Shown: positions 1 through 64,000 of the stretch, piece after piece
How positions within the stretch are numbered: position 1 is the stretch's first letter
Layout: every line of letters begins with the position of its first letter
Assembly: GCF_017302985.1 (NCBI RefSeq)
Contig: NZ_JAFIMU010000009.1
Coordinates: 186,001-250,000 of the forward strand
Direction of reading: 5' to 3'
DNA length: 64,000 nucleotides
Source of the DNA: Corallococcus macrosporus
GTDB lineage: Bacteria; Myxococcota; Myxococcia; Myxococcales; Myxococcaceae
The notes under the pieces: model-generated
What the model was told of the DNA's origin: nothing
Database searches by the model: none
What the model saw: the letters and a program-made list of their open reading frames with translations, nothing else
Made by a program: the position numbers and the translations under genes

Positions 1-2
1 AC

Positions 3-596
3 GACCTGCAAGCGCTCTGCGCTCGAGGCGAGTACAACCTCGCCGTCGAACAGGCGCTGAGCGCCTACGGGCCGGAGCTCCGCCGACTCATGGGCGCCGT
101 CCTCCGGGACGAGGTCCAGGCCCAGGAGGCTTTCAGCCTCTTCTGTGAATGCCTCCTGAAGGGGCTGCCGGAGTTCCGGTGGGAGAGCTCCTTCCGGACC
201 TGGTCGCAGCGCATCGCGCGGAATGTCTGCTTCAAGGTGCTGAACGCGCCCACCGTGCGGCATCGGCACGTCAGCCTGTCTGAAATCTCCGCGCGCTCCG
301 CGCCCCGGCGCTCCACCACGCGCCCCTGGCAGCGAAGCACCGTCAAGGACCGCTTCCGCTCGCTCTGCGAACGGCTGGACCCCGAGCAGCAGAAGCTGCT
401 GGTGCTCCGGGTGGATCAGAAGCTCTCCTGGCCGCAGGTGGTGCGCGCGCTGTCGGACTCCGGCGAGTCCCTGACGGACGAGCAGCAGGCCCGCAAGGCG
501 GCGGCGCTGCGTCAGCAGTTCCAGCGGCTCAAGGCCCAGCTGCGCGCCCTGGCCATCGAGGAAGGGCTCATCGCGCAATCAGACACCCGCGCCTAG
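3..596 (+). CDS. ECF-like RNA polymerase sigma factor (5' truncated by window edge)
   Basis: The frame is open from the first bases of the window, so the start lies upstream. The visible N-terminal part resembles sigma region 2: a YGPELRRLMGAVLRDE helix, then an FRTWSQRIARNVCF stretch typical of ECF factors. The C-terminal part (LDPEQQKLLVLRVDQKLSW) resembles region 4, which reads the -35 element. It ends in basic, helix-forming sequence. The last 18 bases overlap the end of the convergent LtrA-type gene. I cannot see an anti-sigma partner because the upstream side is cut off. Confidence 0.75.
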   Translation, partial: DLQALCARGEYNLAVEQALSAYGPELRRLMGAVLRDEVQAQEAFSLFCECLLKGLPEFRWESSFRTWSQRIARNVCFKVLNAPTVRHRHVSLSEISARSAPRRSTTRPWQRSTVKDRFRSLCERLDPEQQKLLVLRVDQKLSWPQVVRALSDSGESLTDEQQARKAAALRQQFQRLKAQLRALAIEEGLIAQSDTRA

Positions 597-1724
597 CGTG
601 CGCCCGCGGCTGGGGTGCGCGACGAGCGGGAGGGCGGCGAGCGCCCCCGCGCTCCCGGTCAGCACGTACGGGGGAAGGGCCTCGCCGCAATGGCCCAGGA
701 GCAGCATCGTGCCCGCGGCCCCCAGCAGCATCCCGGGCCGGAGGTCGCGCCCCGGACGCCCGCCGGTCGAGCACGCCATGGCGCGCAGGATGACCGCGAA
801 CGCCGCGAAGCCGCTGGCGGTGGCGGCACAGAAGAGCCACCGCGCGGCGGCGCTGACGGGCTCGCCGGGAGGACTGGCGATCAGCAGCTCCACGCCCGCT
901 CCGCTCGCCGTCAGGCCCATCATCAGGAAGAGATGGGTGTAGACCCAGACCTGCGCCGAACGTCGCTTCGGGTGGACGGTGGCGTGCTTCTTGTCGAAGT
1001 AGAGCCACCCCATCGCGAAGGCGTAGGCGAAGGACAGCACGGCGGTCAGCACGGAGCCGGCGGCCCAGTGCTGACCGGTCACTCCGCCCACCACCGCGGC
1101 CACCGACTCGCCCAGCACGATGAGGGTGAACAGGCCAAAGCGCTCGGGCAGGTGCGCGGGGCTCAGCGGCAGCGCTCGCTGCTGGGGCCGGGAGGCCAGG
1201 GGGGTGAGCAGGTCGATGACGATGCCCGCGGCCCAGAGGCAGAAGCGCAGCGGGGACGGGACGAAGACCGAGGCGAGCCACGGCAGCAGCGCGAGCGAGA
1301 AGCCCACCATGTACCGGGCCGCCAGGGGCCGGGCCTGCGGGATGTGCCGCCAGGCGCGTGCGTAGAGGAGGATGAGCAGCAGCCGCAGCCCGCAGTAGGC
1401 CAGCGCCAGGCCGGGCGCGTGGGTGCCCGCACCGTCGTGGATCTGCACGGCGAGCGCCGCCACCCCCAGCATCTGGAGGGCGAGCAGCAGCCGGTCGGCG
1501 GCGTCGTCCGCGTCGAACCGGTCCGCGTAGACGGTCACGCCAATCCATGACCACCACACCGGGACGAAGAGGCCCGCGAACGCGGCGGCGCCCGGGAGCG
1601 TCGGGTCCTCCTTCAGCTCATGCGCGAGCCGCGCGATGGCCACGACGTACACCACGTCGAAGAAGAGCTCGGTCCAGGTGGCCCTTCGCTCCGGGTGATG
1701 CACGTGCTCGGTAGGGGGATGCAC
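579..1724 (-). CDS. Low-temperature-requirement A (LtrA) family membrane protein
   Basis: This 381-residue polytopic membrane protein opens with the family hallmark WTELFFDVVYVVAIARL. Later conserved features include a YADRFDADD segment, an ERFGLFTLIVLGES segment and the GWLYFDKKH motif. At least eight hydrophobic helices are apparent. LtrA proteins were named from a Listeria cold-growth phenotype; their biochemical role is unsettled. The gene stands alone, convergent with the sigma factor and divergent from the GH13 gene across about 140 bases. The family call is strong, the function unknown. Confidence 0.85.
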   Translation of the reverse strand: MHPPTEHVHHPERRATWTELFFDVVYVVAIARLAHELKEDPTLPGAAAFAGLFVPVWWSWIGVTVYADRFDADDAADRLLLALQMLGVAALAVQIHDGAGTHAPGLALAYCGLRLLLILLYARAWRHIPQARPLAARYMVGFSLALLPWLASVFVPSPLRFCLWAAGIVIDLLTPLASRPQQRALPLSPAHLPERFGLFTLIVLGESVAAVVGGVTGQHWAAGSVLTAVLSFAYAFAMGWLYFDKKHATVHPKRRSAQVWVYTHLFLMMGLTASGAGVELLIASPPGEPVSAAARWLFCAATASGFAAFAVILRAMACSTGGRPGRDLRPGMLLGAAGTMLLLGHCGEALPPYVLTGSAGALAALPLVAHPSRGRTLGAGV

Positions 1725-1862
1725 CGGTCACCTCCGTGTGGCCTCCATGGAGCTTCGGTGCGGGCGGTGTGATGGACGCGTGCCGACGGAGCGGGGCGCC
1801 GTCACGCCTCCGGGGAGGTGGATCAAGGACTCCGTCACCCCTTCCCAGACAAAGGACCCCGC

Positions 1863-4322
1863 ATGCCCATCTCCGTCCAGTTCGAATACCGCACGGGATT
1901 GAAACGAGATGTCTTCCGGAATGTCCGGCTCACCGGGAGCTGGGACGCGCAAGGACGCGCCTCCGGCACCTGGTCGGTCATCCCCATGGCGCCGGCCCTC
2001 GCGGAGGATGGCTGCCCCTGCTTCCGCGCCACCGTCTCCTTTGACAGCTCCCAGGCCGGGACGTGCTTCCAGTGGGGCGTCATCGTGGACGGACCCGGTG
2101 GGGACGGCCAGTGGGGCATCCCGGCCGGGCCGCGCGAGCCCGTCTCCGCCGAGCCGGTCCGCGGCTTCGTGCTCGGCTCCGGGCCCTCGTGCGAGCGCTA
2201 CCACCTCACGCAGGGCCGCCGCCTGGGTGCCCAGAAGCACTTCGTCCCGGGAGCGCCCCGGCCGCTGGCGCGCTTCGCGGTCTGGGCTCCCAATGCCAGA
2301 CAGGTCGAGGTGGTGTTCGGCACGCAGGAGGGCGGCTACATCGCGGATGACGGGACGGGCCTGTCGCCCTCGCTCCCGGTGCTGCCCATGGTCCGCCAGG
2401 AGGGCGGCGTCTGGGAGACGTCCTGCGAAGGCCCCGGCGCCCTGGAGTTCGAGCGGCTCCGCTTCCAGCCCTACATGTTCAGGGTCACCAAGGCGGACGG
2501 GCAGGTGGCCTACAAGACCGACCTCTACTCGCGCTGCCAACTGGGAAGCGGGACCTCCAATCCCCGGGGCAGGCCCCACGCGGGAAGCCGGCGGGACGTG
2601 AACGCCACCGTGAGCTGCTCCGTGGTGGTGGACCCCGACCAGGTGACGAAGCATTTCCGCGAGCCGCGCTGGCCCGAGCAGGAGTTCCTTCCGGAGGAGG
2701 AGTTCTGGCGCGATGAGTTCCGCCCCGGACGGCCCGTGCCCACGCGCGTGGAGGACCTGGTCCTCTACGAGCTGCACGTCGGAGCGCTCGGCTTCGGTAG
2801 GGACGGGGCGGGCACCCTGGAGGACGCGATGGCGCTGCTCGACCACGTGGAGGCGCTGGGCGTCAACGCCATCGAACTGCTCCCGATGGCCGAGTTCGGC
2901 GGCCTGCCGAACTGGGGCTACGCCACCACGCACTACTTCGCCATCGAGTACGCGGGCGGCGGGCGCGACCAGCTCAAGCACTTCGTGCGCGAGTGCCACC
3001 GCCGCGGAATCGCTGTCATCATGGACGTCGTCTACAATCACTACCACCCGGACGCCGAGCGGGCGCAGTGGATGTATGACTCCAACGCGCACCCGGACAA
3101 CCTCTACTACTGGTACGAGGGGCGCCCCGAGCACTACCCCGACTACGAGCGGGCGGCGGCTCGGCCCGGCACGACGGCCGCGCCAGGGCACGGCGGGTAC
3201 ATCGACAACCAGTCGACGGGGTACGCGCCCCGCTTCCACGAGGAGGCGGTCCGCGCGCTCTTCACCAGCAGCGCCGTCTGCCTGATGGAGGAGTTCCACA
3301 TCGACGGCTTCCGCGTGGACCAGACGACGTGCATCCACAGCTACAACGTCCTCCACGCCCACGGGCAGCCGGCCTCCCGGACGAACATCGCCGGGGCACG
3401 GTTCCTCCGGGAGTGGTGCCGCACGCTGCGCCTCATCCGCCCGGGAGTGATGCTGATGGCGGAGGACCACTCCGGCTGGGATTCGGTGACCACCCCGGTG
3501 CCGCGGGGCGGCCTGGGCTTCGACGCCGCGTGGTACGCCGACTTCTACCACCACCTCATCGGGGGCCCGGCGCGGGGGAGGGAGTTCGCCAAGCTGCTCT
3601 GGACCTCCGGCCAGGGTGGAGGCGGGCCGCTCGCCATGGGCACCTTCGCCGGCGTGCTGGCCCGGACGGGGCAGAAGAAGGTCGTCTACCACGAGTCCCA
3701 CGACGAGGCCGGCAACGGCGAGGGAACGCGGCGGACGCTCGTGGTCGCCGCCAACGGGGCGGAGCTCCAGGGCGACGTGCTCCGGGCCGCGGAGGCGCGC
3801 TGCCGGACCGTCTTCGGCCTCTCCGTGCTCGCGGCGGGCACGCCCCTGTTCCTCATGGGGGAGGAGGTCGGCGCCGCCCGGGACTACCGGTACGACACCT
3901 TCGTGAGCCAGCGGGAAGACCTGGTGGGGCTGCGGGAGGGGAGGGGACAGCACCTCTTCCGGTACTACCAGGAGCTCATCCGTCTGCGATTGGGCCAGGC
4001 GGCGTTGCGCTCGCGCGACCTGGAGGTCCTCCTCGTGCACGACGTCGACCGCGTGCTCGCCTTCCGCCGCTGGAGCGGGGCGGAGGAGTTCCTCGTGGTC
4101 GCGAGCCTCAACGACGCGCCGTTCCTCCAGGGCCTCGAGCTCGTGAGCCCCCGGCTGGGTACGGGCGCCTGGAAGGAGGTCTTCAACAGCGACGCCGGGC
4201 GGTACGGAGGGAGCAACGTCGGCAACCTCGGGGCGACGCTCCACGCGTCGGCGGACGTGCTGCGGGTCGTCCTCCCCGCGCGGGGCCTCGTCGTCTTCCA
4301 GCGGGTTGCCTCGCTGAGCTGA
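1863..4322 (+). CDS. GH13 alpha-glucan branching enzyme-like protein
   Basis: This protein of about 819 residues acts on alpha-glucans. I chose the ATG at 1863 (MPISVQFEYRTG) over an in-frame ATG at 1818 because the fold begins there. An N-terminal beta domain is followed by a CBM48-like segment (RFAVWAPNARQVEVVF, about residue 135). The GH13 barrel then shows all four signature regions: DVVYNH (about 387), GFRVDQTT with the nucleophile Asp (about 481), AEDHSGW with the acid/base Glu (about 531) and HESHDEAGN (about 609). The region III and IV wording matches branching enzymes better than amylases. No glycogen synthase or pyrophosphorylase gene is nearby, and the reaction is not proven by sequence. 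Confidence 0.85.
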   Translation: MPISVQFEYRTGLKRDVFRNVRLTGSWDAQGRASGTWSVIPMAPALAEDGCPCFRATVSFDSSQAGTCFQWGVIVDGPGGDGQWGIPAGPREPVSAEPVRGFVLGSGPSCERYHLTQGRRLGAQKHFVPGAPRPLARFAVWAPNARQVEVVFGTQEGGYIADDGTGLSPSLPVLPMVRQEGGVWETSCEGPGALEFERLRFQPYMFRVTKADGQVAYKTDLYSRCQLGSGTSNPRGRPHAGSRRDVNATVSCSVVVDPDQVTKHFREPRWPEQEFLPEEEFWRDEFRPGRPVPTRVEDLVLYELHVGALGFGRDGAGTLEDAMALLDHVEALGVNAIELLPMAEFGGLPNWGYATTHYFAIEYAGGGRDQLKHFVRECHRRGIAVIMDVVYNHYHPDAERAQWMYDSNAHPDNLYYWYEGRPEHYPDYERAAARPGTTAAPGHGGYIDNQSTGYAPRFHEEAVRALFTSSAVCLMEEFHIDGFRVDQTTCIHSYNVLHAHGQPASRTNIAGARFLREWCRTLRLIRPGVMLMAEDHSGWDSVTTPVPRGGLGFDAAWYADFYHHLIGGPARGREFAKLLWTSGQGGGGPLAMGTFAGVLARTGQKKVVYHESHDEAGNGEGTRRTLVVAANGAELQGDVLRAAEARCRTVFGLSVLAAGTPLFLMGEEVGAARDYRYDTFVSQREDLVGLREGRGQHLFRYYQELIRLRLGQAALRSRDLEVLLVHDVDRVLAFRRWSGAEEFLVVASLNDAPFLQGLELVSPRLGTGAWKEVFNSDAGRYGGSNVGNLGATLHASADVLRVVLPARGLVVFQRVASLS

Positions 4323-4329
4323 AACGACA

Positions 4330-4365
4330 GGGGCCAGGACCGGATTGCCTCCCGGTCCTGGCCCC
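4330..4365. terminator. Bidirectional hairpin terminator
   Basis: A perfect 14-bp stem (GGGGCCAGGACCGG with its complement) encloses an 8-base loop. It lies between the ends of the convergent GH13 gene and the ThDP-enzyme gene. Rightward, it is followed by a short T-containing tail (ATGTTTC). Confidence 0.75.
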
Positions 4366-4392
4366 ATGTTTCATCGGTGTTTCAAGCGGGGC

Positions 4393-6096
4393 TCACTGTC
4401 CGCAGCGGCGGTCCGCGCCCGGGTCCAGCGGCGTGTGGGGGAGCACCCAGTCGATGAGGAACGGGCCGGAGGCCGACAGGGCCAGGTCGAGCGCGGGACC
4501 GATGTCCTGCTCCGTGCTCACCCGGACGGCTGGCACTCCCAGCGAGCGCGCGAGCTCCACGAAGTGGAGGGCCGGACGGGACAGGTCGAAGGAGCCGGGG
4601 AACGGATGCTCGGGGATGCCTCGCTCCTTCCAGTACTGGAGGAGGTTGAGGTCGAGCAGCCGGTAGCCCCCGTTGTTGCACACCACGAACTTCGCGCCGA
4701 TGCCGTGGCGCGCCGCCGTCCAGAGCGCCTGGATGGTGTACATGCTCCCGCCATCCCCGGTGAAGCCGATGACGGTCTTGTCCGGATGGGCCAGCTTCAC
4801 CCCCAGCGCCCCGGGAATCCCCACCCCGAGCGAGCCGCCCCGCGTCTGGAAGGAGTGCCCCGGCCTGCGCCCGGGCAGCGCGCGGGCCACCTCCGGCGAG
4901 AGCGTGAGCGCCTCGTCGAAGATGATGGCCTCGTCACCCACCCGCTTCGCCAGCTCGCGCAGGAAGAGGGCGGGTGGTGCCTCGCGTGTTTCACCGGGAG
5001 CCGTCCCGGCGGAGGCCCGTGCCCGCTCCAGTTCCTGTTGCTCCCGCGCGCGTCGCAGCCGCTCCGCCGCGGCCTCGCGCCGGGCCGGTGTCATCACCCA
5101 GGTCAGTGCCTCCGCGAGCGCCGCGAGCGTCCGCTTCGGGTCCGCCACGAGGCCCAGGTCCACCGGGAAGTTCTTGGCGATCTCATACGCGTCCAGGTCG
5201 ACATGGGCGACCCGGGCGCCGGGGCGGAAGACGCCGGAGAGGGCGGGGAAGACCTCGGGAAAGACATACGTGCCCGTGATGAGCACGGCGTCCGCCCGCG
5301 AGACGACCGCCGCGCTGTCCTTGCCGAACATGTGACCCAGCAGGCCCCGGAACAGCGGGTGGGCCGCGTCCATGTTCACCTCGGAGCTGTTGGCGCCCCA
5401 CACCTCGGCGCCGAGCAGCTCCGCCACCCGGGTCAGCTCCTCCTGGGCACCCGAGGCCGCCACGCCGTCACCGACGATGAGCAGCGGGTGCCGGGCCTCC
5501 GCGAGCAGCCGGGCCAGCGCCTTCACCGCCTCCGGCTCCGGCGCGGAGCGGGTGTCCAGCCGCGGCGTCGGGAAGACGGGCTCGTCGTTGGGCGCGTCGA
5601 GCACGTCCATGGGCAGGGAGACGAAGACGGGCCCCATGGGCGGTGTCGAGGCGATCTTGATGGCCCGCCGCAGCACCCGCAGCACCGAGCCCGCGTCGAC
5701 GACGCGCGTGGCCCACTTGGTCACCGGGCGGGCCATGGAGACGAGGTCGCCCGCCATCTGCGCGTCCATCGCGTCGTAGGCGAGTCCGGCCTCTCCCGCG
5801 AGCACCACGAGCGGGGTGTTGCCGCGCTTCGCCTGGTAGAGCATCCCGATGCCGTTGCCCAGCCCCACGCTGGAGTGGAGCTGCACGAACGCGGGCCGCC
5901 GCGTCGCCCGCGCGTGGCCATCCGCCATGGCCACGGCCACGGACTCGTGGAGGCCGAGGATGTATTGGATGGATGGCACGTCGCGCAGGGCATCGAGGAA
6001 GCCCTCCTCGACCGTGCCTGGATTGCCAAACAGATAGCGCGTCCCCTCCGCGGCGAGCTGTTCGAGGAGGGCGACGCAACCGGTTCGCTTCTTCAT
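4393..6096 (-). CDS. ThDP-dependent decarboxylase/acetolactate-synthase-like enzyme
   Basis: This 567-residue protein belongs to the thiamine diphosphate superfamily that includes benzoylformate and pyruvate decarboxylases and acetolactate synthase. The N-terminal Pyr domain carries the cofactor-activating Glu in GLHES (residue 51). A central domain follows. The C-terminal PP domain has the metal/ThDP motif starting GDGGSMYT and ending in CNNGG (about residues 446-475). I prefer the ATG at 6096 because AAAGGAG precedes it at ideal spacing; an in-frame ATG at 6126 coincides with the upstream stop. It is the last gene of the operon with GMC, AGE-like and DJ-1/PfpI genes. It probably cleaves a 2-oxo acid to an aldehyde or ligates it, but the substrate is unknown. 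Confidence 0.85.
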   Translation of the reverse strand: MKKRTGCVALLEQLAAEGTRYLFGNPGTVEEGFLDALRDVPSIQYILGLHESVAVAMADGHARATRRPAFVQLHSSVGLGNGIGMLYQAKRGNTPLVVLAGEAGLAYDAMDAQMAGDLVSMARPVTKWATRVVDAGSVLRVLRRAIKIASTPPMGPVFVSLPMDVLDAPNDEPVFPTPRLDTRSAPEPEAVKALARLLAEARHPLLIVGDGVAASGAQEELTRVAELLGAEVWGANSSEVNMDAAHPLFRGLLGHMFGKDSAAVVSRADAVLITGTYVFPEVFPALSGVFRPGARVAHVDLDAYEIAKNFPVDLGLVADPKRTLAALAEALTWVMTPARREAAAERLRRAREQQELERARASAGTAPGETREAPPALFLRELAKRVGDEAIIFDEALTLSPEVARALPGRRPGHSFQTRGGSLGVGIPGALGVKLAHPDKTVIGFTGDGGSMYTIQALWTAARHGIGAKFVVCNNGGYRLLDLNLLQYWKERGIPEHPFPGSFDLSRPALHFVELARSLGVPAVRVSTEQDIGPALDLALSASGPFLIDWVLPHTPLDPGADRRCGQ

Positions 6097-6125
6097 GGGG
6101 CCTGCTCCTTTCGTGCGCGGTTGCA

Positions 6126-7649
6126 TCACCACCCCCAGCGGCGCAGGCCGTGCTCCAGGACCTCCACCAGCTTCTCGCCCGTCAGCGTGGAGTCCGGGGT
6201 GGAGCGGCCCGTGACGAACGGGAAGTCCACGATGACCGACCGCTCCTGGCCGAAGTTGCCGTGGTACTGGCCCCCCGGCGCGGTCGCGTCGCGGAGGATG
6301 TACTCGAGCGGGTACGGCGGCGGGCCCATGTTGAAGTCGGTGCCCACGAAGCCGGTGCCGTCCTTGTAGTCGTACTCCAGGCAGTGGCCGGTCACGTGCT
6401 TGCCGCTCAGGATGCTCCGCCGGTCCTCCAGCTCGCGCGCGAACGCGAGGCAGGTCACGGCGTAGCACTCGGCGGCGATGGGCTTGCCCTGCTTCAGGAA
6501 GCCGAGGATGAGGTCGTGCACGCGCTGGTTGTTGGCCAGGTCGACGATGGGGCCGCTGCCGCCCACCAGCAGCAGCGCGTCGAACCGCTCGAAGGCGCGG
6601 AGGGCGTCCTCGCGCTCGCGGTAGTAGGCCTCCAGCGCACGCACCATCATGGGATGGCTGAAGTAGGGCCGCTCGGGCAGCAGCCTCGAGAGGTTCATCG
6701 GCGCATCGAGCAGCCGGGAGCGCTCGCCGCGCCCGGGGCCGGTGGCGTCCAGCAGGCCCACCTTGAGGGCCATCTGGGGGCTCGTCACCGGGCGCCCCAG
6801 GGGCGGGTCGACGTAGCTCGCATCCATGCTCGGAGGCAGGGCCACGGGCCTGCGTCCGTCCGGCGTGGCGAACTCGATGCGGTAGCCCTGGCGCTCGAAG
6901 ACCTCCAGCGGACCCACCAGCTCCTCGCCCCAGTAGCCGTGGCTGGAGAGGACCACGAGGATGCTGCGCGGAGCGCCCTTCACGGGCTCGGGAGCCACCG
7001 CCGGCACCTGGGGCACGCGCCGCTCCACGAGCCGCTGCTGGATGCGCTGGATGAACGCGGAGACGTTCATGAACGAGCGCCCCGTCACCAGGTCGCCGTC
7101 CACCACCACGCCGGATGGATCCGGGGTGTAGACGCCGCCCGCGTTGAGCACGTCGGCCAGGACGACCTCGTGGCAGATGACCTTGCGCCCCGCGAGCAGC
7201 TCCGGCGTGGGCGTCAAGAGCCAGAGGGCGTGGCACAGCACGCCCTTGACGATGTCCGGGTTGCGCATGGCGCGGCTGAAGAACTGCACGGCGGGAGAGG
7301 TGCGGACCATCTCCGGGCGGATGGGCAGCGGCCTGCCATCGGGCCCGTCGGGCGGGACGAAGTGGCGCAGCCGCACGCTGGGATAGTTGGCCGCCACGAG
7401 CACGGCCGCGTAGTCCTCCGGCGCGGCCTTGCGGATGTCGCGCGTGACGGTCAGCAGCTTGGGCGTGCCGCCCACCTCCTCGACCTCGCTCACGAGGTTC
7501 AGGAAGGGGCTGCCATTGAGGTTCGCGAGGAAGTGGACCTCCGCCCCCTCCTCCCCGAACCGGTCCCTGTACTGCGCGATCTCCTCCGCGATGAACTGGC
7601 TTTCGACGAGGACGGCGATCTTCTTTCCCTTCAGGGACGGGGCGCTCAT
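6126..7649 (-). CDS. Double DJ-1/PfpI-domain protein
   Basis: The 507-residue protein contains two class-I glutamine-amidotransferase-like domains in tandem. Domain 1 (about 8-215) has the PfpI-type nucleophile elbow VLCHALWLL (Cys139), an early Glu in VLVESQF, and the PfpI pattern GRKVICHEVVLADVLNAGG. Domain 2 (about 250-470) starts SILVVLSSHGYW, in the Hsp31 style, and has a second candidate nucleophile, Cys395, in AECYAV. Relatives include proteases, glyoxalase III-type hydratases and isocyanide hydratases. The start overlaps the stop of the AGE-like gene by ATGA, and the ThDP gene follows after 29 bases, so the products are probably translated together. Which activity it has is open. Confidence 0.8.
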   Translation of the reverse strand: MSAPSLKGKKIAVLVESQFIAEEIAQYRDRFGEEGAEVHFLANLNGSPFLNLVSEVEEVGGTPKLLTVTRDIRKAAPEDYAAVLVAANYPSVRLRHFVPPDGPDGRPLPIRPEMVRTSPAVQFFSRAMRNPDIVKGVLCHALWLLTPTPELLAGRKVICHEVVLADVLNAGGVYTPDPSGVVVDGDLVTGRSFMNVSAFIQRIQQRLVERRVPQVPAVAPEPVKGAPRSILVVLSSHGYWGEELVGPLEVFERQGYRIEFATPDGRRPVALPPSMDASYVDPPLGRPVTSPQMALKVGLLDATGPGRGERSRLLDAPMNLSRLLPERPYFSHPMMVRALEAYYREREDALRAFERFDALLLVGGSGPIVDLANNQRVHDLILGFLKQGKPIAAECYAVTCLAFARELEDRRSILSGKHVTGHCLEYDYKDGTGFVGTDFNMGPPPYPLEYILRDATAPGGQYHGNFGQERSVIVDFPFVTGRSTPDSTLTGEKLVEVLEHGLRRWGW

Positions 7650-9586
7650 GACTTCCTCCGGAACTGGACGATGACGTCCGACCCCAGGTCCGAGGGCTCC
7701 AGGGGGAGCTGGAACCGGTGGGGGTCGAAGTTGGCCCGATGGCGGCCGTTGATGGTGACGCTCGCGATCTCGATGGAGCCGGGCTTCACGAAGTCCGGCA
7801 GCACGTTGATGGAGCGGAAGCCGCTGTCGGCGGACGGATGGAAATACAGACAGAAGCTGGCGCCCGGCGAGACGTAGGCGCACGTGTAGACGTGGGCCAG
7901 GTAGTTCAGCTCGAAGGAGTGGTAGCCCGCGACGGCGTACTGCCCCTTGTTGGCGAACGCGCCGTTGAGGATGGGGAGGCCGTCCTCGTTGACGCGGAAG
8001 AAGACGTTCTGGTTGTCCCGGTCCAGGAAGAACATGTTCCAGAACGCGGACATGGCGCGCGCCTGGTCCAGGTACTCCGGGTCCCCCGTCTGGCCATGGA
8101 GGATGAGGTTGGCGAGGATGGCCTGCTCCTGCTGCCAGAAGTCCTTCACGCTGCCCCAGGGGAACTCCAGGGGCTGGCCGTTGGTGGGGTGCCGCTCCAC
8201 GGCGTCGAAGCAGCCGCCCCGCACGAGGTCGGAGCCGTGGGAGACCATCGCCCTGGCCAGCCGCTCCGCGAGCTGGAGCGAACGCCGCGCCTCCTCCTGC
8301 CGTCCGCGGGCGAGCTGGTCGTAGGCGACGCGCGTGAGGTTCCAGGCAATCTTGTAGTTGTGGCCCACGACGGCGCGGTCCTGCTGCCATCCCCACTGGT
8401 GGTCGGGCGTCCAGTCCGCGAGGAAGCGCTCATTCACATACAGCGAGTCGGGGTCCGGGAACTTCTCCAGGATGAGCCGCGTCGTCCGGTCGAGCATCCG
8501 CCGGCAGGTGTCGAGGAAGCTCGCGACGTCCGGGTCCGCGCCCTGCGGCAGCGGATCCAGGGCGAGGATGAGGTTGATGAGGTAGGCGGGGATGTGGTCC
8601 CCCACCGAGTTCCAATTCTTGCGTGACTGGAGCCGCCCGAGCGCCGCCGAGTCCGGCCGCAGGGTGACCGGGTCGAGGTGGGCGAAGTAGCCGTCGAGGC
8701 CGGGGAACGCGGCGTTGGCGTCCTTGCTGTCGAGGAAGAGCGTGTTGAACGTCCTGACGGTGCGGCGCAGGTCCTCCAGCACCTCGGGGTCGCCGGTGAT
8801 GCGGTAGTACTGGGCAAGCCCGGCCAGGCCGTAGATCTGCTCGTAGAGGGCGATGGCGCCGGAGTCATCGCTGTTCTCCGAGGCGACGAGGGTGACGGTG
8901 CCATTGACGCCCTTGCGCCGGCCATAGGCCCAGAGGCAGGACTGCCCATCCGGACTGAGGATGCGAAAGGAAGACCGCTGGAACTGGATGCCCGCGGCGG
9001 CCGCCAGCCGGTAGCGGTGGTCGCCCGTCATCAGGTACGCCGTCGACAGGCCGTAGATGAGCCGGGCCAGGGTGGGCATGGCCTGGAGGTTGTCGTCCGT
9101 GGCGCCGCCGTAGAAGTCGAGGTGGGTGCGGTAGCGCGTGGAGAAGTCGTCCTCGCTGTAGACGCGCGAGTCACCGAAGAGGTCATCGAGCCACGCATTG
9201 GCCATCTGCCGCGTCTGGTTCATCCACCAGTGCGGCTCCTCGAAGAGGAAGCGCCGCGGCTCGGAGTGCATGCGGGTGACGGCGCGCGCGTCGTAGCGCA
9301 CCACCCCGGCGTGCTCGAACCGGATGGCCCGGACGAAGACGGTGTCCTGGGGCCGCAGGTAGCGGGCGACCTTGCGGACCAGCTCGCTGCCCTCCTGTCC
9401 GGGGACGTCGGGCACCCGGTCATGCGACGTGCCGTCGATGTTGGTGAGGACCGAGAACGTCGTCTCGGCCCCGAAGTGGAGCGTCACGGTGTCGCCGCTT
9501 CGCAGCAGCAGGTCGCACTGGAGCTGCTCGGGCCGCGACGCCGTGACGGTTCCCTGGAGGGTGAGGGTCTGACAGAGGTTGTTCAT
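7646..9586 (-). CDS. N-acylglucosamine 2-epimerase (AGE)-like alpha/alpha-barrel protein
   Basis: The 646-residue protein has an N-terminal beta-rich domain (about 1-110) followed by an (alpha/alpha)6 barrel-like region with many Trp, His and Glu residues. Examples are SLYVNERFLADWTPD, VVGHNYKIAWNL and GSVKDFWQQEQAILA. The VGHNYKIAW and KDFWQQEQA pair matches the His/Glu blocks of AGE and cellobiose epimerases. There is no signal peptide. It is translationally coupled to the double DJ-1/PfpI gene (4-base overlap) and follows the GMC gene after 39 bases. An epimerase, isomerase or lyase acting on a sugar-like compound is plausible. The size, about 250 residues above simple AGE enzymes, points to an uncharacterised subfamily. 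Confidence 0.65.
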   Translation of the reverse strand: MNNLCQTLTLQGTVTASRPEQLQCDLLLRSGDTVTLHFGAETTFSVLTNIDGTSHDRVPDVPGQEGSELVRKVARYLRPQDTVFVRAIRFEHAGVVRYDARAVTRMHSEPRRFLFEEPHWWMNQTRQMANAWLDDLFGDSRVYSEDDFSTRYRTHLDFYGGATDDNLQAMPTLARLIYGLSTAYLMTGDHRYRLAAAAGIQFQRSSFRILSPDGQSCLWAYGRRKGVNGTVTLVASENSDDSGAIALYEQIYGLAGLAQYYRITGDPEVLEDLRRTVRTFNTLFLDSKDANAAFPGLDGYFAHLDPVTLRPDSAALGRLQSRKNWNSVGDHIPAYLINLILALDPLPQGADPDVASFLDTCRRMLDRTTRLILEKFPDPDSLYVNERFLADWTPDHQWGWQQDRAVVGHNYKIAWNLTRVAYDQLARGRQEEARRSLQLAERLARAMVSHGSDLVRGGCFDAVERHPTNGQPLEFPWGSVKDFWQQEQAILANLILHGQTGDPEYLDQARAMSAFWNMFFLDRDNQNVFFRVNEDGLPILNGAFANKGQYAVAGYHSFELNYLAHVYTCAYVSPGASFCLYFHPSADSGFRSINVLPDFVKPGSIEIASVTINGRHRANFDPHRFQLPLEPSDLGSDVIVQFRRKS

Positions 9587-9625
9587 GCGCGCTCGTGAGA
9601 GGGAGGTGCTGCGCTGTGGCTGTCT

Positions 9626-11074
9626 TTAGAGACAGGCATTGCGCGCTGTGACGTCGCGGGCGCGGAGGCCGTGCGCGGCCTGGAGCAGGTCTGCGCACTT
9701 CTCCGCGATCATCACGACGGCGGCGTGGCTGTCACCGGAGGGCAGCGACGGCATCACGCTGGCGTCCGCCACGCGCAGTCCGCCGATGCCGAAGACGCGC
9801 AGCTCCGGGTCCACGACCGCCATGGCGTCGAGCCCCATCCGGCAGGAGCCCGCGAACTGCTGGCCCGGTTCGGCGGCGCGCTGGACGAAGGTCCTCAATT
9901 GGGCCCGGCATCCCACCTCCGGGCCCGGCCGCAGCTCGCTGCCCACCTGACCGCGGAACGCCCGGGTGGCGAAGAGCTGCCGGGCCAGCTCCACGCCCTG
10001 CATCAGGCGCGTGAGGTCCGCCTCGACGGCCAGGTAGTTGGGATGGAGGAACGGCCTGGCGAGCGGGTCACGGCTCGCCAGGCGCACCCAGCCGCGCGAC
10101 AGCGGCCGCACCACGCCCGGCAGGATGCTCACGGCATGGGGAGCCTTCTGGCCGGGGGGCGTGTCGGGCGGTCCGTGGAGGAACGCCAGCCGCAGGTCGG
10201 GCCCGAGCCAGCCGGGAGTGGAGTGGCAGAAGAGGGCGCTCTCGCAGGGGCCCGGCGGGGACGGGACGGGCGTGGGCCCGGTGCGCTCCCGGACGACGCT
10301 CGTGACGACATGGTCGTGGAGGTTCTCGCCCACCCCGGGGAGGGCGGAGTGCATGGGGACGCCAAGCCGCTCGAGCCGCTCGGGCTGTCCGATGCCCGAG
10401 AGCAGGAGCAGCCTGGGTGACTCCAGGGCCCCGGCGCAGAGCACCACCTCCTCGACCGCGTACGCGCTCTCGCGCCGGCCCTGGTGGTGGAACTCCACGC
10501 CCATGCAATCCGAGCCCTCGAAGAGCAGCCGGGTGGCCTGGGCGCCCGTCACGAGCGTGAGGTGGGGCCGCGCCCGCGCCAGCAGCAGGGTCGCGACGTC
10601 GACGCCGTGACGCCGGTCCGGCTGGAGGTGGAGGTGGTGCCAGCCGGCGCCCTCCATCCGGGGCCCGTTGAAGTCCCCAACGAGGGGATGGCCCAATTCC
10701 TGGCAGGCTTCGATGAAGGCGCCGGAGGCGGGGCTCGCCGCATCGCGCGGCGCGCTCGTCACAGCCTCGGCTTCCATCCTCTGGAAGTAGGGCCGCACGC
10801 TCCGCCAGGCCCAGCCCGGGCATCCCTGGTGCGCCCAGGCATCGAAGTCCGACGGATGGCCGCGGACGTGGACCCGGGCGCAAGCGGTGCCGCGCGACGC
10901 GTGGAGCCGCCGGCCCTCGAGCGCCATCTGGGGCTCGGTGCGGTAGGCCCGGGCCGTCCGGTCGTCCTCCATCTCCAGGAGCAGCACGCGGACCTCGGGG
11001 GTCTCCGTCAGCCGGTGGGCGATGACCCGGCCCGCCGTGCCGGCTCCCACCACGATGAAGTCATAGGCGTTCAA
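9626..11074 (-). CDS. GMC oxidoreductase paralogue lacking key FAD/catalytic motifs
   Basis: The 482-residue protein is clearly a GMC-family flavoprotein: DFIVVGAGTAGRVIA dinucleotide motif, VLCAGALESPRLLLLSGIG signature and a VADASVMPSLPSGDSHAAVV end. It is closely related to the gene at 16044-17543 but eroded. The segment after LLLE is about 18 residues shorter, the GG-S-S loop of the first GMC signature is missing (RGTACARVHVRG instead), and the usual catalytic His before CRMG is Gln (QQFAGSCRMG). It leads the operon with the AGE-like, DJ-1/PfpI and ThDP genes. A palindrome (11092-11105) lies 17 bases before the start. It may be degenerate, or recruited to a non-oxidase role. Confidence 0.8.
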   Translation of the reverse strand: MNAYDFIVVGAGTAGRVIAHRLTETPEVRVLLLEMEDDRTARAYRTEPQMALEGRRLHASRGTACARVHVRGHPSDFDAWAHQGCPGWAWRSVRPYFQRMEAEAVTSAPRDAASPASGAFIEACQELGHPLVGDFNGPRMEGAGWHHLHLQPDRRHGVDVATLLLARARPHLTLVTGAQATRLLFEGSDCMGVEFHHQGRRESAYAVEEVVLCAGALESPRLLLLSGIGQPERLERLGVPMHSALPGVGENLHDHVVTSVVRERTGPTPVPSPPGPCESALFCHSTPGWLGPDLRLAFLHGPPDTPPGQKAPHAVSILPGVVRPLSRGWVRLASRDPLARPFLHPNYLAVEADLTRLMQGVELARQLFATRAFRGQVGSELRPGPEVGCRAQLRTFVQRAAEPGQQFAGSCRMGLDAMAVVDPELRVFGIGGLRVADASVMPSLPSGDSHAAVVMIAEKCADLLQAAHGLRARDVTARNACL

Positions 11075-11091
11075 TGTCTTGTCCCTCGCAG

Positions 11092-11105
11092 TGTCAGGAC
11101 TGACA
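11092..11105. promoter_or_regulatory. Palindrome TGTCAG-GA-CTGACA upstream of GMC operon
   Basis: A perfect 6-bp inverted repeat with a 2-base centre lies 17 bases upstream of the GMC operon's first ATG, in the divergent region shared with the SnoaL-like gene at 11244. Position and symmetry suggest a dimeric repressor site. The binding protein is unknown. Confidence 0.4.
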
Positions 11106-11126
11106 TGGAGCGCGGGCGCTCATGCC

Positions 11127-11147
11127 GTGACGCCGCATCACACCGGG
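11127..11147. promoter_or_regulatory. Shared cluster motif, copy A
   Basis: The sequence GTGACGCCGCA followed by TCACACCGGG matches, with one substitution and two single-base gaps, the element at 17999-18021. Both sit in divergent intergenic regions next to GMC-containing operons. The GTGA...TCAC arms form an imperfect inverted repeat. A shared operator or activator site is inferred. Confidence 0.5.
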
Positions 11148-11243
11148 CACCTGGCGGCTCTTCCATGAGGCCTGTCCAGCGGCGCACCTGCCGCGTCAAT
11201 GACAGGCGTTCCCCAAAGACAGACACACGAAAGGCGTCAGCCC

Positions 11244-11684
11244 ATGCTCAATGAGAACCCCGCGAACGTCGAGTCCTCCCGGAGGGCGCGGTCCACGAGG
11301 GCGCGGATGGTGGACACGGTCTACAGCTACTTCGACGAGGTTCTGGGCCAGGGCCGGCTGGAGCTCATCGACGCGCTGACGACGCCCGGCATCACCCTGC
11401 GCGGCCCCGCGCGGCCGGAGTCGGGCGCCGGGCGGGAGGGCCTGCGGCGGTGGGTGCGCAGGCTGCGAGGGAGCGCGCCCGGCATCCAGGTCGCCATGGA
11501 GCGGCGCGCCATCCAGGGCAACAAGGTGGCGGTGCGCTGGCGTGCCGAGGGCTTGCCCCCGGGGCCGGTCCCCCGGGGCCTGTACGTCTTCGTGTTCGAG
11601 GAGGACCGGGTGGCCGAGCTCTGGATGCACGACCTCGACGCGGACTCCTGCTCCGACGCGGAGCTTCCGCTGCGCGCGGCGTGA
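11244..11684 (+). CDS. SnoaL/NTF2-like protein
   Basis: The product of about 146 residues begins MLNENPANV; an in-frame ATG at 11199 would add 15 residues. The core runs from VDTVYSYFDEVLGQGRLELIDAL to GLYVFVFEEDRVAELWMHD, the usual helix-then-sheet cone of SnoaL-like polyketide-cyclase proteins. These small pockets serve as isomerases, cyclases, hydrolases or plain ligand binders. It is divergent from the GMC operon and lies 170 bases ahead of the kinase-ATPase gene. It is one of ten such genes in this island and less similar to the others. Confidence 0.7.
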   Translation: MLNENPANVESSRRARSTRARMVDTVYSYFDEVLGQGRLELIDALTTPGITLRGPARPESGAGREGLRRWVRRLRGSAPGIQVAMERRAIQGNKVAVRWRAEGLPPGPVPRGLYVFVFEEDRVAELWMHDLDADSCSDAELPLRAA

Positions 11685-11854
11685 GGCCGTCCGCGGCGCC
11701 TGCGCTACCAGGCCGGCGGAGGAAATCCCCGCGAGCGCGCAGCGGGCTGCCGTTCCCCTCCACTCCGGGTGTCTCTCCGAGCAGGTCCCGAGTGGGCTTC
11801 GTACGCATTGGGCTCACACCCGCTCAATGGTCATGGTGAGAAAGGGGACTTCAA

Positions 11855-15583
<3,729 letters not shown>

Positions 15584-15639
15584 GGGGCGACCGTGGGGGC
15601 ACCGCGCCGGTGGCCAGCTCCAGCGCGGCGCCCACGAAC

Positions 15640-16047
15640 TCATTCGTCCTCGTACCCCTGGCTGATCTCGATGATGTTGCCCTCCGGGTCGGCTATCCAC
15701 GCGGACCGCCAGCCTTCGATGAAGTCATCGAAGTCCATGGGCTTGAGCGTCACGCGCGCATCGGCGCCCAGCTCCGCCAGCTTCGCGTCCACGTCGTCGA
15801 CGTTGAACGCGATGTGCCGCCAGCCGGGATACCAGGGCCCGTCCGCGTCCGGCGCAATCACCGGTGCGGGCTGCCGCGCCTGGAAGAGCTCCAGGGAGAG
15901 GCTGCCGGACCTGAGGAACACGATCTGCTCGTTCCCCAGCGACACGACGCGGACCCGCTGGAAGCCGAAGTGCTTCGTGTAGAACTGCTCGATGCGCAGC
16001 GGATCCGCGCAGGCCAGGGCGAGGTGCAGGAACTCGGGTCGGGTCAT
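15640..16047 (-). CDS. VOC/glyoxalase-fold protein with intact metal ligands
   Basis: The 135-residue protein has two beta-alpha-beta-beta-beta modules. The metal-ligand positions of glyoxalase-type enzymes are all present: His in LHLALACAD, Glu in LSLELFQ, His in WRHIAFNVDD and Glu in DPEGNIIEISQ. An isomerase, dioxygenase or epimerase of the VOC superfamily is likely. Its ATG overlaps the stop of the GMC gene (ATGA), so it is the last gene of the operon SnoaL-like, GMC, VOC. Its substrate probably belongs to the same pathway as the GMC enzyme. Confidence 0.8.
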   Translation of the reverse strand: MTRPEFLHLALACADPLRIEQFYTKHFGFQRVRVVSLGNEQIVFLRSGSLSLELFQARQPAPVIAPDADGPWYPGWRHIAFNVDDVDAKLAELGADARVTLKPMDFDDFIEGWRSAWIADPEGNIIEISQGYEDE

Positions 16048-17543
16048 GGACGGAGGCCCTCCAGGTGCTCGGCCTTGAGCAGGTCGGCGCAGCGCTCGGC
16101 GATCATGACGATGCCCGCGTGACAGTTCCCCGAGGGGACGGACGGCATCACGCTGGCGTCCGCGACGCGCAGGCCCTCCACGCCAAACACGCGCAGCTTC
16201 GGATCCACGACGGCCATCGCATCGAGCCCCATCCGGCAGGAGCCGGCCTGGTGGTGATACGAGTCCGCGCTCTCCTGGAGGAAGGCCTGGAGCTGGGCGC
16301 GGGTCTTGACCTTCGGTCCGGGCATCCGTTCGTCGCGCACCCAGCCGGAGAACGCGCGCGTCGCGAAGAGCTCCCGGGCCATCTCCACGCCCTGCATCAG
16401 CCGCTTCCTGTCCGCTTCGTTCCCCAGGTAGTTGGGATGGACGAGCGGCCTGTCCAACGGGTCGCCGCTGGCCAGCCGCACCCAGCCGCGCGCCAGCGGC
16501 CGCACCACCCCGGGCAGGATGCTGATGGCGTTCGGATACCGCAGGCCGACGGTGCCATTGAATGGCACGTGGACGAAGGCGAGCTGCAGGTCGGGCCCCA
16601 CCTGGTCCGGATGGGATTTCCAGAAGAGGGCGCACTCGGACAGGTTGAGCCGTGGCGCGGGGACGCGGGGGGCGCACTCGCGGATGACGCCGGAGAGGAC
16701 GTGGTTGTGGAAGTTCTCGCCGACGCCGGGGAGGGCCGCCCGCACGGGGATGCCGAACCGTGCGAGCTGCTCGGGCTGACCGATGCCCGACAGCATGAGC
16801 AGCTTGGGCGACTCGATGGCTCCACACGAGACGACCACCTCCCGCGTGGCGTAGGCGCGCTCGAGCCCGCCCTGGCGGTGATACTCGACGCCCACGCAGC
16901 GCTCGCCCTCGAAGATCAGCCGGGTGGCGTGGGCCTCCGTCACGAGCGTGAGGTTGGGCCGCGCCAGGGCCGGGAGCAGGTAGGCCGCGTTGACGCTGTG
17001 GCGCTTGCCGTCCCGGATGTTGAGGTGATGCCACCCGGCCCCCTCCATCGTCGGGCCGTTGAAGTCCCCGGTCGAAGGAAAGCCCAGCTCCTGGCAGGCC
17101 TCCAGGAACGCCTGGGAGGTCGGGTTCGGTCCGTGGTCCTTGGCGTTCGTCACCGGAAGCTGGCGCTCCAGCTTCTGGAAGTAGGGCAATACATCCGAGT
17201 AGGCCCAGCCGTGACATCCCTGACGGGCCCAGCCGTCATAGTCAGACGGGTGCCCGCGGACATGCATCATGATGTACAGGTTGGAACTGCCGCCCATCAG
17301 CTTTCCGCGAGGCTCCTGGGTGACCCGGCCGCCAAGCGCCGCCTGGGGCACGCTGGTGTATCCCCAGTCAATGGACGAGCCGAGCATCAGGGGCCACGCC
17401 GAGGGGCGCGTGACCTCCTCCGGTATCTGGTCGCCGCCCGCCTCCAGGAGCAGCACCCGGCACCCGAGATCCTCACTCAGCCGGCTGGCGATGACCGCTC
17501 CCGCCGAGCCGCCTCCGACCACGATGAAGTCATGGACAGTCAT
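16044..17543 (-). CDS. GMC family FAD-dependent oxidoreductase (intact copy)
   Basis: The 499-residue protein oxidises an alcohol or sugar-like substrate with FAD. It shows the dinucleotide fold DFIVVGGGSAGAVIASRL, LLLEAG, the first GMC signature (GKLMGGSSNL), the second signature (SCGAIESPKLLMLSGIG), the catalytic His in YHHQAGSCRMG and a second His in SGNCHAGIVMIAE. There is no signal peptide, so it should be cytoplasmic. It starts 7 bases after the SnoaL-like gene and overlaps the VOC gene. It is a clear paralogue of the gene at 9626-11074 but keeps all expected motifs. Confidence 0.9.
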   Translation of the reverse strand: MTVHDFIVVGGGSAGAVIASRLSEDLGCRVLLLEAGGDQIPEEVTRPSAWPLMLGSSIDWGYTSVPQAALGGRVTQEPRGKLMGGSSNLYIMMHVRGHPSDYDGWARQGCHGWAYSDVLPYFQKLERQLPVTNAKDHGPNPTSQAFLEACQELGFPSTGDFNGPTMEGAGWHHLNIRDGKRHSVNAAYLLPALARPNLTLVTEAHATRLIFEGERCVGVEYHRQGGLERAYATREVVVSCGAIESPKLLMLSGIGQPEQLARFGIPVRAALPGVGENFHNHVLSGVIRECAPRVPAPRLNLSECALFWKSHPDQVGPDLQLAFVHVPFNGTVGLRYPNAISILPGVVRPLARGWVRLASGDPLDRPLVHPNYLGNEADRKRLMQGVEMARELFATRAFSGWVRDERMPGPKVKTRAQLQAFLQESADSYHHQAGSCRMGLDAMAVVDPKLRVFGVEGLRVADASVMPSVPSGNCHAGIVMIAERCADLLKAEHLEGLRP

Positions 17544-17550
17544 GGTGTCC

Positions 17551-17949
17551 TCACTCGCTCTCGCGGGCCTGGCGCGGCTGCGGTTCGAGGATGGGGGCGA
17601 AGGGCACGCTGTCGTGGAAGTTCGCCATGTAGGCGATCTTCCCGTCCTGGATGAGGAAGTAGTTGGCGACCTCCGCTTCAATGGGCTTGCCGCCGGCGCT
17701 GGTCGCGGAGATGTGAGACACCACGCAGGCCTGGGCACCGTCGATGACGAAGTACCGGGGGGTGTTCTGGAAGCGTGAGTACACCTGCTGGATACCGGAG
17801 ACGGCCCCCCGCAGCGCGGTGAGGCCTTCCAGATGCCCGGCCAGCTGCTCGTCCATGACGAGGTGCTCATCGAAGAGCCCGAGCCAGCCCTCCCAGTCTC
17901 CCGCATTGACACACTCGTAATACCGGTCGATCACGCTACGGACGCTCAT
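17551..17949 (-). CDS. SnoaL/NTF2-like protein, first gene of the GMC-VOC operon
   Basis: The 132-residue product starts MSVRSVIDRYYECV, preceded by a near-consensus AAGGAGG. The core WEGWLGLFDEHLVMDEQLAGHLEG and the later VANYFLIQDGKIAYMANFHD are typical of the SnoaL-like superfamily. It is followed after 7 bases by the intact GMC gene, so it likely handles the substrate or product of that oxidase. Its divergent upstream region carries the shared motif at 17999-18021. Confidence 0.8.
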   Translation of the reverse strand: MSVRSVIDRYYECVNAGDWEGWLGLFDEHLVMDEQLAGHLEGLTALRGAVSGIQQVYSRFQNTPRYFVIDGAQACVVSHISATSAGGKPIEAEVANYFLIQDGKIAYMANFHDSVPFAPILEPQPRQARESE

Positions 17950-17998
17950 GGTTCCTCCTTCTGCTTTCGGGAGGAGATAGAGCGGGGTGGAGTCCGCT

Positions 17999-18021
17999 GT
18001 GACGGCGCAATCACAACCGGG
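17999..18021. promoter_or_regulatory. Shared cluster motif, copy B
   Basis: GTGACGGCGCAA followed by TCACAACCGGG matches the element at 11127-11147 apart from one substitution and two inserted A residues. It lies between the divergent starts of the 17949 and 18043 genes. A site for a common regulator of both GMC units is inferred. Confidence 0.5.
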
Positions 18022-18042
18022 AGGGGCGCGCTCTAGTCCCGC

Positions 18043-18489
18043 ATGAAGACTCCCATCACCCTCGAGCAGATCCGGCGATTCGCTTCCGCGTGGTACCAGG
18101 CCCTGGACCAGCATGTGCCCGTGGAGGAGTGCTTCAGCCTCGTGGCTGAGGACGACCTGCGCATGCTGTTCCCGGATGGAGACATCCGGGATTTCGACAG
18201 CTTCAAGACCTGGTACGAGCGGGTCACCCATCTCTTCTTCGACGAGAACCACAACATCCAGAGCCTCGAGGCCACCGTCCGCGACGACGAGGCCGAGGTG
18301 AAGATCGTCGTGGGATGGCAGGCCAGCTGGTTCGAGCCGCCCGCCGCGAAGAGCAAGCGCGTGTCCCTGAACGCCACCCAGGGCTGGCTGCTGCGCCGCT
18401 CCATCCGGAACGTCCACGGGCTGGAGATCGTCTACTACGACGCGACGGTCGAGCCCTTCATGTACGCGCCGGGCTTCGCGCGCCTGTAA
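18043..18489 (+). CDS. SnoaL/NTF2-like protein
   Basis: The 148-residue product starts MKTPITLEQIRRFASAWYQAL, with a DDLRMLFPDGDIRDFDSF segment and a beta-rich second half (EAEVKIVVGWQASWFEP). The pattern fits an NTF2-like fold, in a branch with an extended C-terminus (YDATVEPFMYAPGFARL). It is a single-gene unit, divergent from the SnoaL-GMC-VOC operon and closed by the hairpin at 18496-18528. Function unknown. Confidence 0.7.
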   Translation: MKTPITLEQIRRFASAWYQALDQHVPVEECFSLVAEDDLRMLFPDGDIRDFDSFKTWYERVTHLFFDENHNIQSLEATVRDDEAEVKIVVGWQASWFEPPAAKSKRVSLNATQGWLLRRSIRNVHGLEIVYYDATVEPFMYAPGFARL

Positions 18490-18495
18490 CGGACA

Positions 18496-18528
18496 GCACC
18501 GGGCGTGAGCAGTGCTCACGCCCGGTGC
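18496..18528. terminator. Strong bidirectional hairpin terminator
   Basis: A perfect 15-bp stem (GCACCGGGCGTGAGC with its complement) with an AGT loop separates the convergent genes ending at 18489 (+) and 18544 (-). There is no long T tract. Confidence 0.75.
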
Positions 18529-18543
18529 CGCCCCTTCAATCCA

Positions 18544-18960
18544 TTACACCGGCGACCAGAACTGGTCGTACTGGGCGGTGCCATCACCCATGATGGCCCC
18601 GCGGCCTTCCGTGACCTTTCCGTCACGCCACCGCAGGACGTGGACGGCGGTGATGTCCAGCTGCTTGGCGGGATTGCCCGCGCGCTGCCCGCGGTTGCGC
18701 GTCACGTCCGCCGAGTACTCATCGCTGGTGGTGGTGCAGAGGTTCTCCATGTGGAAGCTGTTCCCGGACAGCTCACCCACCTGGCGCATGAACCCGAGGA
18801 ACCCGTCCAGGCCCTCCTTCCAGCCTGACAGCAGGTTGTGGCCGGGCACATACCAGCGCATGTCTTCGGCCCAGTACTGCTCGATTTGATTCCGGTCTCC
18901 GCTCATCAAGGCCGCGTAGGCGTTCGCGACCTGCTCGGGTGTGACTGTGGGCAAGGTCAT
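18544..18960 (-). CDS. SnoaL/NTF2-like protein
   Basis: The 138-residue product starts MTLPTVTPEQVANAYAALMSG and carries WAEDMRWYVPGHNLLSG, matching SnoaL-like proteins in which a PGHxxLxG turn lines the pocket. AAGGAGA sits directly before the ATG, which overlaps the preceding gene's stop (ATGA). It is the last of five consecutive SnoaL-like genes on this strand. The second half (DITAVHVLRWRDGKVTEG) is the canonical central sheet. Substrate unknown. Confidence 0.8.
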   Translation of the reverse strand: MTLPTVTPEQVANAYAALMSGDRNQIEQYWAEDMRWYVPGHNLLSGWKEGLDGFLGFMRQVGELSGNSFHMENLCTTTSDEYSADVTRNRGQRAGNPAKQLDITAVHVLRWRDGKVTEGRGAIMGDGTAQYDQFWSPV

Positions 18961-19400
18961 TCTCCTTGGGCCTGGCTGGCGAGCCGCTGGGGGATGGGCG
19001 CGAGCTGGTGGGACTGGTTGAAGAACTGGTCCGCCGCGTGCTGGTCGCTGAGGTAGACCTGGACGTCCCGGATGCGGCCGTCCACGACGTGGTAGTGGGT
19101 GCAGTTCCTCGCGTCGAGCCGGGCCGTGCCCGCCTGCCCGTAGCCGCGATGGACCTCGACGACGAAGTCCTCACCGAAGACGTCGATCTTGATGAGGTCG
19201 ACCTTGATGTTGGACTTCACCAGCTGCGCGAAGAAGGCGATGACCTCGTCCGCGCCGGACTTGGTGCCCGCGAGCGGGTGGTGGCCCGGCAACCGCCACT
19301 CCAGCTCCTCGGAGAAGACCTCCCGCTTGAGCGTCTCCATGTCACCGCGGTTGAAGCAGTCATACATCTTCTGGACCAATGCAACGTTGGGGTGTGTCAT
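18957..19400 (-). CDS. SnoaL/NTF2-like protein
   Basis: The 147-residue product starts MTHPNVALVQKMYDCFNRGD, with AAAGGAC as ribosome site. It has the same ELEWRLPGHHPLAGTKSG turn as its downstream neighbour, and these two form the closest pair in the row. The sheet segment NCTHYHVVDGRIRDVQVYLSDQ is typical of the fold. It overlaps the 18544-18960 gene by 4 bases and follows the 19469-19906 gene after 68 bases. Confidence 0.8.
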   Translation of the reverse strand: MTHPNVALVQKMYDCFNRGDMETLKREVFSEELEWRLPGHHPLAGTKSGADEVIAFFAQLVKSNIKVDLIKIDVFGEDFVVEVHRGYGQAGTARLDARNCTHYHVVDGRIRDVQVYLSDQHAADQFFNQSHQLAPIPQRLASQAQGE

Positions 19401-19468
19401 GTCTGTCCTTTCTGGACAACAGCGTGTCTGGGGTTCCAATGGGCTGCTGGGAACGCCTGCCGCCCGGC

Positions 19469-19906
19469 TCAGCCCGGCCGCGCCGGAATCACGCCCAGCT
19501 GCTGCATCAGCCCGACCAGGTCCTGCTCCAGGTACAGCTCGCGGATCTTCCCGTCGACGATGCGGAAGACGTCCGCGCCGCCCATCTCCATGCGCTTGCC
19601 CGTCGCCGGCATCCCCATGAAGGACCCGGTGTTCGTGCCCCGGAGCTTGTAGATGATGGCCACGAACTCGCCGTTCTCGTCGTCGGCGACGACCTCGTTC
19701 TCGAAGCGCATGTCGGGGAAGGCCTGGTGCAGCGAGGCGCCGTAGGCCTTGATGCCCTCCCGGCCCTGCCGCAGCTCCGGCGGGACGTGGCGGCTGTGGA
19801 TGACCGCGTCCTCGCTGAAGAGCTCATCCACCGCCGCGGCGTTGCCCTGCTCCAGCCACTCGCTGTGCGCCCGAAGCCCCAGGTTCTGTTCCTTCTTCGT
19901 CATCAT
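19469..19906 (-). CDS. SnoaL-like (ester-cyclase-like) protein
   Basis: The 145-residue product starts MMTKKEQNLGLRAHSEWLEQG after a GAGGAG site. The pattern LRGTNTGSFMGMPATGKRMEM, then DVFRIVDGKIRELYLEQD, is the hallmark of the ester-cyclase-like branch of the SnoaL family. The tail LVGLMQQLGVIP is shared with several other proteins in this island, pointing to local duplication. It is the middle gene of the five-gene row. Confidence 0.85.
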   Translation of the reverse strand: MMTKKEQNLGLRAHSEWLEQGNAAAVDELFSEDAVIHSRHVPPELRQGREGIKAYGASLHQAFPDMRFENEVVADDENGEFVAIIYKLRGTNTGSFMGMPATGKRMEMGGADVFRIVDGKIRELYLEQDLVGLMQQLGVIPARPG

Positions 19907-19955
19907 GTGTCCACTCCTCTGGATGGGTGTATGGGTTTGAAACACGGGGTCGCTG

Positions 19956-20384
19956 CTAGTGCGCGCCCGGCGAGGGCGCACCGCCGATCTGCTGGAGCAG
20001 GCCCAGCAGATCCGGCACGCCCCAGTGCTCCTGGATCTTCCCGTTGGCGACGCGGAACACGCCGAGCGACGCCCAGACGGCCTGCTTGCCGCTGGGCGGA
20101 ACGCCCATGAACACACCCTGATGGGTGCCCCGGCCGGTGACGTGTGACGTGACGAAGTCCCCTTCGCCCACCAGGTGCTCGATGGTGAAGTGGACGTCGG
20201 GGAAGGCACCGCGGAACAGCGAGGGAATCATCCGCACGGCGGCCAGCCCGGGAGGGGCGCCGGGGGGAAGGCTGTGATCGACGTAGTCGGGCGCGAAGAG
20301 GTCCGGGATGGGATCCAGGTTGCCCTGGTTGATGACCTCCTCCACGAAGCGACGGTAGACGGCCTTGTTGTCTTCAATCGACAT
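19956..20384 (-). CDS. SnoaL-like (ester-cyclase-like) protein
   Basis: The 142-residue product starts MSIEDNKAVYRRFVEEVINQGN. It carries APDYVDHSLPPG, RGTHQGVFMGVPPSGK, VFRVANGKIQEHWG and the tail LLGLLQQIGGAP. This is a textbook ester-cyclase-like SnoaL protein and the clearest reference member of the local family. It lies 49 bases upstream of the 19469-19906 gene and 32 bases after the 20417-20866 gene. Confidence 0.88.
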   Translation of the reverse strand: MSIEDNKAVYRRFVEEVINQGNLDPIPDLFAPDYVDHSLPPGAPPGLAAVRMIPSLFRGAFPDVHFTIEHLVGEGDFVTSHVTGRGTHQGVFMGVPPSGKQAVWASLGVFRVANGKIQEHWGVPDLLGLLQQIGGAPSPGAH

Positions 20385-20416
20385 GGTTCGTTGTCCTGGG
20401 ATGTGAGGGTGAGGGG

Positions 20417-20866
20417 TCAGCGGGAACCGGGGCCGCTCCGCCGCGGATCGGGCGCGAGCCCCATCTGCTGCGCCACGCCCAGCGTGTCGATGGAGCCCCA
20501 GCGCTCGACGATCTTTCCGCCGACGATGCGGAAGACGTTGATGCCGTTGAGCTGGAGCTCCTTGCCCGACGGGGGCGCGCCGAACAGCGGAGCCCCCCGG
20601 TGGGTGCCTCGCGCGACCCAGTGGTGCGCCATCTTGTCCCCCTCGCCGAACAGCACGTCGTGGGAGACGTGGAGGTCGGGCATGGCGGCCCGGAACATGC
20701 CCACCACCGCCAGCGGCCCCGCGATCCCCGGAGGCAGCCCGGGGATGGGGGGCGCGTGGACCACCGCGTCCTTGCCGATGAACTCCGCTTCCTTGTCCAG
20801 GTTCCCCTTGTTCCAGACCTCGTCGAAGTAGCGGCGGATGAACTCCTTGTTCTGCTCCACGGACAT
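20417..20866 (-). CDS. SnoaL-like (ester-cyclase-like) protein, first of five-gene row
   Basis: The 149-residue product starts MSVEQNKEFIRRYFDEVWNKGN after TGGAGAG. It has ARGTHRGAPLFGAPPSGK, NVFRIVGGKIVERWGS and the tail TLGVAQQMGLAP. It leads the row of five minus-strand SnoaL-like genes and is divergent from the hydrolase gene at 21092. The inverted repeat at 20897-20918 lies about 30 bases upstream of its start. Confidence 0.88.
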   Translation of the reverse strand: MSVEQNKEFIRRYFDEVWNKGNLDKEAEFIGKDAVVHAPPIPGLPPGIAGPLAVVGMFRAAMPDLHVSHDVLFGEGDKMAHHWVARGTHRGAPLFGAPPSGKELQLNGINVFRIVGGKIVERWGSIDTLGVAQQMGLAPDPRRSGPGSR

Positions 20867-20896
20867 GCAGTCTCTCCAGGTTGAAGGGATGATTCC

Positions 20897-20918
20897 GGCG
20901 GTTCACCGACGAACCGCC
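20897..20918. promoter_or_regulatory. Inverted repeat GGCGGTTC-N6-GAACCGCC
   Basis: A perfect 8-bp inverted repeat with a 6-base spacer lies in the divergent region between the SnoaL-like row (start 20866) and the hydrolase operon (start 21092). A dimeric regulator site is the likeliest reading. A second imperfect repeat pairs GTGACGGTCC (20964-20973) with GGACCGCGTCAC (21023-21034). Confidence 0.45.
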
Positions 20919-21091
20919 GACGCGTTTCGTGCGTGAGCCATTGGAGACAGCGGGGGCCGAAGCGTGACGGTCCGGGCCGCGCCTGCCTGCTCTCCGGACG
21001 AGGCGCGCCCCGACCTTCGCGGGGACCGCGTCACATCCGTGGCTCCCGGGGTCCGTATCTCGTCGCAAGCCATCCCCCATCCAGGAGCCCC

Positions 21092-22126
21092 ATGACCCTC
21101 GCCTCTTCACGTCCCGCGCATGTCCGCATCCGCCCATCCCTCACAGCCGCGGAGCCGGAGGCCGAAGCGCCCGTGCCCGGCGCGTTCCTGCGCGCCGATG
21201 CCAGCCGCCGGGTTCCCGTCCGGTTCCAGGGGAGGGGCGCCTCGCTGGCCGGGCACCTCTACCGTCCTCGTGGCGCGGCCAGCACGGAGCGCACGCCCGG
21301 CATCGTCCTCTGTGGCCCCATTGGCAGCGTCAAGGAGCTGGTCGTGCCTCACTACGCCGAACGGCTGGCGGACGCGGGCTACACGGTGCTGACCTTCGAT
21401 CCCCGGGGCTTCGGCGAGAGCGAGGGCACACCCCGCTTCCACCATGACTCCAACCGCGTGGTGGACGACTACGCGAGCGCCGTCAGCTACCTGCTCACGC
21501 GCGACGACGTCGACCCCGCGCGCGTCGCGGCGCTCGGCGTGTGCATGGGCGGTGGCCATGCCGTCTCGCTGGGCGCGCGCGACAAGCGGCTCAAGGCCGT
21601 GATTGCCATTGGTGGCGCCTACAACACCGGCGGCATGCTCCAGAAGTTCATGGGCGTGGACGGGGCCGCCGCGTTCTGCCGGAGCATCAACGACATCCTC
21701 CAGCAGCAGTACGTGAACGGAGACGTGCGCTACGTCCCCGCCGTGGCGCCAGGGCTGTCCAAGGAGGTGCCGCTCGCGGTGATGCCCAACGCGGAGGCCC
21801 ACGGCTTCTACACGCGGAGCCAGGCGGACGCGCCCACCTGGGCGAACTTGATGACGGTGGGCTCCATCCTGTCGCTCTTCTCCTACAACGCGGTCGCCCA
21901 GGCCCCGCTGGTGGCCCCCACGCCGCTCATGGTCATCCACGGCACCCGGGACGGGACGATGCTGCCCGAGTACGCCCAGCAGGTCTTCGAGGCCGCGGTG
22001 GGGCCCCGGGAGCTGGTCTGGATCGACACCCAGAACCACGTCCAGCTCTACGACCAGCAGCCCTACGTGGACGAGGCCACCGCGCACGCCATCCGGTGGT
22101 TGGACCAGCACCTGGGCCGTCCGTAG
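21092..22126 (+). CDS. Alpha/beta hydrolase with Cys nucleophile (dienelactone-hydrolase-like)
   Basis: The 344-residue protein starts MTLASSRPAHVRI after AGGAG; an in-frame upstream start at 20933 lacks conserved sequence. The fold is clear: oxyanion region LCGPIGSVKE, FDPRGFGESEG, nucleophile elbow GVCMGGGH with Cys instead of Ser, Asp in IHGTRDGTML and His in DTQNHVQLYD. A Cys in G-x-C-x-G is the dienelactone hydrolase pattern, though the rest resembles larger hydrolases and transferases linked to polyketide pathways. It heads a plus-strand operon with a tautomerase and two double SnoaL-like genes, consistent with lactone or ester chemistry. Confidence 0.82.
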   Translation: MTLASSRPAHVRIRPSLTAAEPEAEAPVPGAFLRADASRRVPVRFQGRGASLAGHLYRPRGAASTERTPGIVLCGPIGSVKELVVPHYAERLADAGYTVLTFDPRGFGESEGTPRFHHDSNRVVDDYASAVSYLLTRDDVDPARVAALGVCMGGGHAVSLGARDKRLKAVIAIGGAYNTGGMLQKFMGVDGAAAFCRSINDILQQQYVNGDVRYVPAVAPGLSKEVPLAVMPNAEAHGFYTRSQADAPTWANLMTVGSILSLFSYNAVAQAPLVAPTPLMVIHGTRDGTMLPEYAQQVFEAAVGPRELVWIDTQNHVQLYDQQPYVDEATAHAIRWLDQHLGRP

Positions 22127-22195
22127 CCATCACAGCCGCCAGACGAAGGGTCCATTCACTGCCTCAACAATCCCTCACGCAAAGGATGTCGTGAA

Positions 22196-22501
22196 ATGCC
22201 AATCATCTCCATCCGCTTCATCAAGGACGTGGTCGCGACCCCGGAGCAGAAGAAGGAGCTGGTCTCCCGGATGACGGACACCTTCGTCAGCGTCCTCGGA
22301 GACGTGGTCCGTCCCTTCACGTACTGCCTCATCGAGGAGGTGCCGCAGGGGCAGTGGGGCATCGCCGGCGTGCCGATGCCGGACCTGCCCTTCCTGACGG
22401 GGGAGGAGTACGCGCGGATCTACAAGGACTCGAGCGACGTCATGAAGGCCGCCATCGCCCAGATGAGCGCGGCCAACGACAACGAGCCCTCGGATTCGTA
22501 G
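22196..22501 (+). CDS. 4-oxalocrotonate tautomerase-family protein
   Basis: The 101-residue protein starts MPIISIRFIKDVVATPEQKKEL after AAAGGA. Removal of Met leaves an N-terminal Pro, the general base of this family. The segment TPEQKKELVSRMTDTFVSVLG matches the first helix. It is longer than the classic 62-residue enzymes. It lies 69 bases after the hydrolase and 33 bases before a double SnoaL-like gene, so a keto-enol or unsaturated-acid step in the same pathway is likely. Confidence 0.85.
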   Translation: MPIISIRFIKDVVATPEQKKELVSRMTDTFVSVLGDVVRPFTYCLIEEVPQGQWGIAGVPMPDLPFLTGEEYARIYKDSSDVMKAAIAQMSAANDNEPSDS

Positions 22502-22534
22502 CGCACGGCCCCGCTTGGGAAAGGACGGATCCTC

Positions 22535-23443
22535 ATGGGAAATGAGCAGAACAAGGCCCTCTTGCGCCGCTGGCTGGACGAAGGCTGGTGCCAGGGCAAC
22601 GTCGACGTCGCGGACGAGCTGATCGCCACGGACTTCGTGGTCCACGGCGCGGGAGGGCAGGCCATTCCCTCCGGCCGCCAGGGCGTCAAGGACCTGGTGC
22701 GGGAGTGGCGCCGGGGCTTCCCGGACGGCCAGATGCGGGTGCTGGACGAGCTTTGCGAAGGAGACCTCGTCGGTGTCCGGCTTCTCTGGACGGGAACCCA
22801 CCTGGGCCCGTTCTACGGGGTCGCGCCGAGCGGCCGTCGGGTCACCTGCGTCTCGCTGGGCCTCGACCGGATCCAGGATGGGAGGATCAGCGAGGGCTGG
22901 GGCGAGCTGGACATGCTCGGCCTCATGCAGCGCATCGGCGGTGTGCCGGGGCCGGCGTCCAGCGCGCCACCCGCCCCGGGTCTGGCGGCGCCGACCCGGC
23001 CCGGGCCGGCCCCCTCGTCGGTCGCGGAGAACAAGGCGGTCGTGCGCCGCGTCCTCCAGGCCACCGGGGATTGGGACCTCGAGGCGATCCGTGAGGCGTG
23101 TGACACGGACCGCTACGTCGAACACGCCCCGGGCCGCAGCAGCCTCCCGCTCGAAGAGGCGCTCAGGGCGGACTCGCAGTGCCGGGCATCCCTGCCGGAC
23201 CTCCGCTTCACCCTCGACGCGGAGCGGATGGTGGCGGAAGGAGATCGCGTGCTCGTCCGCGGCACCTTCTCCGGGACGCACACGGGGGCGCCGCTGTTTG
23301 GCGCGCCTGCTTCCGGCAGGAGGCTGCTGTGGGGAGGCATCGACATCTTCCGCGTCTCGGAGGGCCGGCTGACGGAGCGCTGGCGGTGCTCGGACACGCT
23401 GAGCCTGATGCAGCAGGCGACCGCCGCGGTTCCGAAGCCGTAG
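22535..23443 (+). CDS. Tandem double SnoaL-like protein
   Basis: The 302-residue protein is a fusion of two SnoaL-like domains joined by a Pro/Ala-rich linker (about 145-165). Domain 1 (MGNEQNKALLRRWLDEGW to MLGLMQRIGGVPGP) keeps the family pattern TGTHLGPFYGVAPSGRR. Domain 2 (AENKAVVRRVLQATGDW to TLSLMQQATAAVPKP) keeps SGTHTGAPLFGAPASGRR. The ribosome site is AAAGGAC. The domains resemble the single proteins on the other strand, so the fusion probably arose from tandem duplicates. It may act as a built-in dimer. Confidence 0.85.
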   Translation: MGNEQNKALLRRWLDEGWCQGNVDVADELIATDFVVHGAGGQAIPSGRQGVKDLVREWRRGFPDGQMRVLDELCEGDLVGVRLLWTGTHLGPFYGVAPSGRRVTCVSLGLDRIQDGRISEGWGELDMLGLMQRIGGVPGPASSAPPAPGLAAPTRPGPAPSSVAENKAVVRRVLQATGDWDLEAIREACDTDRYVEHAPGRSSLPLEEALRADSQCRASLPDLRFTLDAERMVAEGDRVLVRGTFSGTHTGAPLFGAPASGRRLLWGGIDIFRVSEGRLTERWRCSDTLSLMQQATAAVPKP

Positions 23444-23479
23444 CGCGGTTGCGCACCCACTTCTGACTCAAGGACAGTC

Positions 23480-24388
23480 ATGACCACTGAATACAAGCAG
23501 CTCGTCATCCGGTATGTGGAAGAGGTCAACCGGGGCAACTTCGACGCGTTTGACACACTGGTCGATCCGGCGTTCATCGACCACGATCCCATCCCCGGGC
23601 AGCAGCCGGGCATCCCCGGGCTGAAGGACGCCTACCGGCAGTTCCTGACGGCCTTCCCCGACATCCACTTCACCTTCGAGGACGTCTTCTGCGAGGGCGA
23701 CCTCGTCGTGGGCCGTGGCGTCATCCACGGCACCCATCGGGGGACGTTCATGGGGATGGCCCCGACCGGGAGGCGCGTGCGCTGGACGGGGACGCGCCTG
23801 TTCCGCGTGCGCGGCGGCCAGGTCACCGAGGGATGGATCAACCTGGATCTGCTCGGGCTGGTGGCCCAGCTCAGCGCGCCCTCGGCGCAGCCGCTGCCCG
23901 CCGAGGTGGGGCCGGGGGACATCGACCTCCTCGCGAGGCCGGTCCCGCCCAACGGGGGAACGCCGGAGCAGAACAAGCCCGTCTTCCGCCGGATGATCAT
24001 GGAGCTGTGGAACCAGAAGTGGCTCGACATGGCCGACGTGCTCTTCACGCCCGGCGCCACGAGCCCCACCGCGCCGAACCTGCCCCCGGGGCCCAGCGGG
24101 GTGAAGCAGCTCGCCGGCATGTTCCTGAAGGCCATCCCGGACCTTCACATCGAAATCGAGCAACTGGTCGCGGAAGGGGACCGCGTGTTCGGCAGGTTGC
24201 GCGAGACCGGGACGCACACCGGCGACCTGGTGACTCCGGCCGGCATCATCAAGGCCACGAACAAGCCCGTCAGCTTCACGGAGATGGCCATCGTGAGGTT
24301 CGAGGACGGGAGGATCGCGGAGAGCTGGTACGACGTGGACATGGCGGGCCTGCTCATGCAGATCGGCGCGGTTCCCGGCCCGTCGTAG
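23480..24388 (+). CDS. Tandem double SnoaL-like protein, second copy
   Basis: The 302-residue protein is a second two-domain fusion, 36 bases downstream of the first. Domain 1 (MTTEYKQLVIRYVEEVNRGN) contains DPAFIDHDPIPG, HGTHRGTFMGMAPTGRR and LFRVRGGQVTEGWINLD. Domain 2 (about 155-302, PEQNKPVFRRMIMELWNQ) departs in the middle (TGTHTGDLVTPAGIIKATNK) but ends DMAGLLMQIGAVPGP like its relatives. AAGGAC precedes the ATG. It is the last gene of the hydrolase-tautomerase operon. Confidence 0.85.
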   Translation: MTTEYKQLVIRYVEEVNRGNFDAFDTLVDPAFIDHDPIPGQQPGIPGLKDAYRQFLTAFPDIHFTFEDVFCEGDLVVGRGVIHGTHRGTFMGMAPTGRRVRWTGTRLFRVRGGQVTEGWINLDLLGLVAQLSAPSAQPLPAEVGPGDIDLLARPVPPNGGTPEQNKPVFRRMIMELWNQKWLDMADVLFTPGATSPTAPNLPPGPSGVKQLAGMFLKAIPDLHIEIEQLVAEGDRVFGRLRETGTHTGDLVTPAGIIKATNKPVSFTEMAIVRFEDGRIAESWYDVDMAGLLMQIGAVPGPS

Positions 24389-24410
24389 CCGTTGCACCGG
24401 ATGGCGCAGC

Positions 24411-24448
24411 CAGAAGCCCAGCAACCCGGTGGGCTTGCTGGGCTTCTG
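24411..24448. terminator. Bidirectional hairpin terminator
   Basis: A perfect 14-bp stem (CAGAAGCCCAGCAA with its complement) with a 10-base loop lies between the end of the SnoaL-like operon and the convergent DUF3060 gene. Its right arm (TTGCTGGGCTTCT) recurs in the hairpin at 36229-36256. Confidence 0.7.
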
Positions 24449-24463
24449 AAAGAGGCCCGGCGG

Positions 24464-24835
24464 CTACTTCTCCTGCGTGACCTTGTTGTCCATGCCGGTG
24501 CGGCTGATCTTCGGCTTGGACTTGCCGTGACCGCGCTTCCAGGTGACGGAGTTGGAGCTGCCCGTGACCTCGATGGCACGGGTGGCCTCCACCTTCACCT
24601 TGTTGCCGGTGCCGGTCACGGAGACGCTCTTGCACTCGCCGGTCAGCGTCACGGTGTTGGACGCGCCGGTGACCTCCACCTTGGTCTCCGGCGTGCACTC
24701 GTGGGTCGAGGTCTCGCCAGAGCCGGTGATGTCGATGTCGCCCGCGCCCTCCGCGTCGTCCTGGGCGACGGCCGTCATCGGGCCGAAGGCACATGCCACC
24801 ATCATGAACACTGCTGCTCCAAGCTTCTTGTTCAT
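24464..24835 (-). CDS. Secreted DUF3060-like beta-repeat protein
   Basis: The 123-residue protein starts MNKKLGAAVFMMVACAFG after AGGGGAC, with a signal peptide likely cleaved at AVA-QD. The mature part repeats a short beta motif: VEVTGASNTVTLTG, VSVTGTGNKVKVEA and IEVTGSSNSVTWKRG, as in DUF3060 proteins, which are predicted to form small parallel beta stacks. There is an acidic N-terminus and a basic C-terminus. Its role is unknown; it is probably periplasmic or exported. It stands alone between the SnoaL island and the VOC/MarR pair. Confidence 0.75.
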   Translation of the reverse strand: MNKKLGAAVFMMVACAFGPMTAVAQDDAEGAGDIDITGSGETSTHECTPETKVEVTGASNTVTLTGECKSVSVTGTGNKVKVEATRAIEVTGSSNSVTWKRGHGKSKPKISRTGMDNKVTQEK

Positions 24836-24905
24836 CCGTGTCCCCTGTGAAGAGGTGCGAGCCTGCCCCCGCACGACGCCATCTACGTACCGGGTGACGA
24901 AAGAT

Positions 24906-25502
24906 TCAAGGAATCTCCCCCAGCGCCACGGCCAGCTCCGCGTGCTCCGCGAGCGCCTGCTCCCGCTCCTTCGCCGTCCCCGCGTCCGGCTTCTTCAGCG
25001 CCGCATCCAGGACCTTCGCGGCGGCGGCGTCATCGCCCTTGAAGTCGCGCAGGCGCCGGGCCGCCTTGAGCGCCTTGCCCAGGACGGTGGCCGGCGTGTT
25101 CTCGTCATCGCCATAGCCGGAGGGCTCGTCACGGCGGATGAACATGAGCGAGTTGCCGGAAGGGTCGGTGAGGGTGAAGCGCGTCTGTCCCTTCCGCATG
25201 CGAGTCATGCGTGGAAGCCCCCGGACGGGAGTCCGGCCATAGGCCTTCCGCAGCGCGTCCAGGAAGCGCGCGTGCAGCTCCTCCACCTCGTCCACGATGA
25301 TCAGACAGGTGCTGAAGGCCTTCGCCGGATCCAGGCCCTTCAGGCCGAAGAAGTGGAGCTGGGCGCCACCCCGGCGTGTCGCCGCGTAGGGGTTCGGCGC
25401 CTGCTGCCGGTACGTCACCTCGAACCCGAGCAGCGCGTAGAACTCGAGCGTCGGCGCGAGCTCCACGCAGGGGAGCGCGGGGATGGAGGTGTCACCCTTC
25501 AT
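24906..25502 (-). CDS. VOC-family (bleomycin-resistance-like) protein
   Basis: The 198-residue protein starts MKGDTSIPALPCVELAPTLEFYALLGFEV and has the bleomycin-resistance-like form of the VOC fold. The last metal-ligand Glu of glyoxalases is Met here (DPSGNSLMFIRR), so a binding or sequestering role is more likely than metal catalysis. A charged helical extension of about 60 residues follows the fold. It overlaps the end of the MarR gene by 11 bases, so it is probably that regulator's target and works in xenobiotic protection. Confidence 0.8.
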   Translation of the reverse strand: MKGDTSIPALPCVELAPTLEFYALLGFEVTYRQQAPNPYAATRRGGAQLHFFGLKGLDPAKAFSTCLIIVDEVEELHARFLDALRKAYGRTPVRGLPRMTRMRKGQTRFTLTDPSGNSLMFIRRDEPSGYGDDENTPATVLGKALKAARRLRDFKGDDAAAAKVLDAALKKPDAGTAKEREQALAEHAELAVALGEIP

Positions 25503-25965
25503 GGGAGTGGCCCTCCTCGGCCAGGTCCTGCTCAAGACGCAGCCGGGCTTCGCGGACGCCCTCGACCGCCGCGGCCAGGAGCTTCGGAGGGAGGCTCGAG
25601 CCCAGCCGGTCCGCCCACGCGGCATGCGCCTGCTCGACCTTGCGCAAGGCGCGGCGTCCGGCGGCGGTGAGCGAGACGCACTTCGCGCGCTGGTGATTCG
25701 GGTTCTCGACGTACTCCACGAACCCATCGCTCGCGAGCGCATCCGCCGTCTGCTGCACGCTCTGCCGCGCAAGCCCCATCGTGCGCGCCACCGCCGCCAC
25801 CGTGGCGGGGCCATGGTCGATGACGCCCAGCACCTGCCAGCGGGCGCTCGTCAATCCCGCCGGAGCGCTCAGCCGATCTCCGGCCTGGAGCAGCAGGCCG
25901 TTCAACTGGAACACCTCCAGCACCAGCGTGCTGAAGGTCTCTGCTTTCTGGGTAAGGGGAGGCAT
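25492..25965 (-). CDS. MarR family transcriptional regulator
   Basis: The 157-residue protein starts MPPLTQKAETFSTLV. The winged-helix region is SARWQVLGVIDHGPATVAAVARTMGLARQSVQQTADAL (about 40-77), with a charged wing at NPNHQRAKCVSLTAAGR. Such repressors usually act as dimers on palindromes overlapping their own promoter. Here two identical-arm palindromes (25967-25999) begin two bases before its start codon. It is translationally coupled to the VOC gene and divergent from the TetR gene. Confidence 0.88.
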   Translation of the reverse strand: MPPLTQKAETFSTLVLEVFQLNGLLLQAGDRLSAPAGLTSARWQVLGVIDHGPATVAAVARTMGLARQSVQQTADALASDGFVEYVENPNHQRAKCVSLTAAGRRALRKVEQAHAAWADRLGSSLPPKLLAAAVEGVREARLRLEQDLAEEGHSHEG

Positions 25966-25966
25966 T

Positions 25967-25999
25967 GACAGGAGCCTGTCATAACGACAGGTCCCTGTC
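25967..25999. promoter_or_regulatory. Twin palindromic operators between MarR and TetR genes
   Basis: There are two copies of GACAGG-N2-CCTGTC, at 25967-25980 (centre AG) and 25986-25999 (centre TC), with centres 19 bases apart. They occupy the whole 5' side of the MarR gene and lie about 30-60 bases before the TetR start. The spacing, near two helical turns, suggests two regulator dimers on one DNA face. A further CCGGTACCGG palindrome lies at 26008-26017. Confidence 0.65.
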
Positions 26000-26041
26000 C
26001 ATTGGCACCGGTACCGGGTCCGGCCGGGTATGCTCCCGCGC

Positions 26042-26743
26042 ATGCGCACCCAGGCAGTCCGTTCCCGGAGCAGGCGCGGGCGTCCTCCACGTCTCTCTCG
26101 GGACCTCGTGGTGGAGACCGCTGTCGTCCTCGTCCAGGAGCAGGGATTGCGGCAGCTCTCCATGCGGACGCTGGCTGAACGGCTCGGGGTCACGCCCATG
26201 GCCGTGTACAAGCACGTCGCGAACCGGGACGCGCTCGCGCTCCTGTGCGTCGAGTCCATCCTCGGGTCCGTCGCATTGCCGGAGGAGGGATTGGCTCCCG
26301 TGCCGTGGCTGCGGAAGCTCGCGGGCCAGCTGCGCGTCGTGGGCCTGCGGCACCGGGGCGTGATGGACTTCCTGTTGGAGGAGGGCCCCGTCGTCCACCC
26401 CGCGCTCGTCATCCTCGACAGGACGGTCCGCAAGCTGCACGCCGCGGGCATCCCCTGGAAGGAGGCGGGCGCGCTGCACAACACGTTCTTCTCCTGGCTG
26501 GCCGGAGCGGTCCGCAGACAGGAGCCCTGGGACGTGAGCACCCCGGGCGCACCGCCGCCCTTCGAGAGGTTCTTCGCGGCGGCGGAGGCGCTTCCCGTCG
26601 CGGAGTACCCGGGCCTGGCCCACAGCCTGCCTCACATGCGCGCCACGGATGTCGGGCGCGAATTCGAGGCCAGCCTCGCTTTCATGCTGGAGGGAATCCA
26701 GCGGCGCATCGACGCACGGCAGGACTCCCCGCGAACGCGCTGA
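26042..26743 (+). CDS. TetR family transcriptional regulator
   Basis: The product of 233 residues is taken from MRTQAVRSRSRRGRPPRLS; an in-frame ATG at 26030 would add four. The helix-turn-helix is MRTLAERLGVTPMAVYKHVANRDAL, typical of TetR proteins, preceded by a basic arm. The C-terminal ligand domain is ordinary in size. It is divergent from the MarR-VOC operon, and its stop lies 5 bases from the end of the convergent amidohydrolase gene. It may control itself and its neighbours through sites in the shared region. Confidence 0.88.
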   Translation: MRTQAVRSRSRRGRPPRLSRDLVVETAVVLVQEQGLRQLSMRTLAERLGVTPMAVYKHVANRDALALLCVESILGSVALPEEGLAPVPWLRKLAGQLRVVGLRHRGVMDFLLEEGPVVHPALVILDRTVRKLHAAGIPWKEAGALHNTFFSWLAGAVRRQEPWDVSTPGAPPPFERFFAAAEALPVAEYPGLAHSLPHMRATDVGREFEASLAFMLEGIQRRIDARQDSPRTR

Positions 26744-26748
26744 AGCCC

Positions 26749-28137
26749 TCAGCCCGCGCGGCCCAGCTCCCAGTGCGCGGCGAGCGCCTCGCGCTCACCC
26801 AGGAGCGCGGCCGGCCCACCGGCCCGGGCGAGCACCGCGTCGCGGGCCTCGATGACCCGGCGCCGCACCGTTTCGAGGTCCACGCCGAGCAGGGCGCCCT
26901 GGAACTTCGCCCATCGTCCGCGCACCATCACCGACTCGACGTTGCCCGCATGCGCCTGGAGCACCACCGCGTCACGGGGGCGGTTGAGCGGCGTCAGGTT
27001 CAGTGCTCCGGCGTTGAGGACGATGAGGTCCGCGTCCTTGCCAGGGCGCAGCGAGCCCGTGACGCGCCCCAGGCCCAGGGCTTCCGCGGCATCGAGCGTC
27101 ACCATGGGAAGCATGCGCTCCGCCTTGAGCGCGAGGACCCGCGACAGGCCCTCGCGCTCGTGGGCCCGCGCGCGCTCCACCTGGAGCGCCAGCCGCATCG
27201 CGGTGAACAGGTCGCCTCCGTTGCTGGAGACGACGTCGCACCCCAGCGTCGTCCGGACTCCCGCATGCAACGCGCGTCCGGTGGCAGGGAAGCCCATGCC
27301 CATCTGCAGCTCCGTTTCCGGAGTCACCGCGAGGGCGCCGCCGCTTCCGGCGATGTGTTTCAGGTCCTCCTCGGAGCTCCACGTGCAGTGGACGAAGAGC
27401 AGGTCCGGACCGAGCAGCCCCTCGGCCGCCATCCGCTGCACCTCGCTCGGGCCCGGCATGGGCCACGCGGAACAGTGGGCGGTGATGGGGACGCCCAGCT
27501 CGCGCGCTGAAAGGATTTCCGCCCGGCTCTGCTCCCAGGGGACCTGCATCTCCGTCAGCGCGATGCCCATTCGCACCAGGCCACCATCGGACGCAAGCCG
27601 GGTGGTGCGCAGGCGTCGGGCGTCCTGGAGCCGGCTCGCATGCGTTGGCAGCGCGGTGCTCGCCTGGGGACCGGCGGCATAGCCATACGCGAAGAGGGCC
27701 CGGATGCCGGCGTCCTCGAGCGCCGTGAGCGCGGCATCCGCGTGCTCGGGCGTCTCCATGCAGTGGGAGTAGTCCACGAGGGTGGTGATGCCCGCGTCCA
27801 GGGCCTCCAGGGCCCCGGCCAGGTTGGCGGCATGCAGGTCCTCCGGCCGGAACGCGGGCGAGAGCTTCACCCGCACCGCCGCCAGGTAGTCCATCACCGT
27901 CCAGTCAGCGCCCAGGGCACGCAAGGGCGTCTGCCACGCATGCCGATGCGAGTCGATGAGCCCCGGCATGAGCAGCTTCCCCCGCAGGTCGACGACGCGG
28001 CAGTCCTCGGCGCGCAGCTCGGGGGCCATCGCGAGGATGACCCCGTCCTCCACCAGGACGTCGCCTCGCGGCAGGTCCGGCTGTTCGGGGTCGCAGGTGA
28101 GGATCTCCGCTCCACGCAGCATCCATCGGTCGCCCAT
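26749..28137 (-). CDS. Amidohydrolase, guanine/chlorohydrolase (ATZ/TRZ) type
   Basis: The 462-residue cytoplasmic protein starts MGDRWMLRGAEILTCDPEQPD after AGGAGGA. Metal ligands are visible: GLIDSHRHAW (His-x-His), HCSAW, FVHCTWSSEE and the Asp in LGCDVVSSNGGD. This set fits mononuclear deaminases and hydrolases of the ATZ/TRZ and guanine deaminase branch. The C-terminus returns to the beta domain (GSLRPGKDADLIVLNAG). A double GTATAC site lies 28 bases upstream. The substrate cannot be read from sequence. Confidence 0.85.
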   Translation of the reverse strand: MGDRWMLRGAEILTCDPEQPDLPRGDVLVEDGVILAMAPELRAEDCRVVDLRGKLLMPGLIDSHRHAWQTPLRALGADWTVMDYLAAVRVKLSPAFRPEDLHAANLAGALEALDAGITTLVDYSHCMETPEHADAALTALEDAGIRALFAYGYAAGPQASTALPTHASRLQDARRLRTTRLASDGGLVRMGIALTEMQVPWEQSRAEILSARELGVPITAHCSAWPMPGPSEVQRMAAEGLLGPDLLFVHCTWSSEEDLKHIAGSGGALAVTPETELQMGMGFPATGRALHAGVRTTLGCDVVSSNGGDLFTAMRLALQVERARAHEREGLSRVLALKAERMLPMVTLDAAEALGLGRVTGSLRPGKDADLIVLNAGALNLTPLNRPRDAVVLQAHAGNVESVMVRGRWAKFQGALLGVDLETVRRRVIEARDAVLARAGGPAALLGEREALAAHWELGRAG

Positions 28138-28165
28138 CCGGTGTTCCTCCTGGAAGAGGGCAGGA

Positions 28166-28180
28166 GTATACACCGTATAC
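28166..28180. promoter_or_regulatory. Operator-like repeat GTATAC-ACC-GTATAC
   Basis: Two self-complementary GTATAC hexamers separated by three bases lie 28 bases upstream of the amidohydrolase ATG. The whole element is a 15-base near-palindrome. It is unusually AT-rich for this genome and well placed to block the amidohydrolase promoter. Confidence 0.55.
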
Positions 28181-28189
28181 CTTTTCTGA

Positions 28190-28342
28190 CGTGGCGCTCA
28201 GCGGACGACGCCGACCGCGAACGGAGTGAGCGTCCCGGCGCTGCCCATCGTGGCGGCCTGGCACCGGCGGCACGAGCCGGACCTCGCCCACGGTTGGCTG
28301 CGCCAACAGGTGCAGGCCGTGCTCACGGAGCTCACAGCCTAG
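28190..28342 (+). pseudogene. Remnant of a LysR-type regulator (C-terminal end only)
   Basis: A 50-codon open frame without a start runs to TAG at 28340. Its second half, reading LPIVAAWHRRHEPDLAHG then WLRQQVQAVL, is the conserved C-terminal signature of LysR-type regulators (LPxxxxWHxRxxxDPAHxWLR). No DNA-binding or sensor part precedes it: an in-frame TGA is at 28187 and the amidohydrolase gene starts beyond. Its last bases overlap the convergent DUF1624 gene. It looks like the leftover of a deleted divergent regulator of the amidohydrolase. Confidence 0.6.
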
Positions 28343-29502
28343 AGATAGCTCATCCACGCGCTCTTCGACCGCGCCTTGAGCCCGACGAACCAGCGACACG
28401 CGAACCCCAGCGGCAACAACAACATCACGGCGAGCCCCCAGAGCGCGGCGATGTTCGGGACGCTGAAGAACGCTCCCTGGTTGGGCCCAAAGGCAAACAG
28501 CGCCACGCTGTTGAGCCCGTGCAGCAGGTAGAGATGGGCCAGGTAGAAGAACAGCGGCGCCGCTCCAAACGTCGTGAGCAGCGCCAGTCCTCGCGCCGGC
28601 ATCCGCTCCAACAGCGCGAGCAGCAGCGCGCCCGTCCCCAGGGTCAACAGCAGGAAGTCGAGCGACGGCGGGTACTTGGTGAGGTTCAGGAAGGAGATCA
28701 CCGTCAGGAGGGGCGTCGCACCCGCCACCCAGGGCACCGGCTCTCCATATCCATTCATCCACCGCAGGAGCAGGAACAGCGTCAACGCGGACGCTCCGAC
28801 AAGGACGAGCCTGCGCCGACGCGTCCCTCCGTCCACCGCTTGGGCGAACCAGGGCCCGATGACGTGGCCCAGCGCAATCACGCCAATCCACGGAGCCAGG
28901 GGATAGGACGTCCGCGCCCGGGCGTCCCAGGGCAATTGGATGAAGCCCCTGTCGTGAAGAATCGCCCAGAGCGTGGCGCCCGTTTCCCCGGGGGCAAGCG
29001 TGATGGAGTCCAGCAGGTTGTGCCCGAAGACGATGGCCAGCCCCACGCCGAGCAGCGCGGGCTTCGGCAGCCACAGGAGCCCGGCGAGGGCGATCATCGA
29101 CCAGCCAATCGCCCAGATGACCTGGAGGAAGTAGGTGGCGGGCGTCAGCGAGAACGTCCAGGCGAAGTTGACCAGCGTCAGCTCCAGCACGACGAGGAAC
29201 GCGCCCCGCTTCAACAGGAACCCGGAGGCCGCGCGCCTTCCGCCCCGCCGCTGGCCGTAGAGCCACGCCGACAGCCCGGTCAGCGCGACAAACACCGGCG
29301 CGCACAGGTGCGCCGCGAGCCGCGTGAAGAAGAGGCCGGGAGGCGTGGTGGCCAGGTCCACCGGATCGCTGACCTGCGCGTGCATGTAGAAGAACTCACG
29401 CGCATGGTCGACGAGCATGAGCAGCATGACGAAGCCCCGCAGGGCATCGATGCCGGCGATGCGTCTTGCGGACGCAGGGTGTGCGAGCGAGCCTGCGGGC
29501 AC
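28339..29502 (-). CDS. DUF1624 / HGSNAT-like membrane protein
   Basis: The 387-residue protein starts with a short tail, then RRIAGIDALRGFVMLLMLVDHAREFF, the hallmark of DUF1624 proteins related to the membrane acetyltransferase HGSNAT. About ten hydrophobic helices follow, and several polar residues lie in membrane loops (DHAREF, YLAHLYLLHG). Such proteins are thought to move acetyl groups across the membrane to sugars; activity here is inferred. Single gene. No ribosome site better than this ATG is evident. Confidence 0.82.
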   Translation of the reverse strand: MPAGSLAHPASARRIAGIDALRGFVMLLMLVDHAREFFYMHAQVSDPVDLATTPPGLFFTRLAAHLCAPVFVALTGLSAWLYGQRRGGRRAASGFLLKRGAFLVVLELTLVNFAWTFSLTPATYFLQVIWAIGWSMIALAGLLWLPKPALLGVGLAIVFGHNLLDSITLAPGETGATLWAILHDRGFIQLPWDARARTSYPLAPWIGVIALGHVIGPWFAQAVDGGTRRRRLVLVGASALTLFLLLRWMNGYGEPVPWVAGATPLLTVISFLNLTKYPPSLDFLLLTLGTGALLLALLERMPARGLALLTTFGAAPLFFYLAHLYLLHGLNSVALFAFGPNQGAFFSVPNIAALWGLAVMLLLPLGFACRWFVGLKARSKSAWMSYL

Positions 29503-29610
29503 CTGGATTCTCCTTCCCGGTCACATCGTGGCGTACAGAACGGGTGCAACACCCTTCACCACGGCATGTTCCCAGGACACGCGAGTTTTCCAGGCGCCCG
29601 CGGCTGACGC

Positions 29611-30345
29611 CTACGGCGCGGGGATGAACTTGAACTCCGCGATGACGATCTCCGCCTCCTGGCCGTTCTTGGGGGCGCGTCCCTGGAAGAGCCAGAAGTT
29701 CATGTGGACGGGCAGGGGGTTCTGGGGAATGCGCTGGACGTAATCCGGCGGATTGAAGAGCCAGCTGGCCATCTGGTTGACGTTGCCATCCTGGTGGCCA
29801 TGCAGGGCCTGGAAGAAGACCTGCGTCGATGACCACTGGAAGCGGTGGGTGGAGTAGGTCCCCCCGAGGCTGATGGTGTAGGCCTGATGGGAGTAGGGGA
29901 CGCCCGTCACCGCGGGGTACACGGCCCAGTTGCCCATCTGCGGCTGACTGCCGCCCCACTTCGCGAACTCGATATCGATTTCATTCGTGGCGTCCGGACC
30001 CACGTCGGGCCGCGTGTAGTTGAACAGGCCCAGGACCACGTTGTCGTCGAAGAGGTCGGGCCGGCCAATCACCTTGAACTGGTAGGTGCCAAACCCCAGC
30101 CGCTGCTGCGGCATGTAGACCTCCGCCGTCGTCCAGCGGCCGTCGCGCCAGGCAATCTTCAGGTGGAGGTAGCCGTTCGCATCGACCCAGGCGTTGCGGT
30201 CATCCCAGGTGTTGGGTCCCGGACCGCCCTGACCGCTGCGCACCTCCCAGTGATAGCCAGAGAAGGAGACGCTCTTCGCTTCCGCGAGCGAAGCGAAGGC
30301 GATGCTGGAGACGAGAGCGATACCGAGGAACTGTGAGCCGCGCAT
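29611..30345 (-). CDS. Secreted GH16-like glycoside hydrolase
   Basis: The 244-residue protein starts MRGSQFLGIALVSSIAFASLAEA, a signal peptide; an in-frame ATG at 30396 would add 17 residues before it. The mature part is a single beta-sandwich domain with the GH16 catalytic motif in ATNEIDIEFAKWG (Glu-x-Asp-x-Glu). Aromatic residues line the cleft (GYHWEVRSGQGGPGPNTWDD, WRDGRWTTAEVYM). It probably cuts a beta-glucan or a related polysaccharide outside the cell. There is no carbohydrate-binding module. Confidence 0.82.
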   Translation of the reverse strand: MRGSQFLGIALVSSIAFASLAEAKSVSFSGYHWEVRSGQGGPGPNTWDDRNAWVDANGYLHLKIAWRDGRWTTAEVYMPQQRLGFGTYQFKVIGRPDLFDDNVVLGLFNYTRPDVGPDATNEIDIEFAKWGGSQPQMGNWAVYPAVTGVPYSHQAYTISLGGTYSTHRFQWSSTQVFFQALHGHQDGNVNQMASWLFNPPDYVQRIPQNPLPVHMNFWLFQGRAPKNGQEAEIVIAEFKFIPAP

Positions 30346-30555
30346 GGATGACCCCACTTCGAGAAGGGTGCCAACGTGAAGCACTTCTTCCGCCATATCC
30401 CGCTGTTCCGAGGATTGAAATGGGATTGCCCCACAGCCTCGTCAGCCCTCGGTTTTTCCGTACGGTCCTGCCTGCTCGTGGGGTGGGCTGGAACGGGATG
30501 AATTGCGATCGCGGTTCCGCTCTGGGAAGTTCCCGGGCTCTCCTGGAGCGTGAAC

Positions 30556-31983
30556 ATGAAATGCCCCACTTTCGCAGCAGTGGCCGCCCTCTGGGGTGCA
30601 CTCGGTCTGGGCGGCGTTGCGCAGGCCTCCGAACAGGGCACGGCGCCCCGTGCCGATGACTTCGTGGGGTGCCCGGACGCGAAGTCGGATGCGGCGCTCG
30701 CGGGTTCCCTGTGCGCTCGCTTCGGCGCGCCGTTGGACTTCGCGGCCCCGAGCGGTGAGCAGGTCGAGCTCTTCGTCCGCAAGTTCCCGGCGGTGGGGCG
30801 TTCAGCCGGGCAGGTCTGGCTCGTGGCGGGTGGTCCCGGCGAGTCAGGGGCTTCGTTCTACCCGCTGCTGAAGACGCTTCGGGCCTCCTTCCCGGGATAC
30901 GACCTGCTGGTCCCGGATCATCGCGGGACGGGGTTCTCGAGCCGGCTCTGCCAGAAGGAGGAGTCCGCCGACAGTGCTGGCGGCACCGCGCTCGAAGGCG
31001 CTGAGTGGGCGACCTGCTTCGAGGCGCTGGAGTCCAACGCCAAGCGCACTCGCGCCTTCACCATCACGCACTCCGCACATGATCTGCGCGCGCTGATGGA
31101 GCGATACTCCACGGGCCGCAAGACGTGGCTCTACGGGGTCTCCTACGGCACACAGTTGGTGTTGCGCATGATGACGGTCGCCCCGCCGAAGCGGCTCGAT
31201 GGGATCGTGCTCGATTCCCTCGTTCCTCCGGAAACGACCGAGCAGTGGGACCTCAGTCATCGCTCGGCCGTCGTCGACGAGGTGGGCCGCGCGGTGCTCG
31301 CGCGTTGCGATGCGGAGCCGGGCTGCCGGGCGCGTCTCGGAGGTTCGGCGGTCGCCGCCATGCAGGGACTGATTGATGACCCCAAGGTGTCGGAGGCCAT
31401 TGCCGGGGGGCGTCCGAAACTCTTCTTCGGGGCCCTGCTGGACAGCCCGGCGCTGCGCGCGCGGATTCCGCTCCTCCTCGCGGGCCTCAGGGGCGGAGAC
31501 CTCGCGCCGTTGCGGAAGGTGGAGCAGGACCTGGAGGCATTGGGTGCGCCGTTCGACCGCTTCCCCCAGGCAGCGATCTCCATCCCGCTCGTCGCGGTGA
31601 TCAGCGCCTCCGAGAACAACGCCCGGCCAGGTCTCACCCAGGCCCAGGTGGAGGCCGAAGCCGCGGGGTTCCTGTTCGTCAGCAGCCTGCCGGGTCAGCT
31701 CGTCGGTCGAACGTCACTGGCCTATCCGCGTGACGAGTGGTTTGGCCGCTCTCCCACCGCGCTTCCGCCGGTGCTGGTGCTCCAGGGCGACATGGATCCC
31801 AAGACGCCCCTCGCTGGTGCCCAGGCTCATGTCCGCCTCCTGCCCGAAGCGGCTGGCGTCAACCTGGTCACCGTCAAGGGAGGGCCCCACTTCCTGCTCT
31901 ACACGGCGCCAGATTGCTTCAAGGCCACGGTGAGCACGTTCGTCCAGAAGCGGCGTGCTCCTCGCGCGACCTGTTCGCTTTGA
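30556..31983 (+). CDS. Secreted S33-type alpha/beta hydrolase (tripeptidyl-aminopeptidase-like)
   Basis: The protein of about 475 residues starts MKCPTFAAVAALWGALGLGGVAQA, a signal peptide, from an ATG 7 bases after GGAG; a GTG at 30550 is an alternative. It shows the oxyanion region WLVAGGPGESG, PDHRGTGFSS, nucleophile elbow GVSYGTQ, Asp in LQGDMDPKTPL and His in KGGPHFLLY. The late DMDPKTPLAGA stretch with a Cys-containing tail matches TAP-like C-terminal domains. It is likely an exported exopeptidase of the S33 family. Single gene, divergent from the GH16 gene. Confidence 0.85.
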   Translation: MKCPTFAAVAALWGALGLGGVAQASEQGTAPRADDFVGCPDAKSDAALAGSLCARFGAPLDFAAPSGEQVELFVRKFPAVGRSAGQVWLVAGGPGESGASFYPLLKTLRASFPGYDLLVPDHRGTGFSSRLCQKEESADSAGGTALEGAEWATCFEALESNAKRTRAFTITHSAHDLRALMERYSTGRKTWLYGVSYGTQLVLRMMTVAPPKRLDGIVLDSLVPPETTEQWDLSHRSAVVDEVGRAVLARCDAEPGCRARLGGSAVAAMQGLIDDPKVSEAIAGGRPKLFFGALLDSPALRARIPLLLAGLRGGDLAPLRKVEQDLEALGAPFDRFPQAAISIPLVAVISASENNARPGLTQAQVEAEAAGFLFVSSLPGQLVGRTSLAYPRDEWFGRSPTALPPVLVLQGDMDPKTPLAGAQAHVRLLPEAAGVNLVTVKGGPHFLLYTAPDCFKATVSTFVQKRRAPRATCSL

Positions 31984-32047
31984 GCCTCGTGCCACGATGC
32001 TCGGTTGGCCGCGCCGCCATTCCGCGTCCCGCTGAGCCAATCGTGCA

Positions 32048-32929
32048 TCAGGGCGTGCAGCCTGGATCGGCTGGGCTCCAGGTGTACTGGGAGTCCAGCG
32101 TCAGCTTCTGTTCCACCACCGGGCCCTTCATTCCGCGCGCGGTGAGGCGGAAGGTCTGCTCCGGCGCCGTGCCCGAAACCTCGGCGCGGTAGATGAAGTG
32201 ACAGCCCGCGGTCCACGTGTCATCGGGTACTGGCGCGCGGGTGCCGTCGAGGCAGGGCTCCGGAGCGAAGTACACCTGGACGGCGCTCTCCGAGTAGCGA
32301 TCCTTCTCCCCGAAGTACGACTTCTGGGCGGTGAAGAACCCTTTCAGGTTGCTGGCCCCTTCGCACAGTGGAGCAGGCAGAGGCGTCCCCTCCGGCCTGC
32401 GCACGCCATGGCAGTCCTCCAGGACGAGCTCCGAGGGCCATACGCGCACGGGCCTCCTGTCCGCGTACCCATGCGTCATCGTGTACGTGAGCCCTTCGGC
32501 GAGTCCGCCCACGCCCACCGCGCGCACGCTGAAGGTGCTGTTGTCGGGGTGCGAGCCGGCCACCGAGACCGCGTAACGGAAGTGGCAACCCGCGAGCCAT
32601 GCGCCGTCCAGCGTGGACACGCGGCTGCCGTCCGTGCACGCCGCCGGGGCGGGGAGCTGTTTCAAGTCCGCCGTCCAGGTGTCCTTCTCTCCGAAGAACT
32701 CCTGCTGCCCTGCCAGAAGCCCGCTGAAGCCGAGGAGCACCTCGCACCGCAGCCGCTCGCGCAGCTCTGCCTCGGTGGTGCTCTGTGAAGGCATGACCGG
32801 TGCGGGCGCGCTGGCCTTGACCGGAGTGGGCGCGGGCGGAGGCGCAGGCGGCTTCTCCTGACGCTCACAGCCGCCCATCACGACCAGCGCTGAGACGAGA
32901 CAGGTGATCCGGACCGAGAGGCTTCGCAC
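32048..32929 (-). CDS. Lipoprotein with two pilin-like globular repeats
   Basis: I chose the GTG at 32929 because AAGGAG lies 6 bases upstream and a lipoprotein signal (ITCLVSALVVMGGC) follows directly; longer frames would bury the signal. The mature 270 residues hold a Pro-rich linker and two related domains. Domain 1 has GLLAGQQEFFGEKDTW and WLAGCHFRYAVSVAG. Domain 2 has GFFTAQKSYFGEKDRY and WTAGCHFIYRAEVSG. AQ-x-YF-x-EKD is common in the globular part of myxobacterial type IV pilin-like proteins, but here there is no pilin N-terminal helix. Function unknown. Confidence 0.75.
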   Translation of the reverse strand: MRSLSVRITCLVSALVVMGGCERQEKPPAPPPAPTPVKASAPAPVMPSQSTTEAELRERLRCEVLLGFSGLLAGQQEFFGEKDTWTADLKQLPAPAACTDGSRVSTLDGAWLAGCHFRYAVSVAGSHPDNSTFSVRAVGVGGLAEGLTYTMTHGYADRRPVRVWPSELVLEDCHGVRRPEGTPLPAPLCEGASNLKGFFTAQKSYFGEKDRYSESAVQVYFAPEPCLDGTRAPVPDDTWTAGCHFIYRAEVSGTAPEQTFRLTARGMKGPVVEQKLTLDSQYTWSPADPGCTP

Positions 32930-33123
32930 GCAGGACTCCTTGGCGGGTGTATTTCCAGTGCTTGTTCGTGGACGAGGATCCCCAGCCACGTCGTAGCCAG
33001 CAAGGATGTCTGTATCGACCCTCTGCCATCCCGGAAGAAGAGGCTGGATGTTGGGGTACATTCCCGTGAATTCCACGCCGCCAGGGGGCCTTGTGGCGCG
33101 AGGAAGATTGGAAAGCGGGATTC

Positions 33124-36100
33124 ATGTACATACGTCTTCGTTGGATGCTTGCTCTTGTGACGTGGATGTTCACCGGGGCCTGCGCAGTGACCGAGGAGGA
33201 GGCAAATCATCCTCTTCAAATCACCGACACGGAACCATGGTTGGGGGAGCTGCAGGTACTGCGTGCTTCTCGAACCTATGCGCCCTCGCGCTGGGAGGAT
33301 GGTCAACTGACCCTCCAGGAGCCGATCCACTTCACCATCCCATCCGCGGTTCCGGTGGTGATGGGAAACGGTGGCAATCATTGGGTGGAGTTCCGTTTCC
33401 GTACGGCCCAAGGCGAAGAGCAGAACTGTGACTATCGTGCAGGCAGCGACAAAGCCCATCCCGAGACAGGTGTCGAGCAGGCCAAGGGGCGCCGGTATCT
33501 GTTCGTGCGGTGCAGTGGTGGTTTGAAGGAGGGGGACCGTGCGAGCGCACTCTCCTTCCAGTTGCACATCCGGAATGGTGACCACAAGGACCCGGCCGAA
33601 GTCACCCGGGTCGAACTCCGGTTGGGTGGCAATCTCCCGGAGCTTTCGCCGCCAATCCCTCCTGAGGAATCAGCGGCGATCCGGGATTCGTTCTCGTGGG
33701 ACAAGACAATCGCGCTTCCCGAGCGGAACCCCGAGGGGCTGCCTTCGCTCTATTACTCGCTTGTCTACGTAGAAGAGCGAGAGCAGATCGATGCGCTTGA
33801 CGAGATGCTGGTGCATTACAGCACGCTGCCCTTGTTTGGCGAAGAGCTTGAGCGCTGGCAAGGGCAGAGAGGTGTCTTTTCCCACGAGGGAGACGGGCAT
33901 GGCATGTTCCTCTTCGCGCTCATGCCCGCGGCGACCTATAACCTGCTCCGCGAGGCTGCCTTGAATGGCAACGCGGTCTACAGCGTCATCGCACTCAGAA
34001 ATGTTCCCGCGAGTGTGAAGCTGGCCGACGGCTCAATCTCATACGAGGCGCTGCGAAGCTCCGGCTTCCTCTATCGCGGCCTTCAGCCAACAGACGTGGC
34101 TTCGTGGAGCCTGACGTCTCCTGGCTCCAAGCAGGTCAAGCAGGAGCTCTTCAACCGGATCATCCGGGCAATCGTCAAGACGGTCGCCACGGTCGTGAAG
34201 GCTGAAGTCCGGTTGGTCGTTCGAGGCATCGGGCTCATCGACCGTTGGGCCAAGGGGTCCGTGACACTTCGGGTTCGCCTGGACCTTCAGAACATGGACC
34301 CTGCATTCCCTGCCGGGCCCATGCAACGGGCCTGGGGCGCCGGCGCGGGGACGCAGGTTCCTCTTTCCAGGGTACGCATCAGCGCGTGGCAGAAGAGCCT
34401 GGGAGTCCTGCCGACGCTCTTCACCGATAAGGCCGACGATGGCGGAATGGCGTCGATGCGCGTTGCACGTGGGAAAAAGACCTCGTTGTGCGTTGCGACG
34501 GAGAACGACGCGGTGGAGGTCACAAAATTCTTGCTCGAAAGCGAGATCTGCGACTTCACGGACACGCTCTCCGACGCCGTCATGGAGCAGGACGTGGAAA
34601 GGCTCATTCCCGTGGAGCGCCAGCGCTCGCTCAATGTCCTTGCTCAGGCTTCCGAGGGATGGTCCTACATGAAAGACGTCGTGGGGTATGAGCCTCACAA
34701 GGCCCGAGTCCTGGTGGGGGGACTCGCCAACATCGCGGGACTCGCTAGCGGAAACAGGGCCTTTGCGCCGTGCTTCCACTTTCCAAACCTCTCCGAGGAC
34801 GTCTTCATCTATTCCTCGTCCTGGGCCACCTTCGTTGATGGGATAACCCTGAAGAATCTTGGCGCGGGGATGGTGGCGCGAAGAGCGGCATCCGCCTATC
34901 TGACGGACATCATCATTCCAGAAGACCCGAGTGAGTCTGTCGCGGGAAGTGACAGCAGCCTCGATTCTCGTGGTGTGGCCAGTCACGAGTATGGGCATTT
35001 CGTGCTCTGCAGCATGCTGTACTCCGAGAACCCCGCCAATATCTCATTCGCCTATACGGCTGCCATGCTTGACCAGATCTTGAGCGGTGGTAGCCCTACG
35101 GGCGAGATGGAGAGCGCCTATCACAATGAGTCCTTTGCTGATTTTGTTGCCAGTCAGCTCGTGGGTGGCGTTAATTATTTCGATCCATGCAGCAATAATC
35201 CCAGCAGAAGCCAGCCCGAGTGCGAATCGGGGGCTGTGACGACGACTTCTCTTGGAGTCAATTATTGCAACGCTGCTTCGAAGGACTGCCTTGAGCATAA
35301 CTTCTCTGGACAGGGCTCCTTTGTTGGAGGCAATGGATTCGATGCGGAGATCGCTCGCGTCACGACGCTGTTGCACGACGCTTTCGATGGGCGGGACTCA
35401 TTGACTTCAGGCAATGCTCCCTCCAACGCAGACGTATGGAAGCTCAATGGCAGCGATCAACTCGTCTACAGCTCCCAGCTCCGTGCTGGGAGCAGCGGGG
35501 ACGAGAATGTGGCGCTACCGGGGAGAAGTCTTCGCAGACTCATCGCCAACTGGGCCAAGCGGGGAGTAACCCTCAACCAGAGTAACGTCATGGGGGCCCT
35601 GGCTGACACCATGAGAGAGGAAGGTGTCAATTGGTGTGAAATTTGTCAGGTGTTTGCCCTGCATGATGAAAATTTTGATCCCAACACCATGGACCCCCGG
35701 GATGTCTGCACTCAAGCCCCCATCCGGAACTGGATCGGTCCACCGCCTCCCAATGGCTGCGGCGGGACTGCCACGGCTGCTGGCATGACCTGGCGGGTCA
35801 GGCAGGTCAATGGTCCCTATGTCTTGGTGGGGTCTGATGGGCAGACGGACCCCTACAACGGGGACACCGCGCCGACGGCCGCCCTTCCCATTTTGTGTCT
35901 CAGCCGAGACGGGCGGCCCGTACCTTCGGGGCTTCCCATCGACTTCTACAATGGCTGGGCTGCGGGTGTGGTTCAGCTCACCCAACCCATCTTGGGCTCT
36001 GCGCTCACGTCGCGAGCCACCGCGGATGGTTTCTGCTCCTCCGCTTTCGGGAGTGGATATCGGATGGCGGAGTTCCACGACGGCGGTGGTGGTTGGAACT

Positions 36101-36183
36101 GGTGGGCCGAGGGAGCGCCCGATGCAGCAACTCGCTTCTGGGTGGCAATCAATGATCAACCCGCGAACCCATGGGATCCCTGA
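33124..36183 (+). CDS. Large HEYGH metalloprotease-like lipoprotein of lower GC
   Basis: The protein of about 1019 residues starts MYIRLRWMLALVTWMFTGAC, a lipoprotein-like signal with an imperfect lipobox. The middle carries a zinc motif, VASHEYGHFVL (about residue 618), with a likely third ligand Glu in NESFADFVAS about 48 residues on. An Ig-like or sugar-binding N-terminal half precedes it. A separate 150-residue C-terminal domain follows (NGCGGTATAAGMTWRV to WNWWAEGAPDAATRFW), with paired Cys residues. By my count bases 35101-35220 are about 52% GC, clearly below the neighbours, suggesting foreign origin. A hairpin follows at 36229. Confidence 0.7.
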   Translation: MYIRLRWMLALVTWMFTGACAVTEEEANHPLQITDTEPWLGELQVLRASRTYAPSRWEDGQLTLQEPIHFTIPSAVPVVMGNGGNHWVEFRFRTAQGEEQNCDYRAGSDKAHPETGVEQAKGRRYLFVRCSGGLKEGDRASALSFQLHIRNGDHKDPAEVTRVELRLGGNLPELSPPIPPEESAAIRDSFSWDKTIALPERNPEGLPSLYYSLVYVEEREQIDALDEMLVHYSTLPLFGEELERWQGQRGVFSHEGDGHGMFLFALMPAATYNLLREAALNGNAVYSVIALRNVPASVKLADGSISYEALRSSGFLYRGLQPTDVASWSLTSPGSKQVKQELFNRIIRAIVKTVATVVKAEVRLVVRGIGLIDRWAKGSVTLRVRLDLQNMDPAFPAGPMQRAWGAGAGTQVPLSRVRISAWQKSLGVLPTLFTDKADDGGMASMRVARGKKTSLCVATENDAVEVTKFLLESEICDFTDTLSDAVMEQDVERLIPVERQRSLNVLAQASEGWSYMKDVVGYEPHKARVLVGGLANIAGLASGNRAFAPCFHFPNLSEDVFIYSSSWATFVDGITLKNLGAGMVARRAASAYLTDIIIPEDPSESVAGSDSSLDSRGVASHEYGHFVLCSMLYSENPANISFAYTAAMLDQILSGGSPTGEMESAYHNESFADFVASQLVGGVNYFDPCSNNPSRSQPECESGAVTTTSLGVNYCNAASKDCLEHNFSGQGSFVGGNGFDAEIARVTTLLHDAFDGRDSLTSGNAPSNADVWKLNGSDQLVYSSQLRAGSSGDENVALPGRSLRRLIANWAKRGVTLNQSNVMGALADTMREEGVNWCEICQVFALHDENFDPNTMDPRDVCTQAPIRNWIGPPPPNGCGGTATAAGMTWRVRQVNGPYVLVGSDGQTDPYNGDTAPTAALPILCLSRDGRPVPSGLPIDFYNGWAAGVVQLTQPILGSALTSRATADGFCSSAFGSGYRMAEFHDGGGGWNWWAEGAPDAATRFWVAINDQPANPWDP

Positions 36184-36228
36184 CGTGAGCTCCTGATAAG
36201 CGGGCAGCGATGGCAGGAACGCGCTCGG

Positions 36229-36256
36229 GCCCAGCAATCTCTCAAGATTGCTGGGC
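36229..36256. terminator. Hairpin terminator between convergent genes
   Basis: A perfect 12-bp stem (GCCCAGCAATCT with its complement) and a CTCA loop, followed rightward by TTCTT, end the metalloprotease gene. The arm TTGCTGGGCTTCT is identical to that of the hairpin at 24411-24448. Confidence 0.75.
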
Positions 36257-36291
36257 TTCTTGGGCTGAGGCGGGAGGAATTGAACCCGCCG

Positions 36292-36927
36292 TCACCGCGC
36301 CCGCTGCAGATGGATCATCGCTTCATCCAGCAGCGCGGCGACGCCCCGGCGCACCACGTGCACCACCTTGCGGTGATGGGAGGAGGCCAGGTGCGTGTAG
36401 TGGGTGGACACCTTGTGGTGCAGCTCCGTGGCGCCCCACACCAGCACCAGGTCCGCCCACTCCAGGTCGCTCTTCGCGCGGTCCGCCGTGCGGCGCTCCG
36501 TGCCGTCCACCATGCGCAGCGTGATGGGGCCGCTCAGCTTCGCCTCCAGCTCCTCACGCACCGCGGGCGATCCGCCCACCACCACCACGCGCTGCACGCC
36601 GCGCTGATGGCACATCTCCAGGAACGCCACCTCCGCGCGCCGGTTGGCGGATCCGCCGCACCGCGCGCAGTGGCTCCGGGGCTCCACCCGCAGGGGCTCC
36701 CGGCCGCTCGCCGACGCCACCTGGAGGCAGCCTGGATCCGCGCACACCTGGAAGAAGCGCTTGGCCAGCACCTCGGCCGCTCGCAGGAGCTTGGGCTCGC
36801 TCATCCGCGCCTTGCCGGGCCGCGTGAGCCCGGCCTCTTCCAGCACGCCCCTCGCCCGCGCACGCGCGTCCATCAGCGTGACGCCCCGCTCCGCCAACCA
36901 CCCGTCGATGTCCCGATCCGCGCTCAT
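36292..36927 (-). CDS. DUF2325-like protein with Cys pairs, coupled to RNase HII
   Basis: The 211-residue protein starts [27 protein letters not shown]. The middle has a likely zinc site: Cys pairs in [12 protein letters not shown] and [12 protein letters not shown]. The C-terminal 100 residues ([17 protein letters not shown], then [21 protein letters not shown]) resemble DUF2325, a small Rossmann-like domain of unknown role. Its ATG overlaps the stop of the RNase HII gene (ATGA), so the two are co-translated and may share a nucleic-acid role. This is inference from context. Confidence 0.6.
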
Positions 36928-37802
36928 CGCTTGGCCATCGGAACAGGAGTAGCGGCGAACAGCTCCGACTGCATCGGGACGGGCCCGGAGGGCTGCGCCA
37001 GTCCGAGCGCCTCGCGCACCGGGCCGAAGCTCCGGCGGTGGATGGGCAGCACGCCCAATGCCTGGATGGCCTGCACGTGCTGCGCGGTGGGGTAGCCCTT
37101 GTGCGCCGCCAGCCCATAGCCGGGATACTGCGCGTCCAGCTCCGCCATCAGCCGGTCGCGCGTCGTCTTCGCCAGCACGGACGCCGCCGCGATGCTCAGG
37201 GACAGCGAGTCCCCCTTGATGATCCCCCGCTGCGGAGAGGGGCACTGGGGAATCGTGCGCGCGTCCACCAGCACGTAGTCCGGCGTCAGCCCCAGCCCCT
37301 CCACCGCGCGGCGCATGGCCAGCAGGCCCGCGTGGTAGATGTTGATGGAGTCAATCTCCTCCACCTCCGCTCGGCCCACCGCCCACGCCACCACGTCGCG
37401 CTTGAGGGCCTCCGCCAGCGCCTCGCGCTTGTCCGGGTCGAGGATCTTCTTCGAGTCGTCCAGCCCCTTGAGCTTGTAACCCCTGGGCAGGATGGCCGCC
37501 GCCGCGACGACAGGGCCCGCGAGTGGCGCCATGCCGGCCTCGTCCACGCCCGCGACCTTCAGGAGGCCCTGCTCCCAGAGCTCCGTCTCGAACTTGAGCA
37601 GGTGCCGCAGCCGCTGGCCCTCCGCCCGGTTCTTCTCCTGACGTGAGCGCAGCCTCTTCGCGAGCGCCTGCGCGCCCTGGCGCGGATCCGCCTCCAGCGC
37701 TTCCAGAAGCCCCTGGGGGACGGGCTGCGCCTGGGTAACGAACCGCCCGGTCAGCTCGGTGACCGAGCATTCAAGCAGTGCCTGCACACTCTCTGCGGAC
37801 AT
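36924..37802 (-). CDS. rnhB: Ribonuclease HII
   Basis: This 292-residue enzyme cuts RNA in RNA-DNA hybrids and removes single ribonucleotides from DNA. The RNase HII core begins at [15 protein letters not shown] (Asp-Glu pair, about residue 87) and continues with LDDSKKI, the Asp in VLVDARTIP and [21 protein letters not shown] helical N-terminal extension of about 80 residues ([18 protein letters not shown]) is longer than in E. coli. The ATG at 37802 starts [10 protein letters not shown]. Downstream it is coupled to the DUF2325-like gene. Confidence 0.93.
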
Positions 37803-38081
37803 GGGGGACCTTCGGGATTGCCTACCCGTCGGGTAGCGCGGTTGCACGGCTTACTGGAGTGGGGGAACACCAGTGCCGCGACAACACGCTCGCACGCACG
37901 CCGTCAGCACAGACGGGCGGGCGCCAGGGCTGGAGGAGAGCCGGACCGACGCGGAGGCGCGCATGCGGGTTTGACGCATGGCGTAAGTGGTACCGCGCGC
38001 GGGCAGGTGTGCACAACCGCCCGGCGGCCTGGGGCAGCGGATTTTTCGCGCGCCCCGGCCCTCCCTGGCGGATGGCGGTGC

Positions 38082-38471
38082 TCAGTTCTGGAGCTGGAGC
38101 GTCACCGTGGCCGGAACAGGCGTGCAGTGACACGCGTCGCACGTCCACTCCACGCGCTGGGCGGGCGTCACGTGCGAGCCCGCCGTGGCCACCACGCGGA
38201 TGGGGCTGGGCGCGAGCGTTTCGTTGATGGCCGTGGTGACGCCCCGGTCATCCGTCACGCCGGTGATGCTGACGTTGCTCTCCAGGTTGGTGGCCGTCAC
38301 GGACGCGCCCTGGATGTACGCGCCGTCCGCCGACATCACCTCCACGCGCAGCGACATCGGCTCCGCGCAGGTGTCCTCGTGCCGGTTCGCGCTGGGGGCG
38401 TCATCACAGCCCGTCAGCAGCACGCTCGCGAGGAGCCCCAACCACCCATACGTCCTCAACTGCTTTCCCAT
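38082..38471 (-). CDS. Small lipoprotein with Ig/carboxypeptidase-regulatory-like domain
   Basis: The 129-residue product starts MGKQLRTYGWLGLLASVLLTGC, a clear lipoprotein signal (LLTGC). The mature part is a single beta domain: LRVEVMSADGAYIQGASVTA, then VTDDRGVTTAIN, as in carboxypeptidase-regulatory-like or Big-type surface domains. Four Cys residues near the end (EWTCDACHCTP) may form disulfides. Single gene; the 280 bases upstream, towards RNase HII, hold no recognisable element. Function unknown. Confidence 0.7.
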   Translation of the reverse strand: MGKQLRTYGWLGLLASVLLTGCDDAPSANRHEDTCAEPMSLRVEVMSADGAYIQGASVTATNLESNVSITGVTDDRGVTTAINETLAPSPIRVVATAGSHVTPAQRVEWTCDACHCTPVPATVTLQLQN

Positions 38472-38538
38472 CCCCACGCCCCCAACCCGTCCCATGCAAG
38501 GAATCTGGTACCGGGGGACGGGTGCTGCAATGCGTGTG

Positions 38539-39975
38539 TCAGGCGGCGGGCGTCAGTCGCGCATGGGCAAAACGTGCGGCATCCGTGTCCGGATATCGAT
38601 GCAGGATGTACCGGTAGATTTCCTCCGCGCGCACCGCGTTTCCCAACTTTTCCCCCTGCACGCGCGCCAGGAACACCAATGCGCGCGGCGCGGTGGGTTC
38701 ATCCGGCGCCGCGTCCGCCGCGGCTTCCAACGCTTTGACCGACAGTGGGAAATCTCCTTCCACCGCCGCGGCCTGGCCAATGAACAGATGGTGCGCCGGC
38801 GAAAGTTTCAGCCGGGGCACGACGTGCAGCACGCCGTACAGCGCCAGCGCCTTCGCCACGTCGCGCGCCTCCACCGCCGCGCCCAGCTCCGCCAGCCGCT
38901 GGTCGCGGGTGGCCTCGGCCTCGGCGGCGGAGGGCTCCGGGGCCGGGAGCCCCGGGGACTCGCGCAGCGCCGTGGGCACGCGCTGGGGCGCGGTGTCTCC
39001 CAGGGTGGGCTCCAGGAACTCGCGCGCGGGCAGGTAGCCCAGCGCGTCCCCGTGCACGTACAGCACGCGCCCCAGCAGGCTCGCGGCGCAGAAGGGCATC
39101 AGGCAGGTGAGCACCTGCGCGATGAGTCCGGACACGAACGGAAGCCCCAGCTCCACGACCCAGGCCGCGCACCCGCGCAGCACGCCGTGGACCGAGGCCA
39201 GCACCACGAACACCCCCGTCACGAGCCCCGCATCGCGCCCCAGCGCCCGCAGGCAGCCGAGCGTGCGCACGGGGTTCAGCGCGGCGCGCACCGACTGTGT
39301 GGCGGCGGCCAGCAAGAGCGCCCACGGCAGCCACAGCAGGCCCAGGCCCGCGAGTGCCCAGAAGAGCGCGTTGCCTCGCACCTCGGGCAACCACAGGGTG
39401 TCCAGCGGGTAGAGGAACCGGACGACGATGGCGAAGCCGGACACGGGCGGCAGCAGGTGCCACGCGTGCACGAGCGCGGGCAGGAAGACGCCCACGGTGA
39501 CGCCCAGGCCGCGCAGGCCCGGCAGGAGGTTGTCCTGGACGAGGCTGGTGAAGCCCGGGCCCTCGGGATCCGCGTCGCCCCGGGCCGTGCCGCGCACGAG
39601 CGAGAAGAAGGCGGACCAGAAGACGCCCAGCGCGAGCGTCAGGGGCAGCACGTGGAGGATGCGCACGCCCACCGCGAACATGTGCAGCACGGCCAGCATC
39701 ACGCTGACGGCGATGAGCGTCTGCAGGCCCGGTCCGGTGAAGGGAAAGCGCAGGGAGTCCAGCAGCCGGGTCCGGAGGGCGGCTCCCGAGCGTGAGCGCA
39801 GGAGCACGTTCGCCGTGCCCTCGCACCGGCCGCACACGGCGTACTCCACCGTGCCCGTGCGCCGCAGCTCCACGCACGCGGGGCACAGCAGGGCCTCGCA
39901 GTGTTCACAGCGCCAGCCGGCGGCGGCGTCCGGGTGGCCGGTACAGCGGGGTGGGGCGGGGAGGGACGTGGCCAT
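38539..39975 (-). CDS. B-box-like zinc finger, multi-helix membrane and TPR-like protein
   Basis: The 478-residue protein starts MATSLPAPPRCTGHPDAAAG; the in-frame ATG at 40011 precedes the conserved part. The N-terminus is a cytoplasmic zinc-binding segment with CTGH, CEHCEALLCPACVEL and CGRCEG. About six membrane helices follow (about 75-330). The C-terminus is a soluble TPR-like region (LAELGAAVEARDVAKALALYG to EEIYRYILHRYPDTDAA). Such mixtures are common in myxobacteria and usually uncharacterised. It is the last gene of the operon with the methyltransferase and M61 peptidase genes (13-base gap). Confidence 0.7.
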   Translation of the reverse strand: MATSLPAPPRCTGHPDAAAGWRCEHCEALLCPACVELRRTGTVEYAVCGRCEGTANVLLRSRSGAALRTRLLDSLRFPFTGPGLQTLIAVSVMLAVLHMFAVGVRILHVLPLTLALGVFWSAFFSLVRGTARGDADPEGPGFTSLVQDNLLPGLRGLGVTVGVFLPALVHAWHLLPPVSGFAIVVRFLYPLDTLWLPEVRGNALFWALAGLGLLWLPWALLLAAATQSVRAALNPVRTLGCLRALGRDAGLVTGVFVVLASVHGVLRGCAAWVVELGLPFVSGLIAQVLTCLMPFCAASLLGRVLYVHGDALGYLPAREFLEPTLGDTAPQRVPTALRESPGLPAPEPSAAEAEATRDQRLAELGAAVEARDVAKALALYGVLHVVPRLKLSPAHHLFIGQAAAVEGDFPLSVKALEAAADAAPDEPTAPRALVFLARVQGEKLGNAVRAEEIYRYILHRYPDTDAARFAHARLTPAA

Positions 39976-39988
39976 GCGGCCGGCAAGC

Positions 39989-41761
39989 CTACGCCGGGCC
40001 GGGAGTCTCATCCCAGGGGGCGCCCAGCCACGCCTGGAACGCGGCCTTCTGCGCGTCGCTGGGGCGCTCCACGCGCTGGAGCCACGCGGCGTCCGCGGGC
40101 TTCTGGCCCAGCACCACCGGCACCTCCAGCAGGCGGTCGCGGCGGAACAGCGTCACCCGCACGGTGTCGCCGGGGCGCTTGTCCTCGCAGCGGGCGATGA
40201 GCCCCGCGCCGTCCACGCGCCAGCCGTCCAGCGCCACCACGTCGTCCTCCGGATACAGGCCGGCCTCCAGCGCGGGCGTGCCCTCCGGCACGGTGGACAG
40301 CGTGGAGGAGCCGCGCACCGTGACGCCCAGCCAGCCCTTCGGCCGGGGCTCGCCCTTGAGGCGCGGCGGCGTGCCGCCCTTGTCGTTGGGGGCCTCCCGC
40401 ACGCGGAAGGACAGCTCCAGCCCCACGTGCGCGAAGACGCCGTAGTCCAGGTCGTCCGTGGAGCGCACCGCCCGGTCGAAGAAGGGCGTCAGGTCCACGC
40501 CCGCCACCTCGCTCGCGGCCTTCTCCACGCCGTCCTCCGGCACGCCGGAGCCGTCGCCATGGCGTTGCCACAAGAGCCGCATGACGTCATCCAGGCTCTT
40601 CGCGTCGCGGGTGGCGCGGCGCACCTCCAGGTCCAGCAGCGCGCACACCACCTCGCCCTTCAGGTAGTAGGAGATGGCGCTGTTGGTGGAGTGCTCGTCC
40701 GGGCGGTAGTGCTTCACCCAGCTGACGAGCGACGCCTCGGTGAGCGTCTGCACGCGGCGCCCCGGCGTGGAGTGCAGCAGGCTGAGCGTCTCCCCCAGGC
40801 GGGCCAGGTAGCGCGGGGCGGACATCAGGCCCGCGCGGCGCACGAAGAGGTTGTCGTAGTAGGCGGTGCCGCCCTCGAAGGCCCACAAGAGCGTGGTGTA
40901 GTTCTCCTGCGAGTAGTCGAACGGCACCAGCGCGCGCGGCTTCACCCGCTTGATGTTCCACAGGTGGAAGTACTCGTGCGCCACCAGCGTGAGGAAGTCC
41001 TCCCAGCCCCGGTGCGTGGACAGGCCCGTGCGCGGGAAGAGCAGCGCGGTGGAGGCCTGGTGCTCCAGGCCGCCGCGCCCCTTGTCGGTGAGGTAGACGA
41101 GGAACAGGTAGCGCTTGAGCGGCAGGCCTTCGTACATGCGCGCCTGGGCTTCACAGATGCGCTGCATGTCCGCGCACAGCCGGTCCGCGTCCGGCACGCT
41201 GTCGCCCCACACCACCACTTCATGCGGCACGCCCGCGGCGGTGAAGGTGAGCGGCGTGTGCGGGCCCACCTCGAAGGGGCTGTCCACGAGCGCGTCGTAG
41301 TCCGGCGCGTGGAAGGTGGCCCCTTCCGAGTCCAGCGCGCAGAACGTGCGCCAGCCCTGCGGCGCGTCCACGGTGACGTGGTGGGGCAGGGCGCGCGTGC
41401 CTTCCGTGTAGAGGAACACGGTGGCGCCGTTGAAGTACGCGTGGCTGCCGTCCAGGTGGCTGGTGCGCACGGACAGCTCGTTCGCGTAGACGCGGTAGCG
41501 CAGCGTGACGGCCTGGCCCTTCGCCTCCACGCGCCAGGTGCGCTTGTCCACGCGGCGCACCGGCAGGGGCTGTCCGTCCGGCCCCTGCGCGGTGACGTCC
41601 TGCACCTGGCGGGCGTACTCGCGCACCAGGTAGCTGCCCGGCGTCCACACCGGCATCACCGCGTCGAGCACGTCAGGCCCGGCGGGGAAGGCGGCCTCCA
41701 CCTCGAACAGGTGCGCATGCGGGCGGGGCATGGCGACGTGGTAGCGGACGGCGAGCGGCAT
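39989..41761 (-). CDS. M61 family aminopeptidase with PDZ domain
   Basis: The 590-residue protein matches the glycyl-aminopeptidase family M61. It has an N-terminal beta domain (MPVWTPGSYLVREYARQV), the zinc motif VAHEYFHLWNIKR (about residue 260) with a following Glu in FEGGTAYYD, and a C-terminal PDZ domain (GWLGVTVRG, ALEAGLYPEDDVVALDG, about 455-560). No signal peptide is visible, so it is probably cytoplasmic. It lies 36 bases after the rRNA methyltransferase gene and 13 bases before the B-box membrane gene. Confidence 0.88.
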   Translation of the reverse strand: MPLAVRYHVAMPRPHAHLFEVEAAFPAGPDVLDAVMPVWTPGSYLVREYARQVQDVTAQGPDGQPLPVRRVDKRTWRVEAKGQAVTLRYRVYANELSVRTSHLDGSHAYFNGATVFLYTEGTRALPHHVTVDAPQGWRTFCALDSEGATFHAPDYDALVDSPFEVGPHTPLTFTAAGVPHEVVVWGDSVPDADRLCADMQRICEAQARMYEGLPLKRYLFLVYLTDKGRGGLEHQASTALLFPRTGLSTHRGWEDFLTLVAHEYFHLWNIKRVKPRALVPFDYSQENYTTLLWAFEGGTAYYDNLFVRRAGLMSAPRYLARLGETLSLLHSTPGRRVQTLTEASLVSWVKHYRPDEHSTNSAISYYLKGEVVCALLDLEVRRATRDAKSLDDVMRLLWQRHGDGSGVPEDGVEKAASEVAGVDLTPFFDRAVRSTDDLDYGVFAHVGLELSFRVREAPNDKGGTPPRLKGEPRPKGWLGVTVRGSSTLSTVPEGTPALEAGLYPEDDVVALDGWRVDGAGLIARCEDKRPGDTVRVTLFRRDRLLEVPVVLGQKPADAAWLQRVERPSDAQKAAFQAWLGAPWDETPGPA

Positions 41762-41797
41762 GGACGGAGGGCCTTTCTTCCTTTGGGGACGGCGGGG

Positions 41798-43288
41798 TTA
41801 CTTCGCCTTGACGAGCACGGCGCCGAAGAAGCCGTCGGTGCCGTGGGTGTGCGGGGCCAGCCGCAGGAAGGGGCCGGGCCCCAGCTTCGCGCCCAGCTCC
41901 GCGCCCAGCACCTCCGCCACGGGCCGCACGCTGAAGTCGGGGTGCTTGGAGAGGAAGTCCTCCACCACCTCCTCGTTCTCCTCGCGCAGCACGCTGCACG
42001 TGCCGTAGATGAGCCGGCCGCCGGGCTTCACCAGCATGGCGAAGCGCGCGAGCAGCGCCTTCTGCCGGCCCACGTGCATCTCCAGGTCCTCCGGCGTGAG
42101 GCGGTATCTCGCGTCCGGCTTGCGGCGGAAGGTGCCGGTGCCGCTGCACGGCGCGTCCACCAGCACGCGGTCCGCCAGCCCCTTCAGCGGCGTGAGTGCG
42201 GCGTCCGCGTCCGGGCCCTCATGGGGGATGAGCTGCGTGCGCACGTTGTGCACGCCGGCGCGGCGCGCGCGCTTGCGCAGGTCCTCCATGCGGCCCTCGT
42301 CCACGTCGAGCGCGTGCAGGTCCCCGCGGTTCTTCATCTGCGCGGCCAGTTGAAGCGTCTTGCCGCCCGCGCCCGCGCACGCGTCCACCACGCGGGTGGG
42401 CGGCGCGTCCACGAGCATGCCCAGGAGCTGGCTGCCCTCGTCTTGAATCTCGAAGCCCCCGTCCTTGAAGTCCTGGAGGGAGAAGAGGTTGAGCCGCGTC
42501 TCCATGACGAGGCCGAACGGGGACAGCGTGGTGGGCTTCGTGGACTCCACGTCCTCCGCGGCCAGGCGCTCCTGGAGCTGGGCGCGGTCGCCCTTGAGCG
42601 TGTTGGCGCGGACGATGAGCGGGGCGCGCTCGTTCATGGCCTCCGCCGCGCGCGCGGCGTCCTTGCCGAAGACGGCGCGGAAGCGGTCCGCGAGGAAGTC
42701 CGGCAGCGACGCGGCGATGGGGAAGCGCTTCGCCTCCGGCAGGCCGTCCAGCTCCGCGGCGGCGTCCGGCAGGCGGTCGAGCACGGACACGTCCGGGCCG
42801 GTGAGCCCGCTGGAGCGCGCGACGTAGGTGGGGTCCTCGCCGTGGAGGATGCGGGACGCGGCCAGCCGCATGACGTCCTGGCGCGTGGGGTCCAGCGCGT
42901 CGAACTTCCGGTGCGACTTCTCCAGGAGGAAGTCCACGGTGCGCTGGCGGCGCAGGAGCGCGTAGACGCGCTCGGCCACGGCGCGGCGCTCGGTGGAGTA
43001 GAGGGCCGTCTTGCGGCGCAGTACGAACTCCAGCGCGCGGTCGGACAGGCGGCCCTCGCGGCGCACGCCGCCGTAGGCCTCCAGACAGGCCTGGAGGACC
43101 AGGTCCTCGCGCAGGGGGCGGTTGGGGTTGGGGCGCGCGCGTTCGTGCTGGGCGCGGCTCATCTTCGGTTTGTCAGCGCGTCCCTTGGCGTCCTTGCGCT
43201 TCTTCGGAGCGCCAGGGCGGGACGAACGGGGCCCGCCCGGCTTGGGGGCGCCGCCGCGGGAAGGTCCAGGCTTGCGAGTCGTGGCCAT
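41798..43288 (-). CDS. RsmB/NOP family rRNA (cytosine-C5) methyltransferase
   Basis: The 496-residue protein starts MATTRKPGPSRGG with a long basic tail. A NusB-like N-terminal domain (about 60-180) precedes the SAM-dependent domain: VVDACAGAGGKTLQLA (SAM binding), then DAPCSGTGTFRRKPD and LIYGTCSVLREENEE, which hold the two active-site Cys residues. The architecture fits RsmB, which methylates C967 of 16S rRNA, but other family members cannot be excluded. It is first in the operon with the M61 peptidase gene. Confidence 0.85.
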   Translation of the reverse strand: MATTRKPGPSRGGAPKPGGPRSSRPGAPKKRKDAKGRADKPKMSRAQHERARPNPNRPLREDLVLQACLEAYGGVRREGRLSDRALEFVLRRKTALYSTERRAVAERVYALLRRQRTVDFLLEKSHRKFDALDPTRQDVMRLAASRILHGEDPTYVARSSGLTGPDVSVLDRLPDAAAELDGLPEAKRFPIAASLPDFLADRFRAVFGKDAARAAEAMNERAPLIVRANTLKGDRAQLQERLAAEDVESTKPTTLSPFGLVMETRLNLFSLQDFKDGGFEIQDEGSQLLGMLVDAPPTRVVDACAGAGGKTLQLAAQMKNRGDLHALDVDEGRMEDLRKRARRAGVHNVRTQLIPHEGPDADAALTPLKGLADRVLVDAPCSGTGTFRRKPDARYRLTPEDLEMHVGRQKALLARFAMLVKPGGRLIYGTCSVLREENEEVVEDFLSKHPDFSVRPVAEVLGAELGAKLGPGPFLRLAPHTHGTDGFFGAVLVKAK

Positions 43289-43342
43289 GTCGCATGGGCC
43301 TTCGCATCCCCCGGGCAGCCTTGACAAGCGGGGAACGCAAAA

Positions 43343-43383
43343 GACGCCCCCGGAAGGCCCTGGAGGGACCGGCCGGAGGCGTC
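43343..43383 (-). terminator. Terminator for the phosphatase gene
   Basis: GACGCC pairs with GGCGTC, and an inner CCGG pairs with CCGG across an interrupted stem. On the minus strand the stem is followed by a TCTTTTGCG tract. It lies between the phosphatase stop (43500) and the methyltransferase start (43288). Confidence 0.5.
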
Positions 43384-43499
43384 CAGGCGCCACTTCAGGG
43401 GGCTTTCCGGGACCTGCCGTCCGCCCCCCGGCCCGGCGGGGTGGACCCACTGGTCCGACTGTCGGACCAGTTGAGTCCGGGCGCCTCCGGGGAGAGGGC

Positions 43500-45167
43500 T
43501 CAGCGGTTCCGGCGACGGCGGCGCATGAGGCCGGCGACGAGGGCGGCCGCGGCCGGAATCAGGGCGGCGGATGGGCCGGCGGTGCAGCCTCCGGCCCCGT
43601 TCGCGTCATCAGCCCCGGGCGTGACGCCTGGCGTCGTGGGCGTGGCCGGAACCTCGGGGCGGGGGTCGGGGTCGGACGGCGTGGTGCCGGGATCCTCGCC
43701 GGAGCCCGTGCCGGGGTCGGTGGTGCCGGTGCCGCTGGACGCCACGGTGACGACGGTGGTGGCGGTCAGGGGGGAGGCGCCCTGGACGGTAGCCGTGGCC
43801 GTCACCGTGTAGGTGCCGGCCTGGGCGAAGACGTGCTGGGCCTGGGGGCCCTGCGCGGTGGCGCCGTCGCCGAAGTCCCAGGTGACGGTGGCGCCGGACT
43901 GGGAGGCCGTCGCGGTGAACGCGGCAGTGTGGGGCGCGGTGCCGCTGGCGCTGTCGACGGCGACGTTCAGCGTGCCCTGGGGCGCTTCCGGCTGCGCGGG
44001 CAGCGTCTTGGAGAGGGTGAACGAGTCCAGGACGCCGCCATCCGTCTTCACGAGCTTCGCGGTGAGGTTGCCCTCCACGACGTCCACATCGAGGAAGCCA
44101 TGGGCCGCGTCGTCGCGGATGACGCTCCAGGATGGGCGCGACGTGGCGAATTCACGCAGCGTGGCGCCGCCGCCGCCGACGACGAGGTAGGGGATGCCCG
44201 TCTCGTTCTTGCCGGCCTCGGCGTCACCGAGCATGGGCTTGCTGCGCTCGTAGTCGTGGTCATGGCCGGTGAGGACCAGGTCCACGCCGTACTTCTCGAA
44301 CAGCGGGCCGAACTGGCGGCGCATGGTGAGCTGCGAGCCGTGCTCGCCGCTGGACCAGGACGGGTGGTGGAAGAAGACGACCTTCCACGGCTGCGTGGTG
44401 GCGGCCAGGTCCTTCTCCACGAACGCCTTCTGCGCGGCGAGCGTGCACTTGCTCGAGGACGCCAGGCCCACGGCGCAGTTCGAGTCGATGGACACGAAGT
44501 GCACGTGGCCCCAGTCGAACGAGTAGTAGCGCTCCGAGCCCTCCGCGTTGTTCGTGGGCAGGTAGAGGTTGTCCAGGTAGGGCTGGGCCTCGTTGGTCAC
44601 GTACTCATGGTTGCCGGGCGTGGCGAACATGGGCACCTGCGCGAGCAGGGCGGCCATGGGGGTGAAGAGGTTCGTCTGGAATTCGGTCTCGGTGCCGGAC
44701 GCGTAGGCGTTGTCACCCAGGGCGACGAAGAGCTCCGGCTTGTTGGTGAGCATGGAGGCGGCGACCTTCCTCTGGTCGCTGCCGCCGGTGCCGAAGTCGC
44801 CCACGGCGGCGAAGTGCACGCGCCGCGTGCCGGGCACGGGGGCGGTGCTGAACGTCTTCGCCGGGGTCGTCTCACCGCACGCGTCCACGGAGTACGTATA
44901 GGAGGTGCCCGGAGACAGGCCGGTGAGGACCACGGCGTGGATCTTCGCGGTGGCCGTGGAGCGCGCCGTCTGGCCGGTGTCGCCCACGCCGTAGCGCACC
45001 TGGGCGCTGGAGCAGCTCGACGCCGTGCGGAACGCGACGGTGGCGGTGTCGGGGCCCACCTTCTGCAGGTAGGGATCACGCGGCAGGGCGAGCGCGTCAC
45101 CCGAGGCAAAGCCCCCGACGAACAGGGCAGCCAGGGCAGCGAGCGAGAGAGACTTCGTCCGGTCCAT
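43500..45167 (-). CDS. Secreted purple acid phosphatase-like protein with PKD domain and MYXO-CTERM-like tail
   Basis: The 555-residue protein starts MDRTKSLSLAALAALFVGG after GGAGG, a signal peptide. A fibronectin-like N-terminal domain (PRDPYLQKVGPDTATVAFRT) precedes the metallophosphoesterase core: AAVGDFGTGG, VALGDNAY, ATPGNHEYV, FFHHPSW and LTGHDHDYERS supply the metal ligands. A PKD domain (VTWDFGDGATAQG) and a Thr/Pro/Gly spacer follow. The C-terminal GAGGCTAGPSAALIP, a hydrophobic helix and RRRRRNR resemble a MYXO-CTERM surface-sorting signal. It is likely cell-surface phosphate release from organic esters. Confidence 0.88.
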   Translation of the reverse strand: MDRTKSLSLAALAALFVGGFASGDALALPRDPYLQKVGPDTATVAFRTASSCSSAQVRYGVGDTGQTARSTATAKIHAVVLTGLSPGTSYTYSVDACGETTPAKTFSTAPVPGTRRVHFAAVGDFGTGGSDQRKVAASMLTNKPELFVALGDNAYASGTETEFQTNLFTPMAALLAQVPMFATPGNHEYVTNEAQPYLDNLYLPTNNAEGSERYYSFDWGHVHFVSIDSNCAVGLASSSKCTLAAQKAFVEKDLAATTQPWKVVFFHHPSWSSGEHGSQLTMRRQFGPLFEKYGVDLVLTGHDHDYERSKPMLGDAEAGKNETGIPYLVVGGGGATLREFATSRPSWSVIRDDAAHGFLDVDVVEGNLTAKLVKTDGGVLDSFTLSKTLPAQPEAPQGTLNVAVDSASGTAPHTAAFTATASQSGATVTWDFGDGATAQGPQAQHVFAQAGTYTVTATATVQGASPLTATTVVTVASSGTGTTDPGTGSGEDPGTTPSDPDPRPEVPATPTTPGVTPGADDANGAGGCTAGPSAALIPAAAALVAGLMRRRRRNR

Positions 45168-45375
45168 GAATCCTCCGGCCCGAGACATTCGGGACCGGGG
45201 CGCAACGGTTCATGGCTCAACGTTCATCCGAAAATCAGGCAGCCGGGGGTAGGCAGGCGTGCGGGCGCTGGCTGCGGCTGAAAGGCAGACAGCAGGGCGT
45301 GTATTGCCTGTTTCAGCCCAGGCGCGTACAGGGCGCCGCCTTGCGGAGTCCGGGGGCTGCGTTACCCCTGAAGAC

Positions 45376-45573
45376 ATGACCGAAGTCCACTCCCAGACCC
45401 GTGAGTACACGCTCCCCGAGGGTTGCCCCGTGTGCGAGTCGGACCTGCCGGTGCGCGTGACGGCGACCGGTCCGAACGCGGTCTGCACGCACTGCGGCTG
45501 GATGGGCCGCCCGTTCATCACCGTGACGCACAACGGCCTGCGCGTGTCGTACGACGACACCGCGCGAGCCTGA
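45376..45573 (+). CDS. Small zinc-ribbon-like protein
   Basis: The 65-residue product starts MTEVHSQTREYTLPEG; a longer frame from 45259 lacks conserved sequence. Two Cys pairs, CPVCES and CTHCGWMG, separated by about 17 residues make a typical zinc ribbon. The tail RPFITVTHNGLRVSYDD is beta-rich. Such proteins bind zinc and often nucleic acid or protein partners; nothing more specific can be said. It ends at a hairpin shared with the convergent operon. Confidence 0.65.
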   Translation: MTEVHSQTREYTLPEGCPVCESDLPVRVTATGPNAVCTHCGWMGRPFITVTHNGLRVSYDDTARA

Positions 45574-45605
45574 GCAGCGCCAAAGGGCTGCCGTCCGTCA
45601 TGAGA

Positions 45606-45644
45606 AAGCCCGGGCCGGCGCATCGCTCGCGCCAACCCGGGCTT
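45606..45644. terminator. Bidirectional hairpin terminator
   Basis: A 9-bp perfect outer stem (AAGCCCGGG with CCCGGGCTT) lies between the zinc-ribbon gene and the end of the VTC operon. On the minus strand the stem runs into CTTTCTCAT. Confidence 0.65.
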
Positions 45645-45670
45645 CAATCCCAGACAGGTGGACCCTGGGC

Positions 45671-46480
45671 CTACGGCTTCTTGATGTCGTAGGAGACCAG
45701 TTCCTCCGTCCGCTCACCTTCCTCGCGGACCTTGCCCACGCCGGGGACCAGCCAGTACCTGCGCTGCTTCTCCTCCTTCACCTCGCCGCTCTTGTTCAGC
45801 TTGTCGCGCTGGACCTTGATGGCGTTGGTGAACGTGCCCGCGGGCGTCGTCACCGTCACGTCCTTCTCCAGGACCTTCCAGACGTAGGTCGGATCCTTCC
45901 CCTCCGTCCCGCCCGCGGAATAGGTGATCAGCTCGCGCACCTTGTCCTGGTGCTCCCAGGGCACGGAGGCCGGCGTCACCGCCAGGGACTTCATCATCGC
46001 CGGGGACCAGGTCGTCGCCTTCGTGGGCTGGCCGTCCGTGACGTCCTCCTCGCGCAGGCGCACCACCACGCCGGACGTCAGCTCCAACTGCCAGGAGTTC
46101 TCCTCGTAGACCGTGCCCGTCAGCGTGCGGTCCTGCTTGCTGTGCACCTTGACCGCCGTCATGGTCGTGCCGGGCACCGCCTCCGGGCCCTGCACCGTCA
46201 CCACCTTGTTGAAGACGCCTTCCTGCTCATCGGTGATGCGGTAGGTCCACGTGGAGCCCGTCGTCAGCGGCCACAGCGTCGTCAGCTCGGCCTGCTGATC
46301 CGGCTTCGTGCCGCCGCCCGTGCTCGGGTCCACCGGGTTGCCCGGCAGGTCCACCGTGCCGTCCGGGTTCGTCGTGGGCGAGCCCGGATCATTCCCCGTG
46401 GGCAGGCTGCCCCCGCCGCCACCACACGCGGCCAGCGCTCCACACGCCGCGAACAGCACCGCCAGCTTCCTGAACTTCAT
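45671..46480 (-). CDS. Lipoprotein, last gene of the VTC/DUF4956 operon
   Basis: The 269-residue product starts MKFRKLAVLFAACGALAACGG, a clear lipoprotein signal (LAAC), followed by a Gly/Pro/Thr spacer. The mature domain begins LWPLTTGSTWTYRITD and ends RRYWLVPGVGKVREEGERTEEL, a pattern seen in many uncharacterised bacterial lipoproteins with a calycin- or LolA-like beta fold. Its ATG overlaps the stop of the DUF4956 gene (ATGA), tying it to that membrane protein. Confidence 0.75.
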   Translation of the reverse strand: MKFRKLAVLFAACGALAACGGGGGSLPTGNDPGSPTTNPDGTVDLPGNPVDPSTGGGTKPDQQAELTTLWPLTTGSTWTYRITDEQEGVFNKVVTVQGPEAVPGTTMTAVKVHSKQDRTLTGTVYEENSWQLELTSGVVVRLREEDVTDGQPTKATTWSPAMMKSLAVTPASVPWEHQDKVRELITYSAGGTEGKDPTYVWKVLEKDVTVTTPAGTFTNAIKVQRDKLNKSGEVKEEKQRRYWLVPGVGKVREEGERTEELVSYDIKKP

Positions 46481-47196
46481 GCCATCTCCTCCCGCGCGCC
46501 CTTCGCGCTCACCGCCGTCCACCGCAGGCCCCTCAAGGGCGCCCCTTCCGTCCGTCCCAACGCCGCCGCCAGGCTTCCAGGCTCCGGCTCCTCCACTTCC
46601 AGTTCCACGCGCCGCGCGGAGAAGTCCAACGCGCAGCTCTTCACCATCACGTTGCGCTCGCCCAGCGCCGTCCTCAGCGTGGCCTCCGCGCGCACCAGGT
46701 CGTCCGCCTGCGCGGACACCACCAGCCGCTGCTTCGGCTCCTTCGCCGCCACGGCCTTCTTCTCGAACAGGTCCAGCACGAAGAGCAGCACCGCCACGAA
46801 CATCGTGCCCACGAACGCCAGCACCAGGTTCCCGTGGCCGCACGCCATGCCCAGGCCAATCACCAGGAACAGGATGGCCGCGTCACGCGGATCCTTCAGG
46901 CCGGAGCGGAACCGCACGAACCCGCCCAGGCCCACCAGTCCGAAGGCCTTCGCCACGCTGTTGCCAATCACCGCGGTAATCACGGCCGCCGCCGCGCAGA
47001 GGAGGATCTGCGCCTGCACCATCTCCACCTTCGGCAGCGGCTTGCCCAGCACCAGCCGCCAGGGCCGCGACGACAACAGCGCGCCAATCACCGCCGACGC
47101 CACCAGCCGGGGGAGGATGGCCCCCATCGACAGCGCCTGAAGCTCCTGCTCCACGTCCTGGAACAGCGCTCCGAATGGACCTTCCATGGGCGTCAT
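46477..47196 (-). CDS. DUF4956 membrane protein
   Basis: The 239-residue protein starts MTPMEGPFGALFQDVEQEL, its ATG overlapping the kinase-fusion stop (ATGA). The region SVAKAFGLVGLGGFVRFRSGLKDPRDAAILF is the DUF4956 signature (GLVGxxxxVRFRxxxKxPxD). About four or five membrane helices are followed by a cytoplasmic tail of about 80 residues (KEPKQRLVVSAQADDLVRAEA). DUF4956 proteins are repeatedly found next to VTC-domain polymerases in bacteria, as here, and are presumed partners in making or moving the polymer. Confidence 0.82.
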   Translation of the reverse strand: MTPMEGPFGALFQDVEQELQALSMGAILPRLVASAVIGALLSSRPWRLVLGKPLPKVEMVQAQILLCAAAAVITAVIGNSVAKAFGLVGLGGFVRFRSGLKDPRDAAILFLVIGLGMACGHGNLVLAFVGTMFVAVLLFVLDLFEKKAVAAKEPKQRLVVSAQADDLVRAEATLRTALGERNVMVKSCALDFSARRVELEVEEPEPGSLAAALGRTEGAPLRGLRWTAVSAKGAREEMA

Positions 47197-48905
47197 GCCT
47201 CCTGCCGCCCGGCGTCCACGCCCAGCGTCTCCGCCAGTGCCCGCGCCGACCGCTGCGCCTGCTCCAGCAGCCGCGCCTGCGCCACCACCGCGTATGCGTT
47301 GCGCAGCACCGGCAGCTTCCCGGCCTGCTCCTCCAGGATGCGATCCAGCAGCGCCCGCGTCTCCGCCTCCAGCGGCAGCCCGCGCATCGACGACACCACC
47401 GTCGCCGGCCACCGGCGCGCCGCGGAGGCCCGCAGCTTCCATGCGCGCGGCGAGTCCATCCCGTCCACGGAGTCCAGCGCCTCCTTCGTCAGCGCGGCGC
47501 CGCGCTCACGCATGGCCCAGGCGCGCGGCGTGTCCACGCCGGTGAGCGAGCGCAGCACCAGCTTCAGCGCTCCCTTCTCCAGTTGCTCCCGCAGCCCCAC
47601 GGCCACCGGCGTCTCCAGGCCCGTGGTGCTCTTGAGCACCGCCAGCCGGTCATGCGGAATCAGCGCCTCACGCAGCGCGTCCGCGCGCTCCGTGGCCAGG
47701 CCGCCCAGGCTGCGCGCCACCTCCGAGTACAGCTTGCGCTGCATGCCCGCCTCGCGGACCACCCAGGACTCCTCGCCGTCCACGCCGGCCAGGCCCAGCA
47801 GCACCGCCGCCAGGTGTCCGTCCTTCAGACCGCGCTCGCGCAGCGCCCACGCCTCCGGCGAGTCCTGGCGCTTGAGCCCCTCCAGCACCGCCGCCGGCGC
47901 CTGCGCGTACAGCCGCTGCCGCAGCGCGTGCGAGCGCGGGGAGGTCACGAACCCCAGCCCCTCCGCCACGTCCACCGGCACGCTCGCGGACAGCACGTCG
48001 CGCAGCGTCCACGCCGTGTCGTCATCCAGCCCCGTCAGGCTGCGGGCCACGAGCCCTGGCAGCCGCTCCGCGTACGCCAGCCGGCGCTGGTGCGCGGGCA
48101 GGCCCGGGATGCCGTTGAGCAGCCACGCGGCCAGCTGCGGCTCGCGCGCCTCCAGGCCGTCCACCGCGTGGAAGAAGCGCTCCTCCACGTCGTCCACGCA
48201 CGCCAGGCCCGGCGGCGGCGGGGTGGGGGCGGGGACCAGCCGCTGCACCGGCTGCTCACGGCCCTCCAGCCGCGCGACGACGGCCTCCACCAGGCGCTGC
48301 TCCAGCACGCGCAGCGGCTGATCATTGTTCTCCAGGATGATCCACCGCGCGGGGTCCCTGCGGGCCTGCGCGAGGAACGCCTCGCGCACGCGCACCGCCA
48401 GCCCCGCGCCGACGAGGCCCTTGCGGCTGTCGGAGTCGTTCACCTTGCCGCTCTGCACCTTGCCCAGCCGCTTGCGCAGCCGCGCCAGGTCCGGATCCAC
48501 GTCCACCAGGATGACCAGGTCCGGCCACAGCCCCTGCGAGGCCAGCTCGCAGGAGGGCAGCAGCTGCTCCTCCTTCAGGCCGCGCCCGCCGCCCGTCAGC
48601 GCGAGCTGCGAGTAGAGGTAGCGGTCGGTGATGCACACCTCGCCACGCTTGAGCGCGGGCGCGATGACCTCCTCCAGTTGTTGCGCGTCGCGGGCCAGGT
48701 TCAGGAAGAACTCGGCGCGAGGACCCATCTCCAGGAGCCGCGCGTCGCGCGTCAGCTCACGGATGCGCCGCGCGGTGGGCGACTGCAATTCGCCGCCTTC
48801 GCGCGCGTGCGCGACCTTGTAGCCCAGCCGCTTGAGCCGGGACGCGAGCAGGTTGGACAGCGTCGTCTTGCCGCTGCCGTCAATGCCTTCGAAATCGATG
48901 AACAC
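47193..48905 (-). CDS. Thymidylate-kinase-like domain fused to a helical repeat domain
   Basis: The product has 570 residues. Residues 1-210 are a nucleoside-monophosphate kinase of the dTMP kinase type: MFIDFEGIDGSGKTTLSNLL (P-loop) and ITDRYLYSQLALTGGGRGL (DRY motif, though the usual AYQG is ALTG), then VILVDVDPDLARLRKR. After a Pro-rich linker (about 222-230), roughly 330 residues consist of a degenerate helical repeat of about 33 residues with the core SLxGxDxxxAWxLRExx (for example RSLTGVDTPRAWAMRERG). I know no standard Tmk with this tail. It is coupled to VTC (6-base gap) and DUF4956 (overlap). Confidence 0.8.
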   Translation of the reverse strand: MFIDFEGIDGSGKTTLSNLLASRLKRLGYKVAHAREGGELQSPTARRIRELTRDARLLEMGPRAEFFLNLARDAQQLEEVIAPALKRGEVCITDRYLYSQLALTGGGRGLKEEQLLPSCELASQGLWPDLVILVDVDPDLARLRKRLGKVQSGKVNDSDSRKGLVGAGLAVRVREAFLAQARRDPARWIILENNDQPLRVLEQRLVEAVVARLEGREQPVQRLVPAPTPPPPGLACVDDVEERFFHAVDGLEAREPQLAAWLLNGIPGLPAHQRRLAYAERLPGLVARSLTGLDDDTAWTLRDVLSASVPVDVAEGLGFVTSPRSHALRQRLYAQAPAAVLEGLKRQDSPEAWALRERGLKDGHLAAVLLGLAGVDGEESWVVREAGMQRKLYSEVARSLGGLATERADALREALIPHDRLAVLKSTTGLETPVAVGLREQLEKGALKLVLRSLTGVDTPRAWAMRERGAALTKEALDSVDGMDSPRAWKLRASAARRWPATVVSSMRGLPLEAETRALLDRILEEQAGKLPVLRNAYAVVAQARLLEQAQRSARALAETLGVDAGRQEA

Positions 48906-48911
48906 GGTGCC

Positions 48912-49631
48912 CTAACCCCCTACGACCCCAACGCCACCTGAAGCGAAGGCATGCACCCGCGCCATGCCTTCCGCGAACTTGCTGTACGCCGCCGGGCCCC
49001 CCGGATTGAGGGCCGACAGCCACTCGGGCAATTCCGCCCCGAGGTGCTTCACCTCCAACACCACCCGCGAGTCCTCCCACACGGGCAGCCCCAGCCGCTC
49101 CACCGTCAGCGCCGTGGGCGACAGGGCCAGCTCCGGTGACACGGCGTGGAAGCCGATGTCCCGGTCCACCGTCACCCGCCACTCCTGCGACACCTGGTAC
49201 ACGTGCCGCCGGTACGTCACCGCCAGCACCGGGGACAGGCTGCCTCCGGTGAAGAGCGGCAGGAGGCTCACGCCGCCCCGGATGGCCCGGCCCAGCTCCG
49301 AGCGGGGCACCCACACGCGCCGCTTCTGCGTGAGGCCATTGCGCTCGCGCTTCACCTCCAGCACCACGCGCTCGCGGCCCGCCGCGCCCACGTCCGGCGA
49401 GTACTCCTTCGTCCTCACCTTGAGGCAGTCCTCCGGCGTGGTCAGCGCGCGCGCCGTCAGCGGATAGCCCTGCTTGTCGAAGTACACGGACACGATGCGC
49501 GTGGGCGGCGGCAGCACCCCGCCCAACTCCTGCGACAGCCGCGAGCAGACCGCCTTGGCCTCGGAGGCCTCCAGCACGCGCTTGAACTCACGCCGCAGCT
49601 TCGTCACTTCACCTTCAGCGAACGAGATCAT
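48912..49631 (-). CDS. VTC-domain (polyphosphate-polymerase-like) protein
   Basis: The 239-residue protein is almost entirely one VTC/CYTH-type tunnel domain. Recognisable strands are VTKLRREFKRVLE, RIVSVYFDKQGYPL, CLKVRTKEYSP, VVLEVKRERNGLTQKRR and VVLEVKHLGAELPEWLSAL; the last two correspond to the Glu-x-Lys strands of the tunnel. VTC domains in yeast make polyphosphate from ATP; bacterial family members are mostly untested. There is no membrane segment, so partners must anchor it. It sits 12 bases after the porin gene. Confidence 0.82.
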   Translation of the reverse strand: MISFAEGEVTKLRREFKRVLEASEAKAVCSRLSQELGGVLPPPTRIVSVYFDKQGYPLTARALTTPEDCLKVRTKEYSPDVGAAGRERVVLEVKRERNGLTQKRRVWVPRSELGRAIRGGVSLLPLFTGGSLSPVLAVTYRRHVYQVSQEWRVTVDRDIGFHAVSPELALSPTALTVERLGLPVWEDSRVVLEVKHLGAELPEWLSALNPGGPAAYSKFAEGMARVHAFASGGVGVVGG

Positions 49632-49643
49632 CTCCAGGTCTCC

Positions 49644-50891
49644 TCACCGGAAGCGGGTGGCGAGCTGCAACGACAGCTCGAGCGCGGGCGCCACGTCCCC
49701 CGGCCGGAGCGCACGCTCCGCCTGGACCTGCGCCTTGAAGGAATCCGCCAACAACACGTTGAAGCCCCCCGTCAACGAATGCCCCTGTGCCTGGATGCCA
49801 CCTTGCAACTGCAGTGCCTCCGCGCCCACCACCGGCTGCACCGCCCAGCCCTCGCGGCCCACCGGCACCGTCCAGGAGGCCAGCACCGACTGCGAGCGGA
49901 ACGGCCCCAGCGCCAGCCGGCCCGCCGCGGCCTCACCCGTCAGCGTCAGCCCCCAGAGCGTCAGCTCCGCGTCCGCCGCCGTCGCGTACTGCTTCGTCCC
50001 GTCGATGACCTGCGTGAGGTACGTGCTGGTGCCCAGCGTGAGGAACTTGAACGGGCGGATGCTCAGGCGCGCGGAGCCGTCCTCGCTCAGCCGCTTCCCG
50101 GTCGCGTCCTCGCCGCCCTCGAAGAGGCCCGCGGACAGCTTCAGGCCCCACGCCTCCTTGAGGCGCAGCTCGCCCATCAGCCCCAGGCGCCGGCCGCCCA
50201 GCGCGTTGGTCTCCGTGAGGTAGTCCTCCACGAGCCCGCGCTCCTGGATGGGCAGCCGCCACGCCGACTCCTGCGAGCGCTGGAGGAAGGGCGACTTGAA
50301 GCGGCCCGCGTACAGGCGCAGCCGCTTGGCGTCATCCGCCAGGCGCACGAAGGCGTCCTTGAGAATCGTCTTGGAGGCGAGGTCCGCGCTCACCTCCGCT
50401 TCCAGGTTGGACAGCGACGCGGCCACGCCCACGCGCGCGGACTCGATGCCCAGGTCGCGCTCGTACTTCTGCCGCTCGTCGGCGGCGGCGCGCGCGAACA
50501 CGCGGCCGAACACGCGGATCCGCTGCTGGGGACCGCCCTTGTCGTCCACCTTGTCCGCTTCGTCCGGCGCCTCGCCCAGCGTGTCCGCCTTGGGGCCGGT
50601 GTCCTTCTTCTTCTTCTTGCCCGGCACCGCCGCGTCCGGCACCGGCGCGCCCGGCTCCGTCACCTGCTCCGGCGCGCCCATGACGGGCCCCTGCGAACCG
50701 CCCGGCATCGCCTGCGCCACCGCGCCGTCCAGCGCGTCGCCGTCTCCGGAGACCTCCAGCGGTTGATCCGCATCCGCCGCCGCGTCCTCATCCGGTTCCG
50801 GTGCCGCGCTAGCGACCGCCGGCAGGCCCAGGAGGACCGCGACGAGCAGCCCCCGCCGCCACCCCTTCTGCTCCAGCCCCCTCCCGCCCAT
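49644..50891 (-). CDS. Porin O/P-like outer-membrane protein
   Basis: The 415-residue protein starts MGGRGLEQKGWRRGLLVAVLLGL, a signal peptide; the in-frame ATG at 50957 would give an unlikely extension. An acidic and then Lys-rich low-complexity region (about 30-115, including KKKKK) precedes a beta barrel: RVFGRVFARAAADERQKY, RLYAGRFKSPFLQRSQES, and a C-terminal strand ending LQLATRFR. The GRFKSPF element is typical of phosphate-selective porin O/P-like proteins. First gene of the VTC operon; phosphate uptake is only inferred. Confidence 0.75.
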   Translation of the reverse strand: MGGRGLEQKGWRRGLLVAVLLGLPAVASAAPEPDEDAAADADQPLEVSGDGDALDGAVAQAMPGGSQGPVMGAPEQVTEPGAPVPDAAVPGKKKKKDTGPKADTLGEAPDEADKVDDKGGPQQRIRVFGRVFARAAADERQKYERDLGIESARVGVAASLSNLEAEVSADLASKTILKDAFVRLADDAKRLRLYAGRFKSPFLQRSQESAWRLPIQERGLVEDYLTETNALGGRRLGLMGELRLKEAWGLKLSAGLFEGGEDATGKRLSEDGSARLSIRPFKFLTLGTSTYLTQVIDGTKQYATAADAELTLWGLTLTGEAAAGRLALGPFRSQSVLASWTVPVGREGWAVQPVVGAEALQLQGGIQAQGHSLTGGFNVLLADSFKAQVQAERALRPGDVAPALELSLQLATRFR

Positions 50892-51116
50892 GCCCGATGT
50901 CTCCCCGCCCCGGAAATGCCCACGCCATCCGACCCTGACGCCTGCTCTCCCGTGCAACCCTGGTGCCCAGGGCAGGGACGTGCACTGCCGGACATCCGGA
51001 AGGGGCTCGCGGGGCGGATGCCCCGTGACGTGGACGTGACGAGACCCACCCTGGGAAGGTTTTTTCCCTCCCAGGGCCTGTAGGGCCTGTAACGGTGGGC
51101 TGTAAGAAGGGCGGTC

Positions 51117-51785
51117 TTACCGATCAGCCGGCGGCTCCACCGGCGGCGCGGCGGGCGCTGGCGGCCCGGCAGCGCCGGGCTCGGGGTCCGCGGGCGCATC
51201 CCCCGGCGTGGCTTCCGGATTCGCGGCCTGGGGGAGGGGCGGGATGGGGTGCTCGGGCGTCACCCCGCGCCGCGTGACGGCGTACAGCACCCGCACCAGC
51301 AGGAGCCCCCCAGCAATGGCCAGCAGGACGCGCCAGACGATGGGTGGGACCGGGGGCTCGCTCACGGTGAACCGCGCGTGGGCCGCCTTGGGGCGGGTGG
51401 TGAGGAAGCGCACGTCCACATCCCACGTGCCGGGCTCGTCGGGGACGAACTCGGTGCTCCAGCCCACGGCGTCGCGCGTCAGGGTTCGCGTCACCTGGCC
51501 GGGCACGCCCTCGCGGGAGAACGCGACCGTGACGGCGCCCTGGAAGGGCGGGCCCTGGAGGTTTCCCACCGACAGGGTCAGCCGCAGGGGCTCACCGGGG
51601 CGGGGGACGGCGGGGGTGAGGACGCCCTGGATCTGGTCCTCCGCGTCCCGCCAGGACAGGGAGAGCAGCTCTCCCTTGCGCTCGACCTTGATCTGATCCG
51701 GAGCAGGGGCCGCGGCGGCATGCAGGGCCAGCAGGCAGGTCATGACGACCCACCCCAGGAAGGAGTCCGTGCGCCTTTGCCTCAT
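51117..51785 (-). CDS. Membrane-anchored Ig-like protein
   Basis: The 222-residue product starts MRQRRTDSFLGWVVMTCLLALHAAAA, a signal peptide. An Ig-like domain (about 30-145) carries LSVGNLQGPPFQGAVTVAF and DEPGTWDVDVRFLTTRP, resembling YtkA-like or FixH-like domains. One transmembrane helix (VWRVLLAIAGGLLLVRVLY) and a Pro/Ala-rich cytoplasmic tail follow. It is divergent from the Ser/Thr kinase gene across 72 bases; the pair may be co-regulated. Function unknown. Confidence 0.7.
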   Translation of the reverse strand: MRQRRTDSFLGWVVMTCLLALHAAAAPAPDQIKVERKGELLSLSWRDAEDQIQGVLTPAVPRPGEPLRLTLSVGNLQGPPFQGAVTVAFSREGVPGQVTRTLTRDAVGWSTEFVPDEPGTWDVDVRFLTTRPKAAHARFTVSEPPVPPIVWRVLLAIAGGLLLVRVLYAVTRRGVTPEHPIPPLPQAANPEATPGDAPADPEPGAAGPPAPAAPPVEPPADR

Positions 51786-51857
51786 GGGCGGCTGTCCCCT
51801 AAGATGCGCTCCCCTGTCACCCTTCACTGAGCCCGCTCCCCCCGGGGAGTCCCCGGG

Positions 51858-54074
51858 ATGAACCCTCAAGCTTTCGGGAAATACCAGCTCCTCAAGAAGC
51901 TCGCCACGGGCGGCATGGCCGAAGTCTGGCTTGCTCGTCAGTCCGGAATCGAGGGCTTCCAGAAGGAGCTTGTCGTCAAGCGCATCCTCCCGCACCTCGC
52001 GGAGGACCGCGAGTTCGTGGAGATGTTCAAGAACGAGGCGCTGATCGCCGCGCGCTTCAATCACCCGAACATCGCGCAGGTCTACGAATTCGGGGAGGCC
52101 AACGGGACCTATTACATCGCCATGGAGTTCATCCACGGCGAGGACCTGGGCCGGGTCATGCGCAAGGCCAGCGGGATGAACCAGTGGATCGCCCGTCCGC
52201 TGGCCATCCGCATCGTCGCGTCCGCGTGCGAGGGCCTCTACTACGCGCACAGCCGCACGGATGACCGGGGCCAGCCGCTCAACGTGGTGCACCGCGACAT
52301 CAGCCCGCAGAACATCCTGATCAGCTTCGATGGTTCGGTGAAGCTGGTGGACTTCGGCATCGCCAAGGCCGCGGATCAGGCGTCCATGACGAAGTCCGGC
52401 GCCATCAAGGGCAAGTTCGCGTACATGGCGCCCGAGCAGGCCGCGGGCAAGCACCTGGACCGGCGCGCGGACATCTTCGCCATCGGCCTGGTGCTGTACG
52501 AGATGCTCACCGGGCACCGGCCGCTCAAGAAGGACTCGGAGCTGGCCACGCTGCAGGCGGCCATGGAGTGCGCCATCCCGTCCCCGTCCGAGGTGGCCGA
52601 CGTGCCCCGGGACATGGACCACGTGGTGATGCGCGCCCTGGCCAAGAGCGCGGATGACCGCTACGACAACGCGCGCGAGTTCCAGACGGCGCTGGAGGAA
52701 CTGCTCGTCAACGAGCGCTGGCTCGTCACCTCCGGGCAGATCTCGGAGCTGATGAAGACGCTGTTCGCGGACCGGCTGCAGGAGGAGCTCAAGCAGGGCC
52801 AGTTCGTGCCCGTGGGCGAGGACTCCAACACCTCGCCGCCCCGGCCGCCCCCGGACATGAGCTGGGATGCGCCTCCGGGCGAGCCGTCCCAGTCGCGCGG
52901 CTCGCGCGGCAACACCCGCACGGGCGCCGCGCCCCGCCGCGCCACGGGCATGTCGCCCGCGCTGGCGGAGGACCCGAACGAATACGACGCGCCGTCGCTC
53001 ACCGGCGTGGAGCCGCAGCCCCGCCGGCGCTCCAGCGTGTCGGAGCCGGTGGCCCGGCGCGGCACGGGCACCAGCAACCCGAACGCCACGCAGATTGCCC
53101 GCACCAACTCGCGCTCGGACCTGCGCAGCCAGCAGGTGGAGGACGTCCCGCCGCCCCGGCGCACGTCGTCGCGCGCGGTGCCGGTGTCGGAGCCGCCCAT
53201 GCGTTCGCGCTCGGGCGTGCACCGGATGGACCTGGAGGACGACGAGCGCACGCGCCTGCCGCCGCCGGAGGATGATCCGGACACGGTACCCGCGCCCCTG
53301 CCGCCGCGCCGCCGCACCAGCACCAGCCAGTCCGCCGCCGTGGAGCCGCCGCGCCGCCGCACCTCCAGCCGCGTGGACGCGCCGCGCCCGCGCCCGGTGG
53401 CCCCGCCGGTGGACGACGAGGACTCCGGCGAGCGCCGCCCGTCTCGCAACAGCGCCCCTCCGCTCCCGGAGCCGGTGAAGCCGAAGGGTGGCAGCGTCCG
53501 CGCGCTCGTCACGGTGGGCTTCGTCGTGGGCCTGCTGGCGCTGGGCGTGCTCTTCCGCGAGCCCATCATGCTGGCGCTCACGTCCAAGGCCGCGGACGCG
53601 CAGGGCGTGTGGCTCACGGTGAACACCAACCAGCCGGTGAAGGTGTCCGTGCGGCACACGGAGCGCTGCGGCAGCCCGGAGCCGGTGACGCTGCTGGGCA
53701 CCGCGCCGCTCACCCGCGTGCAGGGCGCGCACCTGCAGGACACGCTCATCCTGGAGAACGACGCCCAGGGCATCTACCTGGAGGACTCCGAGGAGCTCGC
53801 GTTCGGCCAGCCCGGCGAGCTGAAGACCTTCGAGCGCAGCTTCAAGGAGGGCACCCTCAAGCTGAAGATCACCCCCAAGGGGATGACGACGGGCCTGACG
53901 GTGTACCGGAACAACCAGATGATGGGCAGCGCCGGCACGACGCTGAAGCTGATGGAGGGCAAGCAGCGCCTGGAGCTGCGCGGCAAGCAGCTCAAGGAGC
54001 CCATCGCCTTCGAGACCACCATCAAGCCCGACGAGACGACCGAGCAGCCGCTGGACCTGGCCTCCGCGCTCTAG
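51858..54074 (+). CDS. Membrane Ser/Thr protein kinase with PEGA-like outer domain
   Basis: The 738-residue protein starts MNPQAFGKYQLLKKLATGGMAEVWLA. The kinase domain (about 8-275) has the glycine loop, Lys in LVVKRIL, catalytic loop HRDISPQN and DFGIAK. The usual Lys of HRDLKxxN is Ser, as in many myxobacterial kinases. A disordered Arg/Pro/Ser linker (about 320-545) leads to one membrane helix (ALVTVGFVVGLLALGVLF). The outside part ends in a PEGA-like beta domain (LKLKITPKGMTTGLTVYRN). It probably senses an envelope signal. It overlaps the convergent rhodanese gene by 4 bases. Confidence 0.88.
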   Translation: MNPQAFGKYQLLKKLATGGMAEVWLARQSGIEGFQKELVVKRILPHLAEDREFVEMFKNEALIAARFNHPNIAQVYEFGEANGTYYIAMEFIHGEDLGRVMRKASGMNQWIARPLAIRIVASACEGLYYAHSRTDDRGQPLNVVHRDISPQNILISFDGSVKLVDFGIAKAADQASMTKSGAIKGKFAYMAPEQAAGKHLDRRADIFAIGLVLYEMLTGHRPLKKDSELATLQAAMECAIPSPSEVADVPRDMDHVVMRALAKSADDRYDNAREFQTALEELLVNERWLVTSGQISELMKTLFADRLQEELKQGQFVPVGEDSNTSPPRPPPDMSWDAPPGEPSQSRGSRGNTRTGAAPRRATGMSPALAEDPNEYDAPSLTGVEPQPRRRSSVSEPVARRGTGTSNPNATQIARTNSRSDLRSQQVEDVPPPRRTSSRAVPVSEPPMRSRSGVHRMDLEDDERTRLPPPEDDPDTVPAPLPPRRRTSTSQSAAVEPPRRRTSSRVDAPRPRPVAPPVDDEDSGERRPSRNSAPPLPEPVKPKGGSVRALVTVGFVVGLLALGVLFREPIMLALTSKAADAQGVWLTVNTNQPVKVSVRHTERCGSPEPVTLLGTAPLTRVQGAHLQDTLILENDAQGIYLEDSEELAFGQPGELKTFERSFKEGTLKLKITPKGMTTGLTVYRNNQMMGSAGTTLKLMEGKQRLELRGKQLKEPIAFETTIKPDETTEQPLDLASAL

Positions 54075-54403
54075 TAGCGCGGCAGGGAAGGGTCCACGGT
54101 GCGCGAGTACAGGTCGATGCCGCCCTGGAGCGACACGGCCTGCAGCCCCCGGTCGATGAGGTACGCGGCGCCGTCCAGGCTGCGCACGCCGTGGTGGCAG
54201 TAGACGACGACGGGGCGGCCCTTCAGCGCGTCCAGCTGCTCGTGGAAGTCCTCCAGCTCCGGCAGGGGCATCAGCACCGAGCCGGGCAGGGCCACCCATT
54301 CGTGCTCGTGGGGGAAGCGCACGTCCACCAGCACGGGGCGTGACTCGGGGGGGCCTGCCAGGCGCCGGGCCAGCTCGGCGGGGGTGATTTCAGGGATGGG
54401 CAT
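54071..54403 (-). CDS. Rhodanese-domain protein
   Basis: This 110-residue single-domain rhodanese moves sulfane sulfur or handles persulfides. It starts MPIPEITPAELARRL, then LVDVRFPHEHEWVALPGS, and has the active-site loop VVYCHHGVRSLDGA with the catalytic Cys. The size matches GlpE-type single domains. It is divergent from the A-type Fe-S carrier gene, a sensible neighbour because both deal with sulfur, and overlaps the kinase gene end by 4 bases. Confidence 0.88.
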   Translation of the reverse strand: MPIPEITPAELARRLAGPPESRPVLVDVRFPHEHEWVALPGSVLMPLPELEDFHEQLDALKGRPVVVYCHHGVRSLDGAAYLIDRGLQAVSLQGGIDLYSRTVDPSLPRY

Positions 54404-54504
54404 GGGGGTTATCTTCTGTTGAGCCGGGAAGGGGCCCGTCAGGTCCCTTGGCTTTTCGGGCGCCAGGGCGTTATGAGGCGCCGTCTACGAGGAGAGTGAA
54501 GCAC

Positions 54505-54888
54505 ATGGACACTTCTACCGCCGTCGCCGGCTCCACGCCGGCCTCCCAGCCCGCCACCTCCGCGCCCGTCGTCCTGACGGCCGCCGCCCTCACCCAGGTG
54601 AAGACGGTCATCGAGGCCCAGGGCTTCCAGGGCTACTACTTCTCCATCCGCGTGGTGCCCTCCGGCTGCAGCGGCCTGGGCTACGACCTGAACCTCGTGA
54701 AGGAGACGAAGGCAGGCGATCAGCTCTGGGAGCAGGATGGCGTGAAGATCGCCACCGACGCGCTGAGCGCCCAGTACCTGTCGGGCACGCACATCGACTA
54801 CGTCACCAGCATCACCGGCGCGGGCTTCAAGTTCGAGAACCCCAACGCCAAGTCGTCCTGCGGCTGCGGCACGTCGTTCACCACCTGA
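54505..54888 (+). CDS. A-type iron-sulfur carrier (IscA/ErpA/SufA-like)
   Basis: The 127-residue protein starts MDTSTAVAGSTPASQPATS after GAGGAGA, giving a flexible N-terminus of about 20 residues. The core LTAAALTQVKTVIEAQG, then VVPSGCSGLGYDLNLV and AKSSCGCGTSFTT, holds the three Cys residues of A-type carriers. The tail GTHIDYVTSITGAGFKFENPNA is canonical. It delivers Fe-S clusters to apo-enzymes. Whether it is ErpA or IscA cannot be settled without the genome. Confidence 0.9.
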   Translation: MDTSTAVAGSTPASQPATSAPVVLTAAALTQVKTVIEAQGFQGYYFSIRVVPSGCSGLGYDLNLVKETKAGDQLWEQDGVKIATDALSAQYLSGTHIDYVTSITGAGFKFENPNAKSSCGCGTSFTT

Positions 54889-54962
54889 GCCGGCTTCCGG
54901 CTTGAGGTGGAGGGAGGGCCGGGAGGGACGCCAGCCAGGCGTGCCCCCGGCCCTTCGTGCGT

Positions 54963-55508
54963 TCAGGCGCCGGCCACGGGCTTCATCACCTTCATCCAGT
55001 TCTGCTCCTCCTTGCCGCGGCCCCGGCGCTGGGCGCGGCGGGCCTCCGCCTCCTGGAAGGCCTGGCGCTCCGCGTCCGACTCCAGCAGCAGCGGCGGCAC
55101 GGGCACGCCCTTGCCGTCCTGGCCCTGCGCCACGAAGGTGAGCAGCGCGCTGGTGGTCAGGTGCCGCTCACCGGTGAGCGGGTTCTCCGCGTGCACGGTG
55201 ACGCCCACCTCCAGCGAGGTGCGGAACGCCGCGAGCACGCGCGCGTGCAGGAGGGCAATCCAGCCCACGCGGATGGGGGCGTGGAAGTGCAGGTCGTCCA
55301 TGGACGCCGTCACCACGACCTGACGGCAATGGCGCTGGGCGGCCACGGCGCCGCAGATGTCGATCCACTGCATCACCTTCCCGCCGAACGCGGCGTTCAG
55401 GTTGTTGGCGTCCGGGGGGAGGATGAGCTGCGTCATCACCACTTCGGAGTCGCGCGGGCTCTTCGGGCTGAGGTCGTGCATGGCGCCGGGCAGCGTCGCA
55501 CGAGACAT
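54963..55508 (-). CDS. Hotdog-fold acyl-CoA thioesterase
   Basis: The 181-residue protein starts MSRATLPGAMHDLSPKSPRDSEVVMTQLILPPDANNLNAAFGGKVMQW. The DANNLNAAFGGKVMQWID stretch and the later VTASMDDLHFHAPIRVG match YciA/BACH-type thioesterases, where the Asn/Asp of the first segment activates water. A C-terminal basic helix (RRAQRRGRGKEEQNW) is extra. It is the last gene of the minus-strand operon after the deoxynucleoside kinase (8-base gap). Confidence 0.87.
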   Translation of the reverse strand: MSRATLPGAMHDLSPKSPRDSEVVMTQLILPPDANNLNAAFGGKVMQWIDICGAVAAQRHCRQVVVTASMDDLHFHAPIRVGWIALLHARVLAAFRTSLEVGVTVHAENPLTGERHLTTSALLTFVAQGQDGKGVPVPPLLLESDAERQAFQEAEARRAQRRGRGKEEQNWMKVMKPVAGA

Positions 55509-55516
55509 GCGCCGCG

Positions 55517-56275
55517 TCAGGCGAGGAATGCGGAGACGCGGTCCATGAACTCCTCGCGGCCCTGCCCCCGGCGGATGTCCTGCTTGGACACGTCCACCAC
55601 CAGGCAGTCCACGCCGTACTTCTCCTGGAGCACCTGGGGGAAGCCCGCGTAGTAGCCGTTGAGGCCCTTGAGGAACTGCCGCCCGATGCCCTTCTCCTCC
55701 GCGCGGCCGCGCGTGCGGATGCGCTGGAGCAGCACGTCCTCCGACGGCACGTCGAAGCAGATGACCTTGTCGGGCCGCACGATGTGGCGCGACAGCCGCT
55801 GGAAGTACTCGTAGTACAGGTCCAGCTCCGCGTTCGTCATGTGCCCCAGGCCGTGCAGGTACTTGGCGAAGATTTCCGGGTCCTCGTACAGCGTGCGGTC
55901 CTGCACGCAGCTCTTCCTGACGGAGTGGATGAGCTCGTGGTGCTCCACGCGCCGGATGAGGAACTCCAGCTGGAGCGTGAACGACCAGCGGCTCATGTCG
56001 CCGTAGTAGTCGCGCAGGAAGCGGTTATCGATGACGGGCTCGTCGAACAGCTCGAAGCCGAAGCCCTGGCTGATGAGCTTCGCGGCCGTCGTCTTGCCCG
56101 CGCCGATGTTGCCCGCCAGCGCCACGAAGCGCTTGGCGCGGGGCACCTTGACCTTGAGCTTGAGCGTGTTGCGGGCCGAGGGCTTCGGTTCAGCGCCGTC
56201 CGTGGGCGGCGCCTTCGACGGGGGCGGCTCGGTGCGGGACGTCGCGGGACGCGCGCGGGCGGTGGTGCGGGGCAT
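55517..56275 (-). CDS. Deoxynucleoside kinase
   Basis: The 252-residue product has a disordered Pro/Arg-rich N-terminus (about 45 residues), then the P-loop ALAGNIGAGKTTAAKL, DEPVIDNRFLRDYY, SCVQDRTLYEDPEIF (DR-type catalytic motif) and the lid RIRTRGRAEEKG. These fit the deoxyadenosine/deoxyguanosine/deoxycytidine kinase family of salvage enzymes. It is operonic with the glycerophosphodiesterase (13-base gap) and thioesterase genes. Base preference cannot be read from sequence. Confidence 0.87.
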   Translation of the reverse strand: MPRTTARARPATSRTEPPPSKAPPTDGAEPKPSARNTLKLKVKVPRAKRFVALAGNIGAGKTTAAKLISQGFGFELFDEPVIDNRFLRDYYGDMSRWSFTLQLEFLIRRVEHHELIHSVRKSCVQDRTLYEDPEIFAKYLHGLGHMTNAELDLYYEYFQRLSRHIVRPDKVICFDVPSEDVLLQRIRTRGRAEEKGIGRQFLKGLNGYYAGFPQVLQEKYGVDCLVVDVSKQDIRRGQGREEFMDRVSAFLA

Positions 56276-56288
56276 GGAGCCCGAAGGC

Positions 56289-57107
56289 TTAACCCGGCTT
56301 TCCAGAGGCGTCCATTCGCTGGCGGAGCAGATCCGGCCGGTCGGTCATGATGCCGCCGACTCCTTCCACCAGGAGCCGGTCCATCTCCGCCGGATCATCC
56401 ACCGTCCACACGTTGATCCACTTGCCGCGCTCGGCCGCGGCCTGGAGCAGCGCGTCGTCCACCAGCCGGACCTCGCCGAAGTACAGCGGCATGTCGAGCA
56501 CGCGGTAGCGCGCGTCCTCCGGCGGCGGCTCGCCCGCCTTGAGCGCCAGGACGAACGCGGCCAGCGCGTCGCGCGGGTAGAAGTGGCACACGTCGGGCAG
56601 CTTCTCGTGGAGCCGCTCCGCGATGACGTCCTGCTCGCTGCCGATGCACACGCGACCCAGGGCCCCTTCCTCGGTCAGCAAGCGGGCGAGCACGGCTTCC
56701 GCGCCCGGCACGTCCGGCTTGAGCTCCACGTTGAGGCGCAGGGCAGGGAAGGCGCGCAGCACCTCGCGCAGCGTGGGCAGGCGCACGCCCTGGCCCCGGA
56801 AGGGGAAGGTGCGGCCCTCGTCCGGCGTGAACTGGTGGCCCGCGTCCAGCTTGCGCAGCTCCGCGAGCGTGAGCGCCGCGAGCGGGCCGGTGCCGTCGGT
56901 GCAGCGCTCCAGCGTGTCGTCGTGCGCGACGATGACCTCGCCGTCGCGCGACAGGTGCACGTCCAGTTCCAGCATGTCCGTGCGGTGCGTATGGACCGCG
57001 CGCTGGAACGCCTCCAGCGTGTTCTCCGGCGCGAGCAGCGCGCCGCCGCGATGCGCGATGTGGAGCGTGGGCCTCAGCCCATTAAGAAACATGTCGCGCG
57101 GCAGCAT
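56289..57107 (-). CDS. Glycerophosphodiester phosphodiesterase
   Basis: The protein has about 272 residues (or 267 from the ATG at 57092). The GDPD barrel is plain: LHIAHRGGALLAPENTLEAF (catalytic His and Glu), MLELDVHLSRDGEVIVAHDDTLER (metal ligands and second His), LNVELKPD and WINVWTVDDPAEMDRLLVEGVGGIMTDRPD. It hydrolyses glycerophosphodiesters to glycerol-3-phosphate and an alcohol. No signal peptide. First gene of a three-gene operon. Confidence 0.9.
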   Translation of the reverse strand: MLPRDMFLNGLRPTLHIAHRGGALLAPENTLEAFQRAVHTHRTDMLELDVHLSRDGEVIVAHDDTLERCTDGTGPLAALTLAELRKLDAGHQFTPDEGRTFPFRGQGVRLPTLREVLRAFPALRLNVELKPDVPGAEAVLARLLTEEGALGRVCIGSEQDVIAERLHEKLPDVCHFYPRDALAAFVLALKAGEPPPEDARYRVLDMPLYFGEVRLVDDALLQAAAERGKWINVWTVDDPAEMDRLLVEGVGGIMTDRPDLLRQRMDASGKPG

Positions 57108-57266
57108 GATCCACCTATTCCTGAATTGACGACGATGTCACGGACAGGGGCCCGGTCCGTTCCTTGCCGGTCCCACCAACCCACCGGTATAAGGGCCCGA
57201 ATCCTCAGCCCGACCGGCGTCGGACTTCAACCACCACGGCGCCCCTCACCCCCCGGAGAGATAGAC

Positions 57267-58319
57267 ATGGAACTGCGCACGAAGCTGGGCGCCGCTGCCC
57301 TCCTGGCCGCCGCGGCGATGGCCACCGCGGCCGGCTGTGGCGGTCGTGACGATGACAACCCCACCCCCACTCCCGACGCCGGCTGCACGGGCGTGTGCAG
57401 CACCGACGCGGGCAGCGATGCCGGCGTGGACGCGGGCACGAACACCGACGCGGGCACGGACGCGGGCACGGCGAACCAGATCGCCGCGACGCGCAAGGTG
57501 CCGTTCAACACCAAGGTGACGCTGCGCGACGTGGTGGTCACCGACGTGGACTACGAGAAGCTGGGCAATGACGGGGCGCAGTGGCGCTCGTTCTTCTGGG
57601 TGACGGATCCGGCCTTCCCGAAGGAAGGCCTCTACATCACCAAGTTCTACGACGACACGCCGGACACCTACCGCCCCCAGCCGGGCAACAAGATCGACAT
57701 CGAGGGCTACTTCGGCACCGAGCCGAACTACCAGCCGTTCAGCGGCCGTCGCCACCACCTGGCGAACGACTTCCGCAACGCGAAGAAGCTCATCATCACC
57801 GTGAAGTCCGACGCGGGCGTGGATGCCCGTCCGGCGGCCAACGAGGTGACGACGGAGTCCCTGACGGCGTCGCTGGCTGCGGGTCAGGCCACCGCGCCCT
57901 TCCTGGGCACGCGCGTGCACCTGGCGGGTCCGCTCACGCTGACCAACCCGCAGCCTGGCCAGCTCCAGCGCCTGGACAAGGCGGACGCGGGCACCCTCTA
58001 CTACGGCTTCGAGGTCACCGGCGGCATCCTCGTCTACCACGACAAGACCCGTGACCGGTCCGGCGACGCCGGCGTCCGCTGCGACTACCAGAAGGCGGCC
58101 CTGGATGGCGGCGCGGTGACGTTCCCCAACGGCATCAGCGGCGTCTGGGACACCTACACCTTCGCGGCGTGCGAGGACGGCGGCACGGACATCACCGGCT
58201 GCGGTCGCAACGACAATGACAGCGGCGTGCCGGGCACCGACCAGCGCTACACCTACACCATCATCCCGCAGGGCTGCGAAGACCTGCCGGGCCAGGTGAA
58301 CGGCGCGGCCTTCCCGTAA
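57267..58319 (+). CDS. Lipoprotein with Asp-Ala-Gly-rich linker
   Basis: The 350-residue product starts MELRTKLGAAALLAAAAMATAAGC, a lipoprotein signal (TAAGC), following CGGAGAG. A linker rich in DAG repeats (about 37-68) is typical of myxobacterial surface lipoproteins. The mature domain has VPFNTKVTLRDVVVTDVD, SFFWVTDPAFPKEGLYITKF and NKIDIEGYFG, resembling an OB-fold seen in other surface and nuclease-linked lipoproteins. Function unknown. A strong terminator follows. Confidence 0.75.
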   Translation: MELRTKLGAAALLAAAAMATAAGCGGRDDDNPTPTPDAGCTGVCSTDAGSDAGVDAGTNTDAGTDAGTANQIAATRKVPFNTKVTLRDVVVTDVDYEKLGNDGAQWRSFFWVTDPAFPKEGLYITKFYDDTPDTYRPQPGNKIDIEGYFGTEPNYQPFSGRRHHLANDFRNAKKLIITVKSDAGVDARPAANEVTTESLTASLAAGQATAPFLGTRVHLAGPLTLTNPQPGQLQRLDKADAGTLYYGFEVTGGILVYHDKTRDRSGDAGVRCDYQKAALDGGAVTFPNGISGVWDTYTFAACEDGGTDITGCGRNDNDSGVPGTDQRYTYTIIPQGCEDLPGQVNGAAFP

Positions 58320-58348
58320 GGCCGCCTGCCGTCTGACGCTTTCACCTT

Positions 58349-58381
58349 CCGCCTCCCAGGCCTCGCGGGCCTGGGGGGCGG
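58349..58381 (+). terminator. Rho-independent terminator
   Basis: A 14-bp stem (CCGCCTCCCAGGCC with its complement, one T-G wobble) and a loop of about five bases, followed by TCGTGTTT, lie 30 bases after the lipoprotein stop. Confidence 0.75.
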
Positions 58382-58531
58382 TCGTGTTTCAGGAGCCCGA
58401 AAGTTCGCGTGGCCCGCCTTTGCCTGCCTAGAGTCCGCGCCGGGCGGGTCCGACGGCTCCCCCCGGGGCGGGATTGGCGGTAGGCTCCGGACACGGTTCA
58501 AAGTTCCACCCGCGGCCCACCTTTCACGTCC

Positions 58532-61363
58532 TTGAGCTCGCCCCAGACGGCCACCCCGTTCGGCAGATACCTGCTCATCAAGCGCCTCGCGCTGGGCGGG
58601 ATGGCGGAGCTGTTCCTGGCGCACAAGCCGCCGGACCCCACGCTGGTGGTCATCAAGCGGATCCTCCCGTACCTCTCCGAGGAGCCGGAGTTCGTCCAGA
58701 TGTTCCTGGACGAGGCGCGCATCGCCGCCCAGCTCCACCACCCCAACATCGTGCAGGTGCACGAGCTGGGGAAGGAGGGGGACAACATCTTCATCTGCAT
58801 GGAGTACGTGGAGGGCGTGGACCTGCGCCGCGTGCTCCTGGAGGAGCACAAGTTCGGCGCCTCCATGCCGTACGGCGTCGCGGCGAAGATCTGCGCGGCC
58901 ATCGCGGCGGGCCTGGACCATGCGCACTTCAGCCGGGGCGTGGACGGGCGCCCGCTGGAGCTGATCCACCGGGACGTCTCTCCGCAGAACGTGATGATCT
59001 CCTACGACGGGCGCGTGAAGCTCGTCGACTTCGGCATCGCCAAGGCCGGCGCGTTCATGGAGCGCAGCAAGCCGGGCGTCATCAAGGGGAAGTTCCTCTA
59101 CCTGTCGCCCGAGCAGATCATGCAGGAGCGGCTGGACCACCGGGCGGACATCTACGCGCTCGGGGTGATGCTGTATGAAATCACCACCGGCAAGCAGCCC
59201 TTCCACCGCGCCACCACGGAGGGCATCCTCTTCGCCATCCGCTACGAGGAGCCGACGGCGCCGCACCTGGTGCGCCCGGACTACCCGGAGGCCCTGTCGC
59301 GCATCGTGATGCGGTGCCTGGTGAAGGACCGCACCCAGCGCTACCAGCGGGCCGCCGACGTGCGCCGCGACCTGGAGGCGTTCCTCGCGTCCGGCGTGCT
59401 CAAGCAGAGCCTGGACGTGACGGGGTACATCGCGCGGCTCCTGGGGGAGAAGGAGGAGCGCACCGTGCTCCACATCCCCCCGGCGAAGCGCGCGGGCCGC
59501 CACGATGCCACGCTGCCGCTGCCGTCCCTGCGCACGCCGCTGCCGCCCCCGGTGCCCGACCTGCCGGAGGACACCGCCGCGCGCACGCTGCCCCTGGCGG
59601 ACGCCGAGGACACCGCCGCGCGCACGCTGCCGCTCACCGAGGACACCGCGGCGCGCACGCTGCCGCTGGACGAGGACACGGGGGCGCGCACGTTGCCGCT
59701 GGGCGGCACGGCGTCACAGCCCAGGGGGCCCTCGGCGCTGACGCCGGTGGGGCTGGTGGCCCGGCCTCCCGCGCGCCGGCCCACGGCGGAGGCCGCCGCG
59801 CTGCGCGCCTGGGACGCGGAGGAGGGTGAGCCCGAGACGCAGATGGCGCTGCCGCGCGACCTGCCCACGGGCCACCGGGACAACGACGACGAGGACGGCG
59901 AGTCCACCGCCGTCGGCACGATGCCCGGAGCCCCCGCGCCGCGCCGCCACCTGGAGCCCGTGTTCGAGGCGGAAGCCTGGGACGACGACGCGCAGGAGGA
60001 GGACGAGGACGCCGACTCCACCGTCCCGCTGCGTGCGCGCCGTCCCCGCGCCGTCGCGCCCGCGCCCGCGCGCCGGGGCGGCCCGCCGGAGCCCACCGCG
60101 CGCTCTGGGCCGTCGGGAGAGCGGGGCGCCTCGGACCGTGCGCGGCGCCCCTCGTCCGGCGTGGCCGTGCCGCGTGCGCCCGGGGCGTCGGAGGATCCGT
60201 TCGCGCCCACCCCGCGCCGCACGCCGTCCCATCTGGCGGATGATCGCGCCTCGACGCCGCCTCCGGCCCCGCGCCGTGCGGGCATGGCGTCCTCGGACGA
60301 TGGCCGCTCGGAGCCCCTGTCGTCCGGCCCCCGGCGCATGGGCGACGATGGCCGCTCCGAGCCGCTGTCGTCCGGACCCCGGCGCATGGGCGACGATGGC
60401 CGCTCCGAGCCGCTGTCGTCCGGTCCCCGGCGCATGGGCGACGAAGGGCGTCTGTCGCAGCCGCCAGGCCCGCGCCGTGGGGCCTCGCCGTCCAGCGACG
60501 CGAACCGCTCCACGCCGCCCGGCGGCTCCGGGGCTCGCAACGCGCGCCCGCCGCTGAAGCCGTCACCCGAGGACGACGAGCGCTTCCACACCGACCCGGG
60601 CCCCTCCGCGGTGAGCCTCACGGATCCGACGCCGGTGACGACCGGTGACCCGGACGACGACGAGTCCACCATCGGGTTCCAGGCGCCGCGCCGGCCGCCC
60701 CGGCGCGCCGTGCGTGCCCCCGTCGAAGTGGACGAGCCCTACGACGACGAGGGGCCCGACACGCTCGACGCCTCGGGTGCGCGGAAGCGCTCGCGCATGG
60801 GCGTGCTGCTGGTGGTGGGCGTAGTGCTCGTCGCCGTGCTGGGCCTGGGGCTCGCGTGGATGATGGGCCTGTTTGGTCCGGAGGCGCAGGCGCCTCCCGC
60901 GCCCATGAAGGGGCCTCCCGTGGGCGGCCCGCCGCGGCCGGGTCCCCAGGGTGCGGCCCCCGCGAAGGACCCCTCGCCCGGAGTTCCGGACGAGGCCTTG
61001 GCGCCGAAGCCCGCCGACCCCGTCCTCGCGGACACGGCCACGACGCCGGACGCGGGAGTCGCGGTGGCCGCGGTGGGCTCCGAAGTGGCGGCCCCGCCGG
61101 CCGTGGAGACGGCGGCCCCCGTCGAGCCGCCACCCCCCGCCACCGTGGAGGTCCGCTTCGACGCTCCGGTGCGCACCGTGCTTGGCCGGCCGGGGGGCGG
61201 GAAGCTGCCCATCAACCAGGTGGTCGCCCTGGCTCCCGGCCCGCTTCGGGTTCAGTACACCTGCCCGGGAAAGCGTGCACCTCGGGGTATTGAGACCTAC
61301 AACGTCCGACCTGTAACCGGGGAACTCCAGACGCTCCGGGTCCCATGCCGCAGGCGGCGCTAA
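58532..61363 (+). CDS. Membrane Ser/Thr protein kinase with repeat-rich linker
   Basis: The 943-residue protein is read from a TTG at 58532 (SSPQTATPFGRYLL); no ATG or clear ribosome site fits better. The kinase domain (about 11-285) has LALGGMAELFLA, VVIKRILPYL, HRDVSPQN and DFGIAKAG. The linker (about 330-750) holds four EDTAARTLPL copies (59567-59701) and three exact-phase 16-residue DDGRSEPLSSGPRRMG copies (60296-60439). One membrane helix (MGVLLVVGVVLVAVLGLGLAW) leads to a Pro-rich and a short beta domain outside. The Thr- and Ser-bearing repeats could be phosphorylation sites. Confidence 0.85.
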   Translation: MSSPQTATPFGRYLLIKRLALGGMAELFLAHKPPDPTLVVIKRILPYLSEEPEFVQMFLDEARIAAQLHHPNIVQVHELGKEGDNIFICMEYVEGVDLRRVLLEEHKFGASMPYGVAAKICAAIAAGLDHAHFSRGVDGRPLELIHRDVSPQNVMISYDGRVKLVDFGIAKAGAFMERSKPGVIKGKFLYLSPEQIMQERLDHRADIYALGVMLYEITTGKQPFHRATTEGILFAIRYEEPTAPHLVRPDYPEALSRIVMRCLVKDRTQRYQRAADVRRDLEAFLASGVLKQSLDVTGYIARLLGEKEERTVLHIPPAKRAGRHDATLPLPSLRTPLPPPVPDLPEDTAARTLPLADAEDTAARTLPLTEDTAARTLPLDEDTGARTLPLGGTASQPRGPSALTPVGLVARPPARRPTAEAAALRAWDAEEGEPETQMALPRDLPTGHRDNDDEDGESTAVGTMPGAPAPRRHLEPVFEAEAWDDDAQEEDEDADSTVPLRARRPRAVAPAPARRGGPPEPTARSGPSGERGASDRARRPSSGVAVPRAPGASEDPFAPTPRRTPSHLADDRASTPPPAPRRAGMASSDDGRSEPLSSGPRRMGDDGRSEPLSSGPRRMGDDGRSEPLSSGPRRMGDEGRLSQPPGPRRGASPSSDANRSTPPGGSGARNARPPLKPSPEDDERFHTDPGPSAVSLTDPTPVTTGDPDDDESTIGFQAPRRPPRRAVRAPVEVDEPYDDEGPDTLDASGARKRSRMGVLLVVGVVLVAVLGLGLAWMMGLFGPEAQAPPAPMKGPPVGGPPRPGPQGAAPAKDPSPGVPDEALAPKPADPVLADTATTPDAGVAVAAVGSEVAAPPAVETAAPVEPPPPATVEVRFDAPVRTVLGRPGGGKLPINQVVALAPGPLRVQYTCPGKRAPRGIETYNVRPVTGELQTLRVPCRRRR
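59567..59701 (+). repeat. Four coding repeats of EDTAARTLPL
   Basis: Four near-identical 10-residue units are separated by 3, 1 and 1 residues inside the kinase linker; the last reads EDTGARTLPL. The acidic-then-Thr spacing suits phospho-Thr docking, by inference. Confidence 0.85.
60296..60439 (+). repeat. Three tandem 48-bp coding repeats
   Basis: Three direct copies of a 48-base unit encode DDGRSEPLSSGPRRMG, differing at only a few third positions. Near-identity at the DNA level indicates recent slippage or duplication. Confidence 0.9.
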
Positions 61364-61488
61364 TTGGCACGGCGACTTACGCGTATGCGGCATCCGCACC
61401 CCCCGGAGGACACGTAGGACCGGGTAAGCTTGAGTGCCCTTAAGTCGTTGGAATTCCTTGGCTTTCCACCAAGCGGGCGCGTTTACAC

Positions 61489-62328
61489 ATGTCAGAGGGG
61501 TCCGTAGACTCCGGCCCCTCTATGGCTCGCGCGAAGAAGCGGAAGAACATCACACGACAGAGGACCTACCCCGCGGGGAGGGTGGCCCGGCAGCTCCCGG
61601 TCGCCCCGGAGCCCAACCGACTGGTGAAGGTGTGGCGGCGCGTGTTGGAGCGCCGGCTGCGCACGAGGCTGCGGGGGAAGGTGGCGGTGGAGATCCATGA
61701 CAACACCCACACGATGCTGACGTTCCAGCGTCAGCGGGCGCTGTGGCGGCTGCGGCTGCACCACATGTTCCTGGCGGCGCCGGACGACGTGCTGCAGGCG
61801 CTCGCCAGCTTCGTGCGCAAGGGGGACGCGGACGCCAGCGCGCTCCTGGACCGCTACATCGAGCGCAACCGCATCTTCATCCGCCGGCTGTCCCCGGCGC
61901 AGATGCGCAAGCGGCTGCGGCTGTCGCCGGTGGGGCGCTACCACGACCTGGGGCGCATCTATGAGCGGCTCAACGAGCGCTACTTCCAGAGCCGCATCGA
62001 CGCGGCCATCACCTACGGGCCGGCGCCCCGGGTGAAGGGTCCGCGCAAGAGCATCAAGATGGGCTCGTACTCGGCGGACTCGAAGGTCATCCGCATCCAC
62101 CCGGCGTTGGACCAGCCGCTGGTGCCCCGGTACTTCGTGGAGTGGATCGTCTTCCACGAGATGCTGCACCACGTCTACCGCGCCCGCCGGGGCGAGGACG
62201 GCCGGCGCTGCATCCACCCGCCGGAGCTGATGGAGCACGAGAAGCGCTTCCACGACTACCAGCGGGCGCTCGCCTGGGAGCGGGAGAACCTGGACCTGCT
62301 CCTGTGCGCGCGCACGGAGCAGGCCTGA
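61489..62328 (+). CDS. SprT-like zinc metalloprotease
   Basis: The product has 279 residues, or 268 from the ATG at 61522 (MARAKKRKNITRQ), which seems as likely. The zinc motif lies in FVEWIVFHEMLHHVYRAR, with conserved ligand-region sequence in HEKRFHDYQRAL. The preceding SIKMGSYSADSKVIRIHPAL matches SprT-like proteins. The N-terminus is very basic, suggesting nucleic-acid contact. A hairpin (AGAGGGG, 61494-61500, with CCCCTCT, 61515-61521) abuts the inner ATG. Probably a cytoplasmic DNA-associated or ribosome-associated peptidase; the role is inferred. Confidence 0.75.
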   Translation: MSEGSVDSGPSMARAKKRKNITRQRTYPAGRVARQLPVAPEPNRLVKVWRRVLERRLRTRLRGKVAVEIHDNTHTMLTFQRQRALWRLRLHHMFLAAPDDVLQALASFVRKGDADASALLDRYIERNRIFIRRLSPAQMRKRLRLSPVGRYHDLGRIYERLNERYFQSRIDAAITYGPAPRVKGPRKSIKMGSYSADSKVIRIHPALDQPLVPRYFVEWIVFHEMLHHVYRARRGEDGRRCIHPPELMEHEKRFHDYQRALAWERENLDLLLCARTEQA

Positions 62329-62349
62329 GGGAAAACGGTCCCGGTGGCC

Positions 62350-63537
62350 TCAGGGCAGGATGAGGCCGCCGGGGCTGCGCCGCTCGTGTGAGGGCGCGGC
62401 CGGGGGCTCTCCGGGCGCCGTGGGGGCCTGCGCCGCCTGGGCCTGCGCGCCCGCCGCGGCCAGGACCACCACCTTGGCGAAGAGGGTCTCCGCGAAGCGG
62501 GAGAAGGGCTCGTCGAGCCCATGGAAGAGGCGCCGCGCCTCGCCCCTCGCGATGTCCGCCTGGAGCGCCCGCTGGGTCGCTTCGAAGAAGGCCGCCATGC
62601 GCCACAGGCGGCGCGCGTAGCGCTGGCGCACCTCCGGGGTGAAGAAGGCCCGCGCCGCGTCCAGCACCCGCTGCCGGACCTGCTCCTGCCGCTGGGCGCC
62701 ACTCAACGCCAGGGGGCTCGCCGCCAGCGCCTGCACCTGCTCCATCAACGCCCGCACCTGCTCATCGGGCGGCATCCACTCCGCGATCTCCGGCGTCGCA
62801 TGGAGCTGGTCGCCCTCCAGCACGCGGCGCACGTCGTCGGGCTCGGGGGAGGGGAGGGGCTCCGGCTCGTGGACGGGCTGCACGCCGTGGTGGCGCAGCG
62901 CGGCCTCCAGGTCCGGCGGGAAGGGCGTGCGGGTGCGCAGGTTCAGGGCCGCGGCCTCGGCGAGCAGCCGGGCTCCCTCCTCGCGGGAGATCTCCATGCC
63001 CAGGCCATTCTGCAGGCCGTGCTTCAGGATGCGGCGGAGGTCTCCCCGGCTCTGCTCGGTGCGGGTGAGCTCCAGCACGCCCTGCTCGTCCGACGCGATG
63101 ACCTGGAGCAGCTCCACGCCGCCGCGCACCACGCGCGTGAGCAGCAGGCCATACTGCCCCGTCGAGGACACCAGCGTCACCAGCGTGGGCAGCGTCTCCA
63201 CGGCCACGGGGGCGGGCGCCGCCTTGGGGGCCTCCGGCGGGGTGACGCCGCGCGAGCGCAGCCGGTACAGCGCCTTCTTCGCGGCCTTGGCCAGCGGCTT
63301 CACCGAGGAGGCGGACAGGGCCTCCGGCAGCGCCACCTGGCCCGCCAGCACGGCGGCCTCCAGCACCGCGCCCGCCAGGGCCTCCGGCAGCGCCTCCACG
63401 TCGGCCTGCGACGCGGCGCCCACGTCGTCCACCAGCCTCCGGGCCCGCGCGACGTCCGCCTCCGGGAAGGCGGGCAGGGGCGTGCCGGCGCGCAGCGCAT
63501 CCAGCAGGGGACGGGGCTCGGTGGAGGCAGGGCTCAT
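62350..63537 (-). CDS. Hypothetical helical protein
   Basis: The 395-residue product starts MSPASTEPRPLLDALRAGTP. It is Ala/Leu/Arg-rich and mainly helical. A middle segment (TLVTLVSSTGQYGLLLTRV, VELLQVIASDEQGVLELTRTEQSR) looks like a small beta domain, and a C-terminal helical part (VRALMEQVQALAASPLALSG to RLWRMAAFFEATQRALQADIA) follows. No known motif and no signal peptide. It is 23 bases downstream of the truncated membrane-protein gene, so they may be co-transcribed. I do not recognise its function. Confidence 0.65.
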   Translation of the reverse strand: MSPASTEPRPLLDALRAGTPLPAFPEADVARARRLVDDVGAASQADVEALPEALAGAVLEAAVLAGQVALPEALSASSVKPLAKAAKKALYRLRSRGVTPPEAPKAAPAPVAVETLPTLVTLVSSTGQYGLLLTRVVRGGVELLQVIASDEQGVLELTRTEQSRGDLRRILKHGLQNGLGMEISREEGARLLAEAAALNLRTRTPFPPDLEAALRHHGVQPVHEPEPLPSPEPDDVRRVLEGDQLHATPEIAEWMPPDEQVRALMEQVQALAASPLALSGAQRQEQVRQRVLDAARAFFTPEVRQRYARRLWRMAAFFEATQRALQADIARGEARRLFHGLDEPFSRFAETLFAKVVVLAAAGAQAQAAQAPTAPGEPPAAPSHERRSPGGLILP

Positions 63538-63560
63538 GCGACGCGGTTCTACTTCACGCC

Positions 63561-64000
63561 CTACCGCCGCCGCACCAGCCAGCTCCCTCCGGCCTGTCCC
63601 ACGATGACCAGTTCCGACTGCAACCGTCCGCCAAAGACGCGGGAGGGATGCACCCCGCGCACCAGGAAGTGGTCGTACCAGGTGCCCTGCGTCTCGTAGT
63701 CCATCTCCTGGGGCCGCCACTCGGAAGGGAAGGTGGGCGGCACCTCCCCCCGGTAGCGCAGCGGCGAGTGCGGCGTCGTGGCGAAGGTGAAGTTGGGCAC
63801 CCCGCCGCGCTCGCGCGCCACCACCGCCGCGGCGTGGATGAAGACGGGGAAGCGCACCACGCTGGAGCGCGGGTCGAACACCAGCCCCATCACCCGGGGC
63901 CGGTTCGCCGCGACGTCGGACAGCGCCTCCAGCTCGCGGGCCTCCACGGAGAAGCGCTGGAAGCCGCGCCCCATCACGAAGGCCAGCAGCAACGCGCTCG
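63561..64000 (-). CDS. C-terminal end of a hypothetical protein (5' truncated by window edge)
   Basis: The frame is open to the end of the window, so the true start lies beyond it. The first visible residues (LLLAFVMGRGF) may be the end of a membrane helix. The rest is a soluble domain: VMGLVFDPRSSVVRFPVFIHAAAVVARERGG, then QGTWYDHFLVRGVHPSRVFGG. Similar tails occur in large multi-helix myxobacterial membrane proteins, from memory and not verified. No function can be assigned. Confidence 0.6.
   Translation of the reverse strand, partial: SALLLAFVMGRGFQRFSVEARELEALSDVAANRPRVMGLVFDPRSSVVRFPVFIHAAAVVARERGGVPNFTFATTPHSPLRYRGEVPPTFPSEWRPQEMDYETQGTWYDHFLVRGVHPSRVFGGRLQSELVIVGQAGGSWLVRRR

What the first reader, a model, noticed from the sequence alone, without database searches (positions are those of the whole stretch)
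4393..24388. SnoaL/NTF2-rich metabolic island with two GMC units: candidate undescribed system
Ten genes encode twelve SnoaL/NTF2-like domains within 13 kb, interleaved with two GMC oxidoreductases, a ThDP enzyme, a double DJ-1/PfpI protein, an AGE-like protein, a VOC protein, a tautomerase and a Cys-nucleophile hydrolase. No polyketide synthase, NRPS or terpene synthase is present, so this is not a usual biosynthetic cluster. The set of activities (decarboxylation or ligation, alcohol oxidation, tautomerisation, lactone hydrolysis) fits a catabolic or tailoring pathway for an unknown small molecule. The genes fall into at least four transcription units facing shared intergenic regions.
Basis: partly seen in the sequence, partly recalled or inferred. 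Interest (0 to 1): 0.85.

Follow-up and report, generated by a model that had tools for sequence, protein, structure and literature searches.

The report
Mobile glycogen-linked enzyme cassette with SnoaL array
The gene island is real and is the myxobacterial version of an apparently undescribed, horizontally moving enzyme cassette found in seven bacterial phyla, nearly always beside glycogen or maltose enzymes, so it probably turns sugar from storage glycogen into an unidentified small molecule.

Summary
The span has 10 NTF2/SnoaL-type genes (12 domains), two GMC genes, and the ThDP, double DJ-1, AGE, VOC, tautomerase and Cys-hydrolase genes. The genome's SnoaL matches pile up here far beyond chance. 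The chance-neighbourhood alternative is refuted. Using only the ThDP gene as bait, all 39 genomes or records found carry the C-terminal DJ-1 gene, 38 the other DJ-1, 34 the AGE gene and 33 a GH13 enzyme, in seven phyla, including plasmids. So is the emphasis: the core is DJ1-ThDP-AGE-GH13, plus a second block orf148-Sno3-Sno2-GMC-VOC (Sno4 more variable). Only four of the ten SnoaL genes are cross-phylum orthologues. Six are lineage expansions, and GMC1 is a degenerate copy of GMC2. Two further facts: the cassette sits among glycogen genes (GlgX, GlgE, TreS, MalQ), usually with STAS/SpoIIE-type genes; and the SnoaL block is exchanged for an EthD gene, never both (0 of 35). Best reading: a mobile, stress-regulated pathway that oxidises and rearranges an alpha-glucan-derived sugar. 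Substrate and product are unknown. Ten literature searches found no description.

The parts
90..596 (+). Sigma-70-like gene (starts just before the window, about -6; 200 aa); island-associated in Myxococcota
   Evidence: Sigma70_r2 6.4e-8 in the C. llansteffanensis orthologue; beside LtrA and the GH13 gene in Pyxidicoccus loci and in G004/G015
579..1724 (-). LtrA membrane protein; island-associated accessory gene
   Evidence: PF06772 1.4e-84; among 16 Corallococcus genomes only in 3, all of which carry the island
1863..4322 (+).
   Evidence: 80-92% in island-bearing myxobacteria, 52-55% in Thiosymbion and Nostoc cassettes; a GlgX-type GH13 is in its place elsewhere
4393..6096 (-). ThDP enzyme, benzoylformate-decarboxylase-like: core module A
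   Evidence: cassette orthologues 52-65% in other phyla; E51, H74, GDG..NN conserved
6126..7649 (-). Fused double DJ-1: N half PfpI-type (C139, H140), C half type-1-GATase-like (Cys at residue 395); two separate genes in most other phyla
   Evidence: DJ1-C at 39/39 ThDP-baited loci
7646..9586 (-). AGE-superfamily protein (646 aa): core module A
   Evidence: GlcNAc_2-epim; AlphaFold model resembles cellobiose/glucose 2-epimerases; invariant His331, 409, 556
9626..11074 (-). GMC1: degenerate local paralogue of GMC2
   Evidence: 61% to GMC2; lost active-site His and Asn, GGSSN motif and an N-terminal segment; same loss of His/Asn in two other Corallococcus; dN/dS 0.54
11307..11684 (+). Sno1: SnoaL, lineage-specific
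11990..15583 (+). Ser/Thr kinase-AAA fusion (1197 aa), accessory
   Evidence: orthologue in C. llansteffanensis at 87%
15640..16047 (-). VOC metalloprotein: module B
   Evidence: H8, E53, H78, E127 conserved
16044..17543 (-). GMC2, catalytically intact GMC oxidoreductase: module B
   Evidence: H431 and N473 conserved
17551..17949 (-). Sno2: NTF2 enzyme paired with GMC2; module B, cross-phylum orthologue group
   Evidence: AlphaFold pLDDT 90, nearest PDB limonene epoxide hydrolase and TerC
18043..18489 (+). orf148: divergent NTF2-like protein; module B, cross-phylum orthologue group
   Evidence: orthologue hits SnoaL_2; clade support 100
18544..18960 (-). Sno3: cross-phylum NTF2 orthologue group
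18957..19367 (-). Sno4: cross-phylum NTF2 orthologue group
19469..20866 (-). Sno5, Sno6, Sno7 (19469-19906, 19956-20384, 20417-20866): ester-cyclase-type SnoaL expansion
   Evidence: PF07366 hits; 32-43% to each other
21173..22126 (+). a/b hydrolase with Cys nucleophile motif, accessory
   Evidence: 57% relatives beside two other myxobacterial cassettes
22196..22501 (+). Tautomerase, accessory
   Evidence: 78-95% in Pyxidicoccus and C. llansteffanensis
22535..24388 (+). Sno8 (22535-23443) and Sno9 (23480-24388): double-domain SnoaL proteins, lineage expansion

Best explanation
The island is the myxobacterial form of a horizontally mobile metabolic cassette. Module A (DJ1-C, ThDP enzyme, DJ1-N, AGE protein, GH13) is the core. 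Module B (orf148, Sno3, Sno2, GMC2, VOC, with Sno4 more variable) is one of two exchangeable back ends, the other marked by an EthD protein. Proposed mechanism, inferred unless marked: the GH13 enzyme, with neighbouring glycogen/GlgE enzymes (neighbourhood shown), releases a glucose or malto-oligosaccharide unit from alpha-glucan. The AGE enzyme (fold and conserved His shown) isomerises or epimerises it at C2. GMC2 (active site intact, shown) oxidises a hydroxyl to a keto-sugar. The NTF2 enzymes catalyse the enolisation, elimination or hydration that follows; an EthD protein takes this place in the other variant. The resulting alpha-dicarbonyl or 2-oxo acid is handled by the VOC and DJ-1 enzymes (metal site and Cys shown) and by decarboxylation or carboligation on the ThDP enzyme. 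In several phyla a STAS/anti-sigma/SpoIIE set in the cassette suggests stress control; myxobacteria have a sigma-like gene and, in Corallococcus, a kinase instead. Extra SnoaL copies would widen or tune the rearrangement step.
For: Co-location from an independent bait: 39 ThDP-baited genomes/records carry DJ1-C 39, DJ1-N 38, AGE 34, GH13 33, GMC 24, o148 22, VOC 21, Sno2 20 (loci). Near-constant order in Streptomyces, Planobispora, Deinococcus and Chloroflexi; Runella similar. Plasmid-borne in 14 records at 52-63% identity, with a ThDP tree that joins different phyla at 100/100 support: horizontal transfer. Glycogen link: GlgX over its curated cut-off, GlgE plus maltokinase beside 11 Streptomyces cassettes, TreS, MalQ, glycogen synthase elsewhere. 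Active-site residues conserved across phyla. Purifying selection, strongest on Sno2/3/4, orf148, the a/b hydrolase and ThDP, dN/dS 0.18-0.24. NTF2 block and EthD never together: 0 both, 23 NTF2, 8 EthD, 4 neither; 5 of 5 informative independent pairs opposite. STAS/HATPase/SpoIIE/MinD next to GlgX.
Against: No substrate, product, expression or mutant data exist, so the order of steps is inference. AGE, GMC, NTF2, VOC and DJ-1 families are functionally broad. The GH13 of myxobacteria, Thiosymbion and one Nostoc is not orthologous to the GlgX found elsewhere, and the GH13 count includes any GH13 relative. In the aligned region the ThDP enzyme seems to lack the second active-site His of benzoylformate decarboxylase (that residue's identity is from memory). 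Co-location does not show that modules A and B act on one metabolite; about a dozen Streptomyces, Nostoc, Gemmobacter and Chloroflexota loci have A without B. The NTF2/EthD exclusion was noticed after the fact and its relatedness-aware sign test is only p = 0.06.
Confidence: 0.45

Rival explanations
1. Reactive-carbonyl and glycation defence: the enzymes jointly remove dicarbonyls and keto-sugars formed from sugars under stress. DJ-1 and VOC act as glyoxalase or deglycase, the rest as scavengers, and no dedicated product is made.
For: Two DJ-1 domains and a VOC protein with a full metal site; STAS/SpoIIE partners; sugar context.
Against: Does not explain a universal ThDP decarboxylase-type enzyme, an FAD alcohol oxidase that would make carbonyls, or arrays of divergent NTF2 proteins under purifying selection.
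Confidence: 0.2
2. Catabolic island for an external carbohydrate-like compound or aromatic glycoside, for example by C3 or C2 oxidation and elimination, with induction by the substrate.
For: Bacterial sugar oxidases that act as glycoside-3-oxidases are known (PMC11650716); tautomerase, a/b hydrolase, EthD and SMP-30 genes in or beside cassettes.
Against: No transporter or substrate-binding gene is conserved in the set; partner-switch regulators and storage-glycogen enzymes fit an internal substrate better.
Confidence: 0.2
3. A specialised-metabolite cluster without PKS/NRPS that builds a sugar-derived antibiotic or pigment, comparable to the fungal route glucose-glucosone-cortalcerone.
For: Oxidation of a glucose unit followed by a rearranging enzyme is the logic of that fungal route (cited in PMC11650716); sporadic, plasmid-borne spread and expansion of small tailoring-type enzymes in single lineages.
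Against: No export or resistance gene is conserved; no sequence relation to the fungal dehydratase was tested.
Confidence: 0.14
4. Chance neighbourhood of common soil-bacterial genes.
For: Each family alone is common; many GMC relatives at 38-47% identity in other genomes of the family have no cassette gene next to them (short flanks).
Against: 39 of 39 ThDP-baited loci carry DJ1-C; near-constant gene order across phyla; the distant ThDP relative in Rhodovastum (34%) has none of the genes.
Confidence: 0.01

Closest known systems
GlgE/GlgB/GlgX-TreS-maltokinase alpha-glucan metabolism loci of Actinomycetota
   Same: GlgX-type GH13 is part of the cassette in most phyla, and GlgE plus maltokinase (with or without TreS) lie beside 11 Streptomyces cassettes.
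   Different: Known glycogen loci have no ThDP enzyme, DJ-1 pair, AGE, GMC, VOC or NTF2 genes (own knowledge).
SnoaL/SnoaL2-type polyketide cyclases and hydroxylases
   Same: Fold and Pfam families; Sno5-Sno9 are PF07366 proteins and Sno9 matches solved ester cyclases and SnoaL relatives.
   Different: No polyketide synthase; NCBIfam SnoaL cut-off missed by far (45 against 200 bits).
Fungal glucose-glucosone-cortalcerone (pyranose 2-oxidase) route
   Same: Flavin oxidation of a glucose unit followed by rearrangement.
   Different: GMC2 is choline/alcohol-oxidase-like, not a pyranose oxidase (21 against 545 bits); analogy only.
Benzoylformate decarboxylase
   Same: Best match of the ThDP gene over its full length; E51 and H74 present.
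   Different: 335 bits against a 493-bit cut-off; second active-site His apparently missing.

Membership tests
Type II polyketide / SnoaL cyclase cluster | Polyketide synthase genes next to the cyclase | tested here: not met
   No PKS, NRPS or terpene synthase among window genes scanned
Type II polyketide / SnoaL cyclase cluster | SnoaL methyl-ester-cyclase curated score | tested here: not met
   46.3 and 45.4 bits against 200 for Sno8 and Sno9, 40.4 for Sno6
Glycogen/GlgE locus | GlgX/GlgE/GlgB-type enzymes in the locus | tested here: met
   GlgX 695 bits over cut-off 640.9 in Streptomyces; 33 of 39 loci have a GH13-family gene
Glycogen/GlgE locus | All genes accounted for by glycogen turnover | tested here: not met
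   ThDP, DJ-1, AGE, GMC, VOC and NTF2 genes are constant or frequent partners
Benzoylformate decarboxylase | Curated equivalog cut-off | tested here: not met
   335 of 493 bits
Benzoylformate decarboxylase | ThDP-binding motif, catalytic Glu and first catalytic His | tested here: met
   E51, H74, G447-D448-G449..N474-N475 conserved
AGE-superfamily 2-epimerase/isomerase | (alpha/alpha)6 barrel with catalytic His residues | tested here: met
   Best fold matches are cellobiose/glucose 2-epimerases, target-normalised TM about 0.7; the GHN-W motif aligns with glucose 2-epimerase
AGE-superfamily 2-epimerase/isomerase | 2-epimerase or isomerase activity | not testable with these tools
   needs an enzyme assay
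Active GMC oxidoreductase | Active-site His and His/Asn | tested here: met
   GMC2 has H431 and N473; GMC1 fails
Partner-switch stress-regulated cassette | STAS, anti-sigma ATPase and SpoIIE genes in the cassette | tested here: inconclusive
   STAS genes (with SpoIIE where the stretch reaches far enough) in Actinomycetota, Chloroflexota, Deinococcota and Bacteroidota loci; absent from the myxobacterial form, which has a sigma-like gene and a kinase

The most novel reading that the evidence does not exclude
A previously undescribed bacterial pathway, spread partly on plasmids through at least seven phyla, that converts storage alpha-glucan into a stress-related metabolite by sugar oxidation and rearrangement, and in which an NTF2/SnoaL enzyme set and an EthD enzyme are interchangeable solutions for the same step.
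Probability: 0.4. Interest if true: 0.85.

Novelty: new variant of a known kind. Interest (0 to 1): 0.68.

Why it matters
A conserved, mobile, multi-enzyme cassette across seven phyla with no described function marks a missing pathway. Its tie to glycogen and to stress-type regulators gives a direct way in: under what stress is it expressed, and which metabolite vanishes in a ThDP, AGE or GMC mutant? The swap between NTF2 and EthD back ends is a natural experiment that could reveal the chemistry. For the first-stage claim it shows that the SnoaL array, the most eye-catching feature, is largely the peripheral part.

Tried and rejected
Chance neighbourhood: rejected. Polyketide/SnoaL cluster: rejected. 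Mycofactocin-type GMC (MftG): below its cut-off in both GMC genes (324 and 226 against 387 bits). Two working GMC units: rejected, GMC1 is degenerate. Recent tandem duplication of all SnoaL genes: rejected; Sno2, Sno3, Sno4 and orf148 are old separate groups. Ten paper searches gave no description. Empty-site analysis was inconclusive: the TetR-amidohydrolase flank at 26108-28137 is conserved in relatives without the island, but the left junction could not be matched and the island contigs of relatives are broken. Promoter/terminator scan gave nothing above chance. Rfam: no hits.
Full report
OBSERVATION. Nine genes carry eleven SnoaL/SnoaL_2 domains. The tenth, orf148 (18043-18489), has no Pfam hit itself, but its Streptomyces orthologue does (SnoaL_2, 6.6e-8), so ten genes and twelve domains stand. 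Of 21 over-cut-off SnoaL_2 matches in the 9.8-Mb genome, eleven lie within 13 kb here; 0.03 would be expected. The window comes from a Corallococcus-like genome: the closest named locus is from C. llansteffanensis, with most island genes at 82-95% protein identity, and the same-genus genome G015 gives the same matches.

CO-LOCATION. A search with GMC2 returned loci from Myxococcota, Actinomycetota, Chloroflexota and a gammaproteobacterium, and they carry most of the same genes. Because GMC2 was then both bait and evidence, I repeated the test with the ThDP gene alone. At E <= 1e-140 it occurs in 7 of 195 Myxococcota, 29 of 247 Streptomyces, 5 of 251 Chloroflexota, and only in the seed genome in broad samples of Actinomycetota (296) and Pseudomonadota (349). 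Among plasmids there are 14 hits at 52-63% identity and then one at 34%. I fetched the surroundings of most of these. In 39 ThDP-baited genomes or records, DJ1-C is present in 39, DJ1-N in 38, AGE in 34, a GH13-family gene in 33, GMC in 24, orf148 in 22, VOC in 21, Sno2 in 20. Several absences come from broken contigs or cut stretches. The 34% relative (Rhodovastum) has none of the partners. Gene order is nearly constant in most non-myxobacterial loci: DJ1-C, ThDP, orf148, Sno3, Sno2, GMC, DJ1-N, VOC, AGE, STAS, GlgX, STAS, anti-sigma ATPase, SpoIIE, MinD (Deinococcus; Runella similar). Phyla seen: Myxococcota, Actinomycetota, Chloroflexota, Cyanobacteriota, Deinococcota, Bacteroidota, Pseudomonadota.

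HORIZONTAL TRANSFER. The ThDP tree joins Thiosymbion (Gammaproteobacteria) with Paractinoplanes (Actinomycetota) at 100/100, and Gemmobacter (Alphaproteobacteria) with a Chloroflexota genome at 100/100; the seven myxobacterial sequences form one clade at 99/100. Fourteen plasmid copies, two of them on plasmids typed as conjugative, fit this.

TWO MODULES. Module A (DJ1-C, ThDP, DJ1-N, AGE, GH13) occurs alone in several Streptomyces loci and one Chloroflexota locus. Module B (orf148, Sno3, Sno2, GMC2, VOC; Sno4 more variable) is added in others. Where B is missing an EthD gene is often present. Over 35 tree tips, both occur in 0, the NTF2 set alone in 23, EthD alone in 8, neither in 4 (Fisher p = 2e-5, not corrected for relatedness). 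In five informative phylogenetically independent pairs all five go in opposite directions (sign p = 0.06). I noticed this after the fact. It suggests, but does not prove, that EthD and NTF2 enzymes do an equivalent job.

THE SnoaL ARRAY. The NTF2 tree (short alignment, quick method) gives four cross-phylum clades, Sno2, Sno3, Sno4 and orf148 (SH-aLRT 99, 99, 96, 100). Sno1 and Sno5 to Sno9 fall in a separate PF07366-type group that is also expanded in Anaerolineae and Runella; its inner order is poorly resolved. Selection between this genome and its relatives is purifying throughout, strongest for Sno2 (0.18), Sno4 (0.18), Sno3 (0.20), the a/b hydrolase (0.20), orf148 (0.21) and ThDP (0.24), weakest for GMC1 (0.54), the kinase (0.53) and Sno8 (0.52) (simple counting method).

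GMC1 IS NOT A SECOND WORKING UNIT. GMC1 is 61% identical to GMC2 but has Q in place of the catalytic His and D in place of the Asn, and has lost the GGSSN motif and an N-terminal segment. The copies in two other Corallococcus share the loss of His and Asn, so this is not recent. The gene stays open, so it may be a pseudoenzyme.

ENZYMES. ThDP: nearest to benzoylformate decarboxylase over the full length, below the curated cut-off. AGE: an AlphaFold model (pLDDT 82, pTM 0.88) matches cellobiose and glucose 2-epimerases. The first 105 or so residues are beta-rich; I did not search them separately. Sno2: AlphaFold pLDDT 90, nearest to limonene epoxide hydrolase and TerC, at about 20% identity, so fold only. 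VOC keeps four metal ligands, both DJ-1 halves keep their Cys, GMC2 keeps His/Asn across phyla.

GLYCOGEN AND REGULATION. The GH13 of Streptomyces is a true GlgX by the curated cut-off. GlgE and maltokinase lie beside eleven Streptomyces cassettes, TreS beside four, MalQ beside two Nostoc cassettes, glycogen synthase beside the Runella one. The myxobacterial, Thiosymbion and one Nostoc GH13 are of another, branching-enzyme-like type. STAS, HATPase and SpoIIE genes surround GlgX in four phyla. In myxobacteria a sigma-like gene is found instead.

MECHANISM. Shown: gene set, order, transfer, conserved active sites, glycogen context. Inferred: glycogen-derived sugar, C2 isomerisation by AGE, oxidation by GMC2, rearrangement by NTF2 (or EthD) enzymes, dicarbonyl/2-oxo-acid handling by VOC, DJ-1 and ThDP enzymes. 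The rivals (carbonyl defence, glycoside catabolism, sugar-derived antibiotic) share most of the same evidence, so I give the favoured mechanism 0.45. That the cassette is real, mobile and alpha-glucan-associated I regard as near certain.

NOVELTY. All families are known; the combination was not found in ten full-text searches of open papers, which miss most subscription journals. I therefore file it as a new variant of a known kind (metabolic gene cluster linked to alpha-glucan), with a stated chance of 0.4 that it is a genuinely new pathway.

Noticed in passing
L041:12685-13345: Two Nif11-like leader peptide precursor genes sit between the EthD and GMC genes of the cassette on Nostoc sp. ATCC 53789 plasmid pNsp_a, and an NHLP leader peptide gene lies near the Nostoc C052 cassette (L082:6069-6785): possible link to a modified peptide.
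   Followed up: no
window 6126-7649: The two DJ-1 proteins are fused in myxobacteria and Thiosymbion but are separate genes in most other phyla.
   Followed up: partly
L030:12516-14120; L027:3826-5556: Response-regulator domain fused to a thioredoxin-reductase-like FAD enzyme next to actinobacterial cassettes.
   Followed up: partly
L050:749-4060; L052:2361-5673: Two Chloroflexota cassettes carry a molybdopterin (xanthine-dehydrogenase-like) gene and a second gene between the ThDP and orf148 genes, a further oxidoreductase.
   Followed up: partly
window 32795-36291: About 3.5 kb with no confidently called gene and with GC falling to 0.60 (0.64-0.70 around it).
   Followed up: no
window 579-1724: LtrA gene found only in island-bearing Corallococcus (3 of 16 genomes); distant LtrA relatives also near actinobacterial cassettes (L034, L036).
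   Followed up: partly
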